From Lachnospiraceae bacterium MD308 (GTDB lineage: Bacteria > Bacillota > Clostridia > Lachnospirales > Lachnospiraceae): a stretch of DNA of 64,000 nt. The notes beneath the pieces are model-generated. The model was not told where the DNA came from. It saw only the letters and a program-made list of their open reading frames with translations, and did not search any database. The DNA lies in the NCBI GenBank assembly GCA_000403475.2, contig KE159797.1:62001-126000 (forward strand), given 5' to 3'. Position 1 is the first letter of the stretch. The number at the start of each line of letters is the position of its first letter. A program made the position numbers and the translations under genes. Positions 1-64,000 of this stretch are shown here, piece by piece.

Positions 1-1251
1 GCGTTTTTCATATAATTTTGCAAATGGATACCAGATTATACCCATAATAACGAACAGAACCGCCTGCGCAATCACATTGCGCCAATCTCCTCCGGTAGAC
101 AGATAGGGCTGCAAAAGAGGGGGCGTCGTCCACGGAATCTGCACATACGCCGGACTGATCCATCCAATCGCAGTCAGCACATATCCATACATCGTTCCCA
201 ACACGGAGGTCAAAAATACAAACGGCAAGAACATCAGCGGATTAAGTACAATCGGCACGCCGAACATCACCGGCTCATTTACACAGAATATACCGGGGAT
301 AAGCGACAGACGCGCCACTTCTTTCAAGTGCGCCGACCTGGATCTCATCCAGATGATAACAAGCGGCAGCGTCATTCCCACTCCGCCGATCATCGTCCAG
401 CTATAAAAGAACGGCTCTGTTAAAATATGCGGAACTGCCTCTTTCGCCGCCACTGCCGCAGCGTTGTCCGCGATATTGGCCAGAAGGAACGGATACATCA
501 CGCCCCACACGGTAAAGGAGCCGCCGTGGATTCCTACAAACCAGAGAAGCTGAAGCAAAAGCGCACAGATCAATGCCGCATACCATGTATCTGTCACTGC
601 CAGCAACGGTGATACAACCATATTTAACACAGAATTAAGGTCAAAACCGATGATTACTCTTAACATCCAAAAAAATACCAGCAAAAGCGCCATCGGCAGC
701 AAGGACGCAAAGCTCTGCGCAATACCGTGGGGCACAGATTTCGGCAGGCGGATAATAATATTATGCTTGTATGCAAAATGCATAAATTCTACTACAATAA
801 TTGCCACTACAAACAGGGTAAACATTCCTTTTGCCGAAAATCCGGTAACATCGAGCACATTGTCAGCGAGATTGACCGGAGCCACCGTTATGATATAGCA
901 AGCCACTGTTACGATACTGACGATTACCGCATCTAGTTCTTCGTACATCCTTGCAAGCTCCGAGCCAAGAGAAATCGCCAGATAAAGAGTCATAAAGTTC
1001 ATCGTCATAGCGTAAAGAATATTCAGTTTTTCCGCATAAGGCGCCATAACGTTTGCCAGGGATTCCACCGGAAGACTTGTCAGAATCAACGGCAGCGAGC
1101 CGATAATGATAAGCGGAATCGTCCGAATCAATGCTGCACGAATTGCTGCAAAATGTCTCTGATTTCCCATCCTGACAAGCGGAGGCGCAAGATATTGTTC
1201 AATCCATCCGCTGAACCTGTCCATTGTTGCTTCAAATTTGTTTGTTTTCAT
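1..1251 (-). CDS. PTS sugar transporter subunit EIIC, lactose/cellobiose family (3' end outside window)
   Basis: This is an integral membrane permease of the phosphotransferase system that imports and phosphorylates a sugar. The frame is open from an ATG at 1249-1251 to the window edge, giving 417 residues with no stop. A strong GAGGAGGG ribosome site precedes the start. The protein begins MKTNKFEATMDRF and has many hydrophobic segments (for example LIRTIPLIIIGSLPLIL). It also has the CelB-like motif GIHGG, and FCVNEPVMFGVPIVLNP, the conserved sugar-binding loop of this EIIC family. It is the last visible gene of the minus-strand operon that starts at 4877. No EIIA or EIIB is visible; they may lie beyond position 1 or elsewhere. 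The substrate is not readable from sequence. Confidence 0.9.
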   Translation of the reverse strand, partial: MKTNKFEATMDRFSGWIEQYLAPPLVRMGNQRHFAAIRAALIRTIPLIIIGSLPLILTSLPVESLANVMAPYAEKLNILYAMTMNFMTLYLAISLGSELARMYEELDAVIVSIVTVACYIITVAPVNLADNVLDVTGFSAKGMFTLFVVAIIVVEFMHFAYKHNIIIRLPKSVPHGIAQSFASLLPMALLLVFFWMLRVIIGFDLNSVLNMVVSPLLAVTDTWYAALICALLLQLLWFVGIHGGSFTVWGVMYPFLLANIADNAAAVAAKEAVPHILTEPFFYSWTMIGGVGMTLPLVIIWMRSRSAHLKEVARLSLIPGIFCVNEPVMFGVPIVLNPLMFLPFVFLTSVLGTMYGYVLTAIGWISPAYVQIPWTTPPLLQPYLSTGGDWRNVIAQAVLFVIMGIIWYPFAKLYEKR

Positions 1252-1314
1252 TAATTTCCCTCCTCACACTAATCATTCGTAAGTTTTCTTTTTTGTACTG
1301 CCTGTTATTTTGCG

Positions 1315-2391
1315 TCACATCCGTGTATGCGCCACTTCCGTAAAGCTGTCATTCGCATCTCTGTTCGGGTCTTTCCCGACTTGCTCCGGCGCAAATACCG
1401 AAAGCACTTGTATAGCCAATGTCATCAGCAGAAGCGACTGTGTCAGCGGATATGCTTTTATTAAAATTCGCCCCTCTTCTTCATCAGTTTTCCCAGAAGC
1501 ATCCAGCATCCATACATGTCCTGCTATCCTTTTGAGATAATGAAATGTCTTCTCAGCCAGTTCCGCAAGGGAAGACCGCGTCTGAAGCAGCAAAACACTG
1601 CTCCTTTTCGTAATCGCCCGGTGCATGCCATGGGAAAACTCGCCGATATCATTGAACATGGACGGAATACACATTGTCTCCATCAATTTCAACTGGCCTT
1701 CCATCGCAGTACCGAAATTCATGCCATATCCAAGAACATATACTTCTTTTAATGCATCTCCGAAATTGCTTTCTGTACACCAGTTTTTCATCTGCTCCGA
1801 CAAATCAGGAATTTCCCGGATCTGTTCGCCAATCTCCTGCAGCACTGCCGCTTTCTTCTCATCGCTCACAATCTGTTTCTCATATCCCAGATGTACGGCC
1901 AGCAGAAGGAGCACAAGCAGCGTGGCGCTGTACCCCTTTGTTTTTGCATTGCTGTCCTCTCTTTCGCATCCCAGCAAAAGGGTATATTCTGATTCCCTGG
2001 CAACCGGCGAGTCCGGCACATCCGTGATGCCAAGAGTGCAAAAGCCGTCTCTTCGGGCCTCGCAGAGCGCTTCCACCACCCCGCTGCTGGTGCCTGTCTG
2101 GCTGATGGCCGCCACCAGCACACTTTTTTTCTCTTCTCTTTGCAGTGCATACGCATTATGCCGGAAGTTCGCCGGAGTATAGACATACACCCTAACCCCT
2201 CCGTAAGCTGACAAAAAATCCGAAACCGCCAAAGCTGCATTGTAAGAACTGCCGTGGGCCACAAAATAGATTGCTTCCGTATCCTTTCCCACTCTGCCCG
2301 CAAATTCCCTGATTTCCTGCGCGTCCATCAGTTTCGCTAAAATCTCTGGTTCCTCTGCAATATAATCCCACATAATGCTTTTGTTCATCAT
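1315..2391 (-). CDS. SIS-domain sugar isomerase/deglycase-like protein (first of two)
   Basis: Proteins with tandem SIS domains bind phosphosugars and act as isomerases, deaminases or deglycases (GlmS C-terminal half, AgaS, FrlB). The sequence shows FVAHGSSYNAALAVSDFL near the N-terminus, the SIS core AAISQTGTSSGVVEAL, and a second SIS half with YVLGYGMNFGTAMEGQLKLME. The start at 2391 (MMNKSIMWDY) is preferred over an upstream ATG because AAGGAGAG lies just upstream and it leaves a 13-bp gap to the preceding gene. It sits between an amidohydrolase gene and the PTS EIIC, so it probably acts on the imported phosphosugar. It is only distantly similar to the SIS protein at 3861-4877, so the two probably catalyse different steps. 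The exact reaction is unknown. Confidence 0.82.
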   Translation of the reverse strand: MMNKSIMWDYIAEEPEILAKLMDAQEIREFAGRVGKDTEAIYFVAHGSSYNAALAVSDFLSAYGGVRVYVYTPANFRHNAYALQREEKKSVLVAAISQTGTSSGVVEALCEARRDGFCTLGITDVPDSPVARESEYTLLLGCEREDSNAKTKGYSATLLVLLLLAVHLGYEKQIVSDEKKAAVLQEIGEQIREIPDLSEQMKNWCTESNFGDALKEVYVLGYGMNFGTAMEGQLKLMETMCIPSMFNDIGEFSHGMHRAITKRSSVLLLQTRSSLAELAEKTFHYLKRIAGHVWMLDASGKTDEEEGRILIKAYPLTQSLLLMTLAIQVLSVFAPEQVGKDPNRDANDSFTEVAHTRM

Positions 2392-2404
2392 CTTGCTCTC
2401 CTTT

Positions 2405-3115
2405 TTATAAGCCGAGTACACGTTTTGCATTTTCACCCAGCATTAGCTCCAAATGTTTTTCATTGCCGCAGATATAGCGTATCTTTTCTATCTCCTGAGC
2501 CTCGTCTCCAAAAGGCGCATCCGAAGAAAAAAGTATCTTTTCCGGCCCTGCAATCTCATACGCCATACGGATTACCGGCACATAGGAGCCGCAAGTGCTC
2601 AGGTAGAAATTGGGAATCTCCTTTGCCAGCCGGCACGCACGTTCATACATCAGCGGCACGCCCATGTGGTATAAGACTACCGGGACATCCGGAAAGCTTT
2701 TCGCCATCTCCGCCCATTTGTCCGGAATCGAAAACATATCTGACTGGCCGTGTGCCACCACGCATTTCTTATATTTGCGGCAGATTTCAAAATAAGAATC
2801 CAGTACACTGTGACGGTCTGCACTGTAACCGAAGCGGATTGCGTTCATCTTCAGCCCATGAAAATGATAGTCTTTAAAGCAGCGCTCTAACTGCTCCTCC
2901 CCGTCTACATCCCATGGATTAATGACCGCGAACCCTAAAGTGCGCTCCGGGTATTTCCTACAGCACTCATCGATATACTCATTATCAACCGTCTCTAATT
3001 GGGAACAGATCATACAGCGCTCCACGCCTGACGCGTCCATAATCTCCAGCAAAGATTCTACCTTATAATTTTCTCCTTTTTTTACTCCGATATGAGCCAA
3101 CATATCTATGATCAT
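2405..3115 (-). CDS. Amidohydrolase-family (amidohydrolase_2-like) protein, copy 1
   Basis: A 236-residue protein beginning MIIDMLAHIG, resembling compact TIM-barrel hydrolases or decarboxylases of the amidohydrolase superfamily (COG2159 type). Visible features are the repeated FAVINPWD segment, VVAHGQSDMF and VVLYHMGVPLMYERA, and the C-terminal ILFSSDAPFGDEAQEIEKI, which matches the family's (F/L)xSDxP strand bearing the catalytic Asp. The N-terminal HxH metal motif is not intact (it reads DMLAHIG), so metal use may be altered. Its ATG overlaps the stop of the upstream paralogue by 4 bp, indicating translational coupling. The two paralogues share the same order of motifs and may form a heteromer or act consecutively. 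Confidence 0.75.
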   Translation of the reverse strand: MIIDMLAHIGVKKGENYKVESLLEIMDASGVERCMICSQLETVDNEYIDECCRKYPERTLGFAVINPWDVDGEEQLERCFKDYHFHGLKMNAIRFGYSADRHSVLDSYFEICRKYKKCVVAHGQSDMFSIPDKWAEMAKSFPDVPVVLYHMGVPLMYERACRLAKEIPNFYLSTCGSYVPVIRMAYEIAGPEKILFSSDAPFGDEAQEIEKIRYICGNEKHLELMLGENAKRVLGL

Positions 3116-3849
3116 AATCTCACCTCACATTCAAGGCCGAATATGCGCGCCGCATTCCTCCACAGCACCTTTTCCTCACCATTCTCGTAATCCTTAACTA
3201 CATTTTTGACCTTCAAAAGCTCCAGCGGATAATATCCCGCTTCCGGTGTTCCGGTGCCTAAGAGCACCCGGTCCGGCCCAACCGTCTTCACTGCCCGGTG
3301 CGCATTAAAATCCATACCCGAGGAAGTCTCAAGATATATATTTTTATGGCTCTTAGCAATGCTGACCGCACTTGCATTGTCATACTGCAGCCCCATACGC
3401 CCCATGATAATATTCACATCCGGATAGTCTTCTGCTATCTGTCCGAAAAATATAGGGCTTGTGAATACCTCAGCCGCTCCGTAACACCACACGACAGCAT
3501 GATACTTTCGGCATATATCAAGGAGCGGGTAGAACACTTCATGCTCACAGAGCATGTAACCATGGCGGAGCGGGTTCATATATAATCCTTTGAATCCTTT
3601 CTTAGACAATGCTTCTTCCAGCTTCTTTGCACTGCCATCTTCCCAGGGATTCACTGTATACAGCCCGATAAAGCGCTTTGGATACTTCTCAAGAGCCCTC
3701 TCCACAGATTCATTGTCCAGGCTTTCCGCATAGCAGCTGATCACTGCTTTATCTATCCCGGCTTCATCCATCTGCTCTAAAAGCATCTCCGCTGTAATCT
3801 CCTTCCGGAATTTATGTTTCCCAATAATATTCGATACATCAATAATCAA
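3112..3849 (-). CDS. Amidohydrolase-family protein, copy 2 (TTG start)
   Basis: A 245-residue paralogue of the gene just downstream. I place the start at a TTG (3847-3849) because AGGGGGTG lies 7 bases upstream and the product then begins (M)IIDVSNIIGKH, aligning with MIIDMLAHIG of the neighbour. A longer ATG start at 3879 would overlap the preceding gene. Shared motifs are LYTVNPWEDG (compare FAVINPWDVDG), VVWCYGAAEVF, IIMGRMGLQYDNA and the C-terminal LLGTGTPEAGYYPLELLKV. In that last motif the family's usual SDxP is replaced by GTGTPEAG, so a canonical catalytic Asp is missing here. The lost catalytic residue suggests a divergent or regulatory role next to the more canonical copy. Confidence 0.72.
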   Translation of the reverse strand: MIIDVSNIIGKHKFRKEITAEMLLEQMDEAGIDKAVISCYAESLDNESVERALEKYPKRFIGLYTVNPWEDGSAKKLEEALSKKGFKGLYMNPLRHGYMLCEHEVFYPLLDICRKYHAVVWCYGAAEVFTSPIFFGQIAEDYPDVNIIMGRMGLQYDNASAVSIAKSHKNIYLETSSGMDFNAHRAVKTVGPDRVLLGTGTPEAGYYPLELLKVKNVVKDYENGEEKVLWRNAARIFGLECEVRL

Positions 3850-3860
3850 AAAAACACCCC

Positions 3861-4877
3861 CTAATGATCCTTCACCCAATCAGGACCAAACAACATACCA
3901 AGCATAGTCTCCGCCGCGATACTTTCCACCAGCGGCATCAGCGTATCACGCAGACGCGGCAGCTTTACTGTAAATACTCTCTCCTGTTCCCGAAGCTTAG
4001 AAGTCGTATATACCATAACCTTCCCTCCATGTTCGAGAATAAACCGGAACATCTTCATCTCTTTTGTGCCTTCTTCCAGTACAGGAAAAAACATCTGGGC
4101 GAGATATTCGCCCGCCATCTTGGCGCTGTGGTACTGGCCATGGGCATAATCCGCACATTCCCACACCGCCGTACTGTTATGCAATCCTTCCCGGTACGCT
4201 AAAGACAACTGCCTCGCCGTAGCAAGAGATGTATTGTTAGCCAACAAATCAAAAAGACTGACACCCTGCGCAAACTCGTACATCGGGCGCGAATTTTCTT
4301 CCCATCTTCCAAGCCAGTTTTCCGCCCAATCCGCTGCTTCCTCTACTTCCTTCCAAAATGAATCATCCAGCTCACCCGTCAGCCTATGAGCCAGAATGTT
4401 GAGAATCAGCATCGTAAGCTCATATGTCTTGCTGGTAATGGATACCTCTTTTCCGGCGCGGATCTGTAACGGTATATCCGCAAGCGTTTCTAACACACAG
4501 CCTTCATTGTTATAAACCCCAACCACTGTAGTTATTTTTTTTGCCTTTTCTGCCAGCTCTACCACTTCCATAGAATTTCCCGACTGCGATACTGCAACAA
4601 TCAGTGTGCTTTCATCGACCTGGCCAAACTGAAAACGTGACAGTTCAAAAGAACTGAATGACAATGCCAAAATACCATGCCCCGTCAGATAGCTACGCAC
4701 CGAATCCACAGCATACAGCGAACTCCCCATTCCGGTAAAAATAACCCGTTTCATTCCTTTTTTTCTGTATTCCCCGACAATCCGGTCAATCTGCCCGGCG
4801 CCGCTGGTCCGGTAATAATCTCCCACTTCGCGCAGCAAATACCCTTGCGTACAAACTTCATCTATAAACCCATTCAC
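3861..4877 (-). CDS. SIS-domain sugar isomerase/deglycase-like protein (second), first gene of operon
   Basis: A 338-residue tandem SIS protein. The first SIS domain contains VIFTGMGSSLYAVDSVRSYL and LIVAVSQSGNSMEVVELAEK, the phosphosugar-binding Ser/Thr-rich loop. The second half contains ARQLSLAYREGLHNSTAVWE. This layout matches glucosamine-6-phosphate deaminase/isomerase-type and FrlB/GfrF-type deglycases. It is the promoter-proximal gene of the minus-strand operon 4877-1 and is divergent from the DeoR-type regulator gene at 5148. A purine-rich AAGGGAGG sits just upstream of the ATG. Which phosphosugar it uses cannot be read from the sequence. Confidence 0.83.
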   Translation of the reverse strand: MNGFIDEVCTQGYLLREVGDYYRTSGAGQIDRIVGEYRKKGMKRVIFTGMGSSLYAVDSVRSYLTGHGILALSFSSFELSRFQFGQVDESTLIVAVSQSGNSMEVVELAEKAKKITTVVGVYNNEGCVLETLADIPLQIRAGKEVSITSKTYELTMLILNILAHRLTGELDDSFWKEVEEAADWAENWLGRWEENSRPMYEFAQGVSLFDLLANNTSLATARQLSLAYREGLHNSTAVWECADYAHGQYHSAKMAGEYLAQMFFPVLEEGTKEMKMFRFILEHGGKVMVYTTSKLREQERVFTVKLPRLRDTLMPLVESIAAETMLGMLFGPDWVKDH

Positions 4878-4917
4878 ACCATTTTTCCTCCCTTCTTTTT
4901 CCCATTTATGTTTTTAA

Positions 4918-5133
4918 TGGTTCGTTATGGTTCATTTATATCACATTTGTATTATTTTGTCAATATACAGTGCAAATTATTTCATTTTTTCATCAAAATT
5001 CATACTTTTCGTACTTATTTCAAACATTTTGCGCTTTATATGTAAAATTTACGTTCTTTTTCTCCTTATTTATCTTGTATTATTCTCTGTGCTGTGCTAT
5101 TATATAAGCATACAAAAAAACAAAATAGAACCA
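4918..5133. promoter_or_regulatory. Divergent control region with repeated TGGTTC half-sites and a sigma-A promoter
   Basis: The 270-bp AT-rich gap separates the catabolic operon from its regulator gene. TGGTTC occurs at 4918-4923 and 4928-4933, exactly 10 bp apart (one helical turn), close to the operon start. Its complement GAACCA occurs at 5128-5133, just before the regulator's ribosome site. DeoR-family repressors typically bind such repeated short motifs. A good promoter for the regulator is TTGTAT (5075-5080), a 17-bp spacer, then TATTAT (5098-5103). Operator function is inference. Confidence 0.55.
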
Positions 5134-5147
5134 AAAGGAGAATCGCC

Positions 5148-5927
5148 ATGATTCAAAACAAACGTTTAGAACAAATTATGAACCTTTTGCAGCAAGAAAA
5201 AAGTGTAAGCGTGAATCAGATCAGTGAAATGCTGCATGTCACTCCCAAAACTGTCCGGCTGGATCTGAAAAAACTAGAAAGTGCCAATGTTTTACAGCGT
5301 GTACATGGCGGCGCGGTACTCTCCAGCCTCCAGCCCACCTCTTTTCCCGTCTCATCCTACCGCCAGAAATGCATGGACAAGAAAGCGGTCATCGCCCAAA
5401 AAGCATTTTCTCTCCTCCGCGAGAACGACACGGTACTGTTAGACGACGGGAGCACATCTTTAGAGCTGGCAAAGCTGTTGGGAGAATTCCGAATCACCGT
5501 ACTGACAAATGATATCTTTATTATTAACGAATTGATGTATAAGCCAAATGTATTCCTCTATGTCATCGGCGGCGCACTGAAGCGCGACGGCGAATCCTTT
5601 GTAATCAACGGCGAAGATTCCATTCAGTTTATTAAAAAGTACCATGTGAACAAAATCTTCCTCGGAATCAGCACACTTGATATCGAAAACGGCGCCATGA
5701 TCTACTACTACGGGGACCGCTCCACGAAACGCGCTTTCATGGCTGCTGCAGATGAAGTCGTATGCATGGCAGACTCGTCCAAATTCAACCACACTGCGTT
5801 TACGCGAATCGCCGGCATACATGAGATTGACACGATAATTACTGACTCTTCTCTTCCCCGGGAAGAGGCTGAAAAATACCAGGCATTAGGCCCCCGCGTA
5901 ATTTACGCCGACAGCCCCAACAACTAA
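5148..5927 (+). CDS. DeoR/GlpR-family transcriptional regulator
   Basis: A sugar-phosphate-responsive repressor, 259 residues. The N-terminal winged helix-turn-helix (NQISEMLHVTPKTVRLDLKKLE) is followed by the family hallmark LQRVHGGAVL. The C-terminal DeoRC sensor domain has DDGSTSLELAKLL, ITVLTNDIFI, FLYVIGGALKRDGESFVI and MADSSKFNHTAFTRIAGI. The start at 5148 follows AAAAGGAG; a longer frame from 5094 has no ribosome site. It is divergent from the SIS/amidohydrolase/PTS operon and very probably controls it in response to a phosphosugar intermediate. Confidence 0.92.
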   Translation: MIQNKRLEQIMNLLQQEKSVSVNQISEMLHVTPKTVRLDLKKLESANVLQRVHGGAVLSSLQPTSFPVSSYRQKCMDKKAVIAQKAFSLLRENDTVLLDDGSTSLELAKLLGEFRITVLTNDIFIINELMYKPNVFLYVIGGALKRDGESFVINGEDSIQFIKKYHVNKIFLGISTLDIENGAMIYYYGDRSTKRAFMAAADEVVCMADSSKFNHTAFTRIAGIHEIDTIITDSSLPREEAEKYQALGPRVIYADSPNN

Positions 5928-5940
5928 TTTTCACGAAAAA

Positions 5941-5980
5941 AGAGAGCGTCCACCGCATATGCAAACGCTCTCTTTCTCTT
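5941..5980. terminator. Intrinsic terminator after the DeoR-type gene
   Basis: A perfect 9-bp stem (AGAGAGCGT at 5941-5949 pairing with ACGCTCTCT at 5965-5973) is followed by a T-rich tail and preceded by an A-run. It could therefore work in both directions between the convergent DeoR-type and dapL genes. Confidence 0.8.
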
Positions 5981-6084
5981 CAATAATATTCTTTTAAATC
6001 AAACTTTTCTCAGGTTCTATATTGGCAGCTCCAGATAGATATCCTTTCCTTTTTTAATGGAAATCACTACTTGTACTTTGCGCA

Positions 6085-7299
6085 TCACAGCTTCTTAATC
6101 CGCTCAATGGCTTCCACAGTATTCTCATAGCTTCCAAAGGCGGTCAGCCTAAAATACCCTTCTCCACTGGGGCCAAAGCCTGAACCGGGCGTTCCGACTA
6201 CATTGGCCTTCTCCAAAAGATAATCAAAAAATTCCCAGGACGTCATACCCTTTGGCGTCTCAAGCCAGATATACGGCGCATTCACACCGCCGGAAACGTT
6301 GTATCCCGCATCTTTTAATCCCTCATAGATTACCCCGGCATTCTTCATATAATCAGCTATCTGCTCCTTAAGCTGGGCTTTTCCCGCCTCAGAGTACACC
6401 GCCTCGCCGGCTCTCTGCACGATATAAGGCGCTCCATTGTACTTTGTCCCGTGTCTGCGTGCCCACAGGGAATGAAGCGTCACATCACCAGACTTTAAAT
6501 CCTTCGGAATTACTGTCGCCCCAAGCCTTACTCCGGTAAAACCCGCGTTTTTAGAAAAACTTCGAAGCTCGATAGCGCAAGCCCTTGCACCCTCGCACTC
6601 GTAGATTGTATGAGGTACATCTTCCTCAGTAATATACGCCTCATAGGCAGCATCATAGATAATCACCGCGCCCACTTTGTTGGCGTAATCCACCCATTCC
6701 TGAAGCTGAGATTTTGTAATGGCAGAACCCGTGGGATTATTAGGAAAGCACAGGTAGATAATATCCGGCGTCTCTTTCGGCAGCTCAGGAGCAAAGCCGG
6801 TTTCCTTTGTGCAGGGCATATAGATGACATCACTCCATGTTTCAGACTTTACATCATAAGTCCCGGTGCGCCCCGCCATAACATTTGTGTCTACGTATAC
6901 CGGATAGACCGGATCGCACACGGCTATCTTGTTATCCTTCGCGAATATCTCCTGAATATTTCCGGAATCACATTTTGCCCCGTCGGAGATAAATATCTCA
7001 TCTGCCCGGATATCACACCCTCTTTCCTGATAGTCGTTTTTCGCCATGGCACTTCTCAAAAACTCGTAACCAAGATCCGGCGCGTACCCGCGGAATGTCT
7101 CTGCATGCGCCATCTCGTCTACTGCTCTGTGCAGGCTTTCGATAATAGCAGGCGCCAAAGGCTTCGTCACATCCCCGATTCCCAGACGGATAATCCGTTT
7201 ATCCGGGTTCGCCTCTGTATATGCCGCTACTTTTTTTCCGATGGTGGAGAAAAGATAACTCCCCGGCAGTTTCAGATAATCTTCATTTACTCTAAACAT
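6085..7299 (-). CDS. dapL: LL-diaminopimelate aminotransferase
   Basis: A PLP enzyme that converts tetrahydrodipicolinate and glutamate directly to LL-diaminopimelate, bypassing acylated intermediates of lysine and peptidoglycan synthesis. The 404-residue length fits the family. Motifs are RLGIGDVTKPLAPAI near the N-terminus, AETFRGYAPDLGYEFLR, FISDGAKCDSGNI, IYLCFPNNPTGSAI, and the PLP-lysine segment LRSFSKNAGFTGVRLG. It lies 21 bp downstream of dapF on the same strand. Together with dapB at 36528 it indicates the aminotransferase variant of the DAP pathway. Confidence 0.97.
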   Translation of the reverse strand: MFRVNEDYLKLPGSYLFSTIGKKVAAYTEANPDKRIIRLGIGDVTKPLAPAIIESLHRAVDEMAHAETFRGYAPDLGYEFLRSAMAKNDYQERGCDIRADEIFISDGAKCDSGNIQEIFAKDNKIAVCDPVYPVYVDTNVMAGRTGTYDVKSETWSDVIYMPCTKETGFAPELPKETPDIIYLCFPNNPTGSAITKSQLQEWVDYANKVGAVIIYDAAYEAYITEEDVPHTIYECEGARACAIELRSFSKNAGFTGVRLGATVIPKDLKSGDVTLHSLWARRHGTKYNGAPYIVQRAGEAVYSEAGKAQLKEQIADYMKNAGVIYEGLKDAGYNVSGGVNAPYIWLETPKGMTSWEFFDYLLEKANVVGTPGSGFGPSGEGYFRLTAFGSYENTVEAIERIKKL

Positions 7300-7320
7300 C
7301 TTCCCAAATTCCTCCTACTT

Positions 7321-8163
7321 TTATATATTAATCTCTCCGTCAAATACGACCGTCGCCGGGCCTGTCATATAGACCACATCCGCCTCCCGGTCCCACTCAA
7401 TCTCAAGGTCGCCGCCTAAAAGCTTCACTGTCACCTTATCTTCGGTCAACCCATTCAATATACAGGACACTGCTACCGCACACGCCCCTGTACCGCAGGC
7501 AAGAGTTTCTCCCGACCCTCTCTCCCACACGCGCATCTGTGCTGTATGTCTGTCCAGCACCTTTACAAACTCCGTATTGACCCGGTTCGGGAATCTCTCA
7601 TGATTTTCGAATTTTGGTCCGATCTCTTCAATATCCAGACCGTCCACATCGTCTACATACACGACTGTATGCGGGTTCCCCATAGAAACACTTGTCATAC
7701 GGTACTCCCGCCCGCCCACCAGAATAGGCGCATCGATAACCGCCTCATCTTCCGGACTGCCTGACACCACAGGAATAAGCTTTGGAGACAATTCGGGCTT
7801 TCCCATATTCACCCGGACAAGCTCTGTCTTCCCATCCTTCACCGTCAGCTCCAGATATTTTATGCCTCCAAGCGTCTCCACCGATATACTTGTCTTGTCG
7901 GTCAAGCCATAGTCGTAAACATATTTTGCCACGCATCGAATACCGTTTCCGCACATCTCACTGCGTGAACCGTCCGCATTGTACATCTCCATCTCAAAAT
8001 CCGCACACTTTGAGGGATTAATCATAATCAGCCCGTCAGAACCAACGCCAAAATGTCTGTCACTCACAAACCTTGCCACTTTTGGCGGGTTTTCAATATA
8101 CTCTTTGAAGCAATTCACATAAATGTAATCATTTCCAAGTCCATGCATCTTTGTAAATCTCAT
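7321..8163 (-). CDS. dapF: Diaminopimelate epimerase
   Basis: Converts LL-diaminopimelate to meso-diaminopimelate by a two-cysteine acid/base mechanism. At 280 residues it has typical length. It begins MRFTKMHGLGNDYIYV. Both catalytic cysteines are present, in ADGSRSEMCGNGIRC and GSGETLACGTGACAVAV. A GGAGGAAAG ribosome site precedes the ATG. It is followed immediately by dapL, so the two consecutive pathway steps are co-transcribed. Confidence 0.97.
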   Translation of the reverse strand: MRFTKMHGLGNDYIYVNCFKEYIENPPKVARFVSDRHFGVGSDGLIMINPSKCADFEMEMYNADGSRSEMCGNGIRCVAKYVYDYGLTDKTSISVETLGGIKYLELTVKDGKTELVRVNMGKPELSPKLIPVVSGSPEDEAVIDAPILVGGREYRMTSVSMGNPHTVVYVDDVDGLDIEEIGPKFENHERFPNRVNTEFVKVLDRHTAQMRVWERGSGETLACGTGACAVAVSCILNGLTEDKVTVKLLGGDLEIEWDREADVVYMTGPATVVFDGEINI

Positions 8164-8231
8164 CTGTCTTTCCTCCGTATCTATTTCCCATTATTTCTAT
8201 CATTTTTTGTATTCTGTTTCGCAATATCCGG

Positions 8232-8777
8232 CTATGACATTACTCTGAGCACCATCTCTGCCGTCTCTGTCATATTCGTACCACTGTCCATACTGCATTT
8301 CTGAATGTATCTGTGGGCCTCTTCCTCGGACATATGGTTTCGCTCCATCAGCAACTCCTTGGCCTGCTTTATTAACGCCTGTTGCCTGGAATCCCGCTTT
8401 CTCACTTCTTGTTTCCTCTTTCTGCGCTTCCTCTCAAGATTCGTGAGCATCATCTCTACTGTATTGATAAAATCGTAAACCTTAAGGGGCATTGAAAGCC
8501 CGATTACCCCCTCTGTGTCTCCTTCACTCCATTTGTCAGGGGACGCAAGAAGAAGCATCTCAAATTCCTTTGGGAGATACTCCCGTAATTCCGTATACAT
8601 CATATCCTTTAATTTATATCCGCAAATAACAATCCCTTCATCAGCACTGTCTGCATAATGAGCCGCCTGTGCGCCGCTCGTACACACCCCGGCAACAGTC
8701 ATACCATTTTTCACCAACAGATTCCGGATATTGGCGGCATTATCTTTATTCGGAAACACTACTATAATTCCAACCAA
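8232..8777 (-). CDS. ANTAR-domain response regulator/antiterminator beside glnA
   Basis: ANTAR proteins bind paired RNA hairpins and prevent termination, often of nitrogen-assimilation genes. The 181-residue protein starts MVGIIVVFPNKDNAANIRNL, a receiver-like domain. The usual phosphoacceptor region reads GIVICGYKLKDM, so the canonical Asp appears absent. A basic coiled-coil linker (LERKRRKRKQEVRKRD) leads to the ANTAR core QALIKQAKELLMERNHMSEEEAHRYIQK. It lies 45 bp downstream of glnA on the same strand. A nitrogen-responsive role without classical phosphorylation is likely but inferred. Confidence 0.88.
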   Translation of the reverse strand: MVGIIVVFPNKDNAANIRNLLVKNGMTVAGVCTSGAQAAHYADSADEGIVICGYKLKDMMYTELREYLPKEFEMLLLASPDKWSEGDTEGVIGLSMPLKVYDFINTVEMMLTNLERKRRKRKQEVRKRDSRQQALIKQAKELLMERNHMSEEEAHRYIQKCSMDSGTNMTETAEMVLRVMS

Positions 8778-8822
8778 TTCCCCACCCCCTGTTTCTTTTA
8801 CCAGCGCAGCTTCAGAAAGCGG

Positions 8823-10154
8823 CTAGATTCTTTGCAGATATCTTAAAATCTCCCACTCTGTAACCTGGGAGCTGTACTCATTATATTCCCTTTCCTTTGC
8901 CCTCAGGTATTTCTTTGACAAATCCTCGCCAAGGACATTTTGGATGTAACCATCTTCTTGAAATGCTTTGGCGGCCTCTTTAAGACTTCCCGGAAGTTCT
9001 TCTACTTTTGCCGCTCTGCGCGCTTCGTCCGACATATCGAACACATTACAATCAATGCTGTCCGGCGGCATAATCTTATTCCTAATTCCGTCAAGTCCTG
9101 CCGCAAGGCAGACTGCAAGGGCCAGATACGGATTGGCCGAAGGGTCCGGGCTTCTTAGCTCAATCCTAGTAGACTCTCCTCTCGTACCTGGAATACGGAT
9201 AAGCGGTGTGCGGTTCTTTGCCGACCATGCAATATAAACCGGCGCTTCATATCCCGGAATCAGTCTTTTATAGGAATTAACAATCGGGTTGGTGATAAAA
9301 CTAATCGCCTTCATATGGCTCATGATTCCCCCGATAAAATAATATCCTTCCTTGCTGATTCCGTTAACGTCTTCTGCATCCTGGAATACATTCACCCCGC
9401 CTCTGCTCAAAGACATATTAATATGCATGCCGGAACCGTTAATTCCGTACTTTGGTTTGGGCATAAATGTAGCATGCAGCCCATGGCGCTTGGCAATTGT
9501 CTTGACAACCAATTTAAAAGTCATAATATTGTCCGCTGTCGCGAGGGCCTCGTCGTACCGAAAATCAATCTCATGCTGTGCCGGAGCCACCTCGTGATGC
9601 GACGACTCAATCACAAATCCCATATCTTCCAATGTCAGCACCATATCGCGCCTTGCATTCTCTCCCAAGTCTAAAGGCCCCAGATCAAAATACCCTGCAT
9701 GCTCATGAGAAATCGTTGTAGGCAGTCCGTCTTCATCCGTATGGAACAGAAAAAATTCACATTCCGGCCCCACATCAAAAACATATCCCATCTCCCCTGC
9801 CTCTGCCAGTATCTTTTTTAAAATATACCTTGGATCGCTTTCAAACGCTGTCCGATCCGCCTTATATACATCACAGATAAGCCTTGCTACCTTTCCCTGC
9901 TGCGGTCTCCACGGAAAAATCTCAAAAGTATTGAAATCCGGATACAGATACATATCCGAGTCCTCAATCCTTGCAAATCCTTCTATGGAAGAGCCATCGA
10001 ATATTACTTGATTATCCAGCGCTTTCTCAAGCTGGTTTGCCGTAACTGCAATATTTTTCATCGTCCCGAAAATATCCGTGAACTGCAGGCGGATAAAACC
10101 GACATCTTCTTCCTTTGCCATCCGAAGGATATCCTCCCTCGTATAATTATTCAT
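8823..10154 (-). CDS. glnA: Glutamine synthetase, type I
   Basis: Makes glutamine from glutamate, ammonia and ATP in the cytoplasm. The 443-residue length matches the GSI-alpha class. Visible motifs are FTDIFGTMKN near the N-terminus, IFDGSSIEGFARIEDSDM (latch and active-site loop), VGPECEFFLF, FMPKPKYGINGSGMHINMSL (ATP and glutamate site), and TRGESTRIELRSPDPSANPY. The adenylylation tyrosine region typical of proteobacterial enzymes is absent, as expected. A GGAGGAA ribosome site precedes the ATG. A terminator hairpin lies in its leader (10168-10203), and the ANTAR gene follows it. Confidence 0.97.
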   Translation of the reverse strand: MNNYTREDILRMAKEEDVGFIRLQFTDIFGTMKNIAVTANQLEKALDNQVIFDGSSIEGFARIEDSDMYLYPDFNTFEIFPWRPQQGKVARLICDVYKADRTAFESDPRYILKKILAEAGEMGYVFDVGPECEFFLFHTDEDGLPTTISHEHAGYFDLGPLDLGENARRDMVLTLEDMGFVIESSHHEVAPAQHEIDFRYDEALATADNIMTFKLVVKTIAKRHGLHATFMPKPKYGINGSGMHINMSLSRGGVNVFQDAEDVNGISKEGYYFIGGIMSHMKAISFITNPIVNSYKRLIPGYEAPVYIAWSAKNRTPLIRIPGTRGESTRIELRSPDPSANPYLALAVCLAAGLDGIRNKIMPPDSIDCNVFDMSDEARRAAKVEELPGSLKEAAKAFQEDGYIQNVLGEDLSKKYLRAKEREYNEYSSQVTEWEILRYLQRI

Positions 10155-10167
10155 TCCAATTCCTCCT

Positions 10168-10203
10168 CAAAAAATGGGCGCTCTCATACAAGATGAGAAC
10201 GCC
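10168..10203 (-). terminator. Terminator or attenuator in the glnA leader
   Basis: On the minus strand an 11-bp stem (one G-T wobble) spans 10177-10203 with a 5-base loop, followed by CA and six T (10169-10174). It sits between the small gene at 10234 and glnA, only about 20 bases before the glnA ATG. It may end the upstream transcript or serve as the termination site that the adjacent ANTAR protein controls. The classical ANTAR hexaloop (A1, G4) was not found in it. Confidence 0.7.
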
Positions 10204-10233
10204 TTTGTTCGCATGTACCAATACTATTTTTAA

Positions 10234-10467
10234 CTACTCTTCATCTTCGTCGTCATCGTCTAACCAGTAATCATCCTCAATCTGATTATAGACATTACCA
10301 TTGTTGCTACCGCAGATGATTCCTCTCTTAATCGGTGACACTAAAAAACCTTTAATCACGCCGAACATCACACAGCATAATATCACTAATATCTTTTCTG
10401 ACATCGTCCAGTCTCTTTTAAAGAAATCCCTGATTGATATCCACATGTTTTCCAAACATTCCAACAT
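10234..10467 (-). CDS. Small single-span membrane protein with acidic tail, unknown
   Basis: I do not recognise this 77-residue protein. The start at 10467 (MLECLENMW) is chosen because AGGAGG lies 8 bases upstream; earlier ATGs are too close to it or unsupported. It has an amphipathic start, one hydrophobic segment (EKILVILCCVMFGVIKGFLV), and a strongly acidic end (DDYWLDDDDEDEE). It is upstream of glnA on the same strand, separated by the terminator hairpin, and divergent from the LytTR regulator at 10629. Confidence 0.6.
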   Translation of the reverse strand: MLECLENMWISIRDFFKRDWTMSEKILVILCCVMFGVIKGFLVSPIKRGIICGSNNGNVYNQIEDDYWLDDDDEDEE

Positions 10468-10628
10468 ATGCATGTCCTCCTTTTGCGAATGTTTTTTCTT
10501 ATTATATACCAAAGCAGGGAAAAATAAAAGATTTTTCCCGACAATAACTAAAAAATACAAGAAACATGTCACATTATCACTTGTCAGAGAATTATATTTA
10601 TAGAACGAATATTTAAGGAGAGAGCAAT

Positions 10629-11250
10629 ATGATTAAAATTTATCTATGTGAAGATGAACTGTCGCAACTGAATTATTTTAAAAAAGTTATCGCTGCATTT
10701 ATAACAGAAAAACATATAGATGCAGAAATCGTATCAGCCAGAAAGAATCCTCTTTTTACATTAAATGATATCCAAAAGAATGGTGAAAGTCCGGCATTAT
10801 TTTTTCTTGATGTCGAACTCAAGGATTATGAACTAGATGGTTTTAAACTAGCAAAAAAACTAAAGGAAAAAGCACTCGAAAGTTATATTGTATTTTTGAC
10901 TTCACAAGAAGATCTGGACTTCAAGGCATTCGAGTATAAGCTGGAACCACTAGACTATATTATTAAAAAACCAGAATATTTTCTATCAAACAGATTAAGC
11001 AACGAAATCTCAGAGAGAATAACTAAGATATTTGAAAAAGTAGAAATGTTTCGTAAAAAAAGGCAAGATTACATCACCCTATCATCTGGCGGGAGGATAC
11101 TGGAAATCAAACGGGAAGACATTCTGTTCATACAGGCAATAAAAGGCAGCCATCAGATTGAAATCTATCTCCCATATAAAAAAATTACAATTCGGCAGAC
11201 TTTAAAATACATGCGGGATCTGTTAGATGACTCATTCATATACGTCTTTT
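10629..11250 (+). pseudogene. AgrA-like LytTR response regulator, 5' part (split by IME1)
   Basis: The N-terminal receiver domain (IYLCEDELSQLNYF; phospho-Asp in FFLDVELKDYELDGF; conserved FLTSQED and KPEYF lysine) is followed by most of a LytTR DNA-binding domain (YITLSSGGRILEIKREDILF, ITIRQTLKYMRDLLDDSF). The frame then runs into foreign sequence and stops at 11312 (residues after about FIYV are not LytTR). The missing end is found 13.9 kb away at 25142-25309. An AGGAGAGA ribosome site precedes the ATG. The gene was a quorum-sensing type regulator paired with the AgrC-like kinase at 25328. Confidence 0.85.
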
Positions 11251-11346
11251 ACATTCGTGCGAACACTTATAAAGTGTATTATCAGTTCGCTTTATGTGTG
11301 TTTTATGATTGATTATCCGCACAATCCACTTTGTCCGTAATGTTTT

Positions 11347-11366
11347 TGTAGCCAAAATGTAGCCAC
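11347..11366. repeat. Integrase arm-type repeats, left end of IME1
   Basis: TGTAGCCA occurs twice (starting at 11347 and 11358), 11 bp apart. The same motif occurs three times at the right end (25037-25073), as expected for arm sites of a Tn916-like tyrosine integrase. Confidence 0.6.
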
Positions 11367-11480
11367 TAATTTTTATTCACCTCAATATAATCTATCAAGT
11401 GACACTGGATTTTATACAACACAAAATGAGTTTTACCCGATGGCTTGCAAGTTCTTCCTTAACTGAAATTAACGTTTAGG

Positions 11481-11574
11481 TAACGGGGAACGCTTGATTT
11501 TACTAGATTCTTGGAATATGGTGTTGCAAACACGTTACAAACACAGGGCTTCTCATTACTCCTCACCACACCTC
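11481..11574. repeat. 93-bp direct repeat, copy 1
   Basis: Nearly identical, by eye close to 90 percent, to 13621-13713. The copies begin TAACGGGGAACGCTTGATTT and TAACTGGGAACGCTTGATTT and end with CACCACACCTC. The two copies bracket the three-gene operon 11641-13241, suggesting that the cargo entered by recombination or as a nested unit. No gene is evident in 11313-11640. Confidence 0.85.
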
Positions 11575-11640
11575 AAGCCTGTTATTTTAATTAATAGTTA
11601 GCAAATATAAAATCTCCTCTTTCATTGCAAAAAGGAGATT

Positions 11641-12054
11641 TTATGCATAATTTTTTACTATAGTCGACATTTTAGCCAAATTTCTTGCCTGACTTTTCGA
11701 TAACTGAATTTCTGTTTTAGATTTTTGAATTACTGCATGATTTTCATTTTCACCAGCTATTGGATCTGGAATAACACACACTTCAACAGAATCACATTGC
11801 TCATCAGTTAAAGATATAATCGCCTTTAATTCCTCACCTTTTTCTTTTATCTCTTCTTCATTCATTCCGCCATTATATAATGCATGTAATCGTTCCTCAT
11901 CAACAATAATATCATTAAGATTTCTTCCAGCATCTCTATCTACAGATACGCCCTTACTATCTTTAAACAATGCAGATGATGGTCGTCCCTCTTTCATAAA
12001 AACTGGCTTACTTTTTACTCTTCGATATACTTCTTTCCAGTCTCTACTAGCCAT
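11641..12054 (-). CDS. Unknown protein, third gene of a three-gene cargo operon
   Basis: A 137-residue soluble protein of no family that I can name. It begins MASRDWKEVYRRVKSKPVF and contains a basic and Ser-rich motif RPSSALFKDSKGVSVDRDAG that looks like a conserved active or binding loop. A middle region LKAIISLTDEQCDSVEVCVIPDPI is followed by a Lys/Ser-rich C-terminus (KSKTEIQLSKSQARNLAKM). Its start overlaps the end of the preceding gene by 8 bp, so it is translationally coupled. The motif arrangement RxSSxxF...SVDR recalls conserved hypothetical proteins found beside partners similar to the next two genes, but no function is assigned. Confidence 0.75.
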   Translation of the reverse strand: MASRDWKEVYRRVKSKPVFMKEGRPSSALFKDSKGVSVDRDAGRNLNDIIVDEERLHALYNGGMNEEEIKEKGEELKAIISLTDEQCDSVEVCVIPDPIAGENENHAVIQKSKTEIQLSKSQARNLAKMSTIVKNYA

Positions 12055-12619
12055 AAAAATCCACCACCATTTGCTTCATTTTATCATTTGCTGTAATTCC
12101 ATATAAAACAAATTCTTCTTCACCATTTATTAAAGATTCGCTATATACCTCAATTCTATCTTCATATATTTCAAACTCAATATACTCTCCATTCTCTTTT
12201 TCATATTCAAATTGAATAGAACCACATGCGGTCGGACATACAAATGGTTCTGCAACTAACTGACTAACTATTTGCCTACATCTCTCAATCAATTTAACCG
12301 AAAATGCTTGCGCTCCATTGTCATTCCAATTATATTCTAATTTTGAAATATCATCCAATGTAGCATTGGCAACTATATAATGCTTGGTTAGAGAATTAAT
12401 ATTATTATATGCCATTGAATATACTTTTTCCAATTCATCGTATTTCTTCTTATTATACCCAACAACATTTTCGTTTATTCCTTGTTTACCAAAAAATGAA
12501 TTCTCTATTTTACCAAAAAGTCCATTCATTACATATGTAATGGTCTCCTTTAAATCGTCACCATTAAAGCTCCAAAATATCGGTTGATTAATTACAGTAT
12601 TATTTGATCTATAATACAT
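12047..12619 (-). CDS. Unknown protein with WNDNGA motif, second gene of cargo operon
   Basis: A 190-residue protein. The middle holds LEYNWNDNGAQAFSVKLIER followed by VCPTACGSIQFEYEKENGEY and a beta-rich end (IEFEIYEDRIEVYSE). The pairing of a WxxxGA motif with a Pro-Thr...Gly-Ser-(I/L)-x-(F/L)-(E/W) strand is a recurring signature of conserved hypothetical proteins on mobile elements. It overlaps both neighbours (11 bp with the gene upstream, 8 bp with that downstream). No signal peptide or membrane segment is seen. Function unknown. Confidence 0.75.
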   Translation of the reverse strand: MYYRSNNTVINQPIFWSFNGDDLKETITYVMNGLFGKIENSFFGKQGINENVVGYNKKKYDELEKVYSMAYNNINSLTKHYIVANATLDDISKLEYNWNDNGAQAFSVKLIERCRQIVSQLVAEPFVCPTACGSIQFEYEKENGEYIEFEIYEDRIEVYSESLINGEEEFVLYGITANDKMKQMVVDFYG

Positions 12620-13241
12620 TTATCATCTTCCCTTTCAACAATTCCGCACACTTGTCCATTGCCTCTTTACCTGTAGTTCCTTGATCTGCTAATTTACACT
12701 CTGGTAAACTATTTATATCAAATACAATTTTGTTAATATCTTTTGATTCATTGATTGTAAAATAAGTCCATACATTATATGATTCAATACTTTCCAACCA
12801 TGAAATATTAGCCTCTCCTGCATCATTAAATTTATTAATTTGTATATACTCTTTTAGCAATTCATGTAAGCTATCAGCTGACATCAATTCCGAAACAAGA
12901 CCAACTCTATCAATAATAATCTCTTGTTCATCAATTGCCACCGTTATTTTCTTATTAAACTCGGTCAACAATTGCTTCCAATTAAATTTAGACGGTATAT
13001 TAAATGTAAAATCCAACCTAACCTTATTAAATGTTAAACTTGTATTAACATCATTCCAAATACATCGCGGAACATCTTCTGGTGCTTCATCCGGAATAGG
13101 CAGCGATTGGGGTTCTGTTTTAAAAACATCTTTAAGTTGGGCATACAAACTACTAATAAGTCCAAATGTTCTAATTGGACTTTTTTCTCTGAAAAAATAT
13201 GCCATTTGGATTTTATAAATATTTACATTTGGGCCTTTCAT
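12609..13241 (-). CDS. Unknown protein, first gene of cargo operon (possible TIGR04255-like)
   Basis: A 210-residue protein beginning MKGPNVNIYKIQMAYFFREK with an AAGAAGGGA ribosome site. It is predicted soluble with alternating beta and helical stretches (VRLDFTFNIPSKFNWKQLL; EIIIDRVGLVSELMSADSLHELLKEYI). Its overall look resembles the sporadically distributed TIGR04255 family, but this is a weak impression. It is the leader gene of a tightly overlapping trio, AT-rich compared with the IME backbone, which marks it as separately acquired cargo. Confidence 0.7.
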   Translation of the reverse strand: MKGPNVNIYKIQMAYFFREKSPIRTFGLISSLYAQLKDVFKTEPQSLPIPDEAPEDVPRCIWNDVNTSLTFNKVRLDFTFNIPSKFNWKQLLTEFNKKITVAIDEQEIIIDRVGLVSELMSADSLHELLKEYIQINKFNDAGEANISWLESIESYNVWTYFTINESKDINKIVFDINSLPECKLADQGTTGKEAMDKCAELLKGKMINVL

Positions 13242-13335
13242 ATTTTTCCCTTCTTTCTGTTATTATGTACTTAAATTATAACAAATCTAAACTTTTCTTC
13301 AATACCTTTTGCTAAGTTCACAAAATTTTAAAATT

Positions 13336-13485
13336 TTATAGTCCCCCCTTAACAGTGGACAACTCTAACAGCTCATTATGCAATCTAACAAATTTCCCAT
13401 CCCGTTCTTTTGCATCTGCAATACATTTAAAAAATGTACGAAGCTCCAGATTTTCTTTTTTCTGTGCCTCAAAACAACTTATCAT
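13336..13485 (-). pseudogene. Remnant open frame, 49 codons
   Basis: A short frame starting ATG at 13485 encodes MISCFEAQKKENLELRTFF and continues with KCIADAKERDGKFVRLHNEL to a stop at 13336. The composition is protein-like, but no ribosome site is clear. It reads upstream without a start into VDF. It is probably the tail of a gene cut when the cargo between the 93-bp repeats was acquired. The rest of 13242-13811 holds the cargo operon's AT-rich promoter zone and repeat copy 2; I see no other gene there. Confidence 0.4.
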
Positions 13486-13620
13486 AAAGTCTACCACAAT
13501 TCTCTACTGAAAGAAACAAAAGCCTTCTAGAAGCAAAAGTCCTGAGAGGTCGTGAAGCATCCTGTGATGCTATGAACCGTATAAAATTGTCTATCTCACG
13601 ACGTTTCCTTAGCATTTGCG

Positions 13621-13714
13621 TAACTGGGAACGCTTGATTTTACCGAATTCTTGGAATTTGGTGTTGCAAACACGTTACAAACGCAAGGTTTCTCATTACT
13701 CTCACCACACCTCG
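13621..13714. repeat. 93-bp direct repeat, copy 2
   Basis: Partner of 11481-11574. It shares GGTGTTGCAAACACGTTACA and TTCTCATTACT in register with copy 1. The differences are scattered substitutions and one single-base indel near the end. Confidence 0.85.
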
Positions 13715-13811
13715 GAATTATAAAGGAAGGAGATGGCACAAAACATGTATCTCCTTCTTTGATCTTCTCTCACAATTTTATTTTCCTCTTACAATTCAAT
13801 ATGAAAACTCT

Positions 13812-14687
13812 CTACTCGTATTGATTCGTCACATAAATATAAGCATCTTCCAACGTTGCAGGAACTGACATACACTCCAATTTTGGCTGTATTTCAGAAA
13901 TCACTCTTAACTGCAATCCACCCTCAACATACTGTTTTGATGTAATACGATACTTCTGTTCCACTTCTCTTGCTTTTCTCTCATCAGGTACTTTGCAAAT
14001 CCAGATTTTCCCCTGTGCTTCTTCTGTCAAATTCTTCATAGAACCCGCATACAGAAATCGACCTTTATGCATAATTGCAAGCTGATTGCAGGTGGCAGCT
14101 AAGTCTTCTACCACGTGAGTTGAAAACAAAATAGTTCTGTTTTCAGAAAAATCCACCAACAAATTACGAATACGAATACGTTCTTCTGGATCTAAGCCAG
14201 TAGTTGGTTCATCTACAATCAAAAATTCTGGTTCATTCAAAAGTGCCTGCACCAATCCAACTCGTCTTTTCATCCCGCCTGATAACTGTTTCATTTTCTT
14301 CTTCCGATGTTCTATAAGACTGGTCTTTTTCAAATAATATTCTATTCGTTTTTTACATTCCGCTTTCGGGACACCTGCTAGATCACCCATATACTCCAAA
14401 CACTCTTGAACAGTCAAATTGGGATAAAGTTCTATTTCCTGTGGTAGATAACCTATTTTCCTCTGAATTTTTTCATAATTTCCTTCACTATATAAAATCC
14501 CATCCAATGTGACTGTACCGCTAACTGGTTTCAATACAGTAGTTAATACTCTCATTAAAGTTGTCTTTCCTGCTCCATTTTCTCCCAACAGTCCAAATAT
14601 TCCATTAGGTATATCTAAATCTGCATGATCGATTGCTGTTACACCATTCTTAAATCTTACCGTTAAATCCTCAATATGAATACTCAT
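13812..14687 (-). CDS. ABC transporter ATP-binding protein
   Basis: A 291-residue ATPase of the drug/antimicrobial-peptide exporter type. It has Walker A GENGAGKTTLMRVL, Q-loop YLPQEIELYPNLT, signature LSGGMKRRVG, Walker B FLIVDEPTTGLDP and an H-loop in FSTHVVEDLA. The C-terminal 80 residues form the regulatory extension seen in ABC-2 exporters. It is the last of five genes (kinase and regulator upstream, two permeases between), 4 bp from the permease. By analogy with such gene sets on mobile elements, a role in resistance to an antimicrobial peptide is plausible but inferred. Confidence 0.92.
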   Translation of the reverse strand: MSIHIEDLTVRFKNGVTAIDHADLDIPNGIFGLLGENGAGKTTLMRVLTTVLKPVSGTVTLDGILYSEGNYEKIQRKIGYLPQEIELYPNLTVQECLEYMGDLAGVPKAECKKRIEYYLKKTSLIEHRKKKMKQLSGGMKRRVGLVQALLNEPEFLIVDEPTTGLDPEERIRIRNLLVDFSENRTILFSTHVVEDLAATCNQLAIMHKGRFLYAGSMKNLTEEAQGKIWICKVPDERKAREVEQKYRITSKQYVEGGLQLRVISEIQPKLECMSVPATLEDAYIYVTNQYE

Positions 14688-14691
14688 AAAC

Positions 14692-15351
14692 TTATCCTCT
14701 CTTTCTAACTATCTTCGGCAAAGCTATAAATAAAATGAATCCTATACAAATACACAAGGCTTTCCCATACAGCCATGTAATATCATCAGTATTTTCTATA
14801 TCTCTAAAAGCATAGGAAAATAGATTCCATGCCCCAAAAAGTTTATCTCCTCCTGTGGAATTTGTTGCTACCCATATCAAAAGACAACTTCCAATCCCCA
14901 TCCACATATTGCGAAAAAGCATAGACAATGTATTAGCCAATATTCCCCAAAAGAAAATGGTTACTACAATCGCCAAAAAATAGGCAATAAATTGAAGCAT
15001 TTCACTTTCTGTTACTGGATGCGTAACTGGTTTCTGAAACACAAAAAATAGCCCGTATCCGAGAACAGCAAGCAGCAACAAGAAAACTTCCTGTATCATC
15101 ATTCGCTGCATGATGGAATGAATTCTCTTTTTTATCCGATACAGTCTGTGGACTTCGGAACGTTTGCTTGTAATTTCCTGCACATAAGTATCTGCACAAA
15201 AAACAACAGTCAATATTGCAAAAGGTCCCTCAACGGAAAGTCCTATTTCATTTGTGAATACAACCCCACGTATCAAGCTTAAAATCACAACAAAAGATAC
15301 TGCATAAGCAATCTTATAAAACGGCAGGACAATCTTCATTTCCTTCTTCAT
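14692..15351 (-). CDS. ABC-2 type permease, small subunit
   Basis: A 219-residue integral membrane protein beginning MKKEMKIVLPFYKIAYAVSF. About six hydrophobic spans are visible, for example FVVILSLIRGVVF, MIQEVFLLLLAVLGYGLFFVF, FIAYFLAIVVTIFFWGILA and ALCICIGFILFIALP. It directly abuts the larger permease (stop/start junction at 15351/15352) and the ATPase, so it is most likely a subunit of the same exporter. Confidence 0.8.
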   Translation of the reverse strand: MKKEMKIVLPFYKIAYAVSFVVILSLIRGVVFTNEIGLSVEGPFAILTVVFCADTYVQEITSKRSEVHRLYRIKKRIHSIMQRMMIQEVFLLLLAVLGYGLFFVFQKPVTHPVTESEMLQFIAYFLAIVVTIFFWGILANTLSMLFRNMWMGIGSCLLIWVATNSTGGDKLFGAWNLFSYAFRDIENTDDITWLYGKALCICIGFILFIALPKIVRKRG

Positions 15352-16416
15352 TTACATCCGCCTCCTCTTCCAAAGCTGTATCGAAAATAAAATAATTACT
15401 ACAGATGCTAAAATAAGAAAACTCTGACTTAAGAGTACCATTGGCGGCGGTGTCGTATCAAAAAGCTGCCCGGGAAATCGAACCATGATTGCCAAAGGTC
15501 TGCCCCAATATCCATAAACACCTTCCGCATTTCTTCCCCCCATGTTGGAATACACCATATAAAGAATTAAAAGTGGCACACCCGGAAGTGGATTTTTAAA
15601 TATAAGTGAAATCAATGTATATATACTCACAATCATCAGCATATTAGGCAGTATATAAAGTACCGTAGAAACCACAAAATCCCATAACTGCACTTCAAAT
15701 CCACTATCCTTTGTATAGATGCGGCACAATATCCAAAACAGTATATTCAAAATAGCCAGCACAAGCAAACAAATTGTAAATCCTGCACTCACTTTTCCCA
15801 GTACATACTTCCCGGTAGTCACGGGCTTTGTGTGCAGCAGTTCATAAGTATGCTTTTTTGTATCTTGTAAAAATAAAACCGCCAACATAATAGTTGCAAA
15901 AAATACCATATACAGCCCTGCAAAATCAGCAAATTTTCTTGCGTAATAAAAAGAAAATGTCTTATCTTCCAATTTTTCATCTAGATATGCGTTGATTTCT
16001 TCTGCCGTTCCCTTATAATACGTACTGTCCTCGTACAAATATCTTGCCCCGTACCAGTCATATTCCTGTTCCAGGTACGCATAGGCTTCTTTCAAATTCA
16101 TGTTTTCTAGCTTTTCAATTACTGTCTGTGCTTCTATATCCGATACTTCAAACACATCTGTCAATTTTAGTTTTACTTTTTCATGCCATAGTTCCCGATG
16201 CTTTTCTGTGTCAGCTGGAATATACCCCTCATACACTTCTCCTTCAACCGAAGTGTTGGACTGATCATTGATGATTTCCTCCCCCGTTGTAAGATAATGT
16301 GTGGTCAGATAGGGACTTGTTGCACTAAACACACCATAAATCACAAGCACAATCCCCACCCAAAATAACGGTCGCTTTAGATAATTTTTAATCTCTCTTT
16401 TAAAAATAGCAATCAT
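15352..16416 (-). CDS. ABC-2 type permease, large subunit
   Basis: A 354-residue permease. The start at 16416 (MIAIFKREIKNYL) is chosen over a longer frame because AAAGGAGG lies just upstream. An N-terminal membrane anchor (PLFWVGIVLVIYGVFS) is followed by a large extracytoplasmic loop of about 150 residues containing EVYEGYIPADTEKHREL. A C-terminal membrane bundle follows (LYMVFFATIMLAVLFLQ, GFTICLLVLAILNILFWIL, and others). This anchor-loop-bundle layout is typical of ABC-2 exporters of the gliding/NatB type. Confidence 0.85.
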   Translation of the reverse strand: MIAIFKREIKNYLKRPLFWVGIVLVIYGVFSATSPYLTTHYLTTGEEIINDQSNTSVEGEVYEGYIPADTEKHRELWHEKVKLKLTDVFEVSDIEAQTVIEKLENMNLKEAYAYLEQEYDWYGARYLYEDSTYYKGTAEEINAYLDEKLEDKTFSFYYARKFADFAGLYMVFFATIMLAVLFLQDTKKHTYELLHTKPVTTGKYVLGKVSAGFTICLLVLAILNILFWILCRIYTKDSGFEVQLWDFVVSTVLYILPNMLMIVSIYTLISLIFKNPLPGVPLLILYMVYSNMGGRNAEGVYGYWGRPLAIMVRFPGQLFDTTPPPMVLLSQSFLILASVVIILFSIQLWKRRRM

Positions 16417-16498
16417 AGTTTTGCCTCCTTTCCTTGTTATAAATATCATAAACTGCATATCACAACAAAAAGACAACAACATAAAAAAATCGGACTGC

Positions 16499-17680
16499 TC
16501 ATGCAATCCGATGAAATACTGCTGTTATTATGGCTCCACCATGTTCTTGATTTTCTAATAATAACTTTCCATTATGTTTTTCACAATACATTCTGCTGAT
16601 ATACATACCCATTCCTGAATGTTTCAAACTGTCTTTCATATTTTGCTGATAAAAAAGTTCTGTTGCCTTTTGCTTGTCTATTCTAAATCCCACTCCATCA
16701 TCCTTTACTCTGATTTGTAATTTAGAGCAAGTAAGGAGAGCTTCCATTTCCACTTTTGTCTTGGCATAACGAAAGGCATTTGACAAAAGGTTTTCTATAA
16801 CCTCTAAAATCACTTCCTTATCTCCTGAAAATTTTTCTGCTGTTTCCAAACATTCTAATTCGCATCGCTTTCCAAATTTTTTCTCAAACACATTCAGCTC
16901 TGCCCGTATATCTATTTCTAACTGCTTACTTGTAATTTCTTCTGCCACCAACTCCCTTGCATCTAAACTGCTCATTTTTCGCATTGTTTCTACAAACACG
17001 TCCATTCGTTCAATCTGCTTTCTGCTCTCGCCTATCATTTCCAGTGCCTGAGCTATATCTATCTCTTTCTTTGGAAGATATTCTGAAAGCATTTCCTGAT
17101 AGCCCTCCAATACAGATAACGGAGAACGGATATCATGTGCAATCGCAGCCCGCAAAGCCTTCTCTTCCTCAAGCATTTTCCATAACTGGCGATTATTCTC
17201 TGCAAGCTGTTTTCTCATTCGTTCAAATTCTTTGCACAAGCTTCCCATTTCATCTTTATTTTCATAGGTAATATGAAAATCCAAATTATTTTGACCAACT
17301 TGTTGTGACGCCAGTTCTAGTTTTTCAATGGGATATTTCAATTTATGCTTATAAAAAAGAAACACCGCTATGATATTGCCTATCACAGACACGATAAGTA
17401 CTGGAAACGTCTGAAGAAAATCACATATCTCAGATACATGATAATCAAAGTTTTCCATTTCATATGAATTCGGTCTCGGAACGTCTGTTAAATACTCCAC
17501 TCCGTCACCTTCAGCCATTTCAAAATACTTCTCTTGATCTACATATTTCCACCAAATGTTATTTTGTATTGTGGTTGCTGTTCGTATAATCAATGCAGAA
17601 AGAAAAAAACTGATTATTAAGCTAACTATCATATACAAAACAATGGTTTTTCTCAGCGAAAGATTTTTTATTTTGTCCAT
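16499..17680 (-). CDS. Sensor histidine kinase
   Basis: A 393-residue two-component sensor. Two membrane spans (TIVLYMIVSLIISFFLSALI near residue 20; FPVLIVSVIGNIIAVFLFY near residue 100) bracket a short external loop. A HAMP region follows, then the H-box AIAHDIRSPLSVLEGYQEML, the N-box EVIENLLSNAFRYAK, the G-box VKDDGVGF and the second G-box GMGMYISRMYCEKHNG. It overlaps the response regulator gene by 13 bp. It probably senses a substrate of the adjacent ABC exporter and switches that operon on. Confidence 0.93.
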   Translation of the reverse strand: MDKIKNLSLRKTIVLYMIVSLIISFFLSALIIRTATTIQNNIWWKYVDQEKYFEMAEGDGVEYLTDVPRPNSYEMENFDYHVSEICDFLQTFPVLIVSVIGNIIAVFLFYKHKLKYPIEKLELASQQVGQNNLDFHITYENKDEMGSLCKEFERMRKQLAENNRQLWKMLEEEKALRAAIAHDIRSPLSVLEGYQEMLSEYLPKKEIDIAQALEMIGESRKQIERMDVFVETMRKMSSLDARELVAEEITSKQLEIDIRAELNVFEKKFGKRCELECLETAEKFSGDKEVILEVIENLLSNAFRYAKTKVEMEALLTCSKLQIRVKDDGVGFRIDKQKATELFYQQNMKDSLKHSGMGMYISRMYCEKHNGKLLLENQEHGGAIITAVFHRIA

Positions 17681-18342
17681 TTATATCCCATCCCCCATAC
17701 TGTTTCAATATATTCATGCTGCGTATATTGATTGATTTTTTTACGGATTCTGCGGATCAGTTCTGTCACCGCTCGACTATCGCCTTCTGCGTCATATCCA
17801 CTAATCTTTTCATAAATACGTTCTTTATCAAACACAATTTCAGGGTTCATAGACAGAAATTCAATAATGTTATATTCTGATTTTGTAAAATCTATCGCTT
17901 GTCCTTTAATTCGCACATTCTTACAAGTATAATCAATAATCAAATCTCCATAAAATCGCTGTTCTGTTTTCCTGTGTAAACGTTCCTCACGTTTCAAGTG
18001 GGCAATAATTCGGGCGTCTAATTCTTTCAAACTAAATGGTTTTAAAACATAATCATCACCGCCGGACAGCAATCCCATAACTCGATCCTGTTCCTCTACC
18101 TTTGCCGTCAAAAAAATAATCGGGCATGAAACCGTATCTCTGATTTTTCTGCACACTTCAATTCCATCCATTCCCGGCATATTTACATCCAATAAAATAA
18201 TATCGGGATTTGCACTTATCTTTTCCATTGCTTCTATGCCATTTTCTGCAATAATCACTGTATAATTTTTCAATGTAAAGTATTGATTCAGCATTTTTAG
18301 CAATTCTCTATCATCATCAACCATTAAAATTTTATAGTTCAT
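17668..18342 (-). CDS. OmpR-family response regulator
   Basis: Receiver domain with MVDDDRELLKML, phospho-Asp in ILLDVNMPGMDGIEVC, IFLTAK and the Lys in DDYVLKPFSLKEL. A winged-helix DNA-binding domain follows (FTKSEYNIIEFLSMN; RAVTELIRRIRKKI; IETVWGMGYKW). The ATG at 18342 (MNYKILMVDDDR) has GAGGTGG upstream; the GTG nine bases earlier overlaps that site. First gene of the regulator-kinase-transporter group. An AT-rich promoter zone lies at 18352-18420. Confidence 0.93.
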   Translation of the reverse strand: MNYKILMVDDDRELLKMLNQYFTLKNYTVIIAENGIEAMEKISANPDIILLDVNMPGMDGIEVCRKIRDTVSCPIIFLTAKVEEQDRVMGLLSGGDDYVLKPFSLKELDARIIAHLKREERLHRKTEQRFYGDLIIDYTCKNVRIKGQAIDFTKSEYNIIEFLSMNPEIVFDKERIYEKISGYDAEGDSRAVTELIRRIRKKINQYTQHEYIETVWGMGYKWTK

Positions 18343-18473
18343 AAATTCCACCTCTGACTCTAATGTTATCTTTTCCTTATAGTATAGCTTATAAAAAACA
18401 ACAAATAAACAACAATTCCTAAAAGGCGATAGCCTTTCTAAACTGCCGCCTTTTCTCCTTCATTTTATTTCCA

Positions 18474-18851
18474 TTATTGATAAATCATCTCCTTATCCAC
18501 AATCTCCCTCGCACATGCTTGTATATTATTCATTCTCCCAATCCACTCTAAGGTATCATCTACCTTTAACTGTTCCGTAATCCCCTGTGCCTGTTTCATC
18601 TGCTCTACAATCCTTTCAAACCGTTCCTGAGCCTGTTCTTTTATATCCGCCAAATAATCATTCAACCTTCCACTTGTAAGCAGATTCAAATATACACCCT
18701 TGTGATACTCTTTCAGATAATGTAAATGTCTTTGTCCCCATACGCCGATAAATCTCTGCTCTTCCTCCTCCGGCAAGGTAAGACAGGGGATAAGATAATC
18801 CCCATGTCTGATATAAGTGCCACCTATTTCTTCAAATATCGTTTTCTTCAT
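18474..18851 (-). CDS. TnpV-family transposon-encoded protein
   Basis: A 125-residue protein beginning MKKTIFEEIGGTYIRHGDYL followed by LPEEEEQRFIGVWGQRHLHYLKE, the signature of TnpV proteins first named in Tn4451-type clostridial elements. It carries a long amphipathic helix (YLADIKEQAQERFERIVEQM). The start at 18851 has AAAGGTGG upstream. It lies directly downstream of the relaxase gene with a 17-bp gap. Its function is unknown in the family; its place beside the relaxase suggests a role in mobilization. Confidence 0.85.
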   Translation of the reverse strand: MKKTIFEEIGGTYIRHGDYLIPCLTLPEEEEQRFIGVWGQRHLHYLKEYHKGVYLNLLTSGRLNDYLADIKEQAQERFERIVEQMKQAQGITEQLKVDDTLEWIGRMNNIQACAREIVDKEMIYQ

Positions 18852-18868
18852 AATCGTTTCCACCTTTC

Positions 18869-20299
18869 TTATCGTTCTCTATCCATAGATTTTTTCTTGA
18901 CTGATCGTTTTGGTTGCTGTCTGCCTTCCTGCTGATAACGATGCAGCTTTTCCAGTACGCTCTCTTTTTTCGGCTGTTCTAACGGATTCTCTTTCTTCTG
19001 TTCCGTCTGATTTTTCCATGCCCTTACTTCTTCATTGTATTCTATAATCAGTTCTTCTGCCTTGTTATAAACCTTCTGAAAGGCTTGCACATTTGGATAG
19101 CCTTCACGTTTCACTATCTGTTCCAAACTCTTATGCAGACGCTTTTCCAAATCCTCTAACAGTTCAATTCGCCCTTCCAGAGATTTTCGCTCTTTGCCTT
19201 TAAATAGTCCTCGTAACTCTGACCGTTGCTTTTTCAAAGAAGAAATATCCTGCTGTGTGCGTTTTATCTCTATTGACTGTCTCTGCAATTCATACATGAG
19301 CTTCTGCATATCTTTCCATTCCTGCAAATCAATCTTTGGTACAGGTTTCGGCGGTAGTTTAAATTTGAAAATTACTTCCTGCAAAAAGTCTTTTGCACCT
19401 CGGATAATCTGACGGAACATATCCGGCAGCCAACCGTGTGTCCTGATGGATTGTAACGTTTTATCTGTGATTTTTTCCTGCTTGATTTTCAAAATATCTT
19501 TTTCTGGAACGCCCTCAACTAATGCCACATCAACTGTCCGATTCCATTCCTGCCTTGCCGCATTGTCTGCCTTTATCTCTTCTGCTTTCGGATTGTTCTT
19601 TCCGATTTTCTTGGTCGCCAGATATACGCCACCCTGTTGGAATACGGATAATTTTTCTGATTCCTCTTTTACATATCGGTTGATTGTATCGGTAAACAGT
19701 TCCTTGACTTCCTTGGTAAAAGCTTTGTTCTTAAACCATTCATCCTTTTTCGTGAAGATATGGCTTTCATAAACTTCCCCTTTGGGGATAATACTGCATC
19801 CCGCCCGAAGATTGCCCTGCTCGTCTAAAACCTCTTTCTTTGTGCGTCTATGCTTTCCCTGCTCATCATAAAACATATTTCGGGTAGCAATCTTTACTTC
19901 GGGTTGTTCCAACATTTTCCGTTCACTGAATACCAGATGGATATGATAATTCGTCTTTGCCTTGTTGTGATGAAGGGCAGCACTGCACTCCACACCGTAT
20001 CTTTTATGAAAAGTCTCTGTAAAAAGTCTTACCACATCATCGGCCCTATACTGAACAAAACTTTCGGGAAGTGCTATGATAAACTCACGCCCCTCGATAC
20101 ATTTCCCTGCTGATCCGCTCACCTTAAACTCCAACTGATTTTCTCTTGCAAGATTTTTCCAAAACTCCGATGTTGCTCCTTCTGTCTGGTAGGTCGCATA
20201 GAGATATTCCTGCCGTTTCGGATTGGAGATATAATCAATCCTTCCTGCCACATCGGACAGCTTGCTTTGTCTGATAAATGAATGTCTGCCTATAAGCAT
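18869..20299 (-). CDS. MobA/MobL-family relaxase
   Basis: A 476-residue mobilization nuclease that nicks oriT and leads the strand to a recipient. It begins MLIGRHSFIRQSKLSDVAGR. The N-terminal relaxase domain has the metal-binding His motif KTNYHIHLVFSERKM near residue 120. The C-terminal half is long and charged (ELQRQSIEIKRTQQDISSLK). No coupling protein or secretion system is encoded in the element, so transfer would depend on a helper conjugative element. The upstream 260-bp gap (20300-20557) carries the expected oriT-like hairpins. Confidence 0.9.
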   Translation of the reverse strand: MLIGRHSFIRQSKLSDVAGRIDYISNPKRQEYLYATYQTEGATSEFWKNLARENQLEFKVSGSAGKCIEGREFIIALPESFVQYRADDVVRLFTETFHKRYGVECSAALHHNKAKTNYHIHLVFSERKMLEQPEVKIATRNMFYDEQGKHRRTKKEVLDEQGNLRAGCSIIPKGEVYESHIFTKKDEWFKNKAFTKEVKELFTDTINRYVKEESEKLSVFQQGGVYLATKKIGKNNPKAEEIKADNAARQEWNRTVDVALVEGVPEKDILKIKQEKITDKTLQSIRTHGWLPDMFRQIIRGAKDFLQEVIFKFKLPPKPVPKIDLQEWKDMQKLMYELQRQSIEIKRTQQDISSLKKQRSELRGLFKGKERKSLEGRIELLEDLEKRLHKSLEQIVKREGYPNVQAFQKVYNKAEELIIEYNEEVRAWKNQTEQKKENPLEQPKKESVLEKLHRYQQEGRQQPKRSVKKKSMDRER

Positions 20300-20557
20300 C
20301 CTCCTTCCCCAGCTCTCGCCGACTTTATTGTGAGTAGGTGCATAGGCACCTGTTTACGAACCTATCCGCCTGTCGGCGGTTTGGTCTACGCTCCGCTTCG
20401 GTCCGTGCTAAACAAGTGCCACTGGCACTTAGCACCCCGGCAGGGCGAAATATACAGAGCATAAAACTTTAGTTTTGTGCGATGGGTGTATTTCACTCTC
20501 AATCGCCGAGGGCTGTTTTTGTATTACATAATCTGATGATTACTCAGACTTGCGATT
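20300..20557. other. Candidate oriT region of IME1
   Basis: This gene-free stretch directly upstream of the relaxase start holds three compact hairpins: AGGTGC/GCACCT with a 4-base loop (20336-20351), CCGCC/GGCGG (20366-20379), and AAGTGCC/GGCACTT with a 3-base loop (20414-20430). They are followed by a G+C-rich segment and then GGGCGAAATATACAGAGC. Hairpins next to a relaxase gene are the usual oriT layout. The nick site itself is not identified. Confidence 0.5.
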
Positions 20558-20806
20558 TCATTTATGGGCGTATCCGCCCTTTTTCTCTGCCCGTATCCGG
20601 GCTGTTTTTTCTATGACTGACAGCAGATGATCTACGGTACTTTCTTCCCATCCGGCAAGCCACATCAAAGTTCTTTCCTCTGCTTTTGTCAGTTCTACGC
20701 CTGCCAGTACCTTGTTCATTTTCTGTATCTGTCTGCCCTCCATCTCATAAAAGAAATCATTCACATTTCTACTTTCTCTTTCCGGCTGCTTTAACATCTG
20801 TAACAC
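20558..20806 (-). CDS. Small conserved-looking element protein, unknown
   Basis: An 82-residue protein beginning MLQMLKQPERESRNVNDFFY with a mid-region AGVELTKAEERTLMWLAGWE and a basic end. It shows no membrane segment. It sits between the oriT-like region and the primase genes. Its size and position resemble accessory mobilization or transcription-control proteins of IMEs, but I cannot assign a function. Confidence 0.6.
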   Translation of the reverse strand: MLQMLKQPERESRNVNDFFYEMEGRQIQKMNKVLAGVELTKAEERTLMWLAGWEESTVDHLLSVIEKTARIRAEKKGGYAHK

Positions 20807-20966
20807 TCCCTTCTGCTAAAAAATAAAATAATTTCAAAAATCACACGTATAAGCGTATAAACGTATCTTCCATACTTTTCAGAAACCTGTAATCCCTTGA
20901 TTTTCCTAAAGATATACGCTTATACGCTTCTTTGGAAAATTCTTTTTTATCTGTATCTCATCTGTA

Positions 20967-22343
20967 TCAGCGGTAGCTATCTATGCGTATCTGTGTATGG
21001 ATTCCCTGAAATCCTCTGGCATTTTTTCCATTGTCTGAGGGAATATTCGTAGAATAATGAATCTGATATTTCTTTTCATTTTCTTTTAAGTACCCCGAAA
21101 AACTTTTTGCACTCATAGGCTTTTCCGTATTGTCCTCACACCAGCGGCAGTATGCTTGATAAAGATTTTTAGAAGTCGCTGTTGTATTTTCTTCCAGCCG
21201 GATATACCCGGATGACTGCATAAAAGCGATAATGTTATTCCCAGATTCCATAGCTTCGTGCAAATTTTTCTTCGCACGTTCGCTGATGGTAAATCGGTAA
21301 TTATTTTTCAATAATCGTTTCAATCCCTCCAGACACCAGAGGAAAATATCCTCTGCTTCTCTTTGCAGTTTCTCAATCAGATAGGGATCATCTACTCTAT
21401 CCGGCGGCACATCTTTGACCGTAAGGATAATCTGTCTGCGATAAAATCCATAGGAACGGTCATGTAAGGCACTCAGACTTCCATTTCCAAAGCAGAAAAA
21501 TCTGACATATAAATTCCCCTGTACGCTCTGCTTTGACTTCCTTTCCAAATCCATCTTGTCCTCCAGCGTGACAATGGTTTTAATATAGTTGGTGTCTTTC
21601 AAGGCTTCCAGTTTCATATCATCATCCACCATCAAAAGTCGGTATTCCAAATCTGCCCTTGCAAAACGGTTATGCTCTACCTTTTGAATATTGCTTACAT
21701 TCATATTCGTTCCGAGAATTTTTCTCATGACCAAACCAATACGGGATTTTCCCTCCCCGCCTTTTCCTAAGATAATCAATAACTTCTGTGCCTTATTGGA
21801 TGGAATTAAACAATATCCCATATATTCCTGCAAGGTAGGAATATCATCTTCCTCCAGCAGTTCTGAAAGGAATTTCATCCACCGTTCCGGCTTTGTTTCT
21901 TTCATTTCATAATTTACAGGCAAGCGGTTCAGGCAAAACTCCTTATTTTCTGTAAAATCTCCATTTAAAAAATAAGTTCCATTATTCACATGGATGCGAT
22001 CCATTTGCACCGGAAGTTCCTCTGAATAGGCTTCCAGTTTTAGAACCTCCAAAAGCTGTTTTACTTTCTTGGAAATTCCTTTCGTAAGAACCGGTTTTAC
22101 CATTCTATAAATTTCTTTTTCTACTTCGCTGTCTGGCAACATTCCATCATAACTGAAAAAGATACCGTTGATACACTTCAATGGCATTCTTTGCAGGAAA
22201 TTTTCACAAAATGCTACTTCATCAATCTGCCCATCCTCAAACCATTCCTGAGAGTACGGCTTAGAGTTCATTTCCCTCTGATCCAATGCTTTTTCCAGTC
22301 TATTCCTTGTTGTTTCGTCTATATTCTTCCATTCGTTCTTCAA
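20967..22343 (-). CDS. P4/D5-type primase-helicase
   Basis: A 458-residue protein of the phage/plasmid primase C-terminal helicase family. It has Walker A LGKGGEGKSRIGLVMRKIL near residue 190, Walker B LLMVDDDMKLEALK, and a following sensor-like FCFGNGSL segment in the superfamily-3 helicase core. A C-terminal winged-helix part follows (ATSKNLYQAYCRWCEDN). It overlaps the CHC2-type protein gene by 44 bp, so the primase and helicase functions are split into two coupled genes. It probably replicates the excised circular form. Confidence 0.85.
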   Translation of the reverse strand: MKNEWKNIDETTRNRLEKALDQREMNSKPYSQEWFEDGQIDEVAFCENFLQRMPLKCINGIFFSYDGMLPDSEVEKEIYRMVKPVLTKGISKKVKQLLEVLKLEAYSEELPVQMDRIHVNNGTYFLNGDFTENKEFCLNRLPVNYEMKETKPERWMKFLSELLEEDDIPTLQEYMGYCLIPSNKAQKLLIILGKGGEGKSRIGLVMRKILGTNMNVSNIQKVEHNRFARADLEYRLLMVDDDMKLEALKDTNYIKTIVTLEDKMDLERKSKQSVQGNLYVRFFCFGNGSLSALHDRSYGFYRRQIILTVKDVPPDRVDDPYLIEKLQREAEDIFLWCLEGLKRLLKNNYRFTISERAKKNLHEAMESGNNIIAFMQSSGYIRLEENTTATSKNLYQAYCRWCEDNTEKPMSAKSFSGYLKENEKKYQIHYSTNIPSDNGKNARGFQGIHTQIRIDSYR

Positions 22344-22914
22344 TTCTTTTCACATCCTTCCCACTATCTAGTAAAAATTCAATTCTGTCCTGTAACTCTC
22401 CAAACACCAGTAAATCCAGATGGTAATTTATCTTTTCTTTCTGCTGACAGGCTTCTATAAATTCTGCTTTCCATTTTTCGTCTGGCATTTTAGGTGCATG
22501 GCTCACTTTCCATTCTTCCAGCAGATGAAGATAATCCGATAAAATGCGGATACTTTCCCGTTCCCATTCTTCAAATTTCTTTTCGGTCTGGTACAACGTT
22601 CTTTTCGGTTTTTCTTTCTTCTTACTGGTATTCCTTTTCTTTGAACTATCCATAAAAATCGGTATCCGAAAATCTTCTGCCAGTTTCTTTGCTGCTTCCA
22701 ATGGTACAATATGAAAGAAATCTGCCACAAACGTGATCACATCCCCTTTCGCACCACAGGCAAAACAGCAAAAGCCTTTGTCTACTTTCATGCTGGGATG
22801 CCTGTCATCATGAAAGGGGCAACAGACCATCCCATTTTTATTTACTTTTAATCCGTACTGTTCGGCAGCCTGCCTTGCAGTTACGTTTTCTTTTACTGTC
22901 TGAAAGATATTCAT
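22300..22914 (-). CDS. CHC2 zinc-finger primase-like protein
   Basis: A 204-residue protein whose N-terminus has the DnaG-type CHC2 zinc finger: MVCCPFHDDRHPSMKV followed by GFCCFACGAKGDVITFVADF. The catalytic Toprim domain of DnaG is absent. After the finger the chain is Lys/Glu-rich and helical. It starts 4 bp inside the end of the small HTH gene and runs into the helicase gene, so the three are translationally coupled. Likely role: DNA recognition during element replication. Confidence 0.88.
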   Translation of the reverse strand: MNIFQTVKENVTARQAAEQYGLKVNKNGMVCCPFHDDRHPSMKVDKGFCCFACGAKGDVITFVADFFHIVPLEAAKKLAEDFRIPIFMDSSKKRNTSKKKEKPKRTLYQTEKKFEEWERESIRILSDYLHLLEEWKVSHAPKMPDEKWKAEFIEACQQKEKINYHLDLLVFGELQDRIEFLLDSGKDVKRIEERMEEYRRNNKE

Positions 22915-23105
22915 TCCATTTTCATCTCACAGCCATAATATTTTTTCTGGAAATATCTAACCGGAACTTTCCCCTTGATGATGTTATATCCGGCATTTTC
23001 CAGTTCTTCATTCATTACCCGCACAATTTCATAGGCTTTGCTTCTCCCAACCCCGAGAATCTCCATAATGTCATTTGCGGTAATATAAGATACATTAATC
23101 TGCAT
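22911..23105 (-). CDS. Small helix-turn-helix protein, excisionase-like
   Basis: 64 residues beginning MQINVSYITANDIMEILGVG, continuing SKAYEIVRVMNEELENAGY and VPVRYFQKKYYGCEM. The helix-turn-helix with a winged basic end is typical of small IME proteins annotated as excisionase-like or DNA-binding. It is the first gene of the replication operon and is transcribed away from the XRE gene. It could be the directionality factor for the integrase at 23951, but its position in the replication operon also fits a transcriptional role. Confidence 0.75.
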   Translation of the reverse strand: MQINVSYITANDIMEILGVGRSKAYEIVRVMNEELENAGYNIIKGKVPVRYFQKKYYGCEMKME

Positions 23106-23197
23106 ACAATCTCCTCCTTTTTCTGCTTTCTATCTATCCAAAGTGCTATTACAGTACGCCTTTTTTTCATATTTGTTATTCAATACGTTTTTAATAT

Positions 23198-23280
23198 GCA
23201 CTTTTAATTCGCATTTATATCATACGTTACTTTTTCGTATTTGTCAACATATACTTTCAATAATACGCACTTGCAATTCG
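23198..23280. promoter_or_regulatory. Divergent operator region with repeated 14-mer
   Basis: GCACTTTTAATTCG (23198-23211) and GCACTTGCAATTCG (23267-23280) lie 69 bp apart in the gap between the replication operon and the XRE gene. Several CGTATT/AATACG words are interspersed. Such repeats are likely sites for the neighbouring XRE regulator. Binding is inferred. Confidence 0.45.
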
Positions 23281-23319
23281 TTTTATTTCGTGTTATATTA
23301 TCCGTGAGGTGAATAAAAC

Positions 23320-23904
23320 ATGAACAAAATGGAAGTTTCAACAATAGGAGAACGAATTAAAACACTCCGAAAAAAAAGAGGGTATAACCAGAAAGATTTA
23401 GCAAACCTTCTTGGAAAATCTCTCCGTACCATCCAAAAATATGAAAGTGGGGAAATTGAAGTGTCAATCGCAATGGTCAATGAATTGGCTAAAGTGCTCG
23501 ATACTACTTCTACCTATCTTCTCGGACATCAGACAGGGGATTTCAAATTTGACTGTCTCTCTGATGTTATGGAATGTTTGTTTCAACTGGAAAAAATCAG
23601 CGGACTGCACTTTTCCATAGAAACCAAAAGACCGCCCCACCATGATGGCTGGCAATGTTCCATTACTTTTGACGGAAAAGACAAATCTGCCGAACAGAAT
23701 GCAGATATGTGCCTGTTCCTCGAAGAATGGGAAAACAACAGGGAATCTTTCCAGCAGTATTGCATGGCTAAAGATGCCTATGAAGATTGGAAAGATAAAA
23801 CTCTTGCCTACTATGCTTCACAGGGTGTAGAGATGAAAGAACCGGAAAATCTCGATACTGAAGAACGGTTAAAAAGAAGGAATGCTCTTTTTTCTGGCAA
23901 ATAG
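23320..23904 (+). CDS. XRE-family regulator of IME1
   Basis: A 194-residue protein. The N-terminal Cro/CI helix-turn-helix reads GERIKTLRKKRGYNQKDLAN, then LLGKSLRTIQKYESGEIEVS. The C-terminal 120 residues form an unknown domain (FSIETKRPPHHDGWQCSITF; WENNRESFQQYCMAKDAYED). GAGGTG precedes the ATG. It stands directly upstream of the integrase gene, 46 bp away, and divergent from the replication genes, the standard place for the element's master repressor. Confidence 0.9.
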   Translation: MNKMEVSTIGERIKTLRKKRGYNQKDLANLLGKSLRTIQKYESGEIEVSIAMVNELAKVLDTTSTYLLGHQTGDFKFDCLSDVMECLFQLEKISGLHFSIETKRPPHHDGWQCSITFDGKDKSAEQNADMCLFLEEWENNRESFQQYCMAKDAYEDWKDKTLAYYASQGVEMKEPENLDTEERLKRRNALFSGK

Positions 23905-23950
23905 ACCTACATAAGATGAGTTGAAAACTCTTATGAAAGGAATGATGTAA

Positions 23951-25069
23951 TTGTCAGTAACAAAAGATACAACAGGGAAATGGATGTCACAGGTACGTGT
24001 CAAAGACTATACAGGAAAGACCATCCATAAGAAAAAACGTGGTTTTGCCACAAAAAAAGAGGCTCTGGAGTGGGAAAGAGACTTTCTCAACAAAGCCAAT
24101 GCAGATATGGGTATGCTGTTTCGGGATTTTGTAGATCTTTATTTTGAGGATATGGGACATCGTCTAAAAGAATCCACCATTATCAGTAAGCGTTATATGG
24201 TAGATAAGAAAATCCTTCCGGTATTCGGAAAAATCCCGATCAATGAGATTACTCCAAAGGATATCCGTAAATGGCAGAACGGATTGACTGCATATCGTGA
24301 TAAGAACGGAAAGCCTTATGCTCAGACCTACCTTAGAGCAATCAATAATCAGATTACCGCTATGTTCAATTATGCAGTGAAATATTATGATTTACGGGAA
24401 AATCCATGCACCAAAGCTGGCAGCATGGGAAAAAGCAATGCAGAAGAAATGCAGTTCTGGACAAAGGCAGAATTTGAACAGTTTATTACAGCCGTAAAGG
24501 ATAAGCCAGCTTCTTATACAGCCTTCATGACCATGTACTATACTGGAATGCGGGTAGGCGAACTGTGTGCTTTAACGCCGGCTGATGTAGACTTGAAAAA
24601 TAATACCATCGCCATCAGCAAAACCTTCCAGAGAATCAATGGTAAAGATGTTGTCTGGGCACCTAAAACACCGAAAAGTAACCGGGTTATCACGATACCA
24701 CAAACACTTGCTGATTGTTTGAAAACCTATATGGATAAGTGTTATGAGATTCAGCCTAACGACAGGCTTTTCCCTTACACCAAACATTTCCTGAACCATG
24801 AAATGCTCAGAGGATGTAAAAAATCCGGTGTAAAGAAAATTCGTGTGCATGATCTCCGTCACTCCCATGCCAGCCTTTTGATTGAGATGGGATGCCAGCC
24901 ACTTCTGATTGCTGACCGTTTAGGGCATGAAAAAATACAGACAACCTTAAATACTTACAGTCATCTGTATCCAAACAAACAAGCCGAAGTCGCACAACAG
25001 CTTGAAAACCTTATCAACGGAACAACAGTCCCAAATAGTAGCCAACTGGCAGATGTAGCCAATTTGTAG
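23951..25069 (+). CDS. int: Tyrosine site-specific integrase
   Basis: A 372-residue Tn916-like recombinase that integrates and excises IME1. It starts at a TTG (SVTKDTTGKWMSQVRVKDY) with GAAAGGAATG upstream. The arm-binding N-terminal domain is followed by a SAM-like core-binding domain. Catalytic residues are visible: Arg in YYTGMRVGELCALTP, His-x-x-Arg in VHDLRHSHASLLIE, His in LGHEKIQTTLNTYSH and the nucleophilic Tyr in that same TYSHLYP segment. The 3' end of the gene overlaps arm-type repeats, and the element's right end follows within 70 bp. Confidence 0.95.
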   Translation: MSVTKDTTGKWMSQVRVKDYTGKTIHKKKRGFATKKEALEWERDFLNKANADMGMLFRDFVDLYFEDMGHRLKESTIISKRYMVDKKILPVFGKIPINEITPKDIRKWQNGLTAYRDKNGKPYAQTYLRAINNQITAMFNYAVKYYDLRENPCTKAGSMGKSNAEEMQFWTKAEFEQFITAVKDKPASYTAFMTMYYTGMRVGELCALTPADVDLKNNTIAISKTFQRINGKDVVWAPKTPKSNRVITIPQTLADCLKTYMDKCYEIQPNDRLFPYTKHFLNHEMLRGCKKSGVKKIRVHDLRHSHASLLIEMGCQPLLIADRLGHEKIQTTLNTYSHLYPNKQAEVAQQLENLINGTTVPNSSQLADVANL

Positions 25070-25073
25070 CCAA
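25037..25073. repeat. Integrase arm-type repeats, right end of IME1
   Basis: Three GTAGCCAA words start at about 25038, 25055 and 25066, in part within the integrase coding end. They match the two at the left end of the element. Confidence 0.6.
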
Positions 25074-25085
25074 CAAAAAGAAAAA

Positions 25086-25122
25086 TCTCTGGAAAGCCTT
25101 ATAAATTAAGACTTTCCAGAGA
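25086..25122. terminator. Hairpin at the right end of IME1
   Basis: A perfect 11-bp stem (TCTCTGGAAAG pairing with CTTTCCAGAGA) with a 15-base loop. A T-rich tract follows it on the minus strand, so it best fits termination of transcription entering from the chromosome. It may also stop integrase transcripts. Confidence 0.65.
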
Positions 25123-25141
25123 TGTAGCAACTATTCAAATT

Positions 25142-25309
25142 ATCAATAAGTCCTGTTTAGTACATAGAGCTAAAATCAGGGAAATACATAAAAAAGAACA
25201 TCTGGCATATCTAGAAGGAGGATACCAACTTGATGTAGCCTACCGCGAAATGAAAAATCTCTGCAATATAGTAGAAAACAAAGAGTTATATGGACTTGTG
25301 ACTAACTAA
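25142..25309 (+). pseudogene. AgrA-like LytTR response regulator, 3' part
   Basis: The frame IINKSCLVHRAKIREIHKKE, continuing LAYLEGGYQLDVAYREMKN to a stop at 25307-25309, is the missing C-terminal end of the LytTR domain begun at 10629. The NKSCLVHRAKI segment matches the conserved (H/N)(R/K)SYLVN(L)xxI region of AgrA-type proteins. There is no start codon or ribosome site, as expected for a severed 3' fragment. It runs directly toward the AgrC-like kinase gene, 18 bp downstream. Confidence 0.8.
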
Positions 25310-25327
25310 AAGAAAAGGGGGCAAAAT

Positions 25328-26074
25328 ATGAATGCACTATATTTTCTATTTTCAGCAGTAATTGTTGTAATATCTGCAGCCATGCTTTTAACCGAAAGAC
25401 TAAGGTTATGGAAATATTTATTAATGATGGCTTACATATTTTTCATCTCCTATACAGCCAGTATATGGGGACAGATAATGGGTGTCCCTGCTATCGCCGG
25501 AATATCTTTTCTCGTAATGATCTTGTCAAAAGAATATAAAGTTGAAAATGCGTGCTTTGCCTGCATAGGATATTTGATAAATGTAACAATAAATAATCTT
25601 CTTTGCCTTGCAGTGGTAGAGATACTAAAAATTCCGTTAGTGGAGTTCGAGCAAACTTACTGGTTCCCTTTCTGTCTCTTTTATACTTTTCTCTTACTGC
25701 TGGCAGCAAAATTATTGCGGTATATCATATATGATAAGATAAACCTAATCGGATATATTAATAATATCCAAAAGCCTGTCCGATATGGATTATTTGCAAA
25801 TATGCTTCTTTATGGAATTATATTTTTCGTTAATGTTGCCTCAGGGCAAAAGGCCGGCTATCGTGCAGCAGTTCTTCGTCTTAATTGTATATTGTTTCTC
25901 ATCTGTATGATAGTCAGCGGTTTCCTGATTGTAATCACTGTATCCAGCATGAAATCCATAGAGCAAAAAAAAGCAGAAGAACGGCAACGTGAAATTACAG
26001 AAAATTACATAAAAACTATGGAGCAAATAACCGAAGAACTCCGGGCATTTAAACATGACTATAAAAATATACTA
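25328..26074 (+). pseudogene. AgrC-like sensor kinase, 5' part (split by IS630)
   Basis: About 250 residues. Six to seven hydrophobic spans form the sensor (YFLFSAVIVVISAAMLL, YLLMMAYIFFISYTAS, and others), followed by a coiled linker (EQKKAEERQREITENYI) and the start of the GHKL kinase with the phospho-His motif AFKHDYKNIL. An IS630-type element then interrupts it at a TA. AAAAGGGGGC precedes the ATG. No agrB or agrD gene is visible nearby. Confidence 0.85.
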
Positions 26075-26114
26075 GTGTACTGACCTGTTGATATTTAGCA
26101 TTACTACCGCCTCA

Positions 26115-26906
26115 TTAAGAGGCAGTAGTAAATACAGGATACAGGGAGCTGAGCTTTATTCTGGCATCACTGGTTCTGAACTGCCAGTTGACCTTTGCCG
26201 CAGCTGTATTCCGCTTCGCTTCCCATACGGACAGTTCTTTGCGTAATAGTCCTATCTCAGCAATGCGGCGGCTGAGGCATTGTCTGGTCATTACATTAAG
26301 CTCTATTTCAGCAATGTCCAGCCAGCTTCCATGCTTTGGCGTATAATGTATCTCCAGCTTTTTAATGATACGCCTTGCTTCTTCCGGCGGATACCGTTTG
26401 TACAGGGAAGCTGGTTTATGGGTGTTCAGATTATCCATCACAAGGATAATCTTCTCGGCATCAGGGTACATGATGTCCGCCAGATACCTGATTTCTTCTG
26501 CCCAGTCGACGGCTGCGCGGTGTTCCCGGACACTCACATGGTGAACCCCTCCAAGTGGTTCCACAAAGGCAAAGATGCTCACAGTGCCATTACGGACATA
26601 TTCCGAATCGGTTTTCCGGCTGCTTCCGGGAATCATTGGCAAAGGCTCCCTTGCCTCCCCCAGAAGCTGGTATGGTTTTTCGTCCATACACACAACCGGA
26701 TATTTTTCATCATAGGGAAGTTCATAAACGTCAAGGATATCCTCCATGCAGGCTATGAATTCCGGGTCTTCTTTTGCCGGGATGCACCAGTAGTCGTTTT
26801 TGTGAGGTCGAAGTTTGTTTTTTTTAAGGCATTGCGGATTGCCTCCCTGCCTACAGGAGTTTCCAGAATCACTTTTGATTCTTCCTCGAGCAGGCGGATG
26901 GTCCAC
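26115..26906 (-). CDS. IS630 transposase, DDE catalytic frame (ORF B)
   Basis: The catalytic half, likely expressed as a -1 frameshift fusion at the A8 run, after which the true chain reads KNKLRPHKNDYWCIPAKEDP. DDE residues are evident in YPVVCMDEKPYQLLGE (first Asp), KIILVMDNLNTHKPASLY (second Asp) and HYTPKHGSWLDIAEIELNVM (Glu), the pattern DNxxxH...PxxxSWxNxxE typical of the family. The ATG of the frame itself is probably not the physiological start. Confidence 0.92.
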   Translation of the reverse strand: MDHPPARGRIKSDSGNSCRQGGNPQCLKKNKLRPHKNDYWCIPAKEDPEFIACMEDILDVYELPYDEKYPVVCMDEKPYQLLGEAREPLPMIPGSSRKTDSEYVRNGTVSIFAFVEPLGGVHHVSVREHRAAVDWAEEIRYLADIMYPDAEKIILVMDNLNTHKPASLYKRYPPEEARRIIKKLEIHYTPKHGSWLDIAEIELNVMTRQCLSRRIAEIGLLRKELSVWEAKRNTAAAKVNWQFRTSDARIKLSSLYPVFTTAS

Positions 26907-27262
26907 CGGGAGTGTCCTTCTGGAACGGGGCCGCAGGCAAGCTCAATCAACCGGGCTTCTGTACGCCCGTCAACCTTGCGCCTTGCATTATCTGAATTTA
27001 TGCTCCTTTTAAATTCGGTAACGGCATCAATGCCGCCATTCACGTATTTCGATACAGTATTCGTGACAGTTGCCATGCAGACACCATTGGATCTTGCGCT
27101 TTGTTCGTGGGTCAAAACTTTTCCATGCGCTTCGTCCAGGTCGAGAATAATCTGACATCTGCTGCGAATAGTTTTTGAAGTTTCCTTCTTACGGATAACA
27201 GATTTCAACTTTTTAAATTCATTTTCTGTAAGATGGATGCTATACTTTTTTGGTCTTGCCAT
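26753..27262 (-). CDS. IS630 transposase, N-terminal frame (ORF A)
   Basis: The helix-turn-helix part of the transposase, beginning MARPKKYSIHLTENEFKKLK. It has a homeodomain-like segment (EQSARSNGVCMATVTNTVSK) and a winged-helix segment (EGHSRWTIRLLEEESKVILE). The ATG at 27262 is used; an in-frame GTG lies three codons earlier. Near its 3' end the A8 run (T8 at 26818-26825 on the plus strand) precedes the natural change into the -1 frame. The frame otherwise ends in an unrelated tail. Confidence 0.9.
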   Translation of the reverse strand: MARPKKYSIHLTENEFKKLKSVIRKKETSKTIRSRCQIILDLDEAHGKVLTHEQSARSNGVCMATVTNTVSKYVNGGIDAVTEFKRSINSDNARRKVDGRTEARLIELACGPVPEGHSRWTIRLLEEESKVILETPVGREAIRNALKKTNFDLTKTTTGASRQKKTRNS

Positions 27263-27350
27263 AGAAATCACCGCCGTTTCTTTTATTATACATCAAAACA
27301 GCTGTGATTTCCATAATAATTTAGTTAAATATCAACAGGCCAGCACACTA

Positions 27351-27554
27351 GCAGAGATGGCCGGGTACATCCGCGAAGGACAAATAGATGAACTGAAAAA
27401 ATACTATTATAAAATAATGCAGACAGACGGGTGTGAACATTACAAGGATATGCATGTCTGGAAAAGCCTGAGAAACATACAGTCAATGGAACTCAAAGGA
27501 CTTCTGTACGAAAAGACACTCAATATCTTAAACAAAAATATTGAGTTAAAAATA
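27351..27554 (+). pseudogene. AgrC-like kinase, continuation after the insertion
   Basis: Reading on after removal of the IS and one TA restores YKNILAEMAGYIREGQIDEL without a frame change. It continues through MHVWKSLRNIQSMELKGLLY to about NKNIELKI, the dimerization and phosphotransfer region of AgrC kinases. After this the sequence (LYLIRKRALKISNF) no longer resembles a kinase. The ATP-binding domain is therefore missing, a deletion separate from the IS event. Confidence 0.75.
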
Positions 27555-27599
27555 TTATATTTGATTAGAAAAAGAGCCCTGAAAATATCAAATTTCCAA

Positions 27600-27628
27600 T
27601 TGAAAAACCGACCGCGCTCTGCTACAAT
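27600..27628 (+). promoter_or_regulatory. Sigma-A promoter for the pduL-like gene
   Basis: TTGAAA (27600-27605), a 17-bp spacer and TACAAT (27623-27628), 41 bp before the ATG at 27670, with GAAAGGTGAT as ribosome site. Confidence 0.7.
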
Positions 27629-27669
27629 ATTCATTGCTATGACCATAAACTTTAGAAAGGTGATATTTC

Positions 27670-28314
27670 ATGGGACTCGCAATACCAATTGAGACAAGCG
27701 CGCGCCACATTCATGTGTGCCGTGAAGATTTTGAATTATTATTCGGAAAGGGAAAAGAACTGACTTTTAAAGCCGAGCTCAGTCAACCCGGTCAGTATGT
27801 GTGTGAAGAACGTCTGACTATCAAAGGTTCAAAAGGGACTTTTGAGAACGTTGCTGTACTCGGCCCCTTCCGTAAGGAAACACAAGTGGAAATCTCCGTG
27901 ACAGACTGCCGCAAACTGGGAATTGAAAGTGTCATACGTCAATCCGGTGATACCGAGGGAACTCCCGGATGCACTTTAATCGGCCCTCTTGGGGAACTTG
28001 AGATTGATCACGGGGTCATCGTTGCAAAACGTCATATCCATATGACGCCTGTTCAGGCAATCCAACTGGGAGTAAAAGATAACGATGATGTATTTGTCAT
28101 AACAAATAGCTTCGAGCGCTCCCTTATCTTTGCAGATGTTATTGTCCGGGTAAGCCCAAGTTTCGCTCTGGCTATGCATGTAGATACAGATGAAGCGAAT
28201 GCATTTGCCGGAATGGATAATCCTACAGGCGTGATACTCAAGCTTTTTAACGGACAGACTTACAGCCTTCAGAAATGGGCCGAAGAACTTCAGAACGGGA
28301 TTAATCGCTTATAA
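27670..28314 (+). CDS. pduL: Phosphate propanoyltransferase (PduL-type)
   Basis: Interconverts acyl-CoA and acyl phosphate. The 214-residue protein has the duplicated PduL domain with its metal-binding His motifs: TSARHIHVCREDFELLFG near the N-terminus and VIVAKRHIHMTPVQAIQLG in the middle. A conserved RQSGDTEGTPGCTLIGP segment is also present. It has its own promoter and terminator, so it is monocistronic. No microcompartment genes are nearby; a housekeeping phosphotransacylase role in acetate or propionate formation is likely. Confidence 0.92.
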   Translation: MGLAIPIETSARHIHVCREDFELLFGKGKELTFKAELSQPGQYVCEERLTIKGSKGTFENVAVLGPFRKETQVEISVTDCRKLGIESVIRQSGDTEGTPGCTLIGPLGELEIDHGVIVAKRHIHMTPVQAIQLGVKDNDDVFVITNSFERSLIFADVIVRVSPSFALAMHVDTDEANAFAGMDNPTGVILKLFNGQTYSLQKWAEELQNGINRL

Positions 28315-28319
28315 ACCTG

Positions 28320-28358
28320 GAGACAGAAGGGCCAAAGACCTTTTCTGTCTCTCTTTTA
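28320..28358 (+). terminator. Intrinsic terminator after pduL
   Basis: GAGACAGAA (28320-28328) pairs with TTCTGTCTC (28343-28351), followed by TCTTTTATT. Confidence 0.85.
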
Positions 28359-28604
28359 TTACATCTTCGCTGTCAATGTCTTTGCGCTCACCCCGTCAAT
28401 CATCCCCAGCTTTCCGGACAGAGAGCTGGTCACATCACCGGGGGCATCCAGTACCACACTGATGATTGATACTTTCCGTTCCCGGTACGGAATTCCCATG
28501 CGCCCTACAATATACTGCCTGAACTCGTGAAGCAACTCATTCACTGTCCCTGCCGCCTCCTCGTCTTTTATAATGATACTTATAACTGATACTCTGCTGT
28601 CCAT
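28359..28604 (-). CDS. TM1266-family (ACT-like) putative regulator
   Basis: An 81-residue ferredoxin-fold protein. The start at 28604 (MDSRVSVISIIIKDEEAAG) is chosen because GAAGGTGAT lies directly upstream. The pattern VSVISIIIKDEEA...VNELLHEFRQYIVGRMGIPY...VSIISVVLDAPGD matches the TM1266 family, often annotated as a regulator of the iron-only hydrogenase maturation system. No hydrogenase genes are in the window. It follows the deacetylase gene on the same strand, overlapping none of it. Confidence 0.85.
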   Translation of the reverse strand: MDSRVSVISIIIKDEEAAGTVNELLHEFRQYIVGRMGIPYRERKVSIISVVLDAPGDVTSSLSGKLGMIDGVSAKTLTAKM

Positions 28605-28614
28605 ATAATCACCT

Positions 28615-29400
28615 TCACTCTTTCTTCTTTTCATCCTTTATCTGTCTTCCTGCTACATCCATATGGTAGTTATCCTTATAAATAAGTTCCGATATAGGTA
28701 CAATCTCATACCCTTTTTCCTGCAGTCCTGTAATCAAAGCTTCCAATGCCTCAGCCGTATACTTTGCCCCGTTATGGCAGAGAATAATCGAACCATTACC
28801 CAGATTTTTGTGATTCAATACAGTATTAATAATATTGTCCACACCATAATCCTTCCAATCCAGACTATCCACATCCCACTGAATTGTATAATACCCGTTC
28901 TCTTTTGCATTCAGCACTACCTTATCATCATAATCACCATATGGCGGCCTGAAAAGCTGCATATCCACCCCTGTCAGCTCCTTCACCTTATTATGTACTG
29001 ACATAAGCTCCTGTGTCTTTTCCTGATCCGAAATCTGCGACATATTTTTATGATTCTGACTGTGGTTTCCCAAGTCGTGCCCTGCCTCTTTGAGCGCTTT
29101 CACATCGTCGGGATAGCTCTCCACCCATCCGCCGGTCATAAAAAATGTAACATGAACCTTATGTTTTTTCAATATCTCAAGAATCTTCTTTGTGTCCTCG
29201 TTTCCCCACGCCGCGTCAAAAGATAAAGCCACCTTCTTTTCATCTGTTTCCACACAGTAAATCGGCAGCTCTCTTCCGTTCACGTTGCTGGACACCGATG
29301 CAAATCCCGACACATACTTAAACGAGCCAACCAGCGCGATTGCCAGCGTTAATGCTACGACTACATATTTCGTCCATTTTTGTTTTCTGTCTTCTTCCAT
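28615..29400 (-). CDS. Polysaccharide deacetylase (PdaB-like), membrane-anchored
   Basis: A 261-residue CE4-family enzyme that removes acetyl groups from peptidoglycan or related glycans. An N-terminal membrane anchor (YVVVALTLAIALVGSF) precedes the NodB domain. Motif 1 is ALSFDAAWGNED (catalytic Asp), motif 2 is HDLGNHSQNHKNM (metal His pair), motif 3 is FRPPYGDYDDKV, and the C-terminal ILCHNG motif is present. The family includes sporulation proteins of the cortex. The N-terminal anchor indicates an external location. Confidence 0.92.
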   Translation of the reverse strand: MEEDRKQKWTKYVVVALTLAIALVGSFKYVSGFASVSSNVNGRELPIYCVETDEKKVALSFDAAWGNEDTKKILEILKKHKVHVTFFMTGGWVESYPDDVKALKEAGHDLGNHSQNHKNMSQISDQEKTQELMSVHNKVKELTGVDMQLFRPPYGDYDDKVVLNAKENGYYTIQWDVDSLDWKDYGVDNIINTVLNHKNLGNGSIILCHNGAKYTAEALEALITGLQEKGYEIVPISELIYKDNYHMDVAGRQIKDEKKKE

Positions 29401-29467
29401 ACATAAACTCCAAAATAATATATACCGTTACTTTAAATATATGTCAGAAGACAGTGACTATTCAACC

Positions 29468-32023
29468 CTATTTCGTTTTTACTTTCTTTATCTTTGACCA
29501 CCCAGAGTAGTAATTCTTTCCGCTTACTTTCTTATATGTTCTGATTCTGACATAATAAATCTTCTTTTTCTTTAACTTAGATATCGATGCACTGGTAGTC
29601 TTTACTTTTCCAATCGTCTTTGTTTTCGCTTTTTTGAATGTCTTGCTTGTTGAATATTGAATCTGATATCCTGTAGTCTCAGTGCCCTGCTTCTTCCATT
29701 TTGCTGTAAAGCCTTTTGATTTCTTTGTCAGTTTTGAGATGTTTGTTCCTTTAGGATTTATTTTAAAGGTCTTCTTCACCGTTCCGGTATAGTGACTTCC
29801 TTTTCCGGTGATAGTTACTGTTCCGGTTCCCACCTTGACATTTTTTGAATAAGAGACGGCAAAATCTCTTCCCGAAGCAAGCGTCTGGCTGCCATTTTTC
29901 ACCGTAACGGATGGTTTTTTTGCCTTTTTGTTATATGTATATGCGGTAGATGATATTGATACAGGAAACCTGCTTATATCTACCTTGGCAATCGTATAAT
30001 TTCTGACGACGCTCCCTGTATAATTACTCCCTTTTGCCCTAATTGTCACAGATGCAGTTCCCGGCTCAATATTTCCGGAATAAGACACCGTATAATCCAC
30101 GCCATTCTTAAGCTTCACAGCATTACGGGAACTCACACAGACAGTTACCGCAGGAGTCATCGCTTTTCCTGTATAGACATAGCTTGTATTAGACAGAGCA
30201 ATTGAACATTTTGCAATATTTTTTGCCGTAATATCAAATGCTTCTACAATAACTCCTTTGTACTTGCCAACCCCTTCAATCGTCACTGTCGCAGTACCGG
30301 TGCCAATGTTTTTACTGTACGACACTACATAATCCTTATTCTTCTTTAATTGCACACCCGACATCGTGACTATCGGCGTCGGTCGAATCTTTCCTCCCGT
30401 ATACTCATAAGAAGGGTCAATTCCTGACACCTCAGCCGACTCTATATCAATATTTCCCTTTTCATCGATTCTGTCTGACACATATTTTAATGCCTCTTTT
30501 GCATCAATGGCACCATGACTTCCTGTATTGGCCTTTCGTGCCTGGTCTGTATCATCATCGCGATACTGTATAGCAGCGGAATCTGCTGTTACCTCTATAG
30601 CTCTCACTACCTCATCCGTCGACAGAGACGGGCACTCCGCCCATAACAGTGCGCATATTCCCGCTACAATGGGCGAGGCCATCGATGTGCCATCCAGGGA
30701 TACATAAGCATTTCTGGAACTGCAATATGTAGATACAATCTTATCTCCCGGTGCACTAATATTCTTTGACTGATTATAATCTGACCAGGGACAGTTATAA
30801 TTTTCCATATCAAGCGCTGTAACCGCCAGGCAATTATCGAAATCAGCCGGATACATCGGCTCTACATAAGGAATGCTGACATCATCTCCATTCCCTCCGG
30901 AACAGACAGAAAGCACATCATAGTAATCCGCCATAATATTAATCATATTTTCCAGCAGAATATCCACACTTCCTTTTGTGCCGTCCGAATAATACCCGAC
31001 ACTCATATTCATTACTTTAAGGTTATTTACTTTTCCGCTCTCAATTAATTGCCTGCAATATTCAATTCCCTTCATGAATGTTACAGTCGTTGCACCATCT
31101 CCGTAATTGTCAAATATTTTGACCGGCAAAATCTTCGCATTATAGGAGGTTCCTGCAATCCCAACTCTGTTATTCGCCTCCGCCGCAATCAACCCGGATA
31201 CATGCGTGCCGTGTCCCGTCACATCTCCTCCATTCGGCACCGAGCTGGTTGTAAGCGGCCGGTCATAGTACGAATCATAGGCATAATTATGTAATATATT
31301 ATTTTTCAAATCTTCATGGTCAAGGCGGCACCCGCTGTCAAGAACAGCTACCGTAACACGTCCGTTTGTCTGCGCCAAATCCCATGCTTCATATACCTTT
31401 GTGTTCCGGAGATAATTCGAATACCCTGGCTCTTCCGCATCATTTATCAATTGATTATATAAATCATCATAGGTTACGCCCTGTGCCTGCAGCCCCGTAT
31501 CCGAAATTTCTATATCCTCCGGCGCCACCTCTTGCGGGTTTGCATCACCTACCGTACTGTACACAAAATTAGGCTGGGCGAAGCTGACATTCTTATCCGC
31601 TTCGACCTGCTCAATCACATCTTCTATCTTTGCATCCTCGGGAACCTCTGCAACCACAACAGTCCCCTGCTGGTCATTGGACTCCATGACCTCTTCTGTA
31701 ACTTCTACCTCTATATCATTTAACGCCTCTTCCGCCTTTTCCTGTATCTTTTCAGACTTTGCCTCCGAGGTTCCAGCATCATCGTATACTACGATGATCT
31801 CATCAGATACAGCTATATCAGTATCCGCTATACTGCCGCTTTCCGAATCTGCGTCAGAAGGAGAAGGTGCATTTTTTAACGAATCTTTCTCCGGCTCAAC
31901 TAACACTTCCGGTGAAGCTATTGCCAACTCCTCCGGCGCTGCTGCCAATGTCAAACACAACACTGCAGTCAACCCTACACAGATAAATCTTAAAAGTAAA
32001 TTGTGATATTTCGCTTTTTTCAT
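29468..32023 (-). CDS. Secreted subtilisin-like serine protease with Ig-like repeats
   Basis: An 851-residue S8 peptidase. Order: signal peptide (LLRFICVGLTAVLCLTLAAA), propeptide (SDEIIVVYDDAG to FAQPNFVYS), catalytic domain with Asp in VAVLDSGCRLDHEDL (about residue 227), His in GHGTHVSGLIAAE (about 271) and Ser in LDGTSMASPIVAGI (about 447). Three related beta-sandwich repeats follow, each holding Y-x-Y-(T/N)-x-K and SYSKN(I/V)xxGTxxVTIxGxGxYxG, then a C-terminal Lys-rich fibronectin-like domain. It has its own AT-rich upstream region and a divergent neighbour, the beta-helix gene. It is probably a surface or extracellular protease. Confidence 0.92.
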   Translation of the reverse strand: MKKAKYHNLLLRFICVGLTAVLCLTLAAAPEELAIASPEVLVEPEKDSLKNAPSPSDADSESGSIADTDIAVSDEIIVVYDDAGTSEAKSEKIQEKAEEALNDIEVEVTEEVMESNDQQGTVVVAEVPEDAKIEDVIEQVEADKNVSFAQPNFVYSTVGDANPQEVAPEDIEISDTGLQAQGVTYDDLYNQLINDAEEPGYSNYLRNTKVYEAWDLAQTNGRVTVAVLDSGCRLDHEDLKNNILHNYAYDSYYDRPLTTSSVPNGGDVTGHGTHVSGLIAAEANNRVGIAGTSYNAKILPVKIFDNYGDGATTVTFMKGIEYCRQLIESGKVNNLKVMNMSVGYYSDGTKGSVDILLENMINIMADYYDVLSVCSGGNGDDVSIPYVEPMYPADFDNCLAVTALDMENYNCPWSDYNQSKNISAPGDKIVSTYCSSRNAYVSLDGTSMASPIVAGICALLWAECPSLSTDEVVRAIEVTADSAAIQYRDDDTDQARKANTGSHGAIDAKEALKYVSDRIDEKGNIDIESAEVSGIDPSYEYTGGKIRPTPIVTMSGVQLKKNKDYVVSYSKNIGTGTATVTIEGVGKYKGVIVEAFDITAKNIAKCSIALSNTSYVYTGKAMTPAVTVCVSSRNAVKLKNGVDYTVSYSGNIEPGTASVTIRAKGSNYTGSVVRNYTIAKVDISRFPVSISSTAYTYNKKAKKPSVTVKNGSQTLASGRDFAVSYSKNVKVGTGTVTITGKGSHYTGTVKKTFKINPKGTNISKLTKKSKGFTAKWKKQGTETTGYQIQYSTSKTFKKAKTKTIGKVKTTSASISKLKKKKIYYVRIRTYKKVSGKNYYSGWSKIKKVKTK

Positions 32024-32175
32024 CAGTCTGACCCCTTTTTTACAATCACATATTTTATAGCTATATCATCCTTACAGTTGCATACACTCATTATATCTAA
32101 CAAAATATTTATCTGTCAAATCCTGATTATTTATGATAGAATAAAATTGTTAAAAAAGTATTAAAGGAGGTCATT

Positions 32176-33372
32176 ATGAACAAAAAAAGAAAAGTCCTGT
32201 TTTTCTCCCTGGTTATCATCTTTGGGTTATTTCTCATTTTCGATACCGGTCAGGTACAGGCAGCATCTAAAACCGTAAAATATAAAGGCAAGACAATTGC
32301 CAAATATAACAAATCCGGTCAGATGGTACTGGTTCCATCTAAGAATTCCAATACAAACTATAAAAATCTGAACCGCCTGATATCCGGCAAAAAGAAAAAG
32401 ACCGTTGTCATTCCCAAAGGCTCCACGATTAAGCTCAACGGCGTATTAAGGCCGGGGAATAACACTACTATCATTGCCAGGGGTGCAAAAATCATCGGAA
32501 AGAAAAAAAGCAATGTTATCTTTGCCGCTCCCAATAAAAAGCTTAAAAACCTCACCATTATCGGGGGAACCTGGCGGAGCGTTGACAAAGGCGGACGAAC
32601 CGGCAGCCTGTTCGCATTTTCCTATGTAACAAACTTGGTGATGGACGGTGTCGATTGCAACGCCAATTACATAGGGCATGCGATAGAAATCATCGCCTGT
32701 AAAAATGTAACTATAAAAAATTGCAAGGTATCTGCGATTGGTTCCAATCCTGCCAAGTGCCTGGAGGAACAGATTCAGATTGACATTGCCACCAAAAAAA
32801 CCGCACCCAAGATTGCTGAGTACGGCAAAAAGTATGTCAAAGGACAGACATGTAAAAATGTATATATTCTGAATAATACTGTCAGCGGTGCACGCGCAGT
32901 AGGCGTGAACTGGACAGATTCCGAAAACGGAAAATGGCGTAACAAATTCCATGAAAATGTCGTCGTAAAAGGTAACACCCTTACCGGAACCACATCTGAG
33001 GCCCTTGCATATTTCAATACAGTTGGAGGCGAAATCAGCGGGAATACCATTATAACCAAGGCGAAAAGAACAGACAGCAACTCTTCTTATACGATCGGCA
33101 TCCATGTAGCAATTATGGGTGTTGCCCCAAAAAGCATGGAGACATCTACATTGACCGTCGCAAATAATACTGTATACGGCGGACGCAACGGCATCCACTT
33201 CAAGGCTCATTATAACAGCAACGAGACACAATGTCTGTCACAACTGGGCCGTGTAATCGTCACAGGCAACACCGTATACTGTAAAAACGGTACGGAAAAA
33301 GCGATTGCCCAGACTAAGCAGAGCTGCCGTGAATTTGTACTTTCAGATAATAAACTGTATACCTGGAAATAA
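32176..33372 (+). CDS. Secreted right-handed beta-helix protein
   Basis: 398 residues with a clear signal peptide (KVLFFSLVIIFGLFLIFDTG). The body shows parallel beta-helix rungs of about 22 residues with recurring Asn and Val/Ile (ACKNVTIKNCKVSAIGSN; NVYILNNTVSGARAVGVNW; VIVTGNTVYCKNG). This resembles pectate-lyase-like folds, but no catalytic triad is evident. AAAGGAGG precedes the ATG. A carbohydrate-active or adhesive role is possible; the substrate is unknown. Confidence 0.85.
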   Translation: MNKKRKVLFFSLVIIFGLFLIFDTGQVQAASKTVKYKGKTIAKYNKSGQMVLVPSKNSNTNYKNLNRLISGKKKKTVVIPKGSTIKLNGVLRPGNNTTIIARGAKIIGKKKSNVIFAAPNKKLKNLTIIGGTWRSVDKGGRTGSLFAFSYVTNLVMDGVDCNANYIGHAIEIIACKNVTIKNCKVSAIGSNPAKCLEEQIQIDIATKKTAPKIAEYGKKYVKGQTCKNVYILNNTVSGARAVGVNWTDSENGKWRNKFHENVVVKGNTLTGTTSEALAYFNTVGGEISGNTIITKAKRTDSNSSYTIGIHVAIMGVAPKSMETSTLTVANNTVYGGRNGIHFKAHYNSNETQCLSQLGRVIVTGNTVYCKNGTEKAIAQTKQSCREFVLSDNKLYTWK

Positions 33373-33378
33373 GCTATT

Positions 33379-34113
33379 TTAGTAATAAACTTTCCTTAAA
33401 AACAGTCCCCTTGCCGGGGCAAGAAATCCAGCGAGGCTCCTGTCTTCCGCCGCAATCACAACCGGAAGCATGGACGCCTCGCGTTTTCCTGTCCCAATCT
33501 CAAGGAGCGTCCCTGTAAGAATCCTCACCATATGATAAAGAAAGCCTGTCCCATAATAGGTAATCCTGACTTTTTCTCCATTGCTTACAATCTTAATATT
33601 CATAATCTTCCGAACCGGATCTTTACAATCCGAGTCGTCCGTAAAACTGATAAAATTCTTCAATCCAACCAGATAAGGAACTGCGCTTCGCATCGCTTCT
33701 ATATCCAGCTTCTCCGGATAATGGTAACAATATCTTCGTGAAAATACATCCGGCTTTTCCCGGCAGTCAACATAATACTCATATTTCTTGCCTTTCGCGC
33801 TCTTTCGCGCATGAAAGCCGTTTTTCACAAGTTCCACATCAACAATCCGGATATCCTCCGGAAGATACCGGTTCAAAGCTTCCCTCATCTCATCCACATC
33901 ATAAAGCTTCGACAGCTTCACGCTGGCAACCTGGCCCCGGGCATGTACTCCGGCATCTGTCCTTCCCGATCCGTCAACCTCAACCCGATAGCCCACCATC
34001 TTACCAATACTATATTCCAATACAAACTGAATCGTATTGTCTGTTGTCGCCTGACGCTGCCATCCCTGATATCTGCTTCCATCATAAGAAATAGTCAATT
34101 TGTACGTTCTCAT
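33379..34113 (-). CDS. truA: tRNA pseudouridine synthase A
   Basis: Modifies uridines 38-40 of the tRNA anticodon arm. The 244-residue length is normal. Motifs are KLTISYDGSRYQGWQRQ at the N-terminus, the catalytic Asp in VDGSGRTDAGVHARGQVAS, and the C-terminal TGFLYHMVRILTGTLLEIG. It converges with the beta-helix gene with only 6 bp between stops and follows nrdR on the same strand. Confidence 0.97.
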   Translation of the reverse strand: MRTYKLTISYDGSRYQGWQRQATTDNTIQFVLEYSIGKMVGYRVEVDGSGRTDAGVHARGQVASVKLSKLYDVDEMREALNRYLPEDIRIVDVELVKNGFHARKSAKGKKYEYYVDCREKPDVFSRRYCYHYPEKLDIEAMRSAVPYLVGLKNFISFTDDSDCKDPVRKIMNIKIVSNGEKVRITYYGTGFLYHMVRILTGTLLEIGTGKREASMLPVVIAAEDRSLAGFLAPARGLFLRKVYY

Positions 34114-34142
34114 ATACTATTATCATCCAATCTATCTAAAAC

Positions 34143-34595
34143 TTATTGATCAAGAATCTTCTTCAATTCGTCCATAAATGTATTCACGTCTTTAAATTCC
34201 CGGTACACCGATGCGAAACGAACATAAGCCACCTCGTCCAAATCCTTAAGCCCGTCCATCACCATCTCTCCAACCACGCTGCTTGGAATCTCTTTTTCCT
34301 CCAGGCTAAACACCATCGTCTCTATTTTGTCTGCCATACGTTCAATCTCTTCTGCCGGAACAGGTCTTTTATAGCACGCGCGGATAATGCCATTTTCAAT
34401 CTTTCTCCGGTTATACTGTTCCCTGGTGTTATCTTTTTTTATAATGATCAACGGTATAGTCTCTACCTTCTCGTAAGTCGTAAAACGCTTTCCACAGGCA
34501 TCACATGAGCGGCGACGCCTGATAGCCGCCCCATCCTCCGCCGGCCTGGAATCAACAACTCTTGTATCTAGATTACTGCAATATGGGCATTTCAT
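34143..34595 (-). CDS. nrdR: Ribonucleotide reductase repressor NrdR
   Basis: A 150-residue ATP/dATP-sensing repressor. The zinc ribbon is MKCPYCSNLDTRVVDSRPAE with CDACGKRFTTYEKV. The ATP-cone domain follows (IIKKDNTREQYNRRKIENGI; EVAYVRFASVYREFKD). No nrd gene is in the window. It lies between ylmC and truA on the same strand, a usual order in this group. Confidence 0.97.
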   Translation of the reverse strand: MKCPYCSNLDTRVVDSRPAEDGAAIRRRRSCDACGKRFTTYEKVETIPLIIIKKDNTREQYNRRKIENGIIRACYKRPVPAEEIERMADKIETMVFSLEEKEIPSSVVGEMVMDGLKDLDEVAYVRFASVYREFKDVNTFMDELKKILDQ

Positions 34596-34687
34596 CTCAT
34601 TTTATCCTTTCACTTTCAATATAGTATATAGTATATCTTCTGGCAAATAAGAAGTCAAACATTTACACCGCAAATTCCGCTCATTTT

Positions 34688-34927
34688 CTACTTTTCATCA
34701 CAAATTTCCACAAGAATAATATCCGGCCCAATCTTTTTAATACACCGGAAGGGAATAATATACTCCGCCCCATCTCCGAATAGCCCGCACAGCTTCCCGG
34801 CCTTCGGAACAACAATTGCCTCAATACAGCCTTTGCACTCATCTATAATCAAGTCCGCTATATATCCAAGTTTTTTACAGTCACATGCATTAATTACTTC
34901 TTTATCTTCCAATTCACAGAGTCTCAC
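34688..34927 (-). CDS. YlmC/YmxH-family PRC-barrel sporulation protein (GTG start)
   Basis: A 79-residue protein. It starts at a GTG at 34927 (RLCELEDKEVINACDCKKLG) with GGGGGAGCGG upstream; the longer ATG frame from 34984 encodes an unlikely Gly-rich leader. The PRC-barrel motif GYIADLIIDECKGCIEAIVV and IIPFRCIKKIGPDIILV are typical of YlmC/YmxH. Its function is poorly known; it is widespread in spore formers. Confidence 0.85.
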   Translation of the reverse strand: MRLCELEDKEVINACDCKKLGYIADLIIDECKGCIEAIVVPKAGKLCGLFGDGAEYIIPFRCIKKIGPDIILVEICDEK

Positions 34928-35015
34928 GCCGCTCCCCCCATCTCCGCCCGGTATACATGAAAAAGCAAAATTCGCATATACCATTTATATAGTATATGCG
35001 AATCTATTCTTTTTG

Positions 35016-35201
35016 TTATTCTTCAACATCTATAACTGAAACCGGACATGCGTCCCTTGCCTCAAGCGCTGGTTTTTCATATTCCGGCGCAACTTCGGCA
35101 TATGCCTCTGCGATACCGTCATCATTGAACCGAAACACCTCCGGACAAGCTGCAACACATGCACCGCAGGAAATACATCCTTCATTTACCTTTGCTTTCA
35201 T
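35016..35201 (-). CDS. [4Fe-4S] ferredoxin
   Basis: A 61-residue single-cluster ferredoxin, ending with an acidic VIDVEE tail. Cluster ligands are CISCGACVAACPEVF with a distant Cys in RDACPVSVIDV. The ATG at 35201 (MKAKVNEGC) has AAGGAGGA upstream. The short acidic sequence points to low-potential electron transfer to unnamed cytoplasmic partners. It stands alone between ylmC and the carbamate-kinase-like gene. Confidence 0.95.
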   Translation of the reverse strand: MKAKVNEGCISCGACVAACPEVFRFNDDGIAEAYAEVAPEYEKPALEARDACPVSVIDVEE

Positions 35202-35269
35202 AGGGAATTCCTCCTTCCATTTTTTTCTTAGGATTCCCTCTTTTTCCAATAATATACCTGATATCGGCC

Positions 35270-36202
35270 TTATTCTCTTATCCAGGTTCCGTTCTTACCC
35301 TTCAGTGCATCTTTCAGACATTCAAACGATGTAATAACCGCCCGTCTCCCTTCCCGCTTTTCAATAAACTCCACAGACGCACTCAGCTTTGGCAGCATAT
35401 TGTATTCTCCAAAATGCCCTTCCTCCATATATCTTTTCGCCTCTGCTACGGTGATATCACCAAGAGCTTCTTCATTCGGGCGTCCCAGATTAATCTTAAC
35501 CTTCTCAACACTGGTTAAAATAATCAGTTCATCCGCATTCACATCTTCTGCCATCTTTCCCGCAATCAAATCTTTTTCAATTACAGCGCTGGCTCCTTTT
35601 AGATGATTATCCTGCCGCAGTACGGGAATCCCCCCTCCTCCGCAGGCTATGACAATCTGATCCGCATCAAGCAGCGTTCTGACAGCGTCAATCTCAACAA
35701 TGCTGACCGGATTCGGCGCCGATACAATTCTACGGTAGCCTTTCTCTGGCTCTTCTACAACATAATTACCTTTTTTTCGTTCTTCATTCGCTTCCTCTGC
35801 ATTCATATAGCGTCCAAGAATCTTGGTGGGAGCATAAAATGCTTCATCGTACGGATCTACAATTACTTGCGTGAGAATCGTACTCACTGTCCGGTATATG
35901 CCGCGGTTCAGTAATTCCTCACGAATCGCATTCTGCAGGTCATAGCCGATATATCCCTGGCTCATGGCAGAACATACAGACATGGGGGCCGCGGTGTAGT
36001 CTTCGTGAACCTTTCCAAATTCATTCATCGCCGTGTGTATCATACCGACCTGCGGCGCGTTACTGTGGGTAATCGCCACCTGGTATCCATCCTCAATCAA
36101 ATCCGCTATCACCTTCGATGTCTTTCTCGTCGCTTCCATTTGCTTTGGAAGATTCGTGCCAAGTGCCCGATGCCCTAATGCAACTACTACTCTTTTTTTC
36201 AT
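35270..36202 (-). CDS. Carbamate kinase-like protein with altered N-terminal motifs
   Basis: A 310-residue amino-acid-kinase-fold protein. The ATG at 36202 (MKKRVVVALGHRALG) follows GAGAGAGGTA. Family landmarks are AITHSNAPQVGMIHTAMNEF, VDPYDEAFYAPTKILGRYM, ACGGGGIPVLRQDNHLKGA and EDVNADELIILTSVEKVKINLG. The usual GGNALG loop reads GHRALG, and the usual THGNGPQVG reads THSNAPQVG; both loops contact ATP or carbamoyl phosphate. Either activity is changed or the substrate differs. No arginine deiminase or transcarbamoylase genes are adjacent. Confidence 0.82.
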   Translation of the reverse strand: MKKRVVVALGHRALGTNLPKQMEATRKTSKVIADLIEDGYQVAITHSNAPQVGMIHTAMNEFGKVHEDYTAAPMSVCSAMSQGYIGYDLQNAIREELLNRGIYRTVSTILTQVIVDPYDEAFYAPTKILGRYMNAEEANEERKKGNYVVEEPEKGYRRIVSAPNPVSIVEIDAVRTLLDADQIVIACGGGGIPVLRQDNHLKGASAVIEKDLIAGKMAEDVNADELIILTSVEKVKINLGRPNEEALGDITVAEAKRYMEEGHFGEYNMLPKLSASVEFIEKREGRRAVITSFECLKDALKGKNGTWIRE

Positions 36203-36320
36203 ATACTGTACCTCTCTCAATTTGAATCCCTGTATCACATTAAAAATAAAAGATGAAAAGTCTTATTTCATTCTCAAAGGCTTTACATCTTTTCCCAGGA
36301 AGCTTTTTATTTTTAGTAAT

Positions 36321-36394
36321 CGGGGTAACAGGATTCGAACCTGCGACCTCACGGCCCCCAGCCGTGCGCTCTAACCAAACTGAGCCATACCCCG
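36321..36394 (-). tRNA. tRNA-Pro (anticodon GGG)
   Basis: Read on the minus strand, the 74-nt sequence folds into a full cloverleaf. The acceptor stem is CGGGGTA/TACCCCG, the D arm lies in GGCTCAGTTTGGTTAGAGC, the anticodon stem CACGG/CCGTG holds loop CTGGGGG with anticodon GGG, and the T arm contains GGTTCGAATCC. CCA is not encoded. Confidence 0.95.
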
Positions 36395-36527
36395 TTATTT
36401 TTATTTTAACGAATTTCGTCAAAGAAAGCAAGTGTTTTTTGCAAAAAAAGTAATACTAGCCGTTGCGCATTAAACCTGCTACAATACTGTTAACATTCAG
36501 ATTGCATATTCGAAAGGAGTTCTAATT

Positions 36528-37331
36528 ATGTTGAAAGTTATTGTAATCGGCCCCAGAGGAAAGATGGGGAAACTCATTACACAGGTCGCCGCTTCCAGGG
36601 ATGACATGCAGCTTATCGCAGGCGTCGCTCCGGCAGGAAGGGATTATATCGGAAGCGACCTTGGAACAGTTGCCATGACAGGAAGAGAGCTTGGTGTCCC
36701 TGTCGTAGATGACTTGGGAAGTGTTATCGACAATTGCGATGTTATTATTGATTTCTCTACAAAAGAGATGGCTATGACTGTCCTTAACCTGGCCATTGCC
36801 CATAAAAAGGCTCTTGTATGCGGTACAACAGGTCTTTCTCCGGAGGAGATGCAGCGTTTCAAAGACGCTGCCGCCCATATCCCTATGCTCTATGCCGCCA
36901 ACACCTCAAAATTGGTAAATATTATGAACAAGCTCCTGGAATTGGTGACCTCCACAGCCGGGAACGAGCTTGATATCGAGATTTTAGAAATGCATGACCA
37001 ATGGAAGAAAGATGCTCCCAGTGGTACTTCCAAAGAAATGGGGGAAATCATGGCACATGCTTTGGGAAAGGAGCTGTCCGACATCGCCGTATACGGTCGG
37101 GAAGGCGCATCTCCCCGCATACCAGACACCATTGGATACCATTCTCTTAGAGCGGGCAATATTCCTAGCAGCCACACTGTATTCTTTGGCGGTATGGGGG
37201 AACGCCTTGAAATCACGCACCATTCCTACAACTGGGAATGTTTTGCCAGAGGCGCCTGTGACTGTGCGACATATCTTCAAGGGAAGGCGCCGGGATATTA
37301 TACAATAAAAGATGTGCTGAATTTGTCTTAA
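36528..37331 (+). CDS. dapB: 4-hydroxy-tetrahydrodipicolinate reductase
   Basis: An NAD(P)H enzyme of the diaminopimelate pathway. 267 residues with the dinucleotide-binding start KVIVIGPRGKMGKLITQVAA. DVIIDFSTKEMAMTVLNLA, VCGTTGLSPEEM and the substrate-binding motif EMHDQWKKDAPSGTSKEMGE follow. The usual His-His of the HH(R/K)xKxDAPSGT loop is replaced by His-Asp. AAAGGAG precedes the ATG, with a TACAAT -10 box upstream at about 36480. It feeds DapL at 6085. Confidence 0.93.
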   Translation: MLKVIVIGPRGKMGKLITQVAASRDDMQLIAGVAPAGRDYIGSDLGTVAMTGRELGVPVVDDLGSVIDNCDVIIDFSTKEMAMTVLNLAIAHKKALVCGTTGLSPEEMQRFKDAAAHIPMLYAANTSKLVNIMNKLLELVTSTAGNELDIEILEMHDQWKKDAPSGTSKEMGEIMAHALGKELSDIAVYGREGASPRIPDTIGYHSLRAGNIPSSHTVFFGGMGERLEITHHSYNWECFARGACDCATYLQGKAPGYYTIKDVLNLS

Positions 37332-37405
37332 TCCTATTGCATTTTTCGACTATATATAATATAATTGTACTAATAAAATAATACAATTGTACAGGAGGAG
37401 ATACG

Positions 37406-37717
37406 ATGATTTTAGTAAATACTGATTATATTACCGGTAAGAATTTTGAGATGATTGGACTTGTACGGGGAACGATGATTCAATCTGTACACTTAGGAAA
37501 AGACATTATGAATAGTTTTAGGACGCTTGTAGGCGGCGAGCTTACTTCTTACACGGAGATGATGAACGAGGCCAGAGCGCTCGCTACAAAACGAATGGTG
37601 GAAGATGCGCTGGCTATGGGAGCAGACGCGGTAATCAATGTCCGCTACACCTCCAGTTCTGTGACACAGGGAGCCGCAGAAGTTATGGCATACGGAACCG
37701 CCGTCAAATTCGTCTAA
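37406..37717 (+). CDS. YbjQ/UPF0145-family protein
   Basis: A 103-residue protein with the family core: VNTDYITGKNFEMIGLVRG near the start, TEMMNEARALATKRMVEDAL, and the C-terminal GADAVINVRYTSSS. Members are thought to form homopentamers and bind metal, but the function is uncertain. CAGGAGGAGA precedes the ATG. It is monocistronic, ended by the hairpin at 37741. Confidence 0.93.
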   Translation: MILVNTDYITGKNFEMIGLVRGTMIQSVHLGKDIMNSFRTLVGGELTSYTEMMNEARALATKRMVEDALAMGADAVINVRYTSSSVTQGAAEVMAYGTAVKFV

Positions 37718-37740
37718 AAGATTCCATAAGAGATATAATA

Positions 37741-37779
37741 AAATGCTGGTCTCCGCAAACTGCGGAATACCAGCATTTT
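37741..37779. terminator. Bidirectional terminator
   Basis: AAATGCTGGT (37741-37750) pairs with ACCAGCATTT (37769-37778), with a nested CCGCA/TGCGG stem in the loop. It lies between convergent genes. Confidence 0.85.
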
Positions 37780-37795
37780 GCATCTTATATTCTTT

Positions 37796-38863
37796 TTACC
37801 AGTCTGTATAAAGGTCAATCGTCCCTGACGCACAACCCGAATCGTAAACCTTCCCCGGTCCAAGTGATGTCTTGACAACTGTCCCCTTCGGGTAGTCGCT
37901 GCTTGCTACACAGATGTAACCGTCCGAATCCCGGATTGTCCCATCGGACGCAACATGGCGTCCCGGTATCTTAAGTCCATGCCCCGGAAGTACCTTCTGT
38001 GAATAATAAGTCTCCCTGTGCCCGTTATAGTAATTGACACCTTTTTTCTTTGTAAGAACTCCGCCGCCGGACGGCATATCATATCCTCCGTCCTTGTTCG
38101 CAGATGTCTTATCATTGCTTGTATCTGAGTTTCCTTTTTTGGCCCCCGCCGATGCTTCCTCGGTCTTTTTGGCATCTGCGGCTTTTTTAGCCTCGGCGTC
38201 TCTTCTCGCCTGCTCTTCTTTTTTCCGCTGTGCTTCTTCAGCCGCCTTTCTTGCTTCCTCGGCGCGAAGTGTCTGTATCTTGTTCTTCAATGAAGCCAGA
38301 TCCATAGACATTGAATCTGCTTTTGCCTGCAGTGTATCCTGCTTTTCATCAAGCTCCTTTTGAAGCTTAACTTGTGATTTTTTCTCTTTTACCAGATGTT
38401 TCTCCTGATCCGCTATATTCTCGCGCAGGGTGCGGAACTCTTCTAATTTGTTCCGGTCGTACTCGCTGACGTTTTGTATAAAATCCACCCTGTTCAAGAA
38501 TTCATTCATACTTTCTGCTGCGATCAGAACCTCTAACATCGACACGCTATCATTCTCATACATATATCGGATACGCAGTTTCAGTTCTTCGTATTGTTGC
38601 TTCTCACTGTGCCTTGCAATCGCAAGCTGCTCCCGTGTCTTCTCTATCTCTCCGGTTGTTTCTTCTATCTTTTCTTCTGCATCGGCTATATCATTACCGA
38701 TGTCAAGTAATTCCTGATTCACACTATCCAGTTCACTCTTTAGATTCGATGACTGGTTTTCCATACTCTCAATATCTCCTGCCTCTACCATGATACCGGC
38801 AAAAAATAATAACCCTGTACAGAAAATGCTTGTCCGTATCAATTTTTTTAACAAATGCTTCAT
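37796..38863 (-). CDS. Secreted coiled-coil protein with 3D (Asp-Asp-Asp) domain
   Basis: 355 residues. The start at 38863 (MKHLLKKLIRTSIFC) is preceded by TGGAGGGAGAG. A signal peptide is followed by a long coiled coil (about residues 30-215, heptad-rich, with RIRYMYENDSVSMLEVLI). This N-terminal half resembles PcsB/CwlO-type peptidoglycan regulators. A Lys/Ala/Ser-rich linker leads to a C-terminal 3D domain ending YDSGCASGTIDLYTDW, a lytic transglycosylase-like fold (Rpf/MltA). It is likely involved in cell wall remodelling. Confidence 0.87.
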   Translation of the reverse strand: MKHLLKKLIRTSIFCTGLLFFAGIMVEAGDIESMENQSSNLKSELDSVNQELLDIGNDIADAEEKIEETTGEIEKTREQLAIARHSEKQQYEELKLRIRYMYENDSVSMLEVLIAAESMNEFLNRVDFIQNVSEYDRNKLEEFRTLRENIADQEKHLVKEKKSQVKLQKELDEKQDTLQAKADSMSMDLASLKNKIQTLRAEEARKAAEEAQRKKEEQARRDAEAKKAADAKKTEEASAGAKKGNSDTSNDKTSANKDGGYDMPSGGGVLTKKKGVNYYNGHRETYYSQKVLPGHGLKIPGRHVASDGTIRDSDGYICVASSDYPKGTVVKTSLGPGKVYDSGCASGTIDLYTDW

Positions 38864-38939
38864 ACTCTCCCTCCATGTGATATATTGCAATATTACCACA
38901 TTTTGTCCAATCATGCAAAAACTATATTTCAAATATCAA

Positions 38940-39863
38940 TTAATTTAAGAAATTATCTATAATTACACTCTCGGCTTCTTCTTCCGTCATTCCCATCGTC
39001 CGAAGCTTAATAAGCTGCTCATCATTAATTCTTCCGATTGCCGCCTCGTGAATAATCGCCGCATCCAGATGCTTTGCATTAATCTCCGGAATCGAACTTA
39101 CCTGCGCATGTCCCATTATGATCGAATCGCATTGCACATGTGCATGACATCCTGCGTTCCCTATAGCCTTTGGGTGAAACACCTGCTTAGAACTGCCTTT
39201 CGCAACAGAGCGCGATATAATCTGTGCCGAACTTCCCTCTCCGTCAAGTCTTACTTCCATATTGGATACTGCCACCTGGTCATCGTGCGTCATCAGCTTT
39301 TCCACTACATATAATTTTGACCGTTTCCCAATAGAAATATTCGTCTCTCTTTCTGTGGAATCAACGCCTTTAATCTGTGTCGTATCTAAAGTAAATACCG
39401 CATCTTCCTCCAGATAGATGTTCGTAACAGGATTCAGCACCCGGGCCCCTAAGCCCTCTCCCTCGCCATAATGCTTTTCTTCATAGCGTACATTGGCTCC
39501 GTTTGCCACATGAAAGGAATGTATCCCGTCATGGCGGCTTTCGTTGCATCCGCTGTTGTGTATCCCGCACCCTGCAATGATGGTGACATCTGCACCCTCT
39601 GCAATATAGAAATCATTGTATACTATATCCGACATGCCGGAAGCATCTACTACCACCGGAATATGAACCTGCTCACCTTTCGTATCTTTGTCAATATACA
39701 CGTCGATTCCCGGCTTGTCCTCTTTTTTCTTAATCTTAACGTGTTCGCTGTCTCCGTGGCAAAGTGAAATTCCGTTATGCCTCAGATTGAAAGCGCCGCT
39801 CTGCCGAAACCCTTTTTCATCAATCTGTTTTAATATTTTCTGTGTAATCTCATCTAAAGTCAT
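38940..39863 (-). CDS. SufB/SufD-like iron-sulfur cluster scaffold protein
   Basis: A 307-residue beta-helical protein of the SufBD core family. The ATG at 39863 follows AGAGGAGAA. Visible signatures are VVVDASGMSDIVYNDFYIAE, EGADVTIIAGCGIHNSGCNE and ISRSVAKGSSKQVFH. The C-terminal HEAAIGRINDEQLIKLRTMG is close to the SufB/D C-terminal motif containing the conserved Glu and His, and the end MTEEEAESVIIDNFLN is typical. Its partner is the SufC-like ATPase, overlapped by the longer frame. No SufS or SufU is nearby. Confidence 0.9.
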   Translation of the reverse strand: MTLDEITQKILKQIDEKGFRQSGAFNLRHNGISLCHGDSEHVKIKKKEDKPGIDVYIDKDTKGEQVHIPVVVDASGMSDIVYNDFYIAEGADVTIIAGCGIHNSGCNESRHDGIHSFHVANGANVRYEEKHYGEGEGLGARVLNPVTNIYLEEDAVFTLDTTQIKGVDSTERETNISIGKRSKLYVVEKLMTHDDQVAVSNMEVRLDGEGSSAQIISRSVAKGSSKQVFHPKAIGNAGCHAHVQCDSIIMGHAQVSSIPEINAKHLDAAIIHEAAIGRINDEQLIKLRTMGMTEEEAESVIIDNFLN

Positions 39864-39879
39864 ACATCGTTCTCCTCTA

Positions 39880-40614
39880 TTATTCAACCGAAGTATTTCT
39901 CTTCAGGCAAGCAAGGCTGTCTGCTGTATTCATCAATTGGGGAAGAATTTCCTTTGTATCCCCCAGCAGATGAATCCTTCCGTTCTCAATCACCATAATC
40001 CGGTCTGCCATCTTAATAATCCGCTCCTGGTGAGATATGAGAATCAGACTTTGCTCCTTCTTTTCATGGATTTCCTCAAACTGTTGGACGAGCATTGAAA
40101 AGCTCCACAAATCAATTCCCGCCTCCGGTTCATCGAATATACACAGCTTATGGGTCTTAGCAAGTACTGTTGCAATCTCTAACCGCTTCATCTCCCCGCC
40201 AGAAAGTGTTGCATCTACCTCTCTTGTAATGTACTCATTGGCACACAGTCCCACAGCGCTTAACATCCGACAGCACTCCGGCTTCGAAAGTTCCTTTCCT
40301 GCTGCCAAAGACAAAAGGCGTATAACTGTCATACCTTTAAATCTGGGAGGCTGCTGGAAGGCAAACCCAATTCCTGCATTAGCTCTGTGATTAATATCAT
40401 AAGATGTGATATCTTCACCATCTAAAATAATCTGCCCGCTGTCGGCTTCTTCAATTCCCATCAGCACCTTCGCGAGAGAAGACTTTCCGCCGCCATTAGG
40501 GCCTGTGATGACAAGCATCTCCCCGTCATCTACTTGAAAACTTATATTTTTGACAATACTTCTTTCTATTCCATTTTCATTTACTTTAAATGTCAGATTC
40601 TTAACGTCCAGCAT
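39880..40614 (-). CDS. SufC-like ABC ATPase
   Basis: 244 residues. Walker A ITGPNGGGKSSLAKVLMG, Q-loop IGFAFQQPPRFKGMT, signature TLSGGEMKRLEIATVLAK and Walker B LCIFDEPEAGIDLWSF match SufC (the DEPEAGID/DEPDSGLD motif). It precedes the SufB-like gene by 17 bp. Together they form a two-gene SufCB-like unit, the reduced form seen in some clostridia and archaea. Confidence 0.9.
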   Translation of the reverse strand: MLDVKNLTFKVNENGIERSIVKNISFQVDDGEMLVITGPNGGGKSSLAKVLMGIEEADSGQIILDGEDITSYDINHRANAGIGFAFQQPPRFKGMTVIRLLSLAAGKELSKPECCRMLSAVGLCANEYITREVDATLSGGEMKRLEIATVLAKTHKLCIFDEPEAGIDLWSFSMLVQQFEEIHEKKEQSLILISHQERIIKMADRIMVIENGRIHLLGDTKEILPQLMNTADSLACLKRNTSVE

Positions 40615-40784
40615 AGATGAAGCTCCTTTCTAACCATTGTACATTATAGTCGAAACTTCGCTTTCCTGCAACAAAAAAATATTTCTGAAGAAAATCTTAT
40701 ATCTTAGTTAACTTTCTATGATATCTATTGTGTCTTTTGGATAAACATAATACAATAGAGAAATATTTTCAAGGGGGCTTATTT

Positions 40785-41498
40785 ATGACTACCAATAAAA
40801 AAGAAAACCAAGAACATCCCAGTGATGTATTTGATAATAATTTTGAAGTAATATATGAAGGCGACCTTCCCGAACTCCCAAATGACCTGGGAAACGACGA
40901 CTATAAGGACGTCCTCTCTAACTTATCGGAACTCGATACTACAAGCAGTGTGGGAATTGACTATCTGGAACAAAATCGGACGAAATCTTTTGTAAATCCG
41001 GACACCCCTCAATCCAGGCACAGCCAAAGTACAGGCAGCCCCAATCTGCGGATTAAGAGAAACACTGCAAGCCTTTTCCTTCAAGCAGCAACACTTCTTC
41101 TTATTGCGATTGTTGCCGGTCTTCTGGCCGTTAACTTTTGGAATCATGATGCTGATTATGCCGATATAGCCGACTCGATATCCAGCCACAATTATATCCT
41201 TGGAGCTTACTATGGCATGTCGCTCTTTCTTCTATTAATAGAGTGGATTACATTCCTCAATGTCCTGTTAGGCAGCGGCCATGCAAAAGGAAACGGTATG
41301 TTTTCTTTTTTGCTGATTTATCTTGGTTCAATACTATCCCACCAGTTTGCCGGACAGGTTCCCTCTTCCCCGGTCTTTTTGCTGGGTATCCGTAAGGCGC
41401 TGATTGTATATGGCTCTTTAAACCACACGCTTTTCATTCTGTGTTCTATCGGCGTAATCATCTGCGTAATCCGCAGATTTCAGTTAAAAAGAAGATGA
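40785..41498 (+). CDS. Uncharacterized membrane protein with acidic N-terminus
   Basis: 237 residues, unrecognised. The ATG at 40785 (MTTNKKENQEH) follows AAGGGGGC; a longer frame from 40728 has no ribosome site. A hydrophilic acidic N-terminal 90 residues (DLPELPNDLGNDDYKDVLSN) is followed by four hydrophobic spans (FLQAATLLLIAIVAGLLAVN, MSLFLLLIEWITFLNVLLG, and others) and a basic end. It is ended by the hairpin at 41512. Confidence 0.7.
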   Translation: MTTNKKENQEHPSDVFDNNFEVIYEGDLPELPNDLGNDDYKDVLSNLSELDTTSSVGIDYLEQNRTKSFVNPDTPQSRHSQSTGSPNLRIKRNTASLFLQAATLLLIAIVAGLLAVNFWNHDADYADIADSISSHNYILGAYYGMSLFLLLIEWITFLNVLLGSGHAKGNGMFSFLLIYLGSILSHQFAGQVPSSPVFLLGIRKALIVYGSLNHTLFILCSIGVIICVIRRFQLKRR

Positions 41499-41511
41499 CC
41501 AAACCGGCTCA

Positions 41512-41547
41512 CACGGCAATGCCTTCCATTCAGAGAGCATTGCCGTG
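41512..41547. terminator. Terminator hairpin between convergent genes
   Basis: CACGGCAATGC (41512-41522) pairs perfectly with GCATTGCCGTG (41537-41547). Confidence 0.8.
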
Positions 41548-41556
41548 AGTAAAACA

Positions 41557-42438
41557 TTATTCCTCTTCGTTTTCTTCCTCTTCTTCCTCTTCTTCATACT
41601 CCCACTCTGTTGTTTTCCGTCTTAATATGAACAACACTAATAATATAAGTAAAACTACAATTACCACTATACCCGCCAATAATATTGTCATCAGAAAAGA
41701 GCGAACACTCTCACCCTCTTCTTGAACAATCTCCGCCTTAATAGAAGCTATATCTGAGCCTCCGTTTTCTCCCGGGTCTGCGCTGATGTATATTCTCTCT
41801 CCTTTTCTTAGCGTAACAGTATTATTCAAGCTACCGGTCGGTATTTCCTCAATTACTTTCCTACCCGTATCAGGCCCCACACCGCAAAACGCTTTTTCTA
41901 TCATATCGGTATCTGTAGAAAGGCATAATGTCAGTCCATCCCCTTCTTCGTATTCCTTACCATACAGATTAAATGGCATACTTCCGGCAGTATAGGCAAC
42001 ATTAACGCTGTAAGTTCCATCCTCAGGCGCCTCCCACGCTATCACACTGCGCACCGCGCCCTCTATCGTATTCGGGTCCATAATTCCGTTTCCATCCATA
42101 CGCCACCAGCAGCTCGGAGCAAGACAGTCATAGCCGTCCACCGCATAAATATCCGGCACCCACATCGCATCATAATCATACCACATCCAGCAGGAGCCTT
42201 TATCTGCCCATACACATTCCTTTGCCGTTGATGCGTCGAATTCTCCGTCTGTATTCACTTGTTCACTGTACATAAAGTACCATCCGTTTGTTCCTTGAAC
42301 CTTTTTTTCCGGTCCATTCGTATTTTCCTCGTACCCAATCATCCATTTTTTTTGGCCAAATGCCTGCACAGGCATCACTGATGATGTACTTATTAAAATT
42401 ATTAATACGAATCCCACCACTCTTTTTACATTTATCAT
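41557..42438 (-). CDS. Uncharacterized exported membrane-anchored protein
   Basis: 293 residues, unrecognised. The ATG at 42438 (MINVKRVVGFVLIIL) has GAGGACAGGGA upstream. A signal peptide ends near MPVQAFG. The large external domain is Trp-, Tyr- and Gly-rich (YDAMWVPDIYAVDGYDCLAP; WRMDGNGIMDPNTIEGAVRS). A C-terminal membrane anchor (TILLAGIVVIVVLLILLVLF) precedes an all-Glu tail. The beta-rich external part might bind carbohydrate, but no family is evident. Confidence 0.7.
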   Translation of the reverse strand: MINVKRVVGFVLIILISTSSVMPVQAFGQKKWMIGYEENTNGPEKKVQGTNGWYFMYSEQVNTDGEFDASTAKECVWADKGSCWMWYDYDAMWVPDIYAVDGYDCLAPSCWWRMDGNGIMDPNTIEGAVRSVIAWEAPEDGTYSVNVAYTAGSMPFNLYGKEYEEGDGLTLCLSTDTDMIEKAFCGVGPDTGRKVIEEIPTGSLNNTVTLRKGERIYISADPGENGGSDIASIKAEIVQEEGESVRSFLMTILLAGIVVIVVLLILLVLFILRRKTTEWEYEEEEEEEENEEE

Positions 42439-42626
42439 GTCATCCCTGTCCTCTCGTCTAAACTTTCTATTATCATAATACCACAAATTTTTCAGAACGG
42501 TTATTGTTTTTCACAATGGACGATTATTTTGACATCTAACTGCATATTAATACAGTGTACTGAAATACAACTTATATTTCAGTATAGATGTATCTATAAT
42601 TCAAGGTATAGGAGAGGATTTTCATT

Positions 42627-42827
42627 ATGACAATTTATATTGACCTTGCACGTGTGATAAAAGACAAAAATGTCAGCAAAAACAAAGTATGTGAAGTGTG
42701 CCATCTACAGCGTACCCAGCTTAACAACTATTGTAAAAGCAAAGTATCACGAATTGACCTTGATATATTGGCAAGACTTTGTGCTTATCTGGACTGCACG
42801 CCAAACGACATTTTAAAACTCCAATAA
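42627..42827 (+). CDS. Small XRE-family transcriptional regulator
   Basis: 66 residues consisting only of a Cro/CI helix-turn-helix (IDLARVIKDKNVSKNKVCEV; RTQLNNYCKSKVSRIDLDIL; ARLCAYLDCTPNDILKL). AGGAGAGGA precedes the ATG. It converges on the spoIIID fragment and is not part of IME2, which begins beyond 43025. Confidence 0.85.
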   Translation: MTIYIDLARVIKDKNVSKNKVCEVCHLQRTQLNNYCKSKVSRIDLDILARLCAYLDCTPNDILKLQ

Positions 42828-42831
42828 AAGA

Positions 42832-42863
42832 ACAGACCGTTATTCTATAGCGGTCTGTCTTTT
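42832..42863. terminator. Terminator hairpin
   Basis: ACAGACCG (42832-42839) pairs with CGGTCTGT (42851-42858), followed by CTTTTTG. It ends the XRE gene and may also serve the opposing spoIIID. Confidence 0.85.
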
Positions 42864-42883
42864 TGCAAATATCCCTCATACTT

Positions 42884-43028
42884 TTACACGTTTTGGTGAA
42901 GGTACTTCTCGCGGGTAGCAAGTCCACCGCGTATATGGCGTTCGGACTTATTGAGGTCTAAGATTTTCCGCGCCTCAGAGGCAAGCGACGGGTTAATCTG
43001 GATAAGGCGCTCGGTTACATCTTTATGT
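42884..43028 (-). pseudogene. spoIIID: spoIIID, 3' part (gene interrupted by IME2)
   Basis: Reading from the junction, the frame gives HKDVTERLIQINPSLASEAR, KILDLNKSERHIRGG and LATREKYLHQNV. This is unmistakably the C-terminal half of SpoIIID, the mother-cell DNA-binding regulator of sporulation, including the second half of its helix-turn-helix. It has no start of its own; a longer open frame to 43102 is a chance read-through of the element end. The 5' part is at 60272-60403. Confidence 0.93.
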
Positions 43029-44618
43029 GTGGACGTTATTATTTGGAACGTTTTCTTTGCTAGGGGAATCGCCTTTGTTCCTTTCTTTCCAATCATTCTC
43101 AATCAACACTGCTTTCTCCAATCCCAAGTCACCGAACAACCGTAGATAAATATCTACGGTTCCCTCCTTGTCCACTTCTATTTTCTGAATAATCTGTTTG
43201 AGCTGCTCATTGGTCATCTGGTGTACATCCGTAATATCTTCTACTGCTTTGAATGTATTATTTAACAGGTCTTCCAGTTGTTCTCCCTTTGTCAGATGAA
43301 ATGATACCATCTTTAATTCATTTTCAAGCCGTTGGATTTCCTTTCTCATACCTCCAATCTTTGTATTCAGCTCTTCACGGGAAATCAAATCGTCTGTATA
43401 CATGTCCATATATTTTTGACGAGTTTTCTGTAATTTGGCAAGTTGCTGATTCAATTCTTTTTCATATTCTATGTTTTCATCCTTTGCCTTGTAGATTCGC
43501 TGGAACTCATTGACTACATTATGGATGACGTTCTTTTTTTGCTTCAGCATTTCAGCAAAATATTCTTGTAAGGCTTGGATCAGTTCTTCTTCGTCAACAG
43601 TCACAGCATTGGGACAACTGTCAGCACCACGGCCATTATGACCGGAACATACCCAACGGACATACGTGTTTTTATAGGTACGGACTGTACGCCTGAAAGA
43701 CCATCCACAATCCTTGCACTTAATGAGCGTAGAAAACAGGTATTTATTACTTTGACGTTCGTGTTTGATGTTAAATGCTTTATTTCTGGACTGTAATATC
43801 TGCTGTGTTTTTTCATATGTTTCTGGTTCAATAATGCGCAAGTCCGGCCGCTCTACAACCATCCAGTCTGTTTCATCCTTATCGGTACGCCTGCCGGTTA
43901 AAAAATCGGCTACTTCCTGCTTGCCATTGATGATTTTCCCTGTATATAGCTCATTGGTAAGGATACGGCAGATAGCGTTCTGACTCCACTGGCAATTACG
44001 CTTTGTCTTTAGTCCACGTTCATTTAACTTGTTGGAAATCTTGGCGGCTCCATAGCCTTCTTTTGTGTACCATTGGTAAATCTGACGGATAATAGCAGCT
44101 TCTTCCTTATTGATCTCCAAATTGAAATAATCGCCTATGGTTTTATTATAGCCGTAAACGATATTAGGAACTCGCCCTTTTTCTGCATTCATCTTCTTGC
44201 CGAACTTCACACGCTTGGAGGTATTGGCGCTTTCTTCCTGAGCTAAGGCACCGAAAATTGTTAGTACAAATTCACTGTTTCCCATGCTGGTCATGTTGGC
44301 AGTGAGGAATTGGGTTTCGATACCTAAGGATTTCAGTTTGCGAATATTTTGAAGAAGGTCTACCGTATTACGGGCAAAACGGGAAATATCTTTTACCACC
44401 ACCATGTCGAATAATCCATTCTCCGCATCAGACATCATACGTAAGAATTCTTTACGATTTTTAATTTTAGTTCCAGAAATGCCTTCGTCTGCATATAATC
44501 TAATAAGAGTGTTGCCTGTACGGGTGGTATATTCAGAAAAAAAGGCTTTTTGGGCTTCTAGGCTGTTTAGTTGGTCTTCCTTGTCCGTGGACACACGGCA
44601 GTATGCGGCTATGTTCAT
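43023..44618 (-). CDS. Large serine recombinase (integrase) of IME2
   Basis: 531 residues. The resolvase domain carries the nucleophile Ser10 in AAYCRVSTDKEDQ and the conserved VVVKDISRFARN. The recombinase domain follows (IVYGYNKTIGDYFNLEINKE; AAKISNKLNERGLKTKR). A zinc ribbon has IKCKDCGWSF and a later VRWVCSGHNGRGADSCPN. A coiled-coil segment is near residue 400. The gene's stop codon (43023-43025) is formed partly by the chromosomal side of the junction, so the C-terminus would change on excision. Its place at one end is typical of integrases acting on the flanking att sites. Confidence 0.95.
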   Translation of the reverse strand: MNIAAYCRVSTDKEDQLNSLEAQKAFFSEYTTRTGNTLIRLYADEGISGTKIKNRKEFLRMMSDAENGLFDMVVVKDISRFARNTVDLLQNIRKLKSLGIETQFLTANMTSMGNSEFVLTIFGALAQEESANTSKRVKFGKKMNAEKGRVPNIVYGYNKTIGDYFNLEINKEEAAIIRQIYQWYTKEGYGAAKISNKLNERGLKTKRNCQWSQNAICRILTNELYTGKIINGKQEVADFLTGRRTDKDETDWMVVERPDLRIIEPETYEKTQQILQSRNKAFNIKHERQSNKYLFSTLIKCKDCGWSFRRTVRTYKNTYVRWVCSGHNGRGADSCPNAVTVDEEELIQALQEYFAEMLKQKKNVIHNVVNEFQRIYKAKDENIEYEKELNQQLAKLQKTRQKYMDMYTDDLISREELNTKIGGMRKEIQRLENELKMVSFHLTKGEQLEDLLNNTFKAVEDITDVHQMTNEQLKQIIQKIEVDKEGTVDIYLRLFGDLGLEKAVLIENDWKERNKGDSPSKENVPNNNVHT

Positions 44619-44736
44619 ATTAACCTCTCTGTTAGCTTCAAACCATTCAGTTACTTCTTAAATTATACTATATTTATAGAAACACGCAAGGACAATCTTT
44701 CAATCAAATACTGTCCTATAACACAATTATGAATCT

Positions 44737-45128
44737 TTACTTTCTTACAATATATTTCTCATCTCTTTTTCTAAACGAGTACATCGTTCCTTCTAAAATA
44801 GTAACTACACTATTATTAATCTCTGGATTCTCAATACCTCCTGCACAAATATTTACCTCCTGATTATTCTCTTTATCAATTTTCACATATATTATTTGAT
44901 CAGAATCTGCAACAACCGCCAAATTGGGGTTATGTGTAACTAATATAATTTGCCGCCTCTTTTTAGCCGCCTTAATAAATGGAACCAACACTTTAGCAAC
45001 ACTCTGATTATCCAAGTTATCTTCTGGTTGATCAATAATTAATGGTATATCTCTTAAATCAAGTAATAAATAGAAAATCAACAACAATGATCCTCTTTCA
45101 CCAGGTGATAAATTGTCAAGAGTTTTTT
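44737..45128 (-). pseudogene. TrlF-like PHP-SMC ATPase, 3' part (split by ISL3 element)
   Basis: Reading from the insertion edge gives the ABC/SMC signature LDNLSPGERGSLLLIFYLLL followed by Walker B RDIPLIIDQPEDNLDN and VTHNPNLAVVADSDQIIYV. This is the C-terminal ATPase half of the protein begun at 49378. After removal of the ISL3-type element and one 8-bp target copy, the frame reads ISDEKTLDNLSPGERG without a break. Confidence 0.9.
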
Positions 45129-45223
45129 GAATCTTTCCAAGGTTAGTTGAAATTGTGTTTTTTTCCAGATGAAAAAGTGGTATAATAAGTGTAGTTTTTA
45201 AAACATATACGGGAGTTTATACC

Positions 45224-45664
45224 ATGGATGAGTTTATTAAAGAGCTGGATGCCAGTTTGGATTATTTAGAGCATGAAATAACAGAAAATGAAGTCATTAT
45301 ATATGTGGCATCAAATCGCAAATCAGGCAGTTGCCCCTACTGTGGGTGCGATTCCATGCGCGTACACAGCCGTTATGAAAAAAGTTTTCAGGATCTGCCC
45401 ATCATGGGGAAGAAAACGAAGGTCATCATCGAAAACAGGAAATTCTTCTGTGATAACCCGGACTGCACATTTACCACCTTTGCTGAGCGTTTTGATTTTT
45501 TGAAACAGAATGGCAAAAAAACGAAACGCCTCATTGAGAAAATCATAGACATATCCCTGAATACCAGTTCCATTGCGGCCTCAAGGACATTGAAGGGCGG
45601 GATTGCGGATGTCGGCAAAAGCACCATCTGCAATCTCTTAAAAAAAAGACATACCACTCCCTGA
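45224..45664 (+). pseudogene. ISL3 transposase, N-terminal part (frame broken at A8)
   Basis: 146 residues. A zinc-finger domain (GSCPYCGCDSMRVHSRYEKS; FCDNPDCTFTTFAERF) is typical of ISL3 transposases. The frame ends in KKRHTTP after the A8 run at 45640-45647. With one A fewer (or a +1 slip) it would continue as KKDIPLPEKQSITKVCIDDF into the catalytic frame. Other ISL3 transposases are usually one frame, so this is probably an indel, though programmed slippage cannot be excluded. Confidence 0.85.
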
Positions 45665-45683
45665 AAAACAGTCCATAACAAAA

Positions 45684-46844
45684 GTGTGCATTGACGATTT
45701 TGCATTCAGGAAAAGGCAGACTTACGGTACGGTCATGGTGGACATTGACACACACTGCGTGGTTGACCTGATCGCATCACGTGAAGTGGAGGACGTAGCG
45801 GAATGGCTCAGGAGTTATCCCAATATCCAGATCGTATCAAGGGATGGTTCTGTTTCTTATAAGAGCGCCATTGAACAGGCGGGGATGGATATACAGCAGG
45901 TAAGCGACCGGTTCCATCTTCTCAAAGGTCTTACGGATGTAGCGAAAAAATTCATATCACGACTTCTGGCGGTAAACTTTATGCTCCCGACAGAAGCATC
46001 CCATTATGACGGGAAACCCACGGGGGATTACTGGGACAAACCCATTAAAGAAGATTCCCCTACCGCAGAACATAATGCAAATGTGGAAAAGAAGATGAAA
46101 GTGGTGGAACAGGTGCGGGAACTAAGGAAACAGGGGTTCAATAAGGGAGAGATTGCCGGGCGTGTGGGCATCCACAGGACGACCGTGGCAAAATATCTGA
46201 AGGAAGATTTTAATCCTTCCAGCCTTTATTACAATACGACCACCCCCAGTAAGATAAAGCCTTATGCAAAAGACATAAAGGACATGCTCAGTGAGGGGAA
46301 AACATTCCGGCAGATCAGTGCAGCAATCCGTGAAAAGGGATATGGCGGGTCAGATTCCACAATCCGCATGTTTGCCACAAGGGAACGTAAGATTATGAAA
46401 GAAACCGCCGGTCAGGGAGTGTCGGGTGAAAAAATTGAACGGAAATGGCTGATCAGCCTGCTGTACCGTCCGATTGACGAGGTTTCATCCATCAGTGCAG
46501 AACAGCTCGACCGGATTATCGGGGAATACCCCATCATAGGGCGTGTTTATGATGCTGTATCAGGTTTCAAACAGACGCTGTTTGGTAAAAAAGAATCCGA
46601 ACTTGATAAATGGCTGGAAGACACAGATGCCTTGGAAATAAACGAACTATGCAGTTTTGCAAACGGGATAAAGAGAGATATTGCGGCAGTAAAAAATGCA
46701 ATCTCATTTGACTATAATAATGGGCTGGCGGAGGGAAGCGTGAACAAGCTGAAAGTTGTCAAAAGGATCATGTATGGCCGCAACAGCTTTGAACTGCTGA
46801 AAGGGAAGCTGTTGCGGCTTGAGTTAAGGCGCAAAATCAACTAA
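45684..46844 (+). CDS. ISL3 transposase, catalytic part
   Basis: 386 residues of the DDE transposase. The first conserved block is VCIDDFAFRKRQTYGTVMVD (first Asp), then IQIVSRDGSVSYKSAIEQAG (second Asp), with the final block NGLAEGSVNKLKVVKRIMYG (Glu). An inserted helix-turn-helix region (EQVRELRKQGFNKGEIAGRV) is typical of the family. The ATG at 45684 lacks a ribosome site, so this frame probably depends on the upstream one. Confidence 0.87.
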   Translation: MCIDDFAFRKRQTYGTVMVDIDTHCVVDLIASREVEDVAEWLRSYPNIQIVSRDGSVSYKSAIEQAGMDIQQVSDRFHLLKGLTDVAKKFISRLLAVNFMLPTEASHYDGKPTGDYWDKPIKEDSPTAEHNANVEKKMKVVEQVRELRKQGFNKGEIAGRVGIHRTTVAKYLKEDFNPSSLYYNTTTPSKIKPYAKDIKDMLSEGKTFRQISAAIREKGYGGSDSTIRMFATRERKIMKETAGQGVSGEKIERKWLISLLYRPIDEVSSISAEQLDRIIGEYPIIGRVYDAVSGFKQTLFGKKESELDKWLEDTDALEINELCSFANGIKRDIAAVKNAISFDYNNGLAEGSVNKLKVVKRIMYGRNSFELLKGKLLRLELRRKIN

Positions 46845-46866
46845 CTTTGGAAAGACTCAGTTTTTT

Positions 46867-49378
46867 CATCACTAATTAGCTCATATTTGTTAGTGATATA
46901 ACTCATCCCATATAAATAGTTATAAAACTCTAACAATTTATTTGTTTTTATTTGAGACATTATATCAGTTTCAAAACAATTCAAACAATCAATAATGAGT
47001 TCTGGAATCTTAATATGCTCATCTATAACCTCAATATTATTCAACTTCTCAATTGTCTTATATAATTGATAATTATCATCTCTAAAAGCGTTTTTCTTCT
47101 GTTTATTAATAAAATCAAACACTTCATTCTGAAAACTTTCTTCAACCACAAGACCAGATCTAATGTTAATACTATAATCATTAAGCAATTCTTTATTTTC
47201 ACTCAAAAAATTATCCACGGGTTCTTTAAATCGATTATATACTGAAATTATTTTTTTCTTTTCATTACAAATATCAGAAGCAACCCTAATTCGTTCTTTA
47301 TACAATGGTGCCAAATCATCTTCTATCTTATTTTTAATATAAGACAATTCCTCTTGTACTTTCTTAACCGCCTCTGCCTTTTCATCTCTTACTTTTGACC
47401 ACTCCTGATATTCCGCCATATACTGGTCATATGCTCGAATGTTTTTATCTTCGTCTGCTATTATTCTCTGTTTATCAGATTGCATTTTAGATATTCGTAC
47501 TTTCAATCCTATATTTTTATCATTCAACAGCTCTCTTATATCTAATAACTCATCATCTATTTTTTTCTTCTTTTCTTTAATCGGCCGTCTATCTATTTTC
47601 AAATTAATTATATCATCGATATGTATATCAAATTCTTCTAAATTTAAACGAATTTTTTCTATTTCACCTCCCATTCTATTTTCAAAATCATCTATCATCT
47701 CCAAATCTCGTGATAACGCATTAGAATCTTTACTTATTTCAACTATTCTTTTTTCCTTTTCTTCAATTTGATCAGACAACTCTTTTATTATACTTTCTAA
47801 TTGTTCATATCTTTCACGAACATTTTCCGATAATACCGGTTTTTCCACTTTACTTGGACAAATCTTATCATGTGCGTCTAACTGACTTTTTGCATCTTTT
47901 AATAAGGATTCCTGAGATGCTGCATAGGTTGGCAATTTCTTATTTTCTAACTCTATAATTTGTTTATTTATTTCATTCAAATTGGCAGACAAGTGTTGAA
48001 TACTACTCTCTGATACTCTGGAATATTTGTCTATCAGATTCTCTAATGACACTTCTCCTTCTTTTTCTTCTTCACTTAAACGCGAAAAAATCACACTATT
48101 AATTTCTTCAGTAAATTTTTGCAATTCAGTATCCGTACAAATCTCTTCAAAGTATTGTTGAGGAATGCACTGAATTCTTTCAATGTTCGTCATTTCTGGC
48201 TGTATTGCTAAATTTTTACAAACTTCTTCTGAATTTTTCCATTTCATTTTACACAAAAAATTAGACGCTAACTTATTTTTCTGAAACTTTTTTCCATTTA
48301 AAAAAGCAAATTTAGAATAATTTCTGCTGTCTGCAGTCCACGCCATAGCTTCAGCCAATGCAGATTTTCCATTTCCTTTATTTCCAATTATACTTATTAA
48401 CCCAGAATTCAATGGTACTTCAATATTTTTAAACCATTTTCCTTTCTCTCCTCTATACCCATTTTCCCAATCAAGAATAATCCTATCAATATATTTTGTT
48501 GGATTTTTCTTAACCCTCTCCAATTCATCCGGTATTTCTTTTAAACAAATTCTATTATCATAATCTATCAAAGCTTGCTTTAATCCCTCAAATGTACAAT
48601 CTGCTTTAATCCATGTATATTTTTCTATAAAATTATATTCTGCTTTCTCATGTGAATCTGATGCTAACATACATGGTTTCCCAAAACATTGCTTGTAAAA
48701 CTTGGCGTTTTGAGCCTCTCTACGATTAAAATTAGGCAGTTCTATCACATCAATTTTGTTTACAATGATATCTGTCTTTGTCATATCCAAATATTCATAC
48801 AGTTCCTCTGCAGTAGGCTCTTTTCTCTTAGCATCTTTCATCTCTTTTTCAATACTTCCATGTTTATCTCCTCCGTGGATAATCACTAATCCACCGAGTT
48901 CATGTGTTAATGTAACCACTTTATCAAAATCAACAGTTGATGCCAACAACCCTTTTGAATAATTTCCATCCCCATTACTTTCTATTACACTCTCTGTTAA
49001 TTTTAATTGGGAACAGAAATTGTCATATAAAGTTTTTTTATCAGCTTTCTTCAAGTTTCCTTTAATATTTATTCTTTTAGGAAAAATAGAAATAAGATGT
49101 ACTCCCTTTTTTCCTTTGTCTGTTTTCACTTCAATTCCTGGCAAAAATTCAATAAAATCCTTAAACTTTCCTTCAGAAAATGTACCATTTTCATAAACAT
49201 CCCACACCTCATCTAGTGCATCAAAATTACTATGATCCGTAATAGATATCATACTAATATTATTCTTTATTGCATTTATAAAAATATCAGAAATTTCCAT
49301 TTTTGTTCTACTTTCTCTTGAATATTTAGAATGTAAATGTAAATCCCACTTCCTCCACTCAGAGCCCCTATTTATCAT
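46867..49378 (-). pseudogene. TrlF-like PHP-SMC ATPase, 5' part
   Basis: About 837 residues of a TrlF-family AAA-like ATPase. A PHP phosphoesterase domain at the N-terminus has WDLHLHSKYSRESRT and SITDHSNFDALDEV, VIIHGGDKHGSIEK and MLASDSHEKAEYN (metal-binding His and Asp). The SMC/Rad50-type head follows with Walker A IIGNKGNGKSALAEAMAW near residue 330. A long coiled coil (about residues 480-700) then leads to the insertion site. RloA and RloB lie upstream on the same strand. Confidence 0.92.
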
Positions 49379-49424
49379 ATGTCTCTTTCCTTTCTTTATT
49401 TTTATCTATACTTCTTGTATCCGC

Positions 49425-50043
49425 TTACAATTTCATTTCTTTGATTAGAAGTCCCAAATTACTACCTACTTTGTTCTCTAGCAACACCACATCCTCACAA
49501 AATTCTTTCTCATTCTCAATAGCTTTATCAATACGTTTTACAACTTCCACTGCCTTATATGCGTTTTTCTCATATCCGGGCCAAATCCTACGCAACTCTT
49601 GTTCCGCATATCTTCTTTTAGCTGTAACTTTAGGATTTTCCAACAATTTTTCCTGTTCTAATTCAAAAACCTCATTAAAATGTAAAAGAAGCCAGAATTC
49701 AAAACAAGGATTTGTTATATATAGCCCAAATTTCTTTTTCGCACACGTATTAACCACATAATCATATTGATTGTTTTTCGGTACAGAAATAAAGCTTTCC
49801 CTGTCTCTGTCCACAATCAAGCAAATTTTATCAAATCCCTCCGCATATGTGAGACCACCTTCTTTAATTATATTACAAATGTCTGAAACCACATGTACCA
49901 GTTCATATTCTTTTCCTAATTTTTCTAATATCATATTACATGTATGCTCTATATCTTCAACATCAGAATCTAAAGTTTTATGCAAATCTTCATCACAAAT
50001 CTTACACATTGTTTTCCATATACTTCTTGCTTGTATCCTACTA
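49425..50043 (-). pseudogene. rloB: RloB-family protein, 3' part (split by IS630)
   Basis: About 200 residues after the insertion: ICLIVDRDRESFISVPKN near the middle and the family hallmark GLYITNPCFEFWLLLHFNEV, then KRRYAEQELRRIWPGYEKNA. RloB (AbiLii) is the partner of the RloA ATPase in abortive-infection type systems. An ATG at 50009 exists, but the continuous frame comes from the 5' fragment at 51320-51648. Confidence 0.9.
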
Positions 50044-50083
50044 GTGTACTGACCTGTTGATATTTAGCATTACTACCGCCTCA

Positions 50084-50875
50084 TTAAGAGGCAGTAGTAA
50101 ATACAGGATACAGGGAGCTGAGCTTTATTCTGGCATCACTGGTTCTGAACTGCCAGTTGACCTTTGCCGCAGCTGTATTCCGCTTCGCTTCCCATACGGA
50201 CAGTTCTTTGCGTAATAGTCCTATCTCAGCAATGCGGCGGCTGAGGCATTGTCTGGTCATTACATTAAGCTCTATTTCAGCAATGTCAAGCCAGCTTCCA
50301 TGCTTTGGCGTATAATGTATCTCCAGCTTTTTAATGATACGCCTTGCTTCTTCCGGCGGATACCGTTTGTACAGGGAAGCTGGTTTATGGGTGTTCAGAT
50401 TATCCATCACAAGGATAATCTTCTCGGCATCAGGGTACATGATGTCCGCCAGATACCTGATTTCTTCTGCCCAGTCGACGGCTGCGCGGTGTTCCCGGAC
50501 ACTCACATGGTGAACCCCTCCAAGTGGTTCCACAAAGGCAAAGATGCTCACAGTGCCATTACGGACATATTCCGAATCGGTTTTCCGGCTGCTTCCGGGA
50601 ATCATTGGCAAAGGCTCCCTTGCCTCCCCCAGAAGCTGGTATGGTTTTTCGTCCATACACACAACCGGATATTTTTCATCATAGGGAAGTTCATAAACGT
50701 CAAGGATATCCTCCATGCAGGCTATGAATTCCGGGTCTTCTTTTGCCGGGATGCACCAGTAGTCGTTTTTGTGAGGTCGAAGTTTGTTTTTTTTAAGGCA
50801 TTGCGGATTGCCTCCCTGCCTACAGGAGTTTCCAGAATCACTTTTGATTCTTCCTCGAGCAGGCGGATGGTCCAC
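50084..50875 (-). CDS. IS630 transposase, DDE frame (copy 2)
   Basis: Identical in sequence to the catalytic frame of copy 1, with VVCMDEKPYQ, VMDNLNTHKP and HGSWLDIAEIEL. It likely needs the -1 frameshift from ORF A. Confidence 0.92.
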   Translation of the reverse strand: MDHPPARGRIKSDSGNSCRQGGNPQCLKKNKLRPHKNDYWCIPAKEDPEFIACMEDILDVYELPYDEKYPVVCMDEKPYQLLGEAREPLPMIPGSSRKTDSEYVRNGTVSIFAFVEPLGGVHHVSVREHRAAVDWAEEIRYLADIMYPDAEKIILVMDNLNTHKPASLYKRYPPEEARRIIKKLEIHYTPKHGSWLDIAEIELNVMTRQCLSRRIAEIGLLRKELSVWEAKRNTAAAKVNWQFRTSDARIKLSSLYPVFTTAS

Positions 50876-51231
50876 CGGGAGTGTCCTTCTGGAACGGGGC
50901 CGCAGGCAAGCTCAATCAACCGGGCTTCTGTACGCCCGTCAACCTTGCGCCTTGCATTATCTGAATTTATGCTCCTTTTAAATTCGGTAACGGCATCAGT
51001 GCCGCCATTCACGTATTTCGATACAGTATTCGTGACAGTTGCCATGCAGACACCATTGGATCTTGCGCTTTGTTCGTGGGTCAAAACTTTTCCATGCGCT
51101 TCGTCCAGGTCGAGAATAATCTGACATCTGCTGCGAATAGTTTTTGAAGTTTCCTTCTTACGGATAACAGATTTCAACTTTTTAAATTCATTTTCTGTAA
51201 GATGGATGCTATACTTTTTTGGTCTTGCCAT
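50722..51231 (-). CDS. IS630 transposase, N-terminal frame (copy 2)
   Basis: Same as the frame in copy 1 except one residue (GGTDAVTEF instead of GGIDAVTEF). The slippery A8 run is at 50787-50794. Confidence 0.9.
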   Translation of the reverse strand: MARPKKYSIHLTENEFKKLKSVIRKKETSKTIRSRCQIILDLDEAHGKVLTHEQSARSNGVCMATVTNTVSKYVNGGTDAVTEFKRSINSDNARRKVDGRTEARLIELACGPVPEGHSRWTIRLLEEESKVILETPVGREAIRNALKKTNFDLTKTTTGASRQKKTRNS

Positions 51232-51319
51232 AGAAATCACCGCCGTTTCTTTTATTATACATCAAAACAGCTGTGATTTCCATAATAATTTAGTTAAATA
51301 TCAACAGGCCAGTACACTA

Positions 51320-51648
51320 GTTGTTATTACTTTTGACTCGTAAAAGTAATCCATAATTCGATTTAATAAAGTTTCATAAGACATGCTATTTGTTTTACTT
51401 TCTTCCAAATTTTCAATTATCCTATCTAATATTTTTTTAGGATTGCTCCAGCCCTCTTCACTGTAACTTCGTATAATGGGAACAAGCTCAATTAATGGGT
51501 TAATTCCAATATCTTCACGCATAGCATTAACTGCATCAAAATATAAAACTTCCGTATCTGAGCCTTCATATATCAAAAAATATTTTCTTAATGTCTTATC
51601 TGAGGAAAAAACTTGTGTACGTTCTGCAAATGGTCTACTTTCTCTCAT
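51320..51648 (-). pseudogene. rloB: RloB-family protein, 5' part
   Basis: 109 residues beginning MRESRPFAERTQVFSSDKTL and KYFLIYEGSDTEVLYFDAVN, the N-terminal RloB motif with the Toprim-like Glu. Removal of the IS630 copy and one TA joins YESKVITTSRIQARSIWKTM in frame with the 3' part. It starts 5 bp after the RloA stop, so the two were co-transcribed. Confidence 0.9.
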
Positions 51649-51653
51649 ACATA

Positions 51654-53036
51654 CTACACCTCTTTGATTGGAAATACTGTACTGAAAATAGGAACACCTC
51701 CATAACGCCCCTCTAAATAAGCTTTATCAATTTTTTGATCAAATCTTGCATTATATTCTTCCAAGGAATAAATATCACTTTCTCCAGATTTTCTTTTATT
51801 TACAAACCATATTTCATCTCGACGCAATAAATCAAAATCCATCAGTCGCGACTCATGTGTCGTTACAATTAACTGAATGTCTTTTTGTGCTGCTAATTCT
51901 AAAAATGTATCTACAAACTTATATGTCAAGCTTGGATGCAAACATCTATCTAATTCATCGATAACATATGTTTTCCCCTCACCAGATAAAAGTACCTCTA
52001 ACAAATCCAAAACTCTTACCGTTCCATCTGATTCTTCTGATAAATCAAATAATATATTCTTTTTTCCATGTGAAAATTTAATTGTTTTACATATGACATT
52101 TTCGTCTTTATCAATACTCAATATGAAAAAATCACGTTGACTTCTCATTATGATACCTAAACCATTTATCTCTTCATCATTCTTCATATCGGATACTTTC
52201 TTTTCAATATCGGCAAGTAATTTTTCTTGTACTCTTTTTGGCATATGCCCCAATACTTTTTCGACCGGTATTTCTACCATTTGAAAATCTGTTATACCTG
52301 TTCCAAAAGCTGCTATGATTCTACAGATTTCCTCTACATTTTCAGTCTCAGCCATATAGGAATAATTCGAGATGGGTCTGTCTGGATAATTTATATCTAA
52401 ACTATTCTTCATCCACATATAAACATTCCGAAATATTGCTGCATGTTCAAATTGCTGATATAAAGTTTTCTTGTTCTGATTCATTATGGATAATAATAAT
52501 GCACTGTCATCTTCTTGAATATCTTCTGCATAAACATGAAGTTTCTCTACTAATCCTTTTATATTGACTTGTCCACCAAATTCATATGTTCCCTTAGCTA
52601 TATCCCTACTAAAGACCATTTTTTCTCTGTTGTCAGATGTAAGTTCTATTAACCATTCGGATATGAACTTTCCTTTATTTAGGATTACCTCAAATCCATA
52701 AGCATAATATTTATTACCTAACATAAGTTCTAATTCAAAATAACTTTCTTTATCTCTATTATCGTCATTAACTTTACAATATTTGTCCATATATCCTTCT
52801 GGCAAACCAAATAATACAATTCGTCTCATAAATGCTAATGCTTTCACTATGTTTGATTTACCAGCCGCATTCGCTCCATATACAGCGGCAAATTTTAATA
52901 GCTTAATTTTATCATCAGCGTATATATGTTCCTTTTTGCTTCTCACTTTACCAGCAATCATTGAAAATTCTTCCGATTTTCCATCTTCCCTTTCTGAAAA
53001 AGAAAGAAAATTTTTAACATTAAAACGAATAAGCAT
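51654..53036 (-). CDS. rloA: RloA/AbiLi-type AAA ATPase
   Basis: 460 residues. N-terminal MLIRFNVKNFLSFSEREDGK, Walker A AVYGANAAGKSNIVKALAFM, and C-terminal Walker B TYVIDELDRCLHPSLTYKF with VTTHESRLMDFDLLRRDE define the ABC/OLD-like ATPase of RloA (AAA_15/AbiLi). No obvious coiled coil. Intact. With its RloB partner disrupted, the two-component system is probably inactive. An AT-rich promoter zone precedes it (53040-53150). Confidence 0.9.
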   Translation of the reverse strand: MLIRFNVKNFLSFSEREDGKSEEFSMIAGKVRSKKEHIYADDKIKLLKFAAVYGANAAGKSNIVKALAFMRRIVLFGLPEGYMDKYCKVNDDNRDKESYFELELMLGNKYYAYGFEVILNKGKFISEWLIELTSDNREKMVFSRDIAKGTYEFGGQVNIKGLVEKLHVYAEDIQEDDSALLLSIMNQNKKTLYQQFEHAAIFRNVYMWMKNSLDINYPDRPISNYSYMAETENVEEICRIIAAFGTGITDFQMVEIPVEKVLGHMPKRVQEKLLADIEKKVSDMKNDEEINGLGIIMRSQRDFFILSIDKDENVICKTIKFSHGKKNILFDLSEESDGTVRVLDLLEVLLSGEGKTYVIDELDRCLHPSLTYKFVDTFLELAAQKDIQLIVTTHESRLMDFDLLRRDEIWFVNKRKSGESDIYSLEEYNARFDQKIDKAYLEGRYGGVPIFSTVFPIKEV

Positions 53037-53176
53037 TTACTGCACCTCCTTACACTTTTAACTATATGTGTTTTTTTCGTTTTTGTCAATATTATACTTT
53101 GTTTTTTAATATTTATTATTCATTTTGTGTGATTTTTTCACTTTCTTTGTCGAGTAGTATTGAAAAATGGAGCCTT

Positions 53177-53356
53177 TCAACTTGAAAAACTCCTAACTTC
53201 TTCACCTTGTACTTCCATTTTTTCTGCCGCTTCTTGCAACATCCAATCAATTTTAGCCTGATTAACCTCAATAAATATTTTTGTTATGTAATTAGCGGTT
53301 TCCTCCGCTGAATTAGGATTATGGAAACGAAAATGAAGCTTTGTTTTATTAGCGAT
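53177..53356 (-). CDS. Small element protein with apparent ATC start
   Basis: A 59-codon frame encodes ANKTKLHFRFHNPNSAEETA, NYITKIFIEVNQAKIDWMLQ and EAAEKMEVQGEEVRSFSS. A strong AAGGAGGAGG sits 7 bases upstream, but the expected start codon position reads ATC, with a stop just upstream. Similar small proteins (xxxLHFRFHNPN) occur on clostridial transposons. Either ATC is used as a weak start or the gene is dead by a start mutation. The rest of 53357-53490 shows no gene. Confidence 0.5.
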   Translation of the reverse strand: MANKTKLHFRFHNPNSAEETANYITKIFIEVNQAKIDWMLQEAAEKMEVQGEEVRSFSS

Positions 53357-53490
53357 AGTGAAACCTCCTCCTTACCAACTTGTTTCTTTTTTCATAACTA
53401 TGAAAACGCCTTCTAAAATAGTCCTATACTTTTCATTCATTTTTCAACATACGATTTGGCGTAAACTGATATTATCTATCTACATTTCTA

Positions 53491-54327
53491 CTATTTCAAC
53501 ATTCCTTTCAGATATTCCATGTTCTTCTGTGCCTGTTCCTTACGGAAATTTATCCCGGAACAACAGATTGGCGTACACATGGCAAGTACCCTGTCATAAA
53601 TTCTCTGATGCGCCCTGTCTGCCGGATTCTGCAATTCCGACAGCGTTAGGTTCGTAGTAACAATCAATGGTCTATGGCTTCGGTAACGGCTGTCTATCAC
53701 GTTATAGACCTGCTCTAAGCCGTATTCTGTCCCTCTCTCCATCCCAAAATCGTCCAGTATCAGAAGTGGAAAGCTGCATAATTGCTCTATGTATGCATTT
53801 CTCCCGTTTAATGTGCCTGTCAGATCGTTCAAGATAGCGGCAAAGTTCGTCATCCGTACCGGAACCTCCCGCTCCATCAACGCATTTGCAATACATCCTG
53901 CAAGGTAGGTCTTTCCTGTGCCGACATTCCCCCATAGGAGATATCCACGGCTTTCTGCCCGCATTTCTTCCCAATGCTCCACATAGATATGTGCAAATCT
54001 CATCTGTGGGTTTCTGCCATTGTCATTGTCAAATGTCCATCTCTTCATGCTGCTGTCTGTGAACCCGATGTCCTTTAACCGTTCCACGGTGGCTTCATGC
54101 TCCCTTTGTCGTTCTTCAGCTTCCCACTTTTCCCGTTCCTTTCTCCGGCACTCACATTCTGACGGATGGCGGTCACGCCCGAAAAGCGTCTTTCCCTCCG
54201 GGAAATAGGCTTCTTTCGGCGTATGGCAGACACCACAGTATAAAAGCCCGTCCTCCCCTTTGTAATCGCCGTTTTCCGGCTCTGTATCCATCGGAACCAT
54301 TGTTTCCTTTGTATCGTCTAAAATCAT
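53491..54327 (-). CDS. DnaC/IstB-like ATP-binding helicase loader
   Basis: 278 residues. A Cys-rich N-terminus (LLYCGVCHTPKEAYF; CECRRKEREKW) is followed by the AAA core: Walker A LLWGNVGTGKTYLAGCIANA, Walker B LLILDDFGMERGTEYG, sensor 1 LIVTTNLTLSEL and Arg finger region HQRIYDRVL. This is the DnaC-like loader of Firmicute integrative elements. It overlaps the initiator gene by 4 bp. Confidence 0.9.
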   Translation of the reverse strand: MILDDTKETMVPMDTEPENGDYKGEDGLLYCGVCHTPKEAYFPEGKTLFGRDRHPSECECRRKEREKWEAEERQREHEATVERLKDIGFTDSSMKRWTFDNDNGRNPQMRFAHIYVEHWEEMRAESRGYLLWGNVGTGKTYLAGCIANALMEREVPVRMTNFAAILNDLTGTLNGRNAYIEQLCSFPLLILDDFGMERGTEYGLEQVYNVIDSRYRSHRPLIVTTNLTLSELQNPADRAHQRIYDRVLAMCTPICCSGINFRKEQAQKNMEYLKGMLK

Positions 54328-55145
54328 AGGCTCTCGCCCTCCTTATATTCGTAATCGGGAATACCCTGTGCGGCATTGCCCTTCCTGTCATTGTCCGCCC
54401 ATATCCGTATGGCGGCGGCATAGTTGTGATAGCTTTTCCCGGTTGCGGCAAGATAACGGCTCATTTCCTCTATAAACCTCTGTAACCTTCCGGGATATTC
54501 CTTTTCCAATTCCGAAAACTCTTCTTCAGAGAGGAAAATATTACAATACCTGCCGTGGGCGGTGCGTCCCCCATTCACTCCCTTTGTTTGGCTCTCTATT
54601 GTTTTGTTTATATTATAGTTGTTAGAGGCCAGTTTTCTGGACTTCATAAGTCCGATTTTCTGACTGTCAGTAGTCCGGTTTTCCGGACTTATGAGGTACG
54701 GATTTTCGGACTCCATAGGTACAGAAATCCGGACTACTGGCGGCAGCTTCACATACAGGTGGTTTGCTGCAGAAAATCCCTGCCGTTTCCGTTCCAAAAG
54801 TCCGGCACGGTCTAATTCGTTCAACGCCTCTTTCACCGTTGACGGGCTTTTATCCAGCGCATCCGCTATCGCCGTTACCGGAAATATAATATATGTCCTG
54901 CCGGATTCATCCTGCCATCCATTCCTCTGTGATAAGGTGGTGCGGTCTAAGAGCAGCACATACAGCAGCTTTGCTGTCTGTGTAATCTCCATTTTCAGCA
55001 GGAACCGGGGATAGGGGAGATAGGGCGGTAAATGCGTATCTGCCCCGATATATCCGGTTTCTTGATTTTCTGCCGGATTTACTGGCATATGTTCCTGTAG
55101 TTCCCCTTGGTTTCCGGCCTTCCTCCCGCAGCCATTATCTATCAT
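54324..55145 (-). CDS. Replication initiator protein (RepA_N-type)
   Basis: 273 residues. The ATG at 55145 (MIDNGCGRKAGN) is used because it overlaps the upstream stop by only a few bases; an earlier ATG at 55181 lies deep in that gene. The conserved N-terminal block LPYPRFLLKMEITQTAKLLY, then YVLLLDRTTLSQRNGW and the winged helix DALDKSPSTVKEALNELDRAG match the RepA N-terminal family. The C-terminal part is charged with ICE-type ending. It probably initiates replication of the excised element. Confidence 0.87.
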   Translation of the reverse strand: MIDNGCGRKAGNQGELQEHMPVNPAENQETGYIGADTHLPPYLPYPRFLLKMEITQTAKLLYVLLLDRTTLSQRNGWQDESGRTYIIFPVTAIADALDKSPSTVKEALNELDRAGLLERKRQGFSAANHLYVKLPPVVRISVPMESENPYLISPENRTTDSQKIGLMKSRKLASNNYNINKTIESQTKGVNGGRTAHGRYCNIFLSEEEFSELEKEYPGRLQRFIEEMSRYLAATGKSYHNYAAAIRIWADNDRKGNAAQGIPDYEYKEGESL

Positions 55146-55656
55146 GTTCTGCCTTTTTATCGGGATACAGCTTTCCGGCAACTACGTCGGCATGGCTTTT
55201 AATTTTAATCTCCCCACGCTTTTCACTGGCTCTGGCGTTGCGGTATCCTGCATCCGAGAGAAAGAACCGGTATCTCTCCCCTTTAAACCCGACAGGACTG
55301 TCATTGTTCAGCACATCAAGGACTATCATGTGACGGGTATCTGACTGAAACCTTTCTATCCCCGACAGGTCATGCCCCTGCAGGACAGGCCGTTTTACAC
55401 GTTCCTTTGCTTCGGCAAGCCGCCGTAAGACTGACCGTTCACTCTTTTCTATGTGATATGCTTTATTGTCTGCTATAAAACGGCTGCATTCCGGCTCCGG
55501 CAGCTTCTCCAGCTTTTCGGCGGCATTCCTTATGATTATGTAAGTCACTTTATCCTCGGTAGCGGGTAATGTTTCTTTCATCGCCTTAACCGTATCTTCT
55601 TTTGTCGTAGCTGCATATTTGTAAATCATCTCCAGTTCGCTCTTGGTAAATTGCAT
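55135..55656 (-). CDS. Element protein of unknown function
   Basis: 173 residues beginning MQFTKSELEMIYKYAATTKE, with ACAGGAGGATC upstream of the ATG at 55656. The N-terminal helical part resembles small DUF6103-like proteins of Firmicute ICEs. A C-terminal part contains MIVLDVLNNDSPVGFKGERY and RFFLSDAGYRNARAS. It lies between the relaxase and initiator genes. Function unknown. Confidence 0.72.
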   Translation of the reverse strand: MQFTKSELEMIYKYAATTKEDTVKAMKETLPATEDKVTYIIIRNAAEKLEKLPEPECSRFIADNKAYHIEKSERSVLRRLAEAKERVKRPVLQGHDLSGIERFQSDTRHMIVLDVLNNDSPVGFKGERYRFFLSDAGYRNARASEKRGEIKIKSHADVVAGKLYPDKKAEHDR

Positions 55657-55677
55657 AGATCCTCCTGTTTTCATTCT

Positions 55678-57294
55678 CTATCGTTCTTGTTCCTGCCGTC
55701 TCTGCGGCTTGTATTCCTGTTTCAGCATTACGTCAATGTTAGATTTCACACGGCGCAATTCTTCTGTTTTTGTTTTCTGCCCCCGGTATTCGCTGTAAAT
55801 GGCATTTTTCCGGGATAGCAGGGATTCATTTTCAGCCTGGATTTTGGCTATGGCAGGGAATTTCGTCATCCCCCGTTCCTTAAAATACCGTCCCGCCACT
55901 TCAAACAAGGCAAGGTCTGCCCGGTTCTCTTCCCGGTAGCGTTCCGGCTTTCTCGATTTTTTCAGGCCGTCATAGGTCGGCTTGGTTTTGCGGTAGACGG
56001 TTGCCTGCCGGATCAGCTCCTTATTATCGGCAATCCTCTTTTCCATAGATTTCATTTCTTTTGATAATTCCCTCTGCCTGTCGGAAGATTCTTTTATAGC
56101 TGTATCTACATCCTCCGGGCAGGAGAAACCATATTCTTCAAGATAAATCATGGTCTGGGACATCTGCTGAAGGTTGAAGTCTTTCGCCCACCATTCATAT
56201 CCTTTACCCTTGCCCTCGCTCATTTTCCCCGGAATATCAACCATGCGCTGCACACTGTCCTGATTGGGTGCGGTTTTAGGCGTTTTACGGCGTTTCAGGC
56301 GTTCTACTACGCTGTCCCTGTGGTTTTGTCCGGATTCCTCCTTTTGGACGGTTCTGGAAGCATTTTCAGCAAGGACAGACAATACCGTTGCTTTATCAAA
56401 ATCTGTTCCTAACTTTCGGGCAGTAATCGGCTTGGTTCTGTCCGGGGTAAGGTAGCTGTATCTCCCCCGGCTTTCTTTGACTGCAATCCCATAATCCTGC
56501 ATGAGCTTTGCAGAAAACTCTTCAAAGGACACTGCCATAGAAAGCACTGACCGGATAGACTGCCGTAACAATTCTTTCTCTGTTTCAAACTTTGGCTGTC
56601 TTGGGGTAAGTCCGTCTGCAATCATTTTTTTATTTAGGACATTTTTCTCTGTCTGCCCTCGTTTTTTTGCCCAATACTCACGCTCGGTAATCTTCTCCCT
56701 GCCGCCGTTCAGTAAATCAATCTGATGCAGCCCCTCACGCTGGCACATCTCCATGACTTCACTTCGGAAATACCGCATGGCAGAAGCGGTACAGCGGTGC
56801 TTTGCGCCTGCCTGTGTGTCACACGGCCTGTCCATGTAGGCTTTCCGTTCCACCTCATGGATACGCAGTGAATTAATGACGATATGCACATGGATGTTGC
56901 CGGAGTGGTTATGTCCGTCCGGGTGGGTGCAGACAAGCGCCTGATGTCCAGGGAAATGCTTCTGGCAATACTCTATTCCCAATTCCTGTGCTTTCTCTAC
57001 GGTCAGCTCATTATCGGCGGCGTCCCTTGGGTCAAAACTGATGATATAATGGTGGCTCTTTATGTCCTGTCTCTGACTATTCTTTTTATACTGCATATTT
57101 ACCCGCAGGCAGGAGATAGCAAAATCTTCATCCTCGCAATTCAAAGTGTCGATCCGGTAACCTTCACGGGGAACCATTCTTCCGGCTTCATTCCTTATTG
57201 GCTTCATGGTAAATTCGTCATGTTCAAATGTCAGATATTGTTCTGCAGCTCCGTAATCGGCATTTTTAGAGCTGATATGTTTTATCGTTGCCAT
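55678..57294 (-). CDS. Relaxase/mobilization nuclease (MobP-type)
   Basis: 538 residues. N-terminal MATIKHISSKNADYGAAEQY, then SHHYIISFDPRDAADN and the metal-binding NHSGNIHVHIVINSLR (His-x-His) with an upstream CTHPDGHNH define a MOBP-type relaxase. The C-terminal half is Lys/Glu-rich and helical. It overlaps mobC by 29 bp. No VirD4 or VirB4 is present, so a helper is needed for transfer. Confidence 0.92.
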   Translation of the reverse strand: MATIKHISSKNADYGAAEQYLTFEHDEFTMKPIRNEAGRMVPREGYRIDTLNCEDEDFAISCLRVNMQYKKNSQRQDIKSHHYIISFDPRDAADNELTVEKAQELGIEYCQKHFPGHQALVCTHPDGHNHSGNIHVHIVINSLRIHEVERKAYMDRPCDTQAGAKHRCTASAMRYFRSEVMEMCQREGLHQIDLLNGGREKITEREYWAKKRGQTEKNVLNKKMIADGLTPRQPKFETEKELLRQSIRSVLSMAVSFEEFSAKLMQDYGIAVKESRGRYSYLTPDRTKPITARKLGTDFDKATVLSVLAENASRTVQKEESGQNHRDSVVERLKRRKTPKTAPNQDSVQRMVDIPGKMSEGKGKGYEWWAKDFNLQQMSQTMIYLEEYGFSCPEDVDTAIKESSDRQRELSKEMKSMEKRIADNKELIRQATVYRKTKPTYDGLKKSRKPERYREENRADLALFEVAGRYFKERGMTKFPAIAKIQAENESLLSRKNAIYSEYRGQKTKTEELRRVKSNIDVMLKQEYKPQRRQEQER

Positions 57295-57688
57295 AGGCTT
57301 CCCCGATCACTTTCAGCACTTCAAACTTCAAAGCGGCAAGATTAGCGGCACATGCTTTCAGTTCTTCAGCAAGCTCCCGGTAAGGCAGGCTGTACTCATT
57401 TAAGCGTCTGGCAATCTGGTTTAAGTTGCTGCCGATCTTCCCGTACTGCGCCACCAGATTTGATACTGCCGTAAGCATTTCTTCATTGTTTGCCGTTACC
57501 TTGATGGTAGTGGATACCTTGCCGAAAAAGATTGCCTGACGTAAATACTCTGACTGGCTTATGGAAAGTGTCCTGCATTTTTCTTCAAAGTCCTGCCGTT
57601 CTTCCTCGGTCAGACGGGTCTTGACAATGCAGCCCCGGTGTGGCGTGTTGTAAGTTTTTTTCGTAGCTATCGTTATCACTCCTTTCAA
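57266..57688 (-). CDS. mobC: MobC relaxosome accessory protein (start uncertain, possible ATA)
   Basis: A ribbon-helix-helix protein that helps the relaxase at oriT. ATKKTYNTPHRGCIVKTRLT, then EEERQDFEEKCRTLSISQSE and the MobC signature LVAQYGKIGSNLNQIARRLN. The natural start expected from homologues (xATKKTYN) corresponds to ATA at 57668-57670, with AAAGGAGTG 7 bases upstream. The TTG at 57688 and the GTG at 57679 both overlap that ribosome site. Thus a non-AUG start is likely. Confidence 0.88.
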   Translation of the reverse strand: MKGVITIATKKTYNTPHRGCIVKTRLTEEERQDFEEKCRTLSISQSEYLRQAIFFGKVSTTIKVTANNEEMLTAVSNLVAQYGKIGSNLNQIARRLNEYSLPYRELAEELKACAANLAALKFEVLKVIGEAYGNDKTYQL

Positions 57689-57710
57689 AAATTTTCTTCC
57701 TTAAAAATTC

Positions 57711-57822
57711 TCCTTTCACTAATAGCAGACTGGCGGGGCCAAAATGTAAGTAGTAAAAGAAAAATTTATATTTTTTTTATAAAAACCTCCTTTCACTAAT
57801 CACAGGCTGGCGGTACCAAAAT
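57711..57822. repeat. Two 35-bp direct repeats upstream of mobC
   Basis: TCCTTTCACTAATAGCAGAC (57711 onward, through ...TGGCGGGGCCAAAAT at 57745) and TCCTTTCACTAATCACAGGC (57788 onward, to 57822) match at about 30 of 35 positions. They lie between mobC and the oriT-like hairpin and may bind MobC. Confidence 0.7.
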
Positions 57823-57917
57823 ACAAACGGTTTATAAAAAATTTATAATTATTTTTATTTGATTATCGTAACTGGAGGGGAAATTTTATACAGAGGGGAA
57901 TTTTAAAAATCCATGAT

Positions 57918-57990
57918 TTTTCATAAGCAGGGTTTGGGGAAGGCACTCCCCAACGAGTATCTGTCCGGGGTGGAAGATGAAGCGGGAGCG
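57918..57990. other. Candidate oriT of IME2
   Basis: A hairpin TTGGGGA (57934-57940) / TCCCCAA (57947-57953) with loop AGGCAC is set in AAGCAGGG...CGAGTATCTG, a layout very like oriT segments beside MobP relaxases of Firmicute elements. A 64-codon open frame on the plus strand across it (57913-58107) is probably not a gene. The rest of 57689-58163 shows no coding sequence. Confidence 0.55.
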
Positions 57991-58163
57991 GAATCTGGAA
58001 CCATGGACGATACTTGCTCTTTCAGTTTCCTAAAGCCTAACACTCTGCTTTTTATGACAATGAAGCCTGTTGCTGGCAACTGCATTTCCGAATTACGGCA
58101 AAAATAAAACGTGGCAAATCTGTTCTTTGTCAGATTCACCACGTTTGATATTTCTGTATGCTG

Positions 58164-58571
58164 TTATGATTTCATATTTTTATCGTAATACTGCGATACG
58201 ATTCGTATAGACTCTTCATCTACATGAAACTCTTTCGATATTTCTTCCGTAGATTTTTTCTCTATATAATAATTCTGATATACGAGCGCCGCCATTTCGC
58301 AGGACTGTGCGATCAGAGTTCCGACCAACATTCTCATAAGGTCAATAAATTCTTTCACATCTGGATTCACTTTCTCATCAGAACCCTCCAACACTTTAGA
58401 CAAGTCTGTTTCATCAAGATTTTTATTTTCCTTTTTCAGATTTTCCCGGATAAAATCCCGGATCATTTCCTGTTCCTCTCCCGACAGCCGTGTATATAGC
58501 CAAATCATTTCTATGACTTCTGCAGGCAGGTCTAATGGCAACGGCGGTAATTGTATATATTGGGGTTCCAT
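58164..58571 (-). CDS. Unknown helical protein with possible sigma-like HTH end
   Basis: 135 residues, MEPQYIQLPPLPLDLPAEVI onward. Mostly helical. The middle VLEGSDEKVNPDVKEFIDLM and LMRMLVGTLIAQSCEMAALV resemble a regulator with a short hydrophobic helix. The end KSTEEISKEFHVDEESIRIV looks like a helix-turn-helix. It lies just downstream of the membrane protein gene (34 bp). Function unknown. Confidence 0.6.
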   Translation of the reverse strand: MEPQYIQLPPLPLDLPAEVIEMIWLYTRLSGEEQEMIRDFIRENLKKENKNLDETDLSKVLEGSDEKVNPDVKEFIDLMRMLVGTLIAQSCEMAALVYQNYYIEKKSTEEISKEFHVDEESIRIVSQYYDKNMKS

Positions 58572-58604
58572 TCTTCCTTTACCTTCCTATTATCAATTCT
58601 TGAA

Positions 58605-59420
58605 TCACTCGGTTTCATTGACAGACTTAACATCTATCTTGTAACCGCTGTCTTTATACTCTATTTCTAATGTGTAATCTCCAATTCGTACCTTGCTTTC
58701 ATCCTCCACGGGATAAAAAATATTTTTCTCTGTATCATAGATGACCAATTCCCCAATAGCTTGATTCTCAACCATATCTAACATGGCTTCAATGCAATCA
58801 TCACAAAACAATTTTTTCATCCTGTGGATACTGACAATGCCATTCCCTCTCTCTATTTCTGCAGAACCCTCATTTTCTCCCGGACTTTTAGAAATATGGA
58901 TGCTGGTCTGGCTGATTTCATCATAACCAAATGTGAACTGCGTATTACCCTGATATTCTTCCGGTTCTATCCCACGTTCAAAAATATCTAACGAATAGGA
59001 TTCCCCTGTATTCAGGCTTACAAGAACTGCCTGCGCCGGGTAACTCCCCTTGCAGGCACGGCATTTATTTGAAGTATTCGGGATGTCCCGGACATATTTT
59101 TCTATGTCCCTTTCATATTCACTATACACTAAATCGTGTCTTATGGTCTGGGCAATCTCGTCATATTCATCTTCTGTAGCAGACTCCATGTAAGACGTAA
59201 CCATATTTAGAAGTTCCTCCATAGCTGCGTCATCCCGGCGGTCCATCCGCAGGTTATTGATATTAATGAGCAAGATCACAAAAGCAACCGTAAGCATACT
59301 TATTATAAAATAGCCATATAAAAGAGAACGCTTATCTGACTGGCTTAAATGCTTCTTAGAATCGTCGTGTTCATCCCCTATCCAGAAATCATCCCAATTA
59401 TTCTTTATCCTTTTCCACAA
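58605..59420 (-). CDS. Unknown membrane-anchored protein with two CxxC motifs
   Basis: 271 residues. A charged N-terminus (WKRIKNNWDDFWIGDEHDDS) and one membrane span (YGYFIISMLTVAFVILLI) are followed by a mostly beta-rich external domain. That domain holds CRACKG near residue 143 and CDDCIE near residue 213, a likely metal site or thiol pair. It ends TLEIEYKDSGYKIDVKSV. Expressed toward the relaxase genes, divergent from the HTH pair. No family recognised. Confidence 0.65.
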   Translation of the reverse strand: MWKRIKNNWDDFWIGDEHDDSKKHLSQSDKRSLLYGYFIISMLTVAFVILLININNLRMDRRDDAAMEELLNMVTSYMESATEDEYDEIAQTIRHDLVYSEYERDIEKYVRDIPNTSNKCRACKGSYPAQAVLVSLNTGESYSLDIFERGIEPEEYQGNTQFTFGYDEISQTSIHISKSPGENEGSAEIERGNGIVSIHRMKKLFCDDCIEAMLDMVENQAIGELVIYDTEKNIFYPVEDESKVRIGDYTLEIEYKDSGYKIDVKSVNETE

Positions 59421-59456
59421 TCCTCTAATCTTTCACACCCCCATTCCTTCACAATA

Positions 59457-59558
59457 TAACCGCATACCGTTAATCTATCATATTTTATTCGTATAGTCAA
59501 CCGTACACCGTTAATACAATGTCTTGAAACCTCTTATACTTTCATTAACCGTACAAAG
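59457..59558. promoter_or_regulatory. Operator-like repeats upstream of the tandem HTH pair
   Basis: Read on the complementary strand, ATTAACGGTATGCGGTTA (59457-59474) and ATTAACGGTGTACGGTTGAC (59496-59514) share AACGGT-x3-CGGTT; a third half-site CATTAACCGT lies at 59543-59552. A fourth full site TTAACGGTATGCCATTAACC lies at 59823-59842 between the two HTH genes. The sites sit before both genes and within their own promoter region, suggesting autoregulation. Confidence 0.6.
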
Positions 59559-59572
59559 TTGGGGGGATTTTC

Positions 59573-59815
59573 ATGACATATTCTGACGCTGTTATTAAAA
59601 GACTGACGGCATTATGTGCCGAACGGGATATTACTGTAAATAAATTAGCTACACTATCCGGGATCACGCAATCTACAGTAGACAATTTAATAAAAGGAAA
59701 AACAAAGAACCCCAAGCTGAAAACTTTACATAAATTAGCAGTCGGTTTAGATATGACAGTATCCGAGTTATTGGATTTTCCTGAAATGAATGAAATTGCA
59801 TTTGAAGATGAATAA
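59573..59815 (+). CDS. Small XRE-family HTH regulator, copy 1
   Basis: 80 residues of Cro/CI helix-turn-helix: AVIKRLTALCAERDITVNKL, then ATLSGITQSTVDNLIKGKTK and a C-terminal helix ELLDFPEMNEIAFEDE. It has a TTGGGGGGAT ribosome site. Tandem paralogue of the next gene. Probably a repressor of the element; located next to the right junction. Confidence 0.85.
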   Translation: MTYSDAVIKRLTALCAERDITVNKLATLSGITQSTVDNLIKGKTKNPKLKTLHKLAVGLDMTVSELLDFPEMNEIAFEDE

Positions 59816-59898
59816 TCAATTATTAACGGTATGCCATTAACCTTAAAGAAAATTTCCCCGTATACTCTATTTAATTCTTGGAACAGGGAGAGTTCTTT

Positions 59899-60141
59899 AT
59901 GACTTATTCAGATGTGATTATTTTAAGGCTCACCAGATTATGCAAAGAACATAATATTACGATAAACAAACTGGCCACTTTATCTGGGATTACTCAATCT
60001 ACCGTCGAAAATATTATGTCCGGTAAAACAAAGAATCCCAAACTGAAAACACTCCATAAACTGGCAATTGGTTTAGGCATGACTGTATCTGAGTTATTAG
60101 ATTTCCCTGAAATGAATGAAACCATCTTTGACGATGAATAA
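59899..60141 (+). CDS. Small XRE-family HTH regulator, copy 2
   Basis: 80 residues, about four-fifths identical to copy 1 (DVIILRLTRLCKEHNITINK; ATLSGITQSTVENIMSGKTK). The ATG at 59899 follows CAGGGAGAG; a longer frame from 59878 lacks a good site. The pair looks like a tandem duplication in which both copies stayed intact, as in paired repressor/antirepressor switches. Confidence 0.85.
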   Translation: MTYSDVIILRLTRLCKEHNITINKLATLSGITQSTVENIMSGKTKNPKLKTLHKLAIGLGMTVSELLDFPEMNETIFDDE

Positions 60142-60152
60142 AAGACCATATA

Positions 60153-60186
60153 AAAAGCAGATGCTCACTTCACATCTGCTTTTTAT
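60153..60186 (+). terminator. Terminator after the HTH pair
   Basis: AAAAGCAGATG (60153-60163) pairs with CATCTGCTTTT (60173-60183), followed by TTATATTC. Confidence 0.85.
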
Positions 60187-60271
60187 ATTCTTAATTATAC
60201 AATATTATTTCAATCCGCGTTTATAATAAACCTCTATACAATCGTCCATACTTCTCTTTTTATCAACCGTT

Positions 60272-60403
60272 CTATTTTGTTACTACTGCATGTATCGTGC
60301 TTTTGCTTACCCCGAACTTCTTCGCCGTCTGCCGTACCGTCGCTTTATGCTCAATAATATAATAAGCGATTTCTACTGCCCGCTCCTCAATATAATCTTT
60401 CAT
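60272..60403 (-). pseudogene. spoIIID: spoIIID, 5' part (gene interrupted by IME2)
   Basis: An ATG at 60403 starts MKDYIEERAVEIAYYIIEHK followed by ATVRQTAKKFGVSKSTIH, the exact N-terminus and first half of the helix-turn-helix of SpoIIID. Beyond IH the frame enters element sequence (AVVTK) and stops. GCAGGGG precedes the ATG. The frame of 38 codons plus the 46 at 42884-43028 make a normal 84-residue SpoIIID. Confidence 0.95.
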
Positions 60404-60516
60404 ACAAAACCCCTGCACTCATTGTTTTTACAATGTATGCAGGGGCACTTTTTCATATTCGTTTTTTCACTAAAACAGCTCAAACATCAATAACATATTA
60501 AAAAGCAACTTTCAAA

Positions 60517-63510
60517 TTATACAACCATTAAAAGCGGTTTTATTTCTTCATCCAGAAGTTTTCTTAACTCCGCCATCATTTTTGTATAATATTTAAACTT
60601 TGGAAGTGCTTTTTCCTGAGATGATTTATAGCCTGTATAATCCACAGTCATTTTAATTGCGCTTTCGTTCGGAATTTCTCCGTTTTGATAATGTGTTGCC
60701 GCATACATCACATCATCCTTAGATGCATGCCAGGTAATACAAAAATCAGAAATCACACGCTCGATACAATCCTGTTTCATATTTTCCACAATATGAAGAA
60801 TGGACTGACCCCTGTACTTTGCATCATCCATTTCAATTTCTGCAATCAGATTCGACATAATATCTGCAACTTTTGGATTCTCTTTTCGCAAATCCTCTAC
60901 ATATTGTTTCACTTCATCAATTTTTTTCTGACGTTCTTTTGGCGTAACTTCTTCCATTTCATCATAAGGTGTAACAATATTCTGAATCAGGTGAATAATA
61001 TACTCATAATCTATCTTTGTATTGCTGTATGCCATCAGCTCGTAGTCTTGATCAATTTCTATCTCATCTCCGCCATCTTTCCCATCCAGACCATCAGGTT
61101 CTTCTCCCTTTGCATCTTTGATTTCCTGCACAACATTTTTATAATGTCCCACATAGTCATCATATTCTTCTTCAGAAACTCCATATTCTTTTAACATGCT
61201 GTCATCATATGCAGTAAACGACTTTAACTGTGCAAACAAAGAGTCAAACTCCTGAAACATTTTTGCAAATATTTTCTTCTCATTCAAAGACAGGGTCGGA
61301 ATTACTTCCGGTTTTTCAGCAGAAACACGAAGTGCTGCAAGCGCTTTCCTGAACGCAGGCTCCACCTCATTCCATTCTGCCATAAGCGCCTCTTTTGTTC
61401 CTCCGGCAGAATATAATTTAACTGCATTATCAACCGCTTCCTTAAAAAGAACCGGCGCCTGAAATGTAACGATCTGTCCATATGTTTTATTCTTATCAAA
61501 AATTCGATTTGTTCTTGAAAATGCCTGAATCAGATCATGCGGCCCCATGGGCTGTCTGTCCATAAAAATCGTAGACATACACGGAGCGTCAAATCCAGTC
61601 AACAAGCGATCTACCACAATCACTAAGTCCAACTGTTCATTTCTGCTTTTATATTTGGAATCTTTTCTTGCAAGACGCTTATTTAAGTTTCCATTATATC
61701 CCTGTATCTGAGACAATTCATATTTCGTGCCGAACATTCCATTATAGTCATCCAGAGAGTTTTGCATTTTCTCCTGATTAACCTGAGAACCTTCCTCATT
61801 TTCTGTTACAGAATAGGTAATTGCAAACTTCGGGAAATCCGGCAGGACCTGTTTGATTCGCTCATCAATTGTAAGAGATGTTTCTCTATTTTTTACCCTC
61901 GTCAATAATTCGTAATACTGCTGTGCTCTCTGGATCGAACTTGTGGTAAGCAATCCCTCGTAAGTCTGTCCTTTCCCATTTTGAAAACCTAGTTTGTGAT
62001 AAGACTTATTCAAAATGATATCCAGCACTTTTAACATATGTGTTTCGTTGTCATATACGCTGCTGTCCGTTTCATTTTCCACATCTTTCGGCCCATTATG
62101 CTCTACCTGAAATCCCAGCACCGCCTTATCATGAATTGCATTTTGAATCGTATATTTGTGCAGACGTTCCCCATATAAATCTTCTGTCGTTCTTGGAAGG
62201 TCTCCTTTTTGCGGATATGGATTTTCTGCAAATCTTGGCGTACCCGTAAATCCATACCATAAAGACCGGTTTAAAAACCGCTCCAACTCTCTTTTTGTTC
62301 CCGGGCTAACCGCACGATGGCACTCATCCACAACAAATGCAATTCTGAGATTCTTAATTTTTCGATATTCCGGTGTTTCTTCTTTTAATTTCTTTGTAAT
62401 TAGAATATGTAGTTTCTGAATGGTAGTAACGATCACCTGTCTGTCATCAGATTTTAATTTTTTCTTTAAATCATTTACATTATCCGTTTCATCTACATCT
62501 ACCAAATCATTATTTGCATAAGCCTGAAATGCCATGGTCGTCTGCGTGTCCAAATCTTTGCGGTCTATCAGGAAAATCGCTTTGTCAATGGACGGAATAT
62601 CCATCAGCAGATTTCTGGTTGCTTTATAAGATGTCAATGTTTTCCCAGAGCCTGTCGTGTGCCATACGTATCCTGATTTCCCCTGTTTAGATGCCTCTCT
62701 AATTGCCTCGATTGCATGAATCTGATATGGGCGCAGCAATATTAAACGCTTTGCATCTTCGTCTAATACTGTATATCTCGAAATCATCTCATGCGCCTCC
62801 GGAATACGGAGTACACTCTTTGCAAAATCAAGATAATCCGAAACTGGTTTATTCTCACGATCCAGCCATCCACTGATGAACTTGGAATTTAATTCTGTAT
62901 CACCAGCGGCTGAAAAATACTTTGTGTCCACACCATTGCTGATTACAAACATCTGCACCGCTGAAAAAATTCCGGTAAATTTACCTTCTCCAATATATTT
63001 TTTAATCTGCCAGAACCCGTCCATATATGAGTGCTGCTTATTTTTCAATTCTATATGAATCATCGGAAGGCCATTGATCATCAATGTCACATCGAATCGT
63101 CTGTCCCTTCCTGGAATTGCTTTGTCGTCATCTGACTTCAATGTGCTATATTGATTGATTACTTCATAAACACTACTGCCACCCGCAATATGTTCATGAT
63201 TCATTACTACAAGATGCAACCGCTCAGTATCACGCTGTACATGAACCTGAACCTTTCCATTTTCTCCAACCAGCCATTCCCCCGCTTTATAAAATGATGA
63301 AAACTGCAACTGGTTTTTTACCTGTTCAAATTCTGCATCAGATAAATTTTCTCCATTTAAACGTTCTTTATTATTTTGCTCTAAAATATACTTGAAATTT
63401 CCCCATAAATCATCTTCTGTTTTCAAATCTTCTCTATATATCCATTGAGAATCTCCATAAACCAACTCCTCAATCAATTTTTGTTCTATCATCGCCTCTA
63501 ATTCTGGCAT
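60517..63510 (-). CDS. hsdR: Type I restriction enzyme, HsdR subunit
   Basis: 997 residues. An N-terminal PD-(D/E)xK nuclease domain (RRFDVTLMINGLPMIHIELK) is followed by superfamily-2 helicase motifs: Walker A WHTTGSGKTLTSYKATRNLL, DEAH-type VDECHRAVSPGTKRELERFL, GFTGTPRF, and LDLVIVVDRLLTGFDAP and QAFSRTNRIFDK in the second RecA lobe. A C-terminal helical domain (DDYVGHYKNVVQEIKDAKGE) ends the chain. hsdM and hsdS are not in the window and may lie beyond 64000. An AGGAGG-type site precedes the ATG. Confidence 0.95.
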   Translation of the reverse strand: MPELEAMIEQKLIEELVYGDSQWIYREDLKTEDDLWGNFKYILEQNNKERLNGENLSDAEFEQVKNQLQFSSFYKAGEWLVGENGKVQVHVQRDTERLHLVVMNHEHIAGGSSVYEVINQYSTLKSDDDKAIPGRDRRFDVTLMINGLPMIHIELKNKQHSYMDGFWQIKKYIGEGKFTGIFSAVQMFVISNGVDTKYFSAAGDTELNSKFISGWLDRENKPVSDYLDFAKSVLRIPEAHEMISRYTVLDEDAKRLILLRPYQIHAIEAIREASKQGKSGYVWHTTGSGKTLTSYKATRNLLMDIPSIDKAIFLIDRKDLDTQTTMAFQAYANNDLVDVDETDNVNDLKKKLKSDDRQVIVTTIQKLHILITKKLKEETPEYRKIKNLRIAFVVDECHRAVSPGTKRELERFLNRSLWYGFTGTPRFAENPYPQKGDLPRTTEDLYGERLHKYTIQNAIHDKAVLGFQVEHNGPKDVENETDSSVYDNETHMLKVLDIILNKSYHKLGFQNGKGQTYEGLLTTSSIQRAQQYYELLTRVKNRETSLTIDERIKQVLPDFPKFAITYSVTENEEGSQVNQEKMQNSLDDYNGMFGTKYELSQIQGYNGNLNKRLARKDSKYKSRNEQLDLVIVVDRLLTGFDAPCMSTIFMDRQPMGPHDLIQAFSRTNRIFDKNKTYGQIVTFQAPVLFKEAVDNAVKLYSAGGTKEALMAEWNEVEPAFRKALAALRVSAEKPEVIPTLSLNEKKIFAKMFQEFDSLFAQLKSFTAYDDSMLKEYGVSEEEYDDYVGHYKNVVQEIKDAKGEEPDGLDGKDGGDEIEIDQDYELMAYSNTKIDYEYIIHLIQNIVTPYDEMEEVTPKERQKKIDEVKQYVEDLRKENPKVADIMSNLIAEIEMDDAKYRGQSILHIVENMKQDCIERVISDFCITWHASKDDVMYAATHYQNGEIPNESAIKMTVDYTGYKSSQEKALPKFKYYTKMMAELRKLLDEEIKPLLMVV

Positions 63511-63651
63511 AATATTTCCTCCTTTGTTTCAATTGGTGAAATTTCATATGATATACTGTACTTCCCCCAACTTACGCTGTTCCGAAACGTTTCTCTCTCT
63601 TTTGGATAATCCCCAACACTTACGATGATAAGGAGTTATAACCCCTTATAC

Positions 63652-63882
63652 TTATATTTCTGCCTGAATAATATGCCCAAAATTCATCTCGTCTTTGAAA
63701 AGATCGTATATATATCCTGAACTTTCCAAATACAAACCTGTTTCCTTATCTTGCAGCTTTTCAAATACTTCCGAATTATAAAATTTATTCATTGCTTCAT
63801 CGTATTCAATATTCTGATCTGTGGCAAGCATATCAACAATATCCTGAACTATATATTCTATTAATTGGTCTTGTTTACTCAT
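63652..63882 (-). CDS. Small unknown protein upstream of hsdR
   Basis: 76 residues beginning MSKQDQLIEYIVQDIVDMLA, continuing NIEYDEAMNKFYNSEVFEKL and LYLESSGYIYDLFKDEMNFG. It is acidic and helical, a conserved-looking companion protein I cannot name. Its ATG overlaps the stop of the preceding gene by 3 bp, and a ten-G tract just upstream is its only ribosome-site candidate. Confidence 0.7.
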   Translation of the reverse strand: MSKQDQLIEYIVQDIVDMLATDQNIEYDEAMNKFYNSEVFEKLQDKETGLYLESSGYIYDLFKDEMNFGHIIQAEI

Positions 63883-64000
63883 ACTAACCCCCCCCCCACC
63901 TTTCGCAAAAGCCTAATCCCTTTTTCCGTGTGAAAAGAATATTGTGAAGATGTTTTCTTATATATCATTCCTTTCAGTAATGTCTCAAAATCAATAATTT
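63879..64000 (-). CDS. C-terminal end of an unknown gene (runs off window), ending at a G10 tract
   Basis: The frame gives IIDFETLLKGMIYKKTSSQY, SFHTEKGIRLLRKVGGGLV and a stop at 63879-63881. The three terminal Gly codons come from a homopolymer of ten G (C10 at 63888-63897 on the plus strand). The TGA overlaps the ATG of the next gene. The rest lies beyond the window. Confidence 0.55.
   Translation of the reverse strand, partial: IIDFETLLKGMIYKKTSSQYSFHTEKGIRLLRKVGGGLV

Follow-up and report, generated by a model that had tools for sequence, protein, structure and literature searches.

Organization of the interrupted spoIIID locus

The window analyzed here, a 64,000-nucleotide stretch of Lachnospiraceae bacterium MD308 DNA, carries spoIIID in two parts, both on the minus strand. 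The 5′ half (60290–60403) comprises codons 1–38, ends with ...VSKSTIH and matches positions 1–42 of the SpoIIID model, while the 3′ half (42884–43028, core included) matches model positions 22–79. The gene is broken at the His38 codon by an intervening element of 17,265 bp (43025–60289). Sequence comparison of both junctions displayed a common ACAT core, present once at the 5′ junction (attL, 60290–60293) and once at the 3′ junction (attR, 43025–43028, minus strand). Computed removal of positions 43025–60289 resulted in a single 84-residue frame. The same borders follow from the uninterrupted site in two other genomes (G057 and G300). G057 belongs to the same genus as MD308, and the 38-residue 5′ part of its uninterrupted spoIIID is identical to the MD308 5′ half.

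A preliminary description of the locus had reported a spoIIID gene split by a serine-recombinase element of about 17.3 kb, with both halves on one strand, ACAT shared by both ends and an 84-residue SpoIIID restored by joining, and our analysis confirmed all of these points. Its 5′ half reached down to 60272; the portion from 60290 to 60403 is correct, but the remainder is read-through into the element. A second intact spoIIID had been named beforehand as a refuting observation. Searching the whole MD308 genome (98.7% complete) with the SpoIIID model revealed only the two partial matches and no intact copy.

The 5′ half is preceded by a sigma-E-like promoter (60432–60460, minus strand) composed of the −35 element GAATATG (60454–60460), a 14-bp spacer and the −10 element CATACATT (60432–60439). 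It agrees with the sigma-E consensus in 13 of 14 positions. Two halves on one strand, a short common core, precise restoration of the frame and a site-specific recombinase encoded by the element itself are hallmarks of skin-like elements, all of which are present here.

Recombinase and gene content of the element

The large serine recombinase that had been noticed at one end is a protein of 531 amino acids (43023–44618, minus strand) with Resolvase, Recombinase and Zn-ribbon domains (PF00239, PF07508, PF13408). In an alignment with 11 relatives the serine of the catalytic motif was invariant. The gene runs into the 3′ junction, where the T of the core and two bases from the host form its TAA stop codon.

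Further genes on the minus strand encode a NikA/MobC-like mobilization protein (57266–57688; PF21983, PF19514, PF05713), a MobA/VirD2-like relaxase (55678–57294; PF03432), a DUF5720/TTRAP-like protein (55135–55674; PF18987, with PF14203 under its cut-off), a RepA_N-type replication initiator (54324–55181; PF06970), an IstB/DnaC-like ATPase (53491–54327; PF01695, NF005992) and, as cargo, an AAA_21 ATPase (51654–53036; PF13304). An RloB-like gene on the same strand (49425–51648) exists in two pieces (51301–51648 and 49425–50009), each matching PF13707 and separated by transposase ORFs (PF13358, PF13551). The region 44737–49378 contains a TrlF-like ATPase (46841–49378; match below the model's cut-off), ISL3-type transposase ORFs (45224–46844) and an AAA_21 fragment (44737–45087).

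Among 20 element ORFs run against Pfam, neither a conjugation-channel domain nor phage structural or packaging genes were detected. With its recombinase, relaxase and MobC-like proteins the element has the gene set of an integrative mobilizable element (IME), which has an integrase and a relaxase without conjugation machinery of its own, and not that of a prophage. These mobilization genes would suit an ordinary IME or phage for which spoIIID merely happens to contain the attB; its host would sporulate poorly or not at all before a chance loss of the element. We regard this as unlikely, on grounds given below.

Interrupted spoIIID genes in related genomes

In 75 of 80 recombinase relatives retrieved, a spoIIID 3′ half was located downstream of the recombinase, at a distance of at most 130 nt in 73 of them; in loci L132 and L139 the recombinase ends 2.4 kb upstream of the 3′ half. 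Carriers include Schaedlerella arabinosiphila DSM 106076, whose element (L085) measures 5.3 kb, and Blautia sp. An81 (L107). Interrupted spoIIID genes were found in 22 of 188 family genomes having a spoIIID match. Two genomes, one with a contig edge (G115) and one with weak matches only (G058), were left out of this list. All 23 assembled cases could be rejoined in frame, and the 3′ half was open in 75/75. Since the same junction and a related recombinase recur in dozens of genomes, chance can be excluded. The split lies at a fixed core, and recombinases and att arms match each other. A mixed population was considered for G301 and rejected, its spare 5′ half being diverged.

Each half occupies its own open frame, which for the 3′ half could begin at a TTG lying within the element, as would be expected if the halves were independent genes or the split an assembly artefact. 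Congeners, however, carry a single gene, and the junction recurs in independent genomes whose elements differ in content, which leaves this explanation with practically no support. A second class of element with three recombinases inserts approx. 6 bp from the first site in 3 genomes.

Recombinases only 1–5% apart reside in hosts with 3′ halves that diverge at 27–42% of bases, indicating frequent horizontal transfer. Such mobility is in line with an ordinary IME or phage, and because of it some intact halves may merely mirror recent insertion. This weakens the case for the developmental excision that we favor below, as do a divergent second spoIIID in G024 and recombinases beside a complete spoIIID elsewhere in G183 and G255. 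No described case of an interrupted spoIIID was found in the literature searched on this gene.

Retention of spoIVA and selection on the spoIIID halves

The sporulation gene spoIVA was kept in 20/20 interrupted genomes tested and in 20/20 with an intact spoIIID, but in only 3 of 14 lacking spoIIID. MD308, for which no phenotype is known, has an intact spoIVA and sigma-E/K-like frames. L132 and L139 represent two lineages with one inherited insertion, and their halves differ by 13–14 synonymous and 0 nonsynonymous changes. Judged from these substitutions, the spoIIID halves are under purifying selection. Selection was read from close pairs because pairwise dN/dS over all 3′ halves is saturated and biased; the pooled pN/pS of 0.41 is based on only 52 of 3486 pairs. 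Retention of spoIVA and selection across an inherited insertion both argue against an ordinary IME or phage that impairs sporulation. In the preliminary description the alternative had been a normal IME in a host unable to sporulate: the IME genes are indeed present, but a non-sporulating host is disfavored.

yabG was discarded as a late sporulation marker. It was absent from 59/59 genomes tested, intact ones included, which counts against developmental excision. The portions of the Schaedlerella and Sporofaciens literature available contained no statement on sporulation of these genera.

A small ORF with a sigma-E-like promoter accompanies the recombinase

A small ORF encoding 59 amino acids from a probable ATC start (53177–53356, minus strand) has homologues in other loci; in 74 of 89 loci such an ORF is found together with the recombinase. 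The MD308 genome has one copy. Of 299 family genomes, 15 contained it, including 14 with an interrupted spoIIID. Promoter search and start-region comparison revealed a sigma-E-like promoter upstream of it (53395–53423, minus strand), with the −35 element GACTATT (53417–53423), a 14-bp spacer and the −10 element CATAGTTA (53395–53402). Such a promoter was present at a fixed place in 32 of 48 distinct small-ORF copies as compared to 0/157 and 0/212 control ORFs, and this site again speaks against an ordinary IME or phage. SpoIIID-type boxes preceded none of the 48 copies. Pfam, NCBIfam and PHROGs yielded no match to a known family.

The small ORF is a candidate recombination directionality factor (RDF), a proposal that rests solely on linkage and promoter, its activity being inferred. 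The missing standard start codon in MD308 and the absence of the ORF from L067 and L071, both complete elements whose recombinases are divergent, count against an RDF-driven excision.

Free forms in viral relatives

A joined attP was found in two independent viral contigs, and only in viral relatives. When recombinase ends were read directly, four of seven viral loci displayed joined arms; a strict attP pattern gave 0 matches in viral contigs. MT838016.1 ("Bacteriophage sp.") was rejected as a free form, as a spoIIID 3′ half follows its recombinase, indicating an integrated form.

The free forms, one of them in a contig with phage genes (L227), might point to excision driven by stress or growth phase instead of the mother cell, with part of the population having a usable spoIIID before sporulation. 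The lack of sigma-E enrichment upstream of the recombinase (0/23 at a score of at least 12) would fit as well. In contrast, L227 and L228, both viral relatives, also have the fixed sigma-E-like site ahead of the small ORF, and we consider such a trigger very improbable. Growth-phase excision is not excluded, which leaves some room for an ordinary IME or phage.

A proposed model for spoIIID restoration in the mother cell

The data are best explained by mobile elements of one widespread family whose attB is codon 38 of spoIIID and whose exit from the chromosome takes place in the mother cell, via a sigma-E-driven directionality factor. We consider this likely, although excision, transcript and spore have not been observed. 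The skin-like interpretation proposed initially is supported by the retained spoIVA, purifying selection on the halves, the RDF candidate with its sigma-E-like promoter and the free joined attP; excision itself remains unproven. In the proposed mechanism, the recombinase would be made without sigma-E control. Upon commitment of the mother cell, sigma-E would drive transcription of the 5′ half of spoIIID as well as of the small ORF, which would act as RDF and enable the recombinase to excise the element as a circle. SpoIIID, encoded by the rebuilt gene, would afterwards act together with sigma-E, and the element would stay in the forespore chromosome. Restoration is thus inferred to occur probably only in the spore-building mother cell. 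The elements are maintained by selection for sporulation and also spread horizontally via phages and mobilizable elements.

A wider interpretation, which we favor only slightly, is that in about one in nine spoIIID-carrying Lachnospiraceae genera and in other gut Clostridia the step from sigma-E to SpoIIID needs an obligatory DNA rearrangement carried out by phages and mobilizable elements of one family. The excision switch would be under sigma-E, the doomed mother cell would serve as exit and perhaps even transfer point, and two unrelated recombinase systems would have convergently come to target the same few codons.

As far as the consulted parts of the reports tell, developmental excisions described before concern a few strains each. 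The spoIIID case spans many genera of gut commensals and affects an early mother-cell regulator, with related, mobile elements carrying a candidate RDF and a sigma-E-like promoter. It renders directly testable how mobile DNA wires itself into a developmental programme, and provides many recombinases together with their matched att sites and candidate RDFs. The findings also bear on genome-based scoring of gut anaerobes as spore formers.

Comparison with known intervening elements

The following comparisons are limited to excerpts of the cited reports. In Clostridioides difficile, the large serine recombinase CD1231 of the skin element in sigK is not restricted to sporulation, and sigma-E-dependent expression of the 72-amino-acid RDF CD1234 limits excision to the mother cell (PMC5025042). 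The spoIIID elements share a large serine recombinase and a small sigma-E-linked RDF, the latter only as a candidate. In contrast to skin, their target is spoIIID itself, the small ORF falls into another sequence family according to the searches made, and it lacks the SpoIIID-type box (0/48), whereas the skin RDF also requires SpoIIID. SPbeta of Bacillus subtilis (SprA/SprB) likewise is a mobile phage inside a sporulation gene, spsM, which is rebuilt by mother-cell RDF expression (PMC4191935, PMC6957869). Target gene and host group differ, and the MD308 element carries IME genes, without any phage structural gene detected. The gin element of Bacillus cereus is a non-phage element with three serine recombinases that splits gerE (PMC5595907). 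As with spoIIID, a small mother-cell regulator is interrupted, though a different one, and the three recombinases resemble the second spoIIID class, a likeness noted without sequence comparison; the MD308 class has one. Finally, yin, located in yabG of Clostridium botulinum, combines a recombinase with a putative small RDF that has a sporulation promoter (PMC10747680), an arrangement similar to that described here. yin is unique to one strain and has a putative sigma-K promoter (PMC10747680), whereas spoIIID elements occur widely, with a sigma-E-like site in front of their small ORF.

Structure of the interrupted spoIIID gene

The spoIIID gene of the window is encoded on the minus strand in two parts, a 5′ half (60290-60403) and a 3′ half (42884-43028). 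Both carry the core ACAT, and joining them at this core yields a SpoIIID of 84 residues, as the preliminary description had claimed. A search of the own genome (4.46 Mb, 4 contigs, 98.7% complete; the window is G000:C3:62001-126000) with the SpoIIID model gave two partial matches, which are these halves, and no others; a second intact spoIIID, which could have spoken against the earlier reading, was not detected by this model. spoIVA is intact, and full sigma-K-like (245 aa) and sigma-E-like (262 aa) frames are present, the labels E and K being tentative and based on score order.

The element measures 17,265 bp and encodes a large serine recombinase of 531 aa, in agreement with the approximately 17.3-kb recombinase element proposed before. 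A NikA/MobC-like protein, a MobA/VirD2-like relaxase, RepA_N and an IstB/DnaC-like ATPase are also encoded, and the element is IME-like, not a prophage. Its cargo comprises AAA_21 together with an RloB-like gene split by transposase ORFs (49425-51648), and a TrlF-like gene adjoining an ISL3-type transposase. The S. arabinosiphila element (L085) has an AAA_21 and RloB pair too, with RloB unbroken. At the 3′ junction (43023-43028), host bases complete the recombinase stop codon together with the att core, and the C-terminus should therefore differ between the integrated and the circular form. Adjacent to the 5′ junction, on the element side, two similar small Cro/C1-type regulators lie side by side (59573-59815 and 59878-60141). 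On the other side, upstream of the 5′ half, about 9 kb containing hsdR (60467-64000 plus about 5.4 kb past the window) separate the native flank from the spoIIID promoter; a related region in G302 (L207), of the same genus, sits between two spoIIID 5′ halves, which suggests that elements have accumulated in tandem at the spoIIID locus.

Distribution of interrupted spoIIID genes

In a sample of 299 same-family genomes, approximately one per genus, 188 matched spoIIID with an E of at most 0.001, 156 of them above the model's cut-off; eight matches were weak (E above 1e-6) and are probably not spoIIID. Both halves, cut at an att site, were found in 18 genomes including our own (G000, G024, G028, G031, G055, G076, G093, G106, G123, G132, G170, G173, G188, G222, G232, G263, G269 and G288), in several cases on separate contigs. 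Four more (G003, G200, G256 and G171) displayed one half with an att arm, giving 22 interrupted genomes among the 188. Within the window's genus, spoIIID is split in G000, G299 and G302 and intact in G057 and G300, while in G301 one copy, at a contig edge, is intact from codon 5 onwards, and a spare 5′ half has diverged. G024 (L223, 18342-18875) carries a divergent complete spoIIID-like gene immediately upstream of the interrupted one. The widest separation of halves on one contig, about 75 kb, was seen in G106 (L072, L073).

A search of named genomes with the recombinase alignment confirmed 436 loci. Among the 80 listed, a spoIIID 3′ half follows the recombinase in 75, at most 130 nt from the recombinase match in 73 and 2.4 kb away in L132 and L139; the remaining five are L094, L109 (where the contig ends), L146, L159 and L161. 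Lachnospiraceae, Oscillospiraceae, Anaerotignum and Defluviitaleaceae are among the names in the record titles of the 75. Each of the 75 3′ halves is an open frame of 45-57 residues with RHxRGG.

Attachment sites and mobility

Both halves were assembled on one stretch in 23 cases (the window, eight family genomes and 14 loci from the 80 in named genomes), with elements of 3.5-17.7 kb. Rejoining was in frame in 23/23 and gave 82-91 residues, the true start codon remaining unsettled in several. The att arms are conserved. Rejoining them to attP produces a dyad around the core, which exceeded all 200 base shuffles in 13 of the 23 and the shuffle mean in 22, the exception being L064; the window's dyad scored 14/26 against a shuffle maximum of 13. 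The short elements L071, L067 and L068 (3.5-6.3 kb) contain host-like cargo, namely a permease, a choline-binding-repeat protein, and a histidine kinase with a solute-binding protein. No mobilization genes were detected in them by Pfam (4/6 non-recombinase ORFs of at least 70 aa examined).

The spoIIID elements move between hosts. Among 73 loci compared, there are recombinases only 1-5% apart for which the 3′ halves of the hosts differed at 27-42% of bases. Likewise, element blocks of L118 and L120 are 92-96% identical, the halves only about 82%. Seven relatives came from viral contigs, four of which (L227-L230) carry the recombinase and a small ORF, the candidate recombination directionality factor (RDF), with the P and P′ arms joined as attP and no spoIIID half within the stretch examined. 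As L228 and L229 are the same in sequence and L230 is nearly identical, these amount to two independent cases. Genes for an endolysin and a phage-type DNA ligase lie on L227. None of the four forms is integrated at spoIIID, and they say nothing about the timing of excision.

A small ORF preceded by a sigma-E-like promoter

The small ORF (about 50-60 residues, motif KLNYxFHNPN), whose function is inferred, was found by tblastn in 74 of 89 loci. In eight of the 15 misses the recombinase lies less than 600 bp from the contig start; two complete but divergent elements, L067 and L071, have no such ORF. It had no match in Pfam, NCBIfam or PHROGs. In our genome it is single-copy and lies within the element (53177-53356, minus strand); in the window's lineage it probably starts at a conserved ATC, a non-standard start (5 loci). 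It occurs in 15/299 family genomes, 14 of them interrupted, and close recombinases occur in 16/299, again with 14 interrupted (exceptions G183 and G255).

Upstream regions were scored against a sigma-E consensus for B. subtilis (maximum 14). The spoIIID 5′ half reached at least 12 in 10/23 cases compared with 1% of 460 random windows; no sigma-E enrichment was found upstream of the recombinase. For 79% of 47 strict-motif small ORFs the score was at least 10; the figure was 12.7% for 157 other element ORFs and 11.8% for 212 host ORFs. A 14-bp spacer combined with a -10 site lying 35-60 nt upstream of the start was present in 32/48 distinct copies (three of the 32 from added loci) compared with 0/157 and 0/212. 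The mechanically set control starts blur this positional control, the position-free figures being unaffected. The promoter consensus GACTATTT...TTTCATAG was found in 43/47 copies, and a sigma-E-like site also precedes the small ORF of viral L227 and L228. A SpoIIID-type box was found before 0/48 small ORFs and in 64/1940 control windows, a rate at which too few are expected in 48 to call depletion.

According to PMC5025042, C. difficile expresses the skin recombinase during both growth and sporulation, and a 72-aa RDF controlled by sigma-E and SpoIIID restricts excision to the mother cell. The layout of recombinase and small ORF is the same in the spoIIID elements. Unlike in C. difficile, the target is spoIIID itself, and the RDF could therefore not depend on SpoIIID. 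We infer that sigma-E would direct synthesis of the RDF and the 5′ spoIIID transcript together; excision would follow, SpoIIID would appear with a delay, and the forespore line would retain the element.

Evidence on maintenance of the split gene

L132 and L139 represent two lineages with one inherited insertion (identity of 93.5% in the upstream flank, 95.3% in the downstream flank and 89.6% in the collinear element). Comparison of the two sets of halves gave 13-14 synonymous changes and no nonsynonymous one, for which P is 1e-9 to 5e-9 under neutrality. The corresponding counts were 27 and 0 between the window and G302, and 18 and 2 between the window and G299; in both comparisons, part of the time may predate insertion. 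Furthermore, spoIVA was present in 20/20 interrupted genomes tested, 20/20 intact ones and 3/14 without spoIIID (Fisher P 1.3e-6). The 14 were taken from 20 listed of 111 non-matching genomes, and the spoIVA-positive G115 was left out as a contig-edge case. yabG as second marker was absent from 59/59 genomes and hence uninformative.

Known interrupted genes and a second recombinase system

Developmentally excised elements in sporulation genes are a known kind. The parts of PMC4191935, PMC5595907, PMC6957869, PMC5025042 and PMC10747680 available to us name sigK, spoVFB, spoVR, spsM, gerE, kamA and yabG as interrupted genes; spoIIID is not named in these parts. Our literature search, with subscription papers, preprints and supplements outside its scope, found no described spoIIID interruption, in line with the earlier statement, whose author was aware of none. 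Large recombinase surveys could include spoIIID sites unremarked. As far as seen, novelty lies in the spoIIID target, the wide distribution of the elements, the candidate RDF family and the fact that two systems have converged.

The second system was found in G132 (L081), G171 (L189; 5′ half not found) and G076 (L192), where three tandem large serine recombinases precede the 3′ half. In recombinase number this class resembles the gin element in gerE, for which the accessible part of PMC5595907 gives three; no sequence comparison underlies the likeness. The triple recombinases matched that of the window at 20-26% identity. Their elements cut at GAT of codon 40, approximately 6 bp downstream of the first site, and have att arms of their own.
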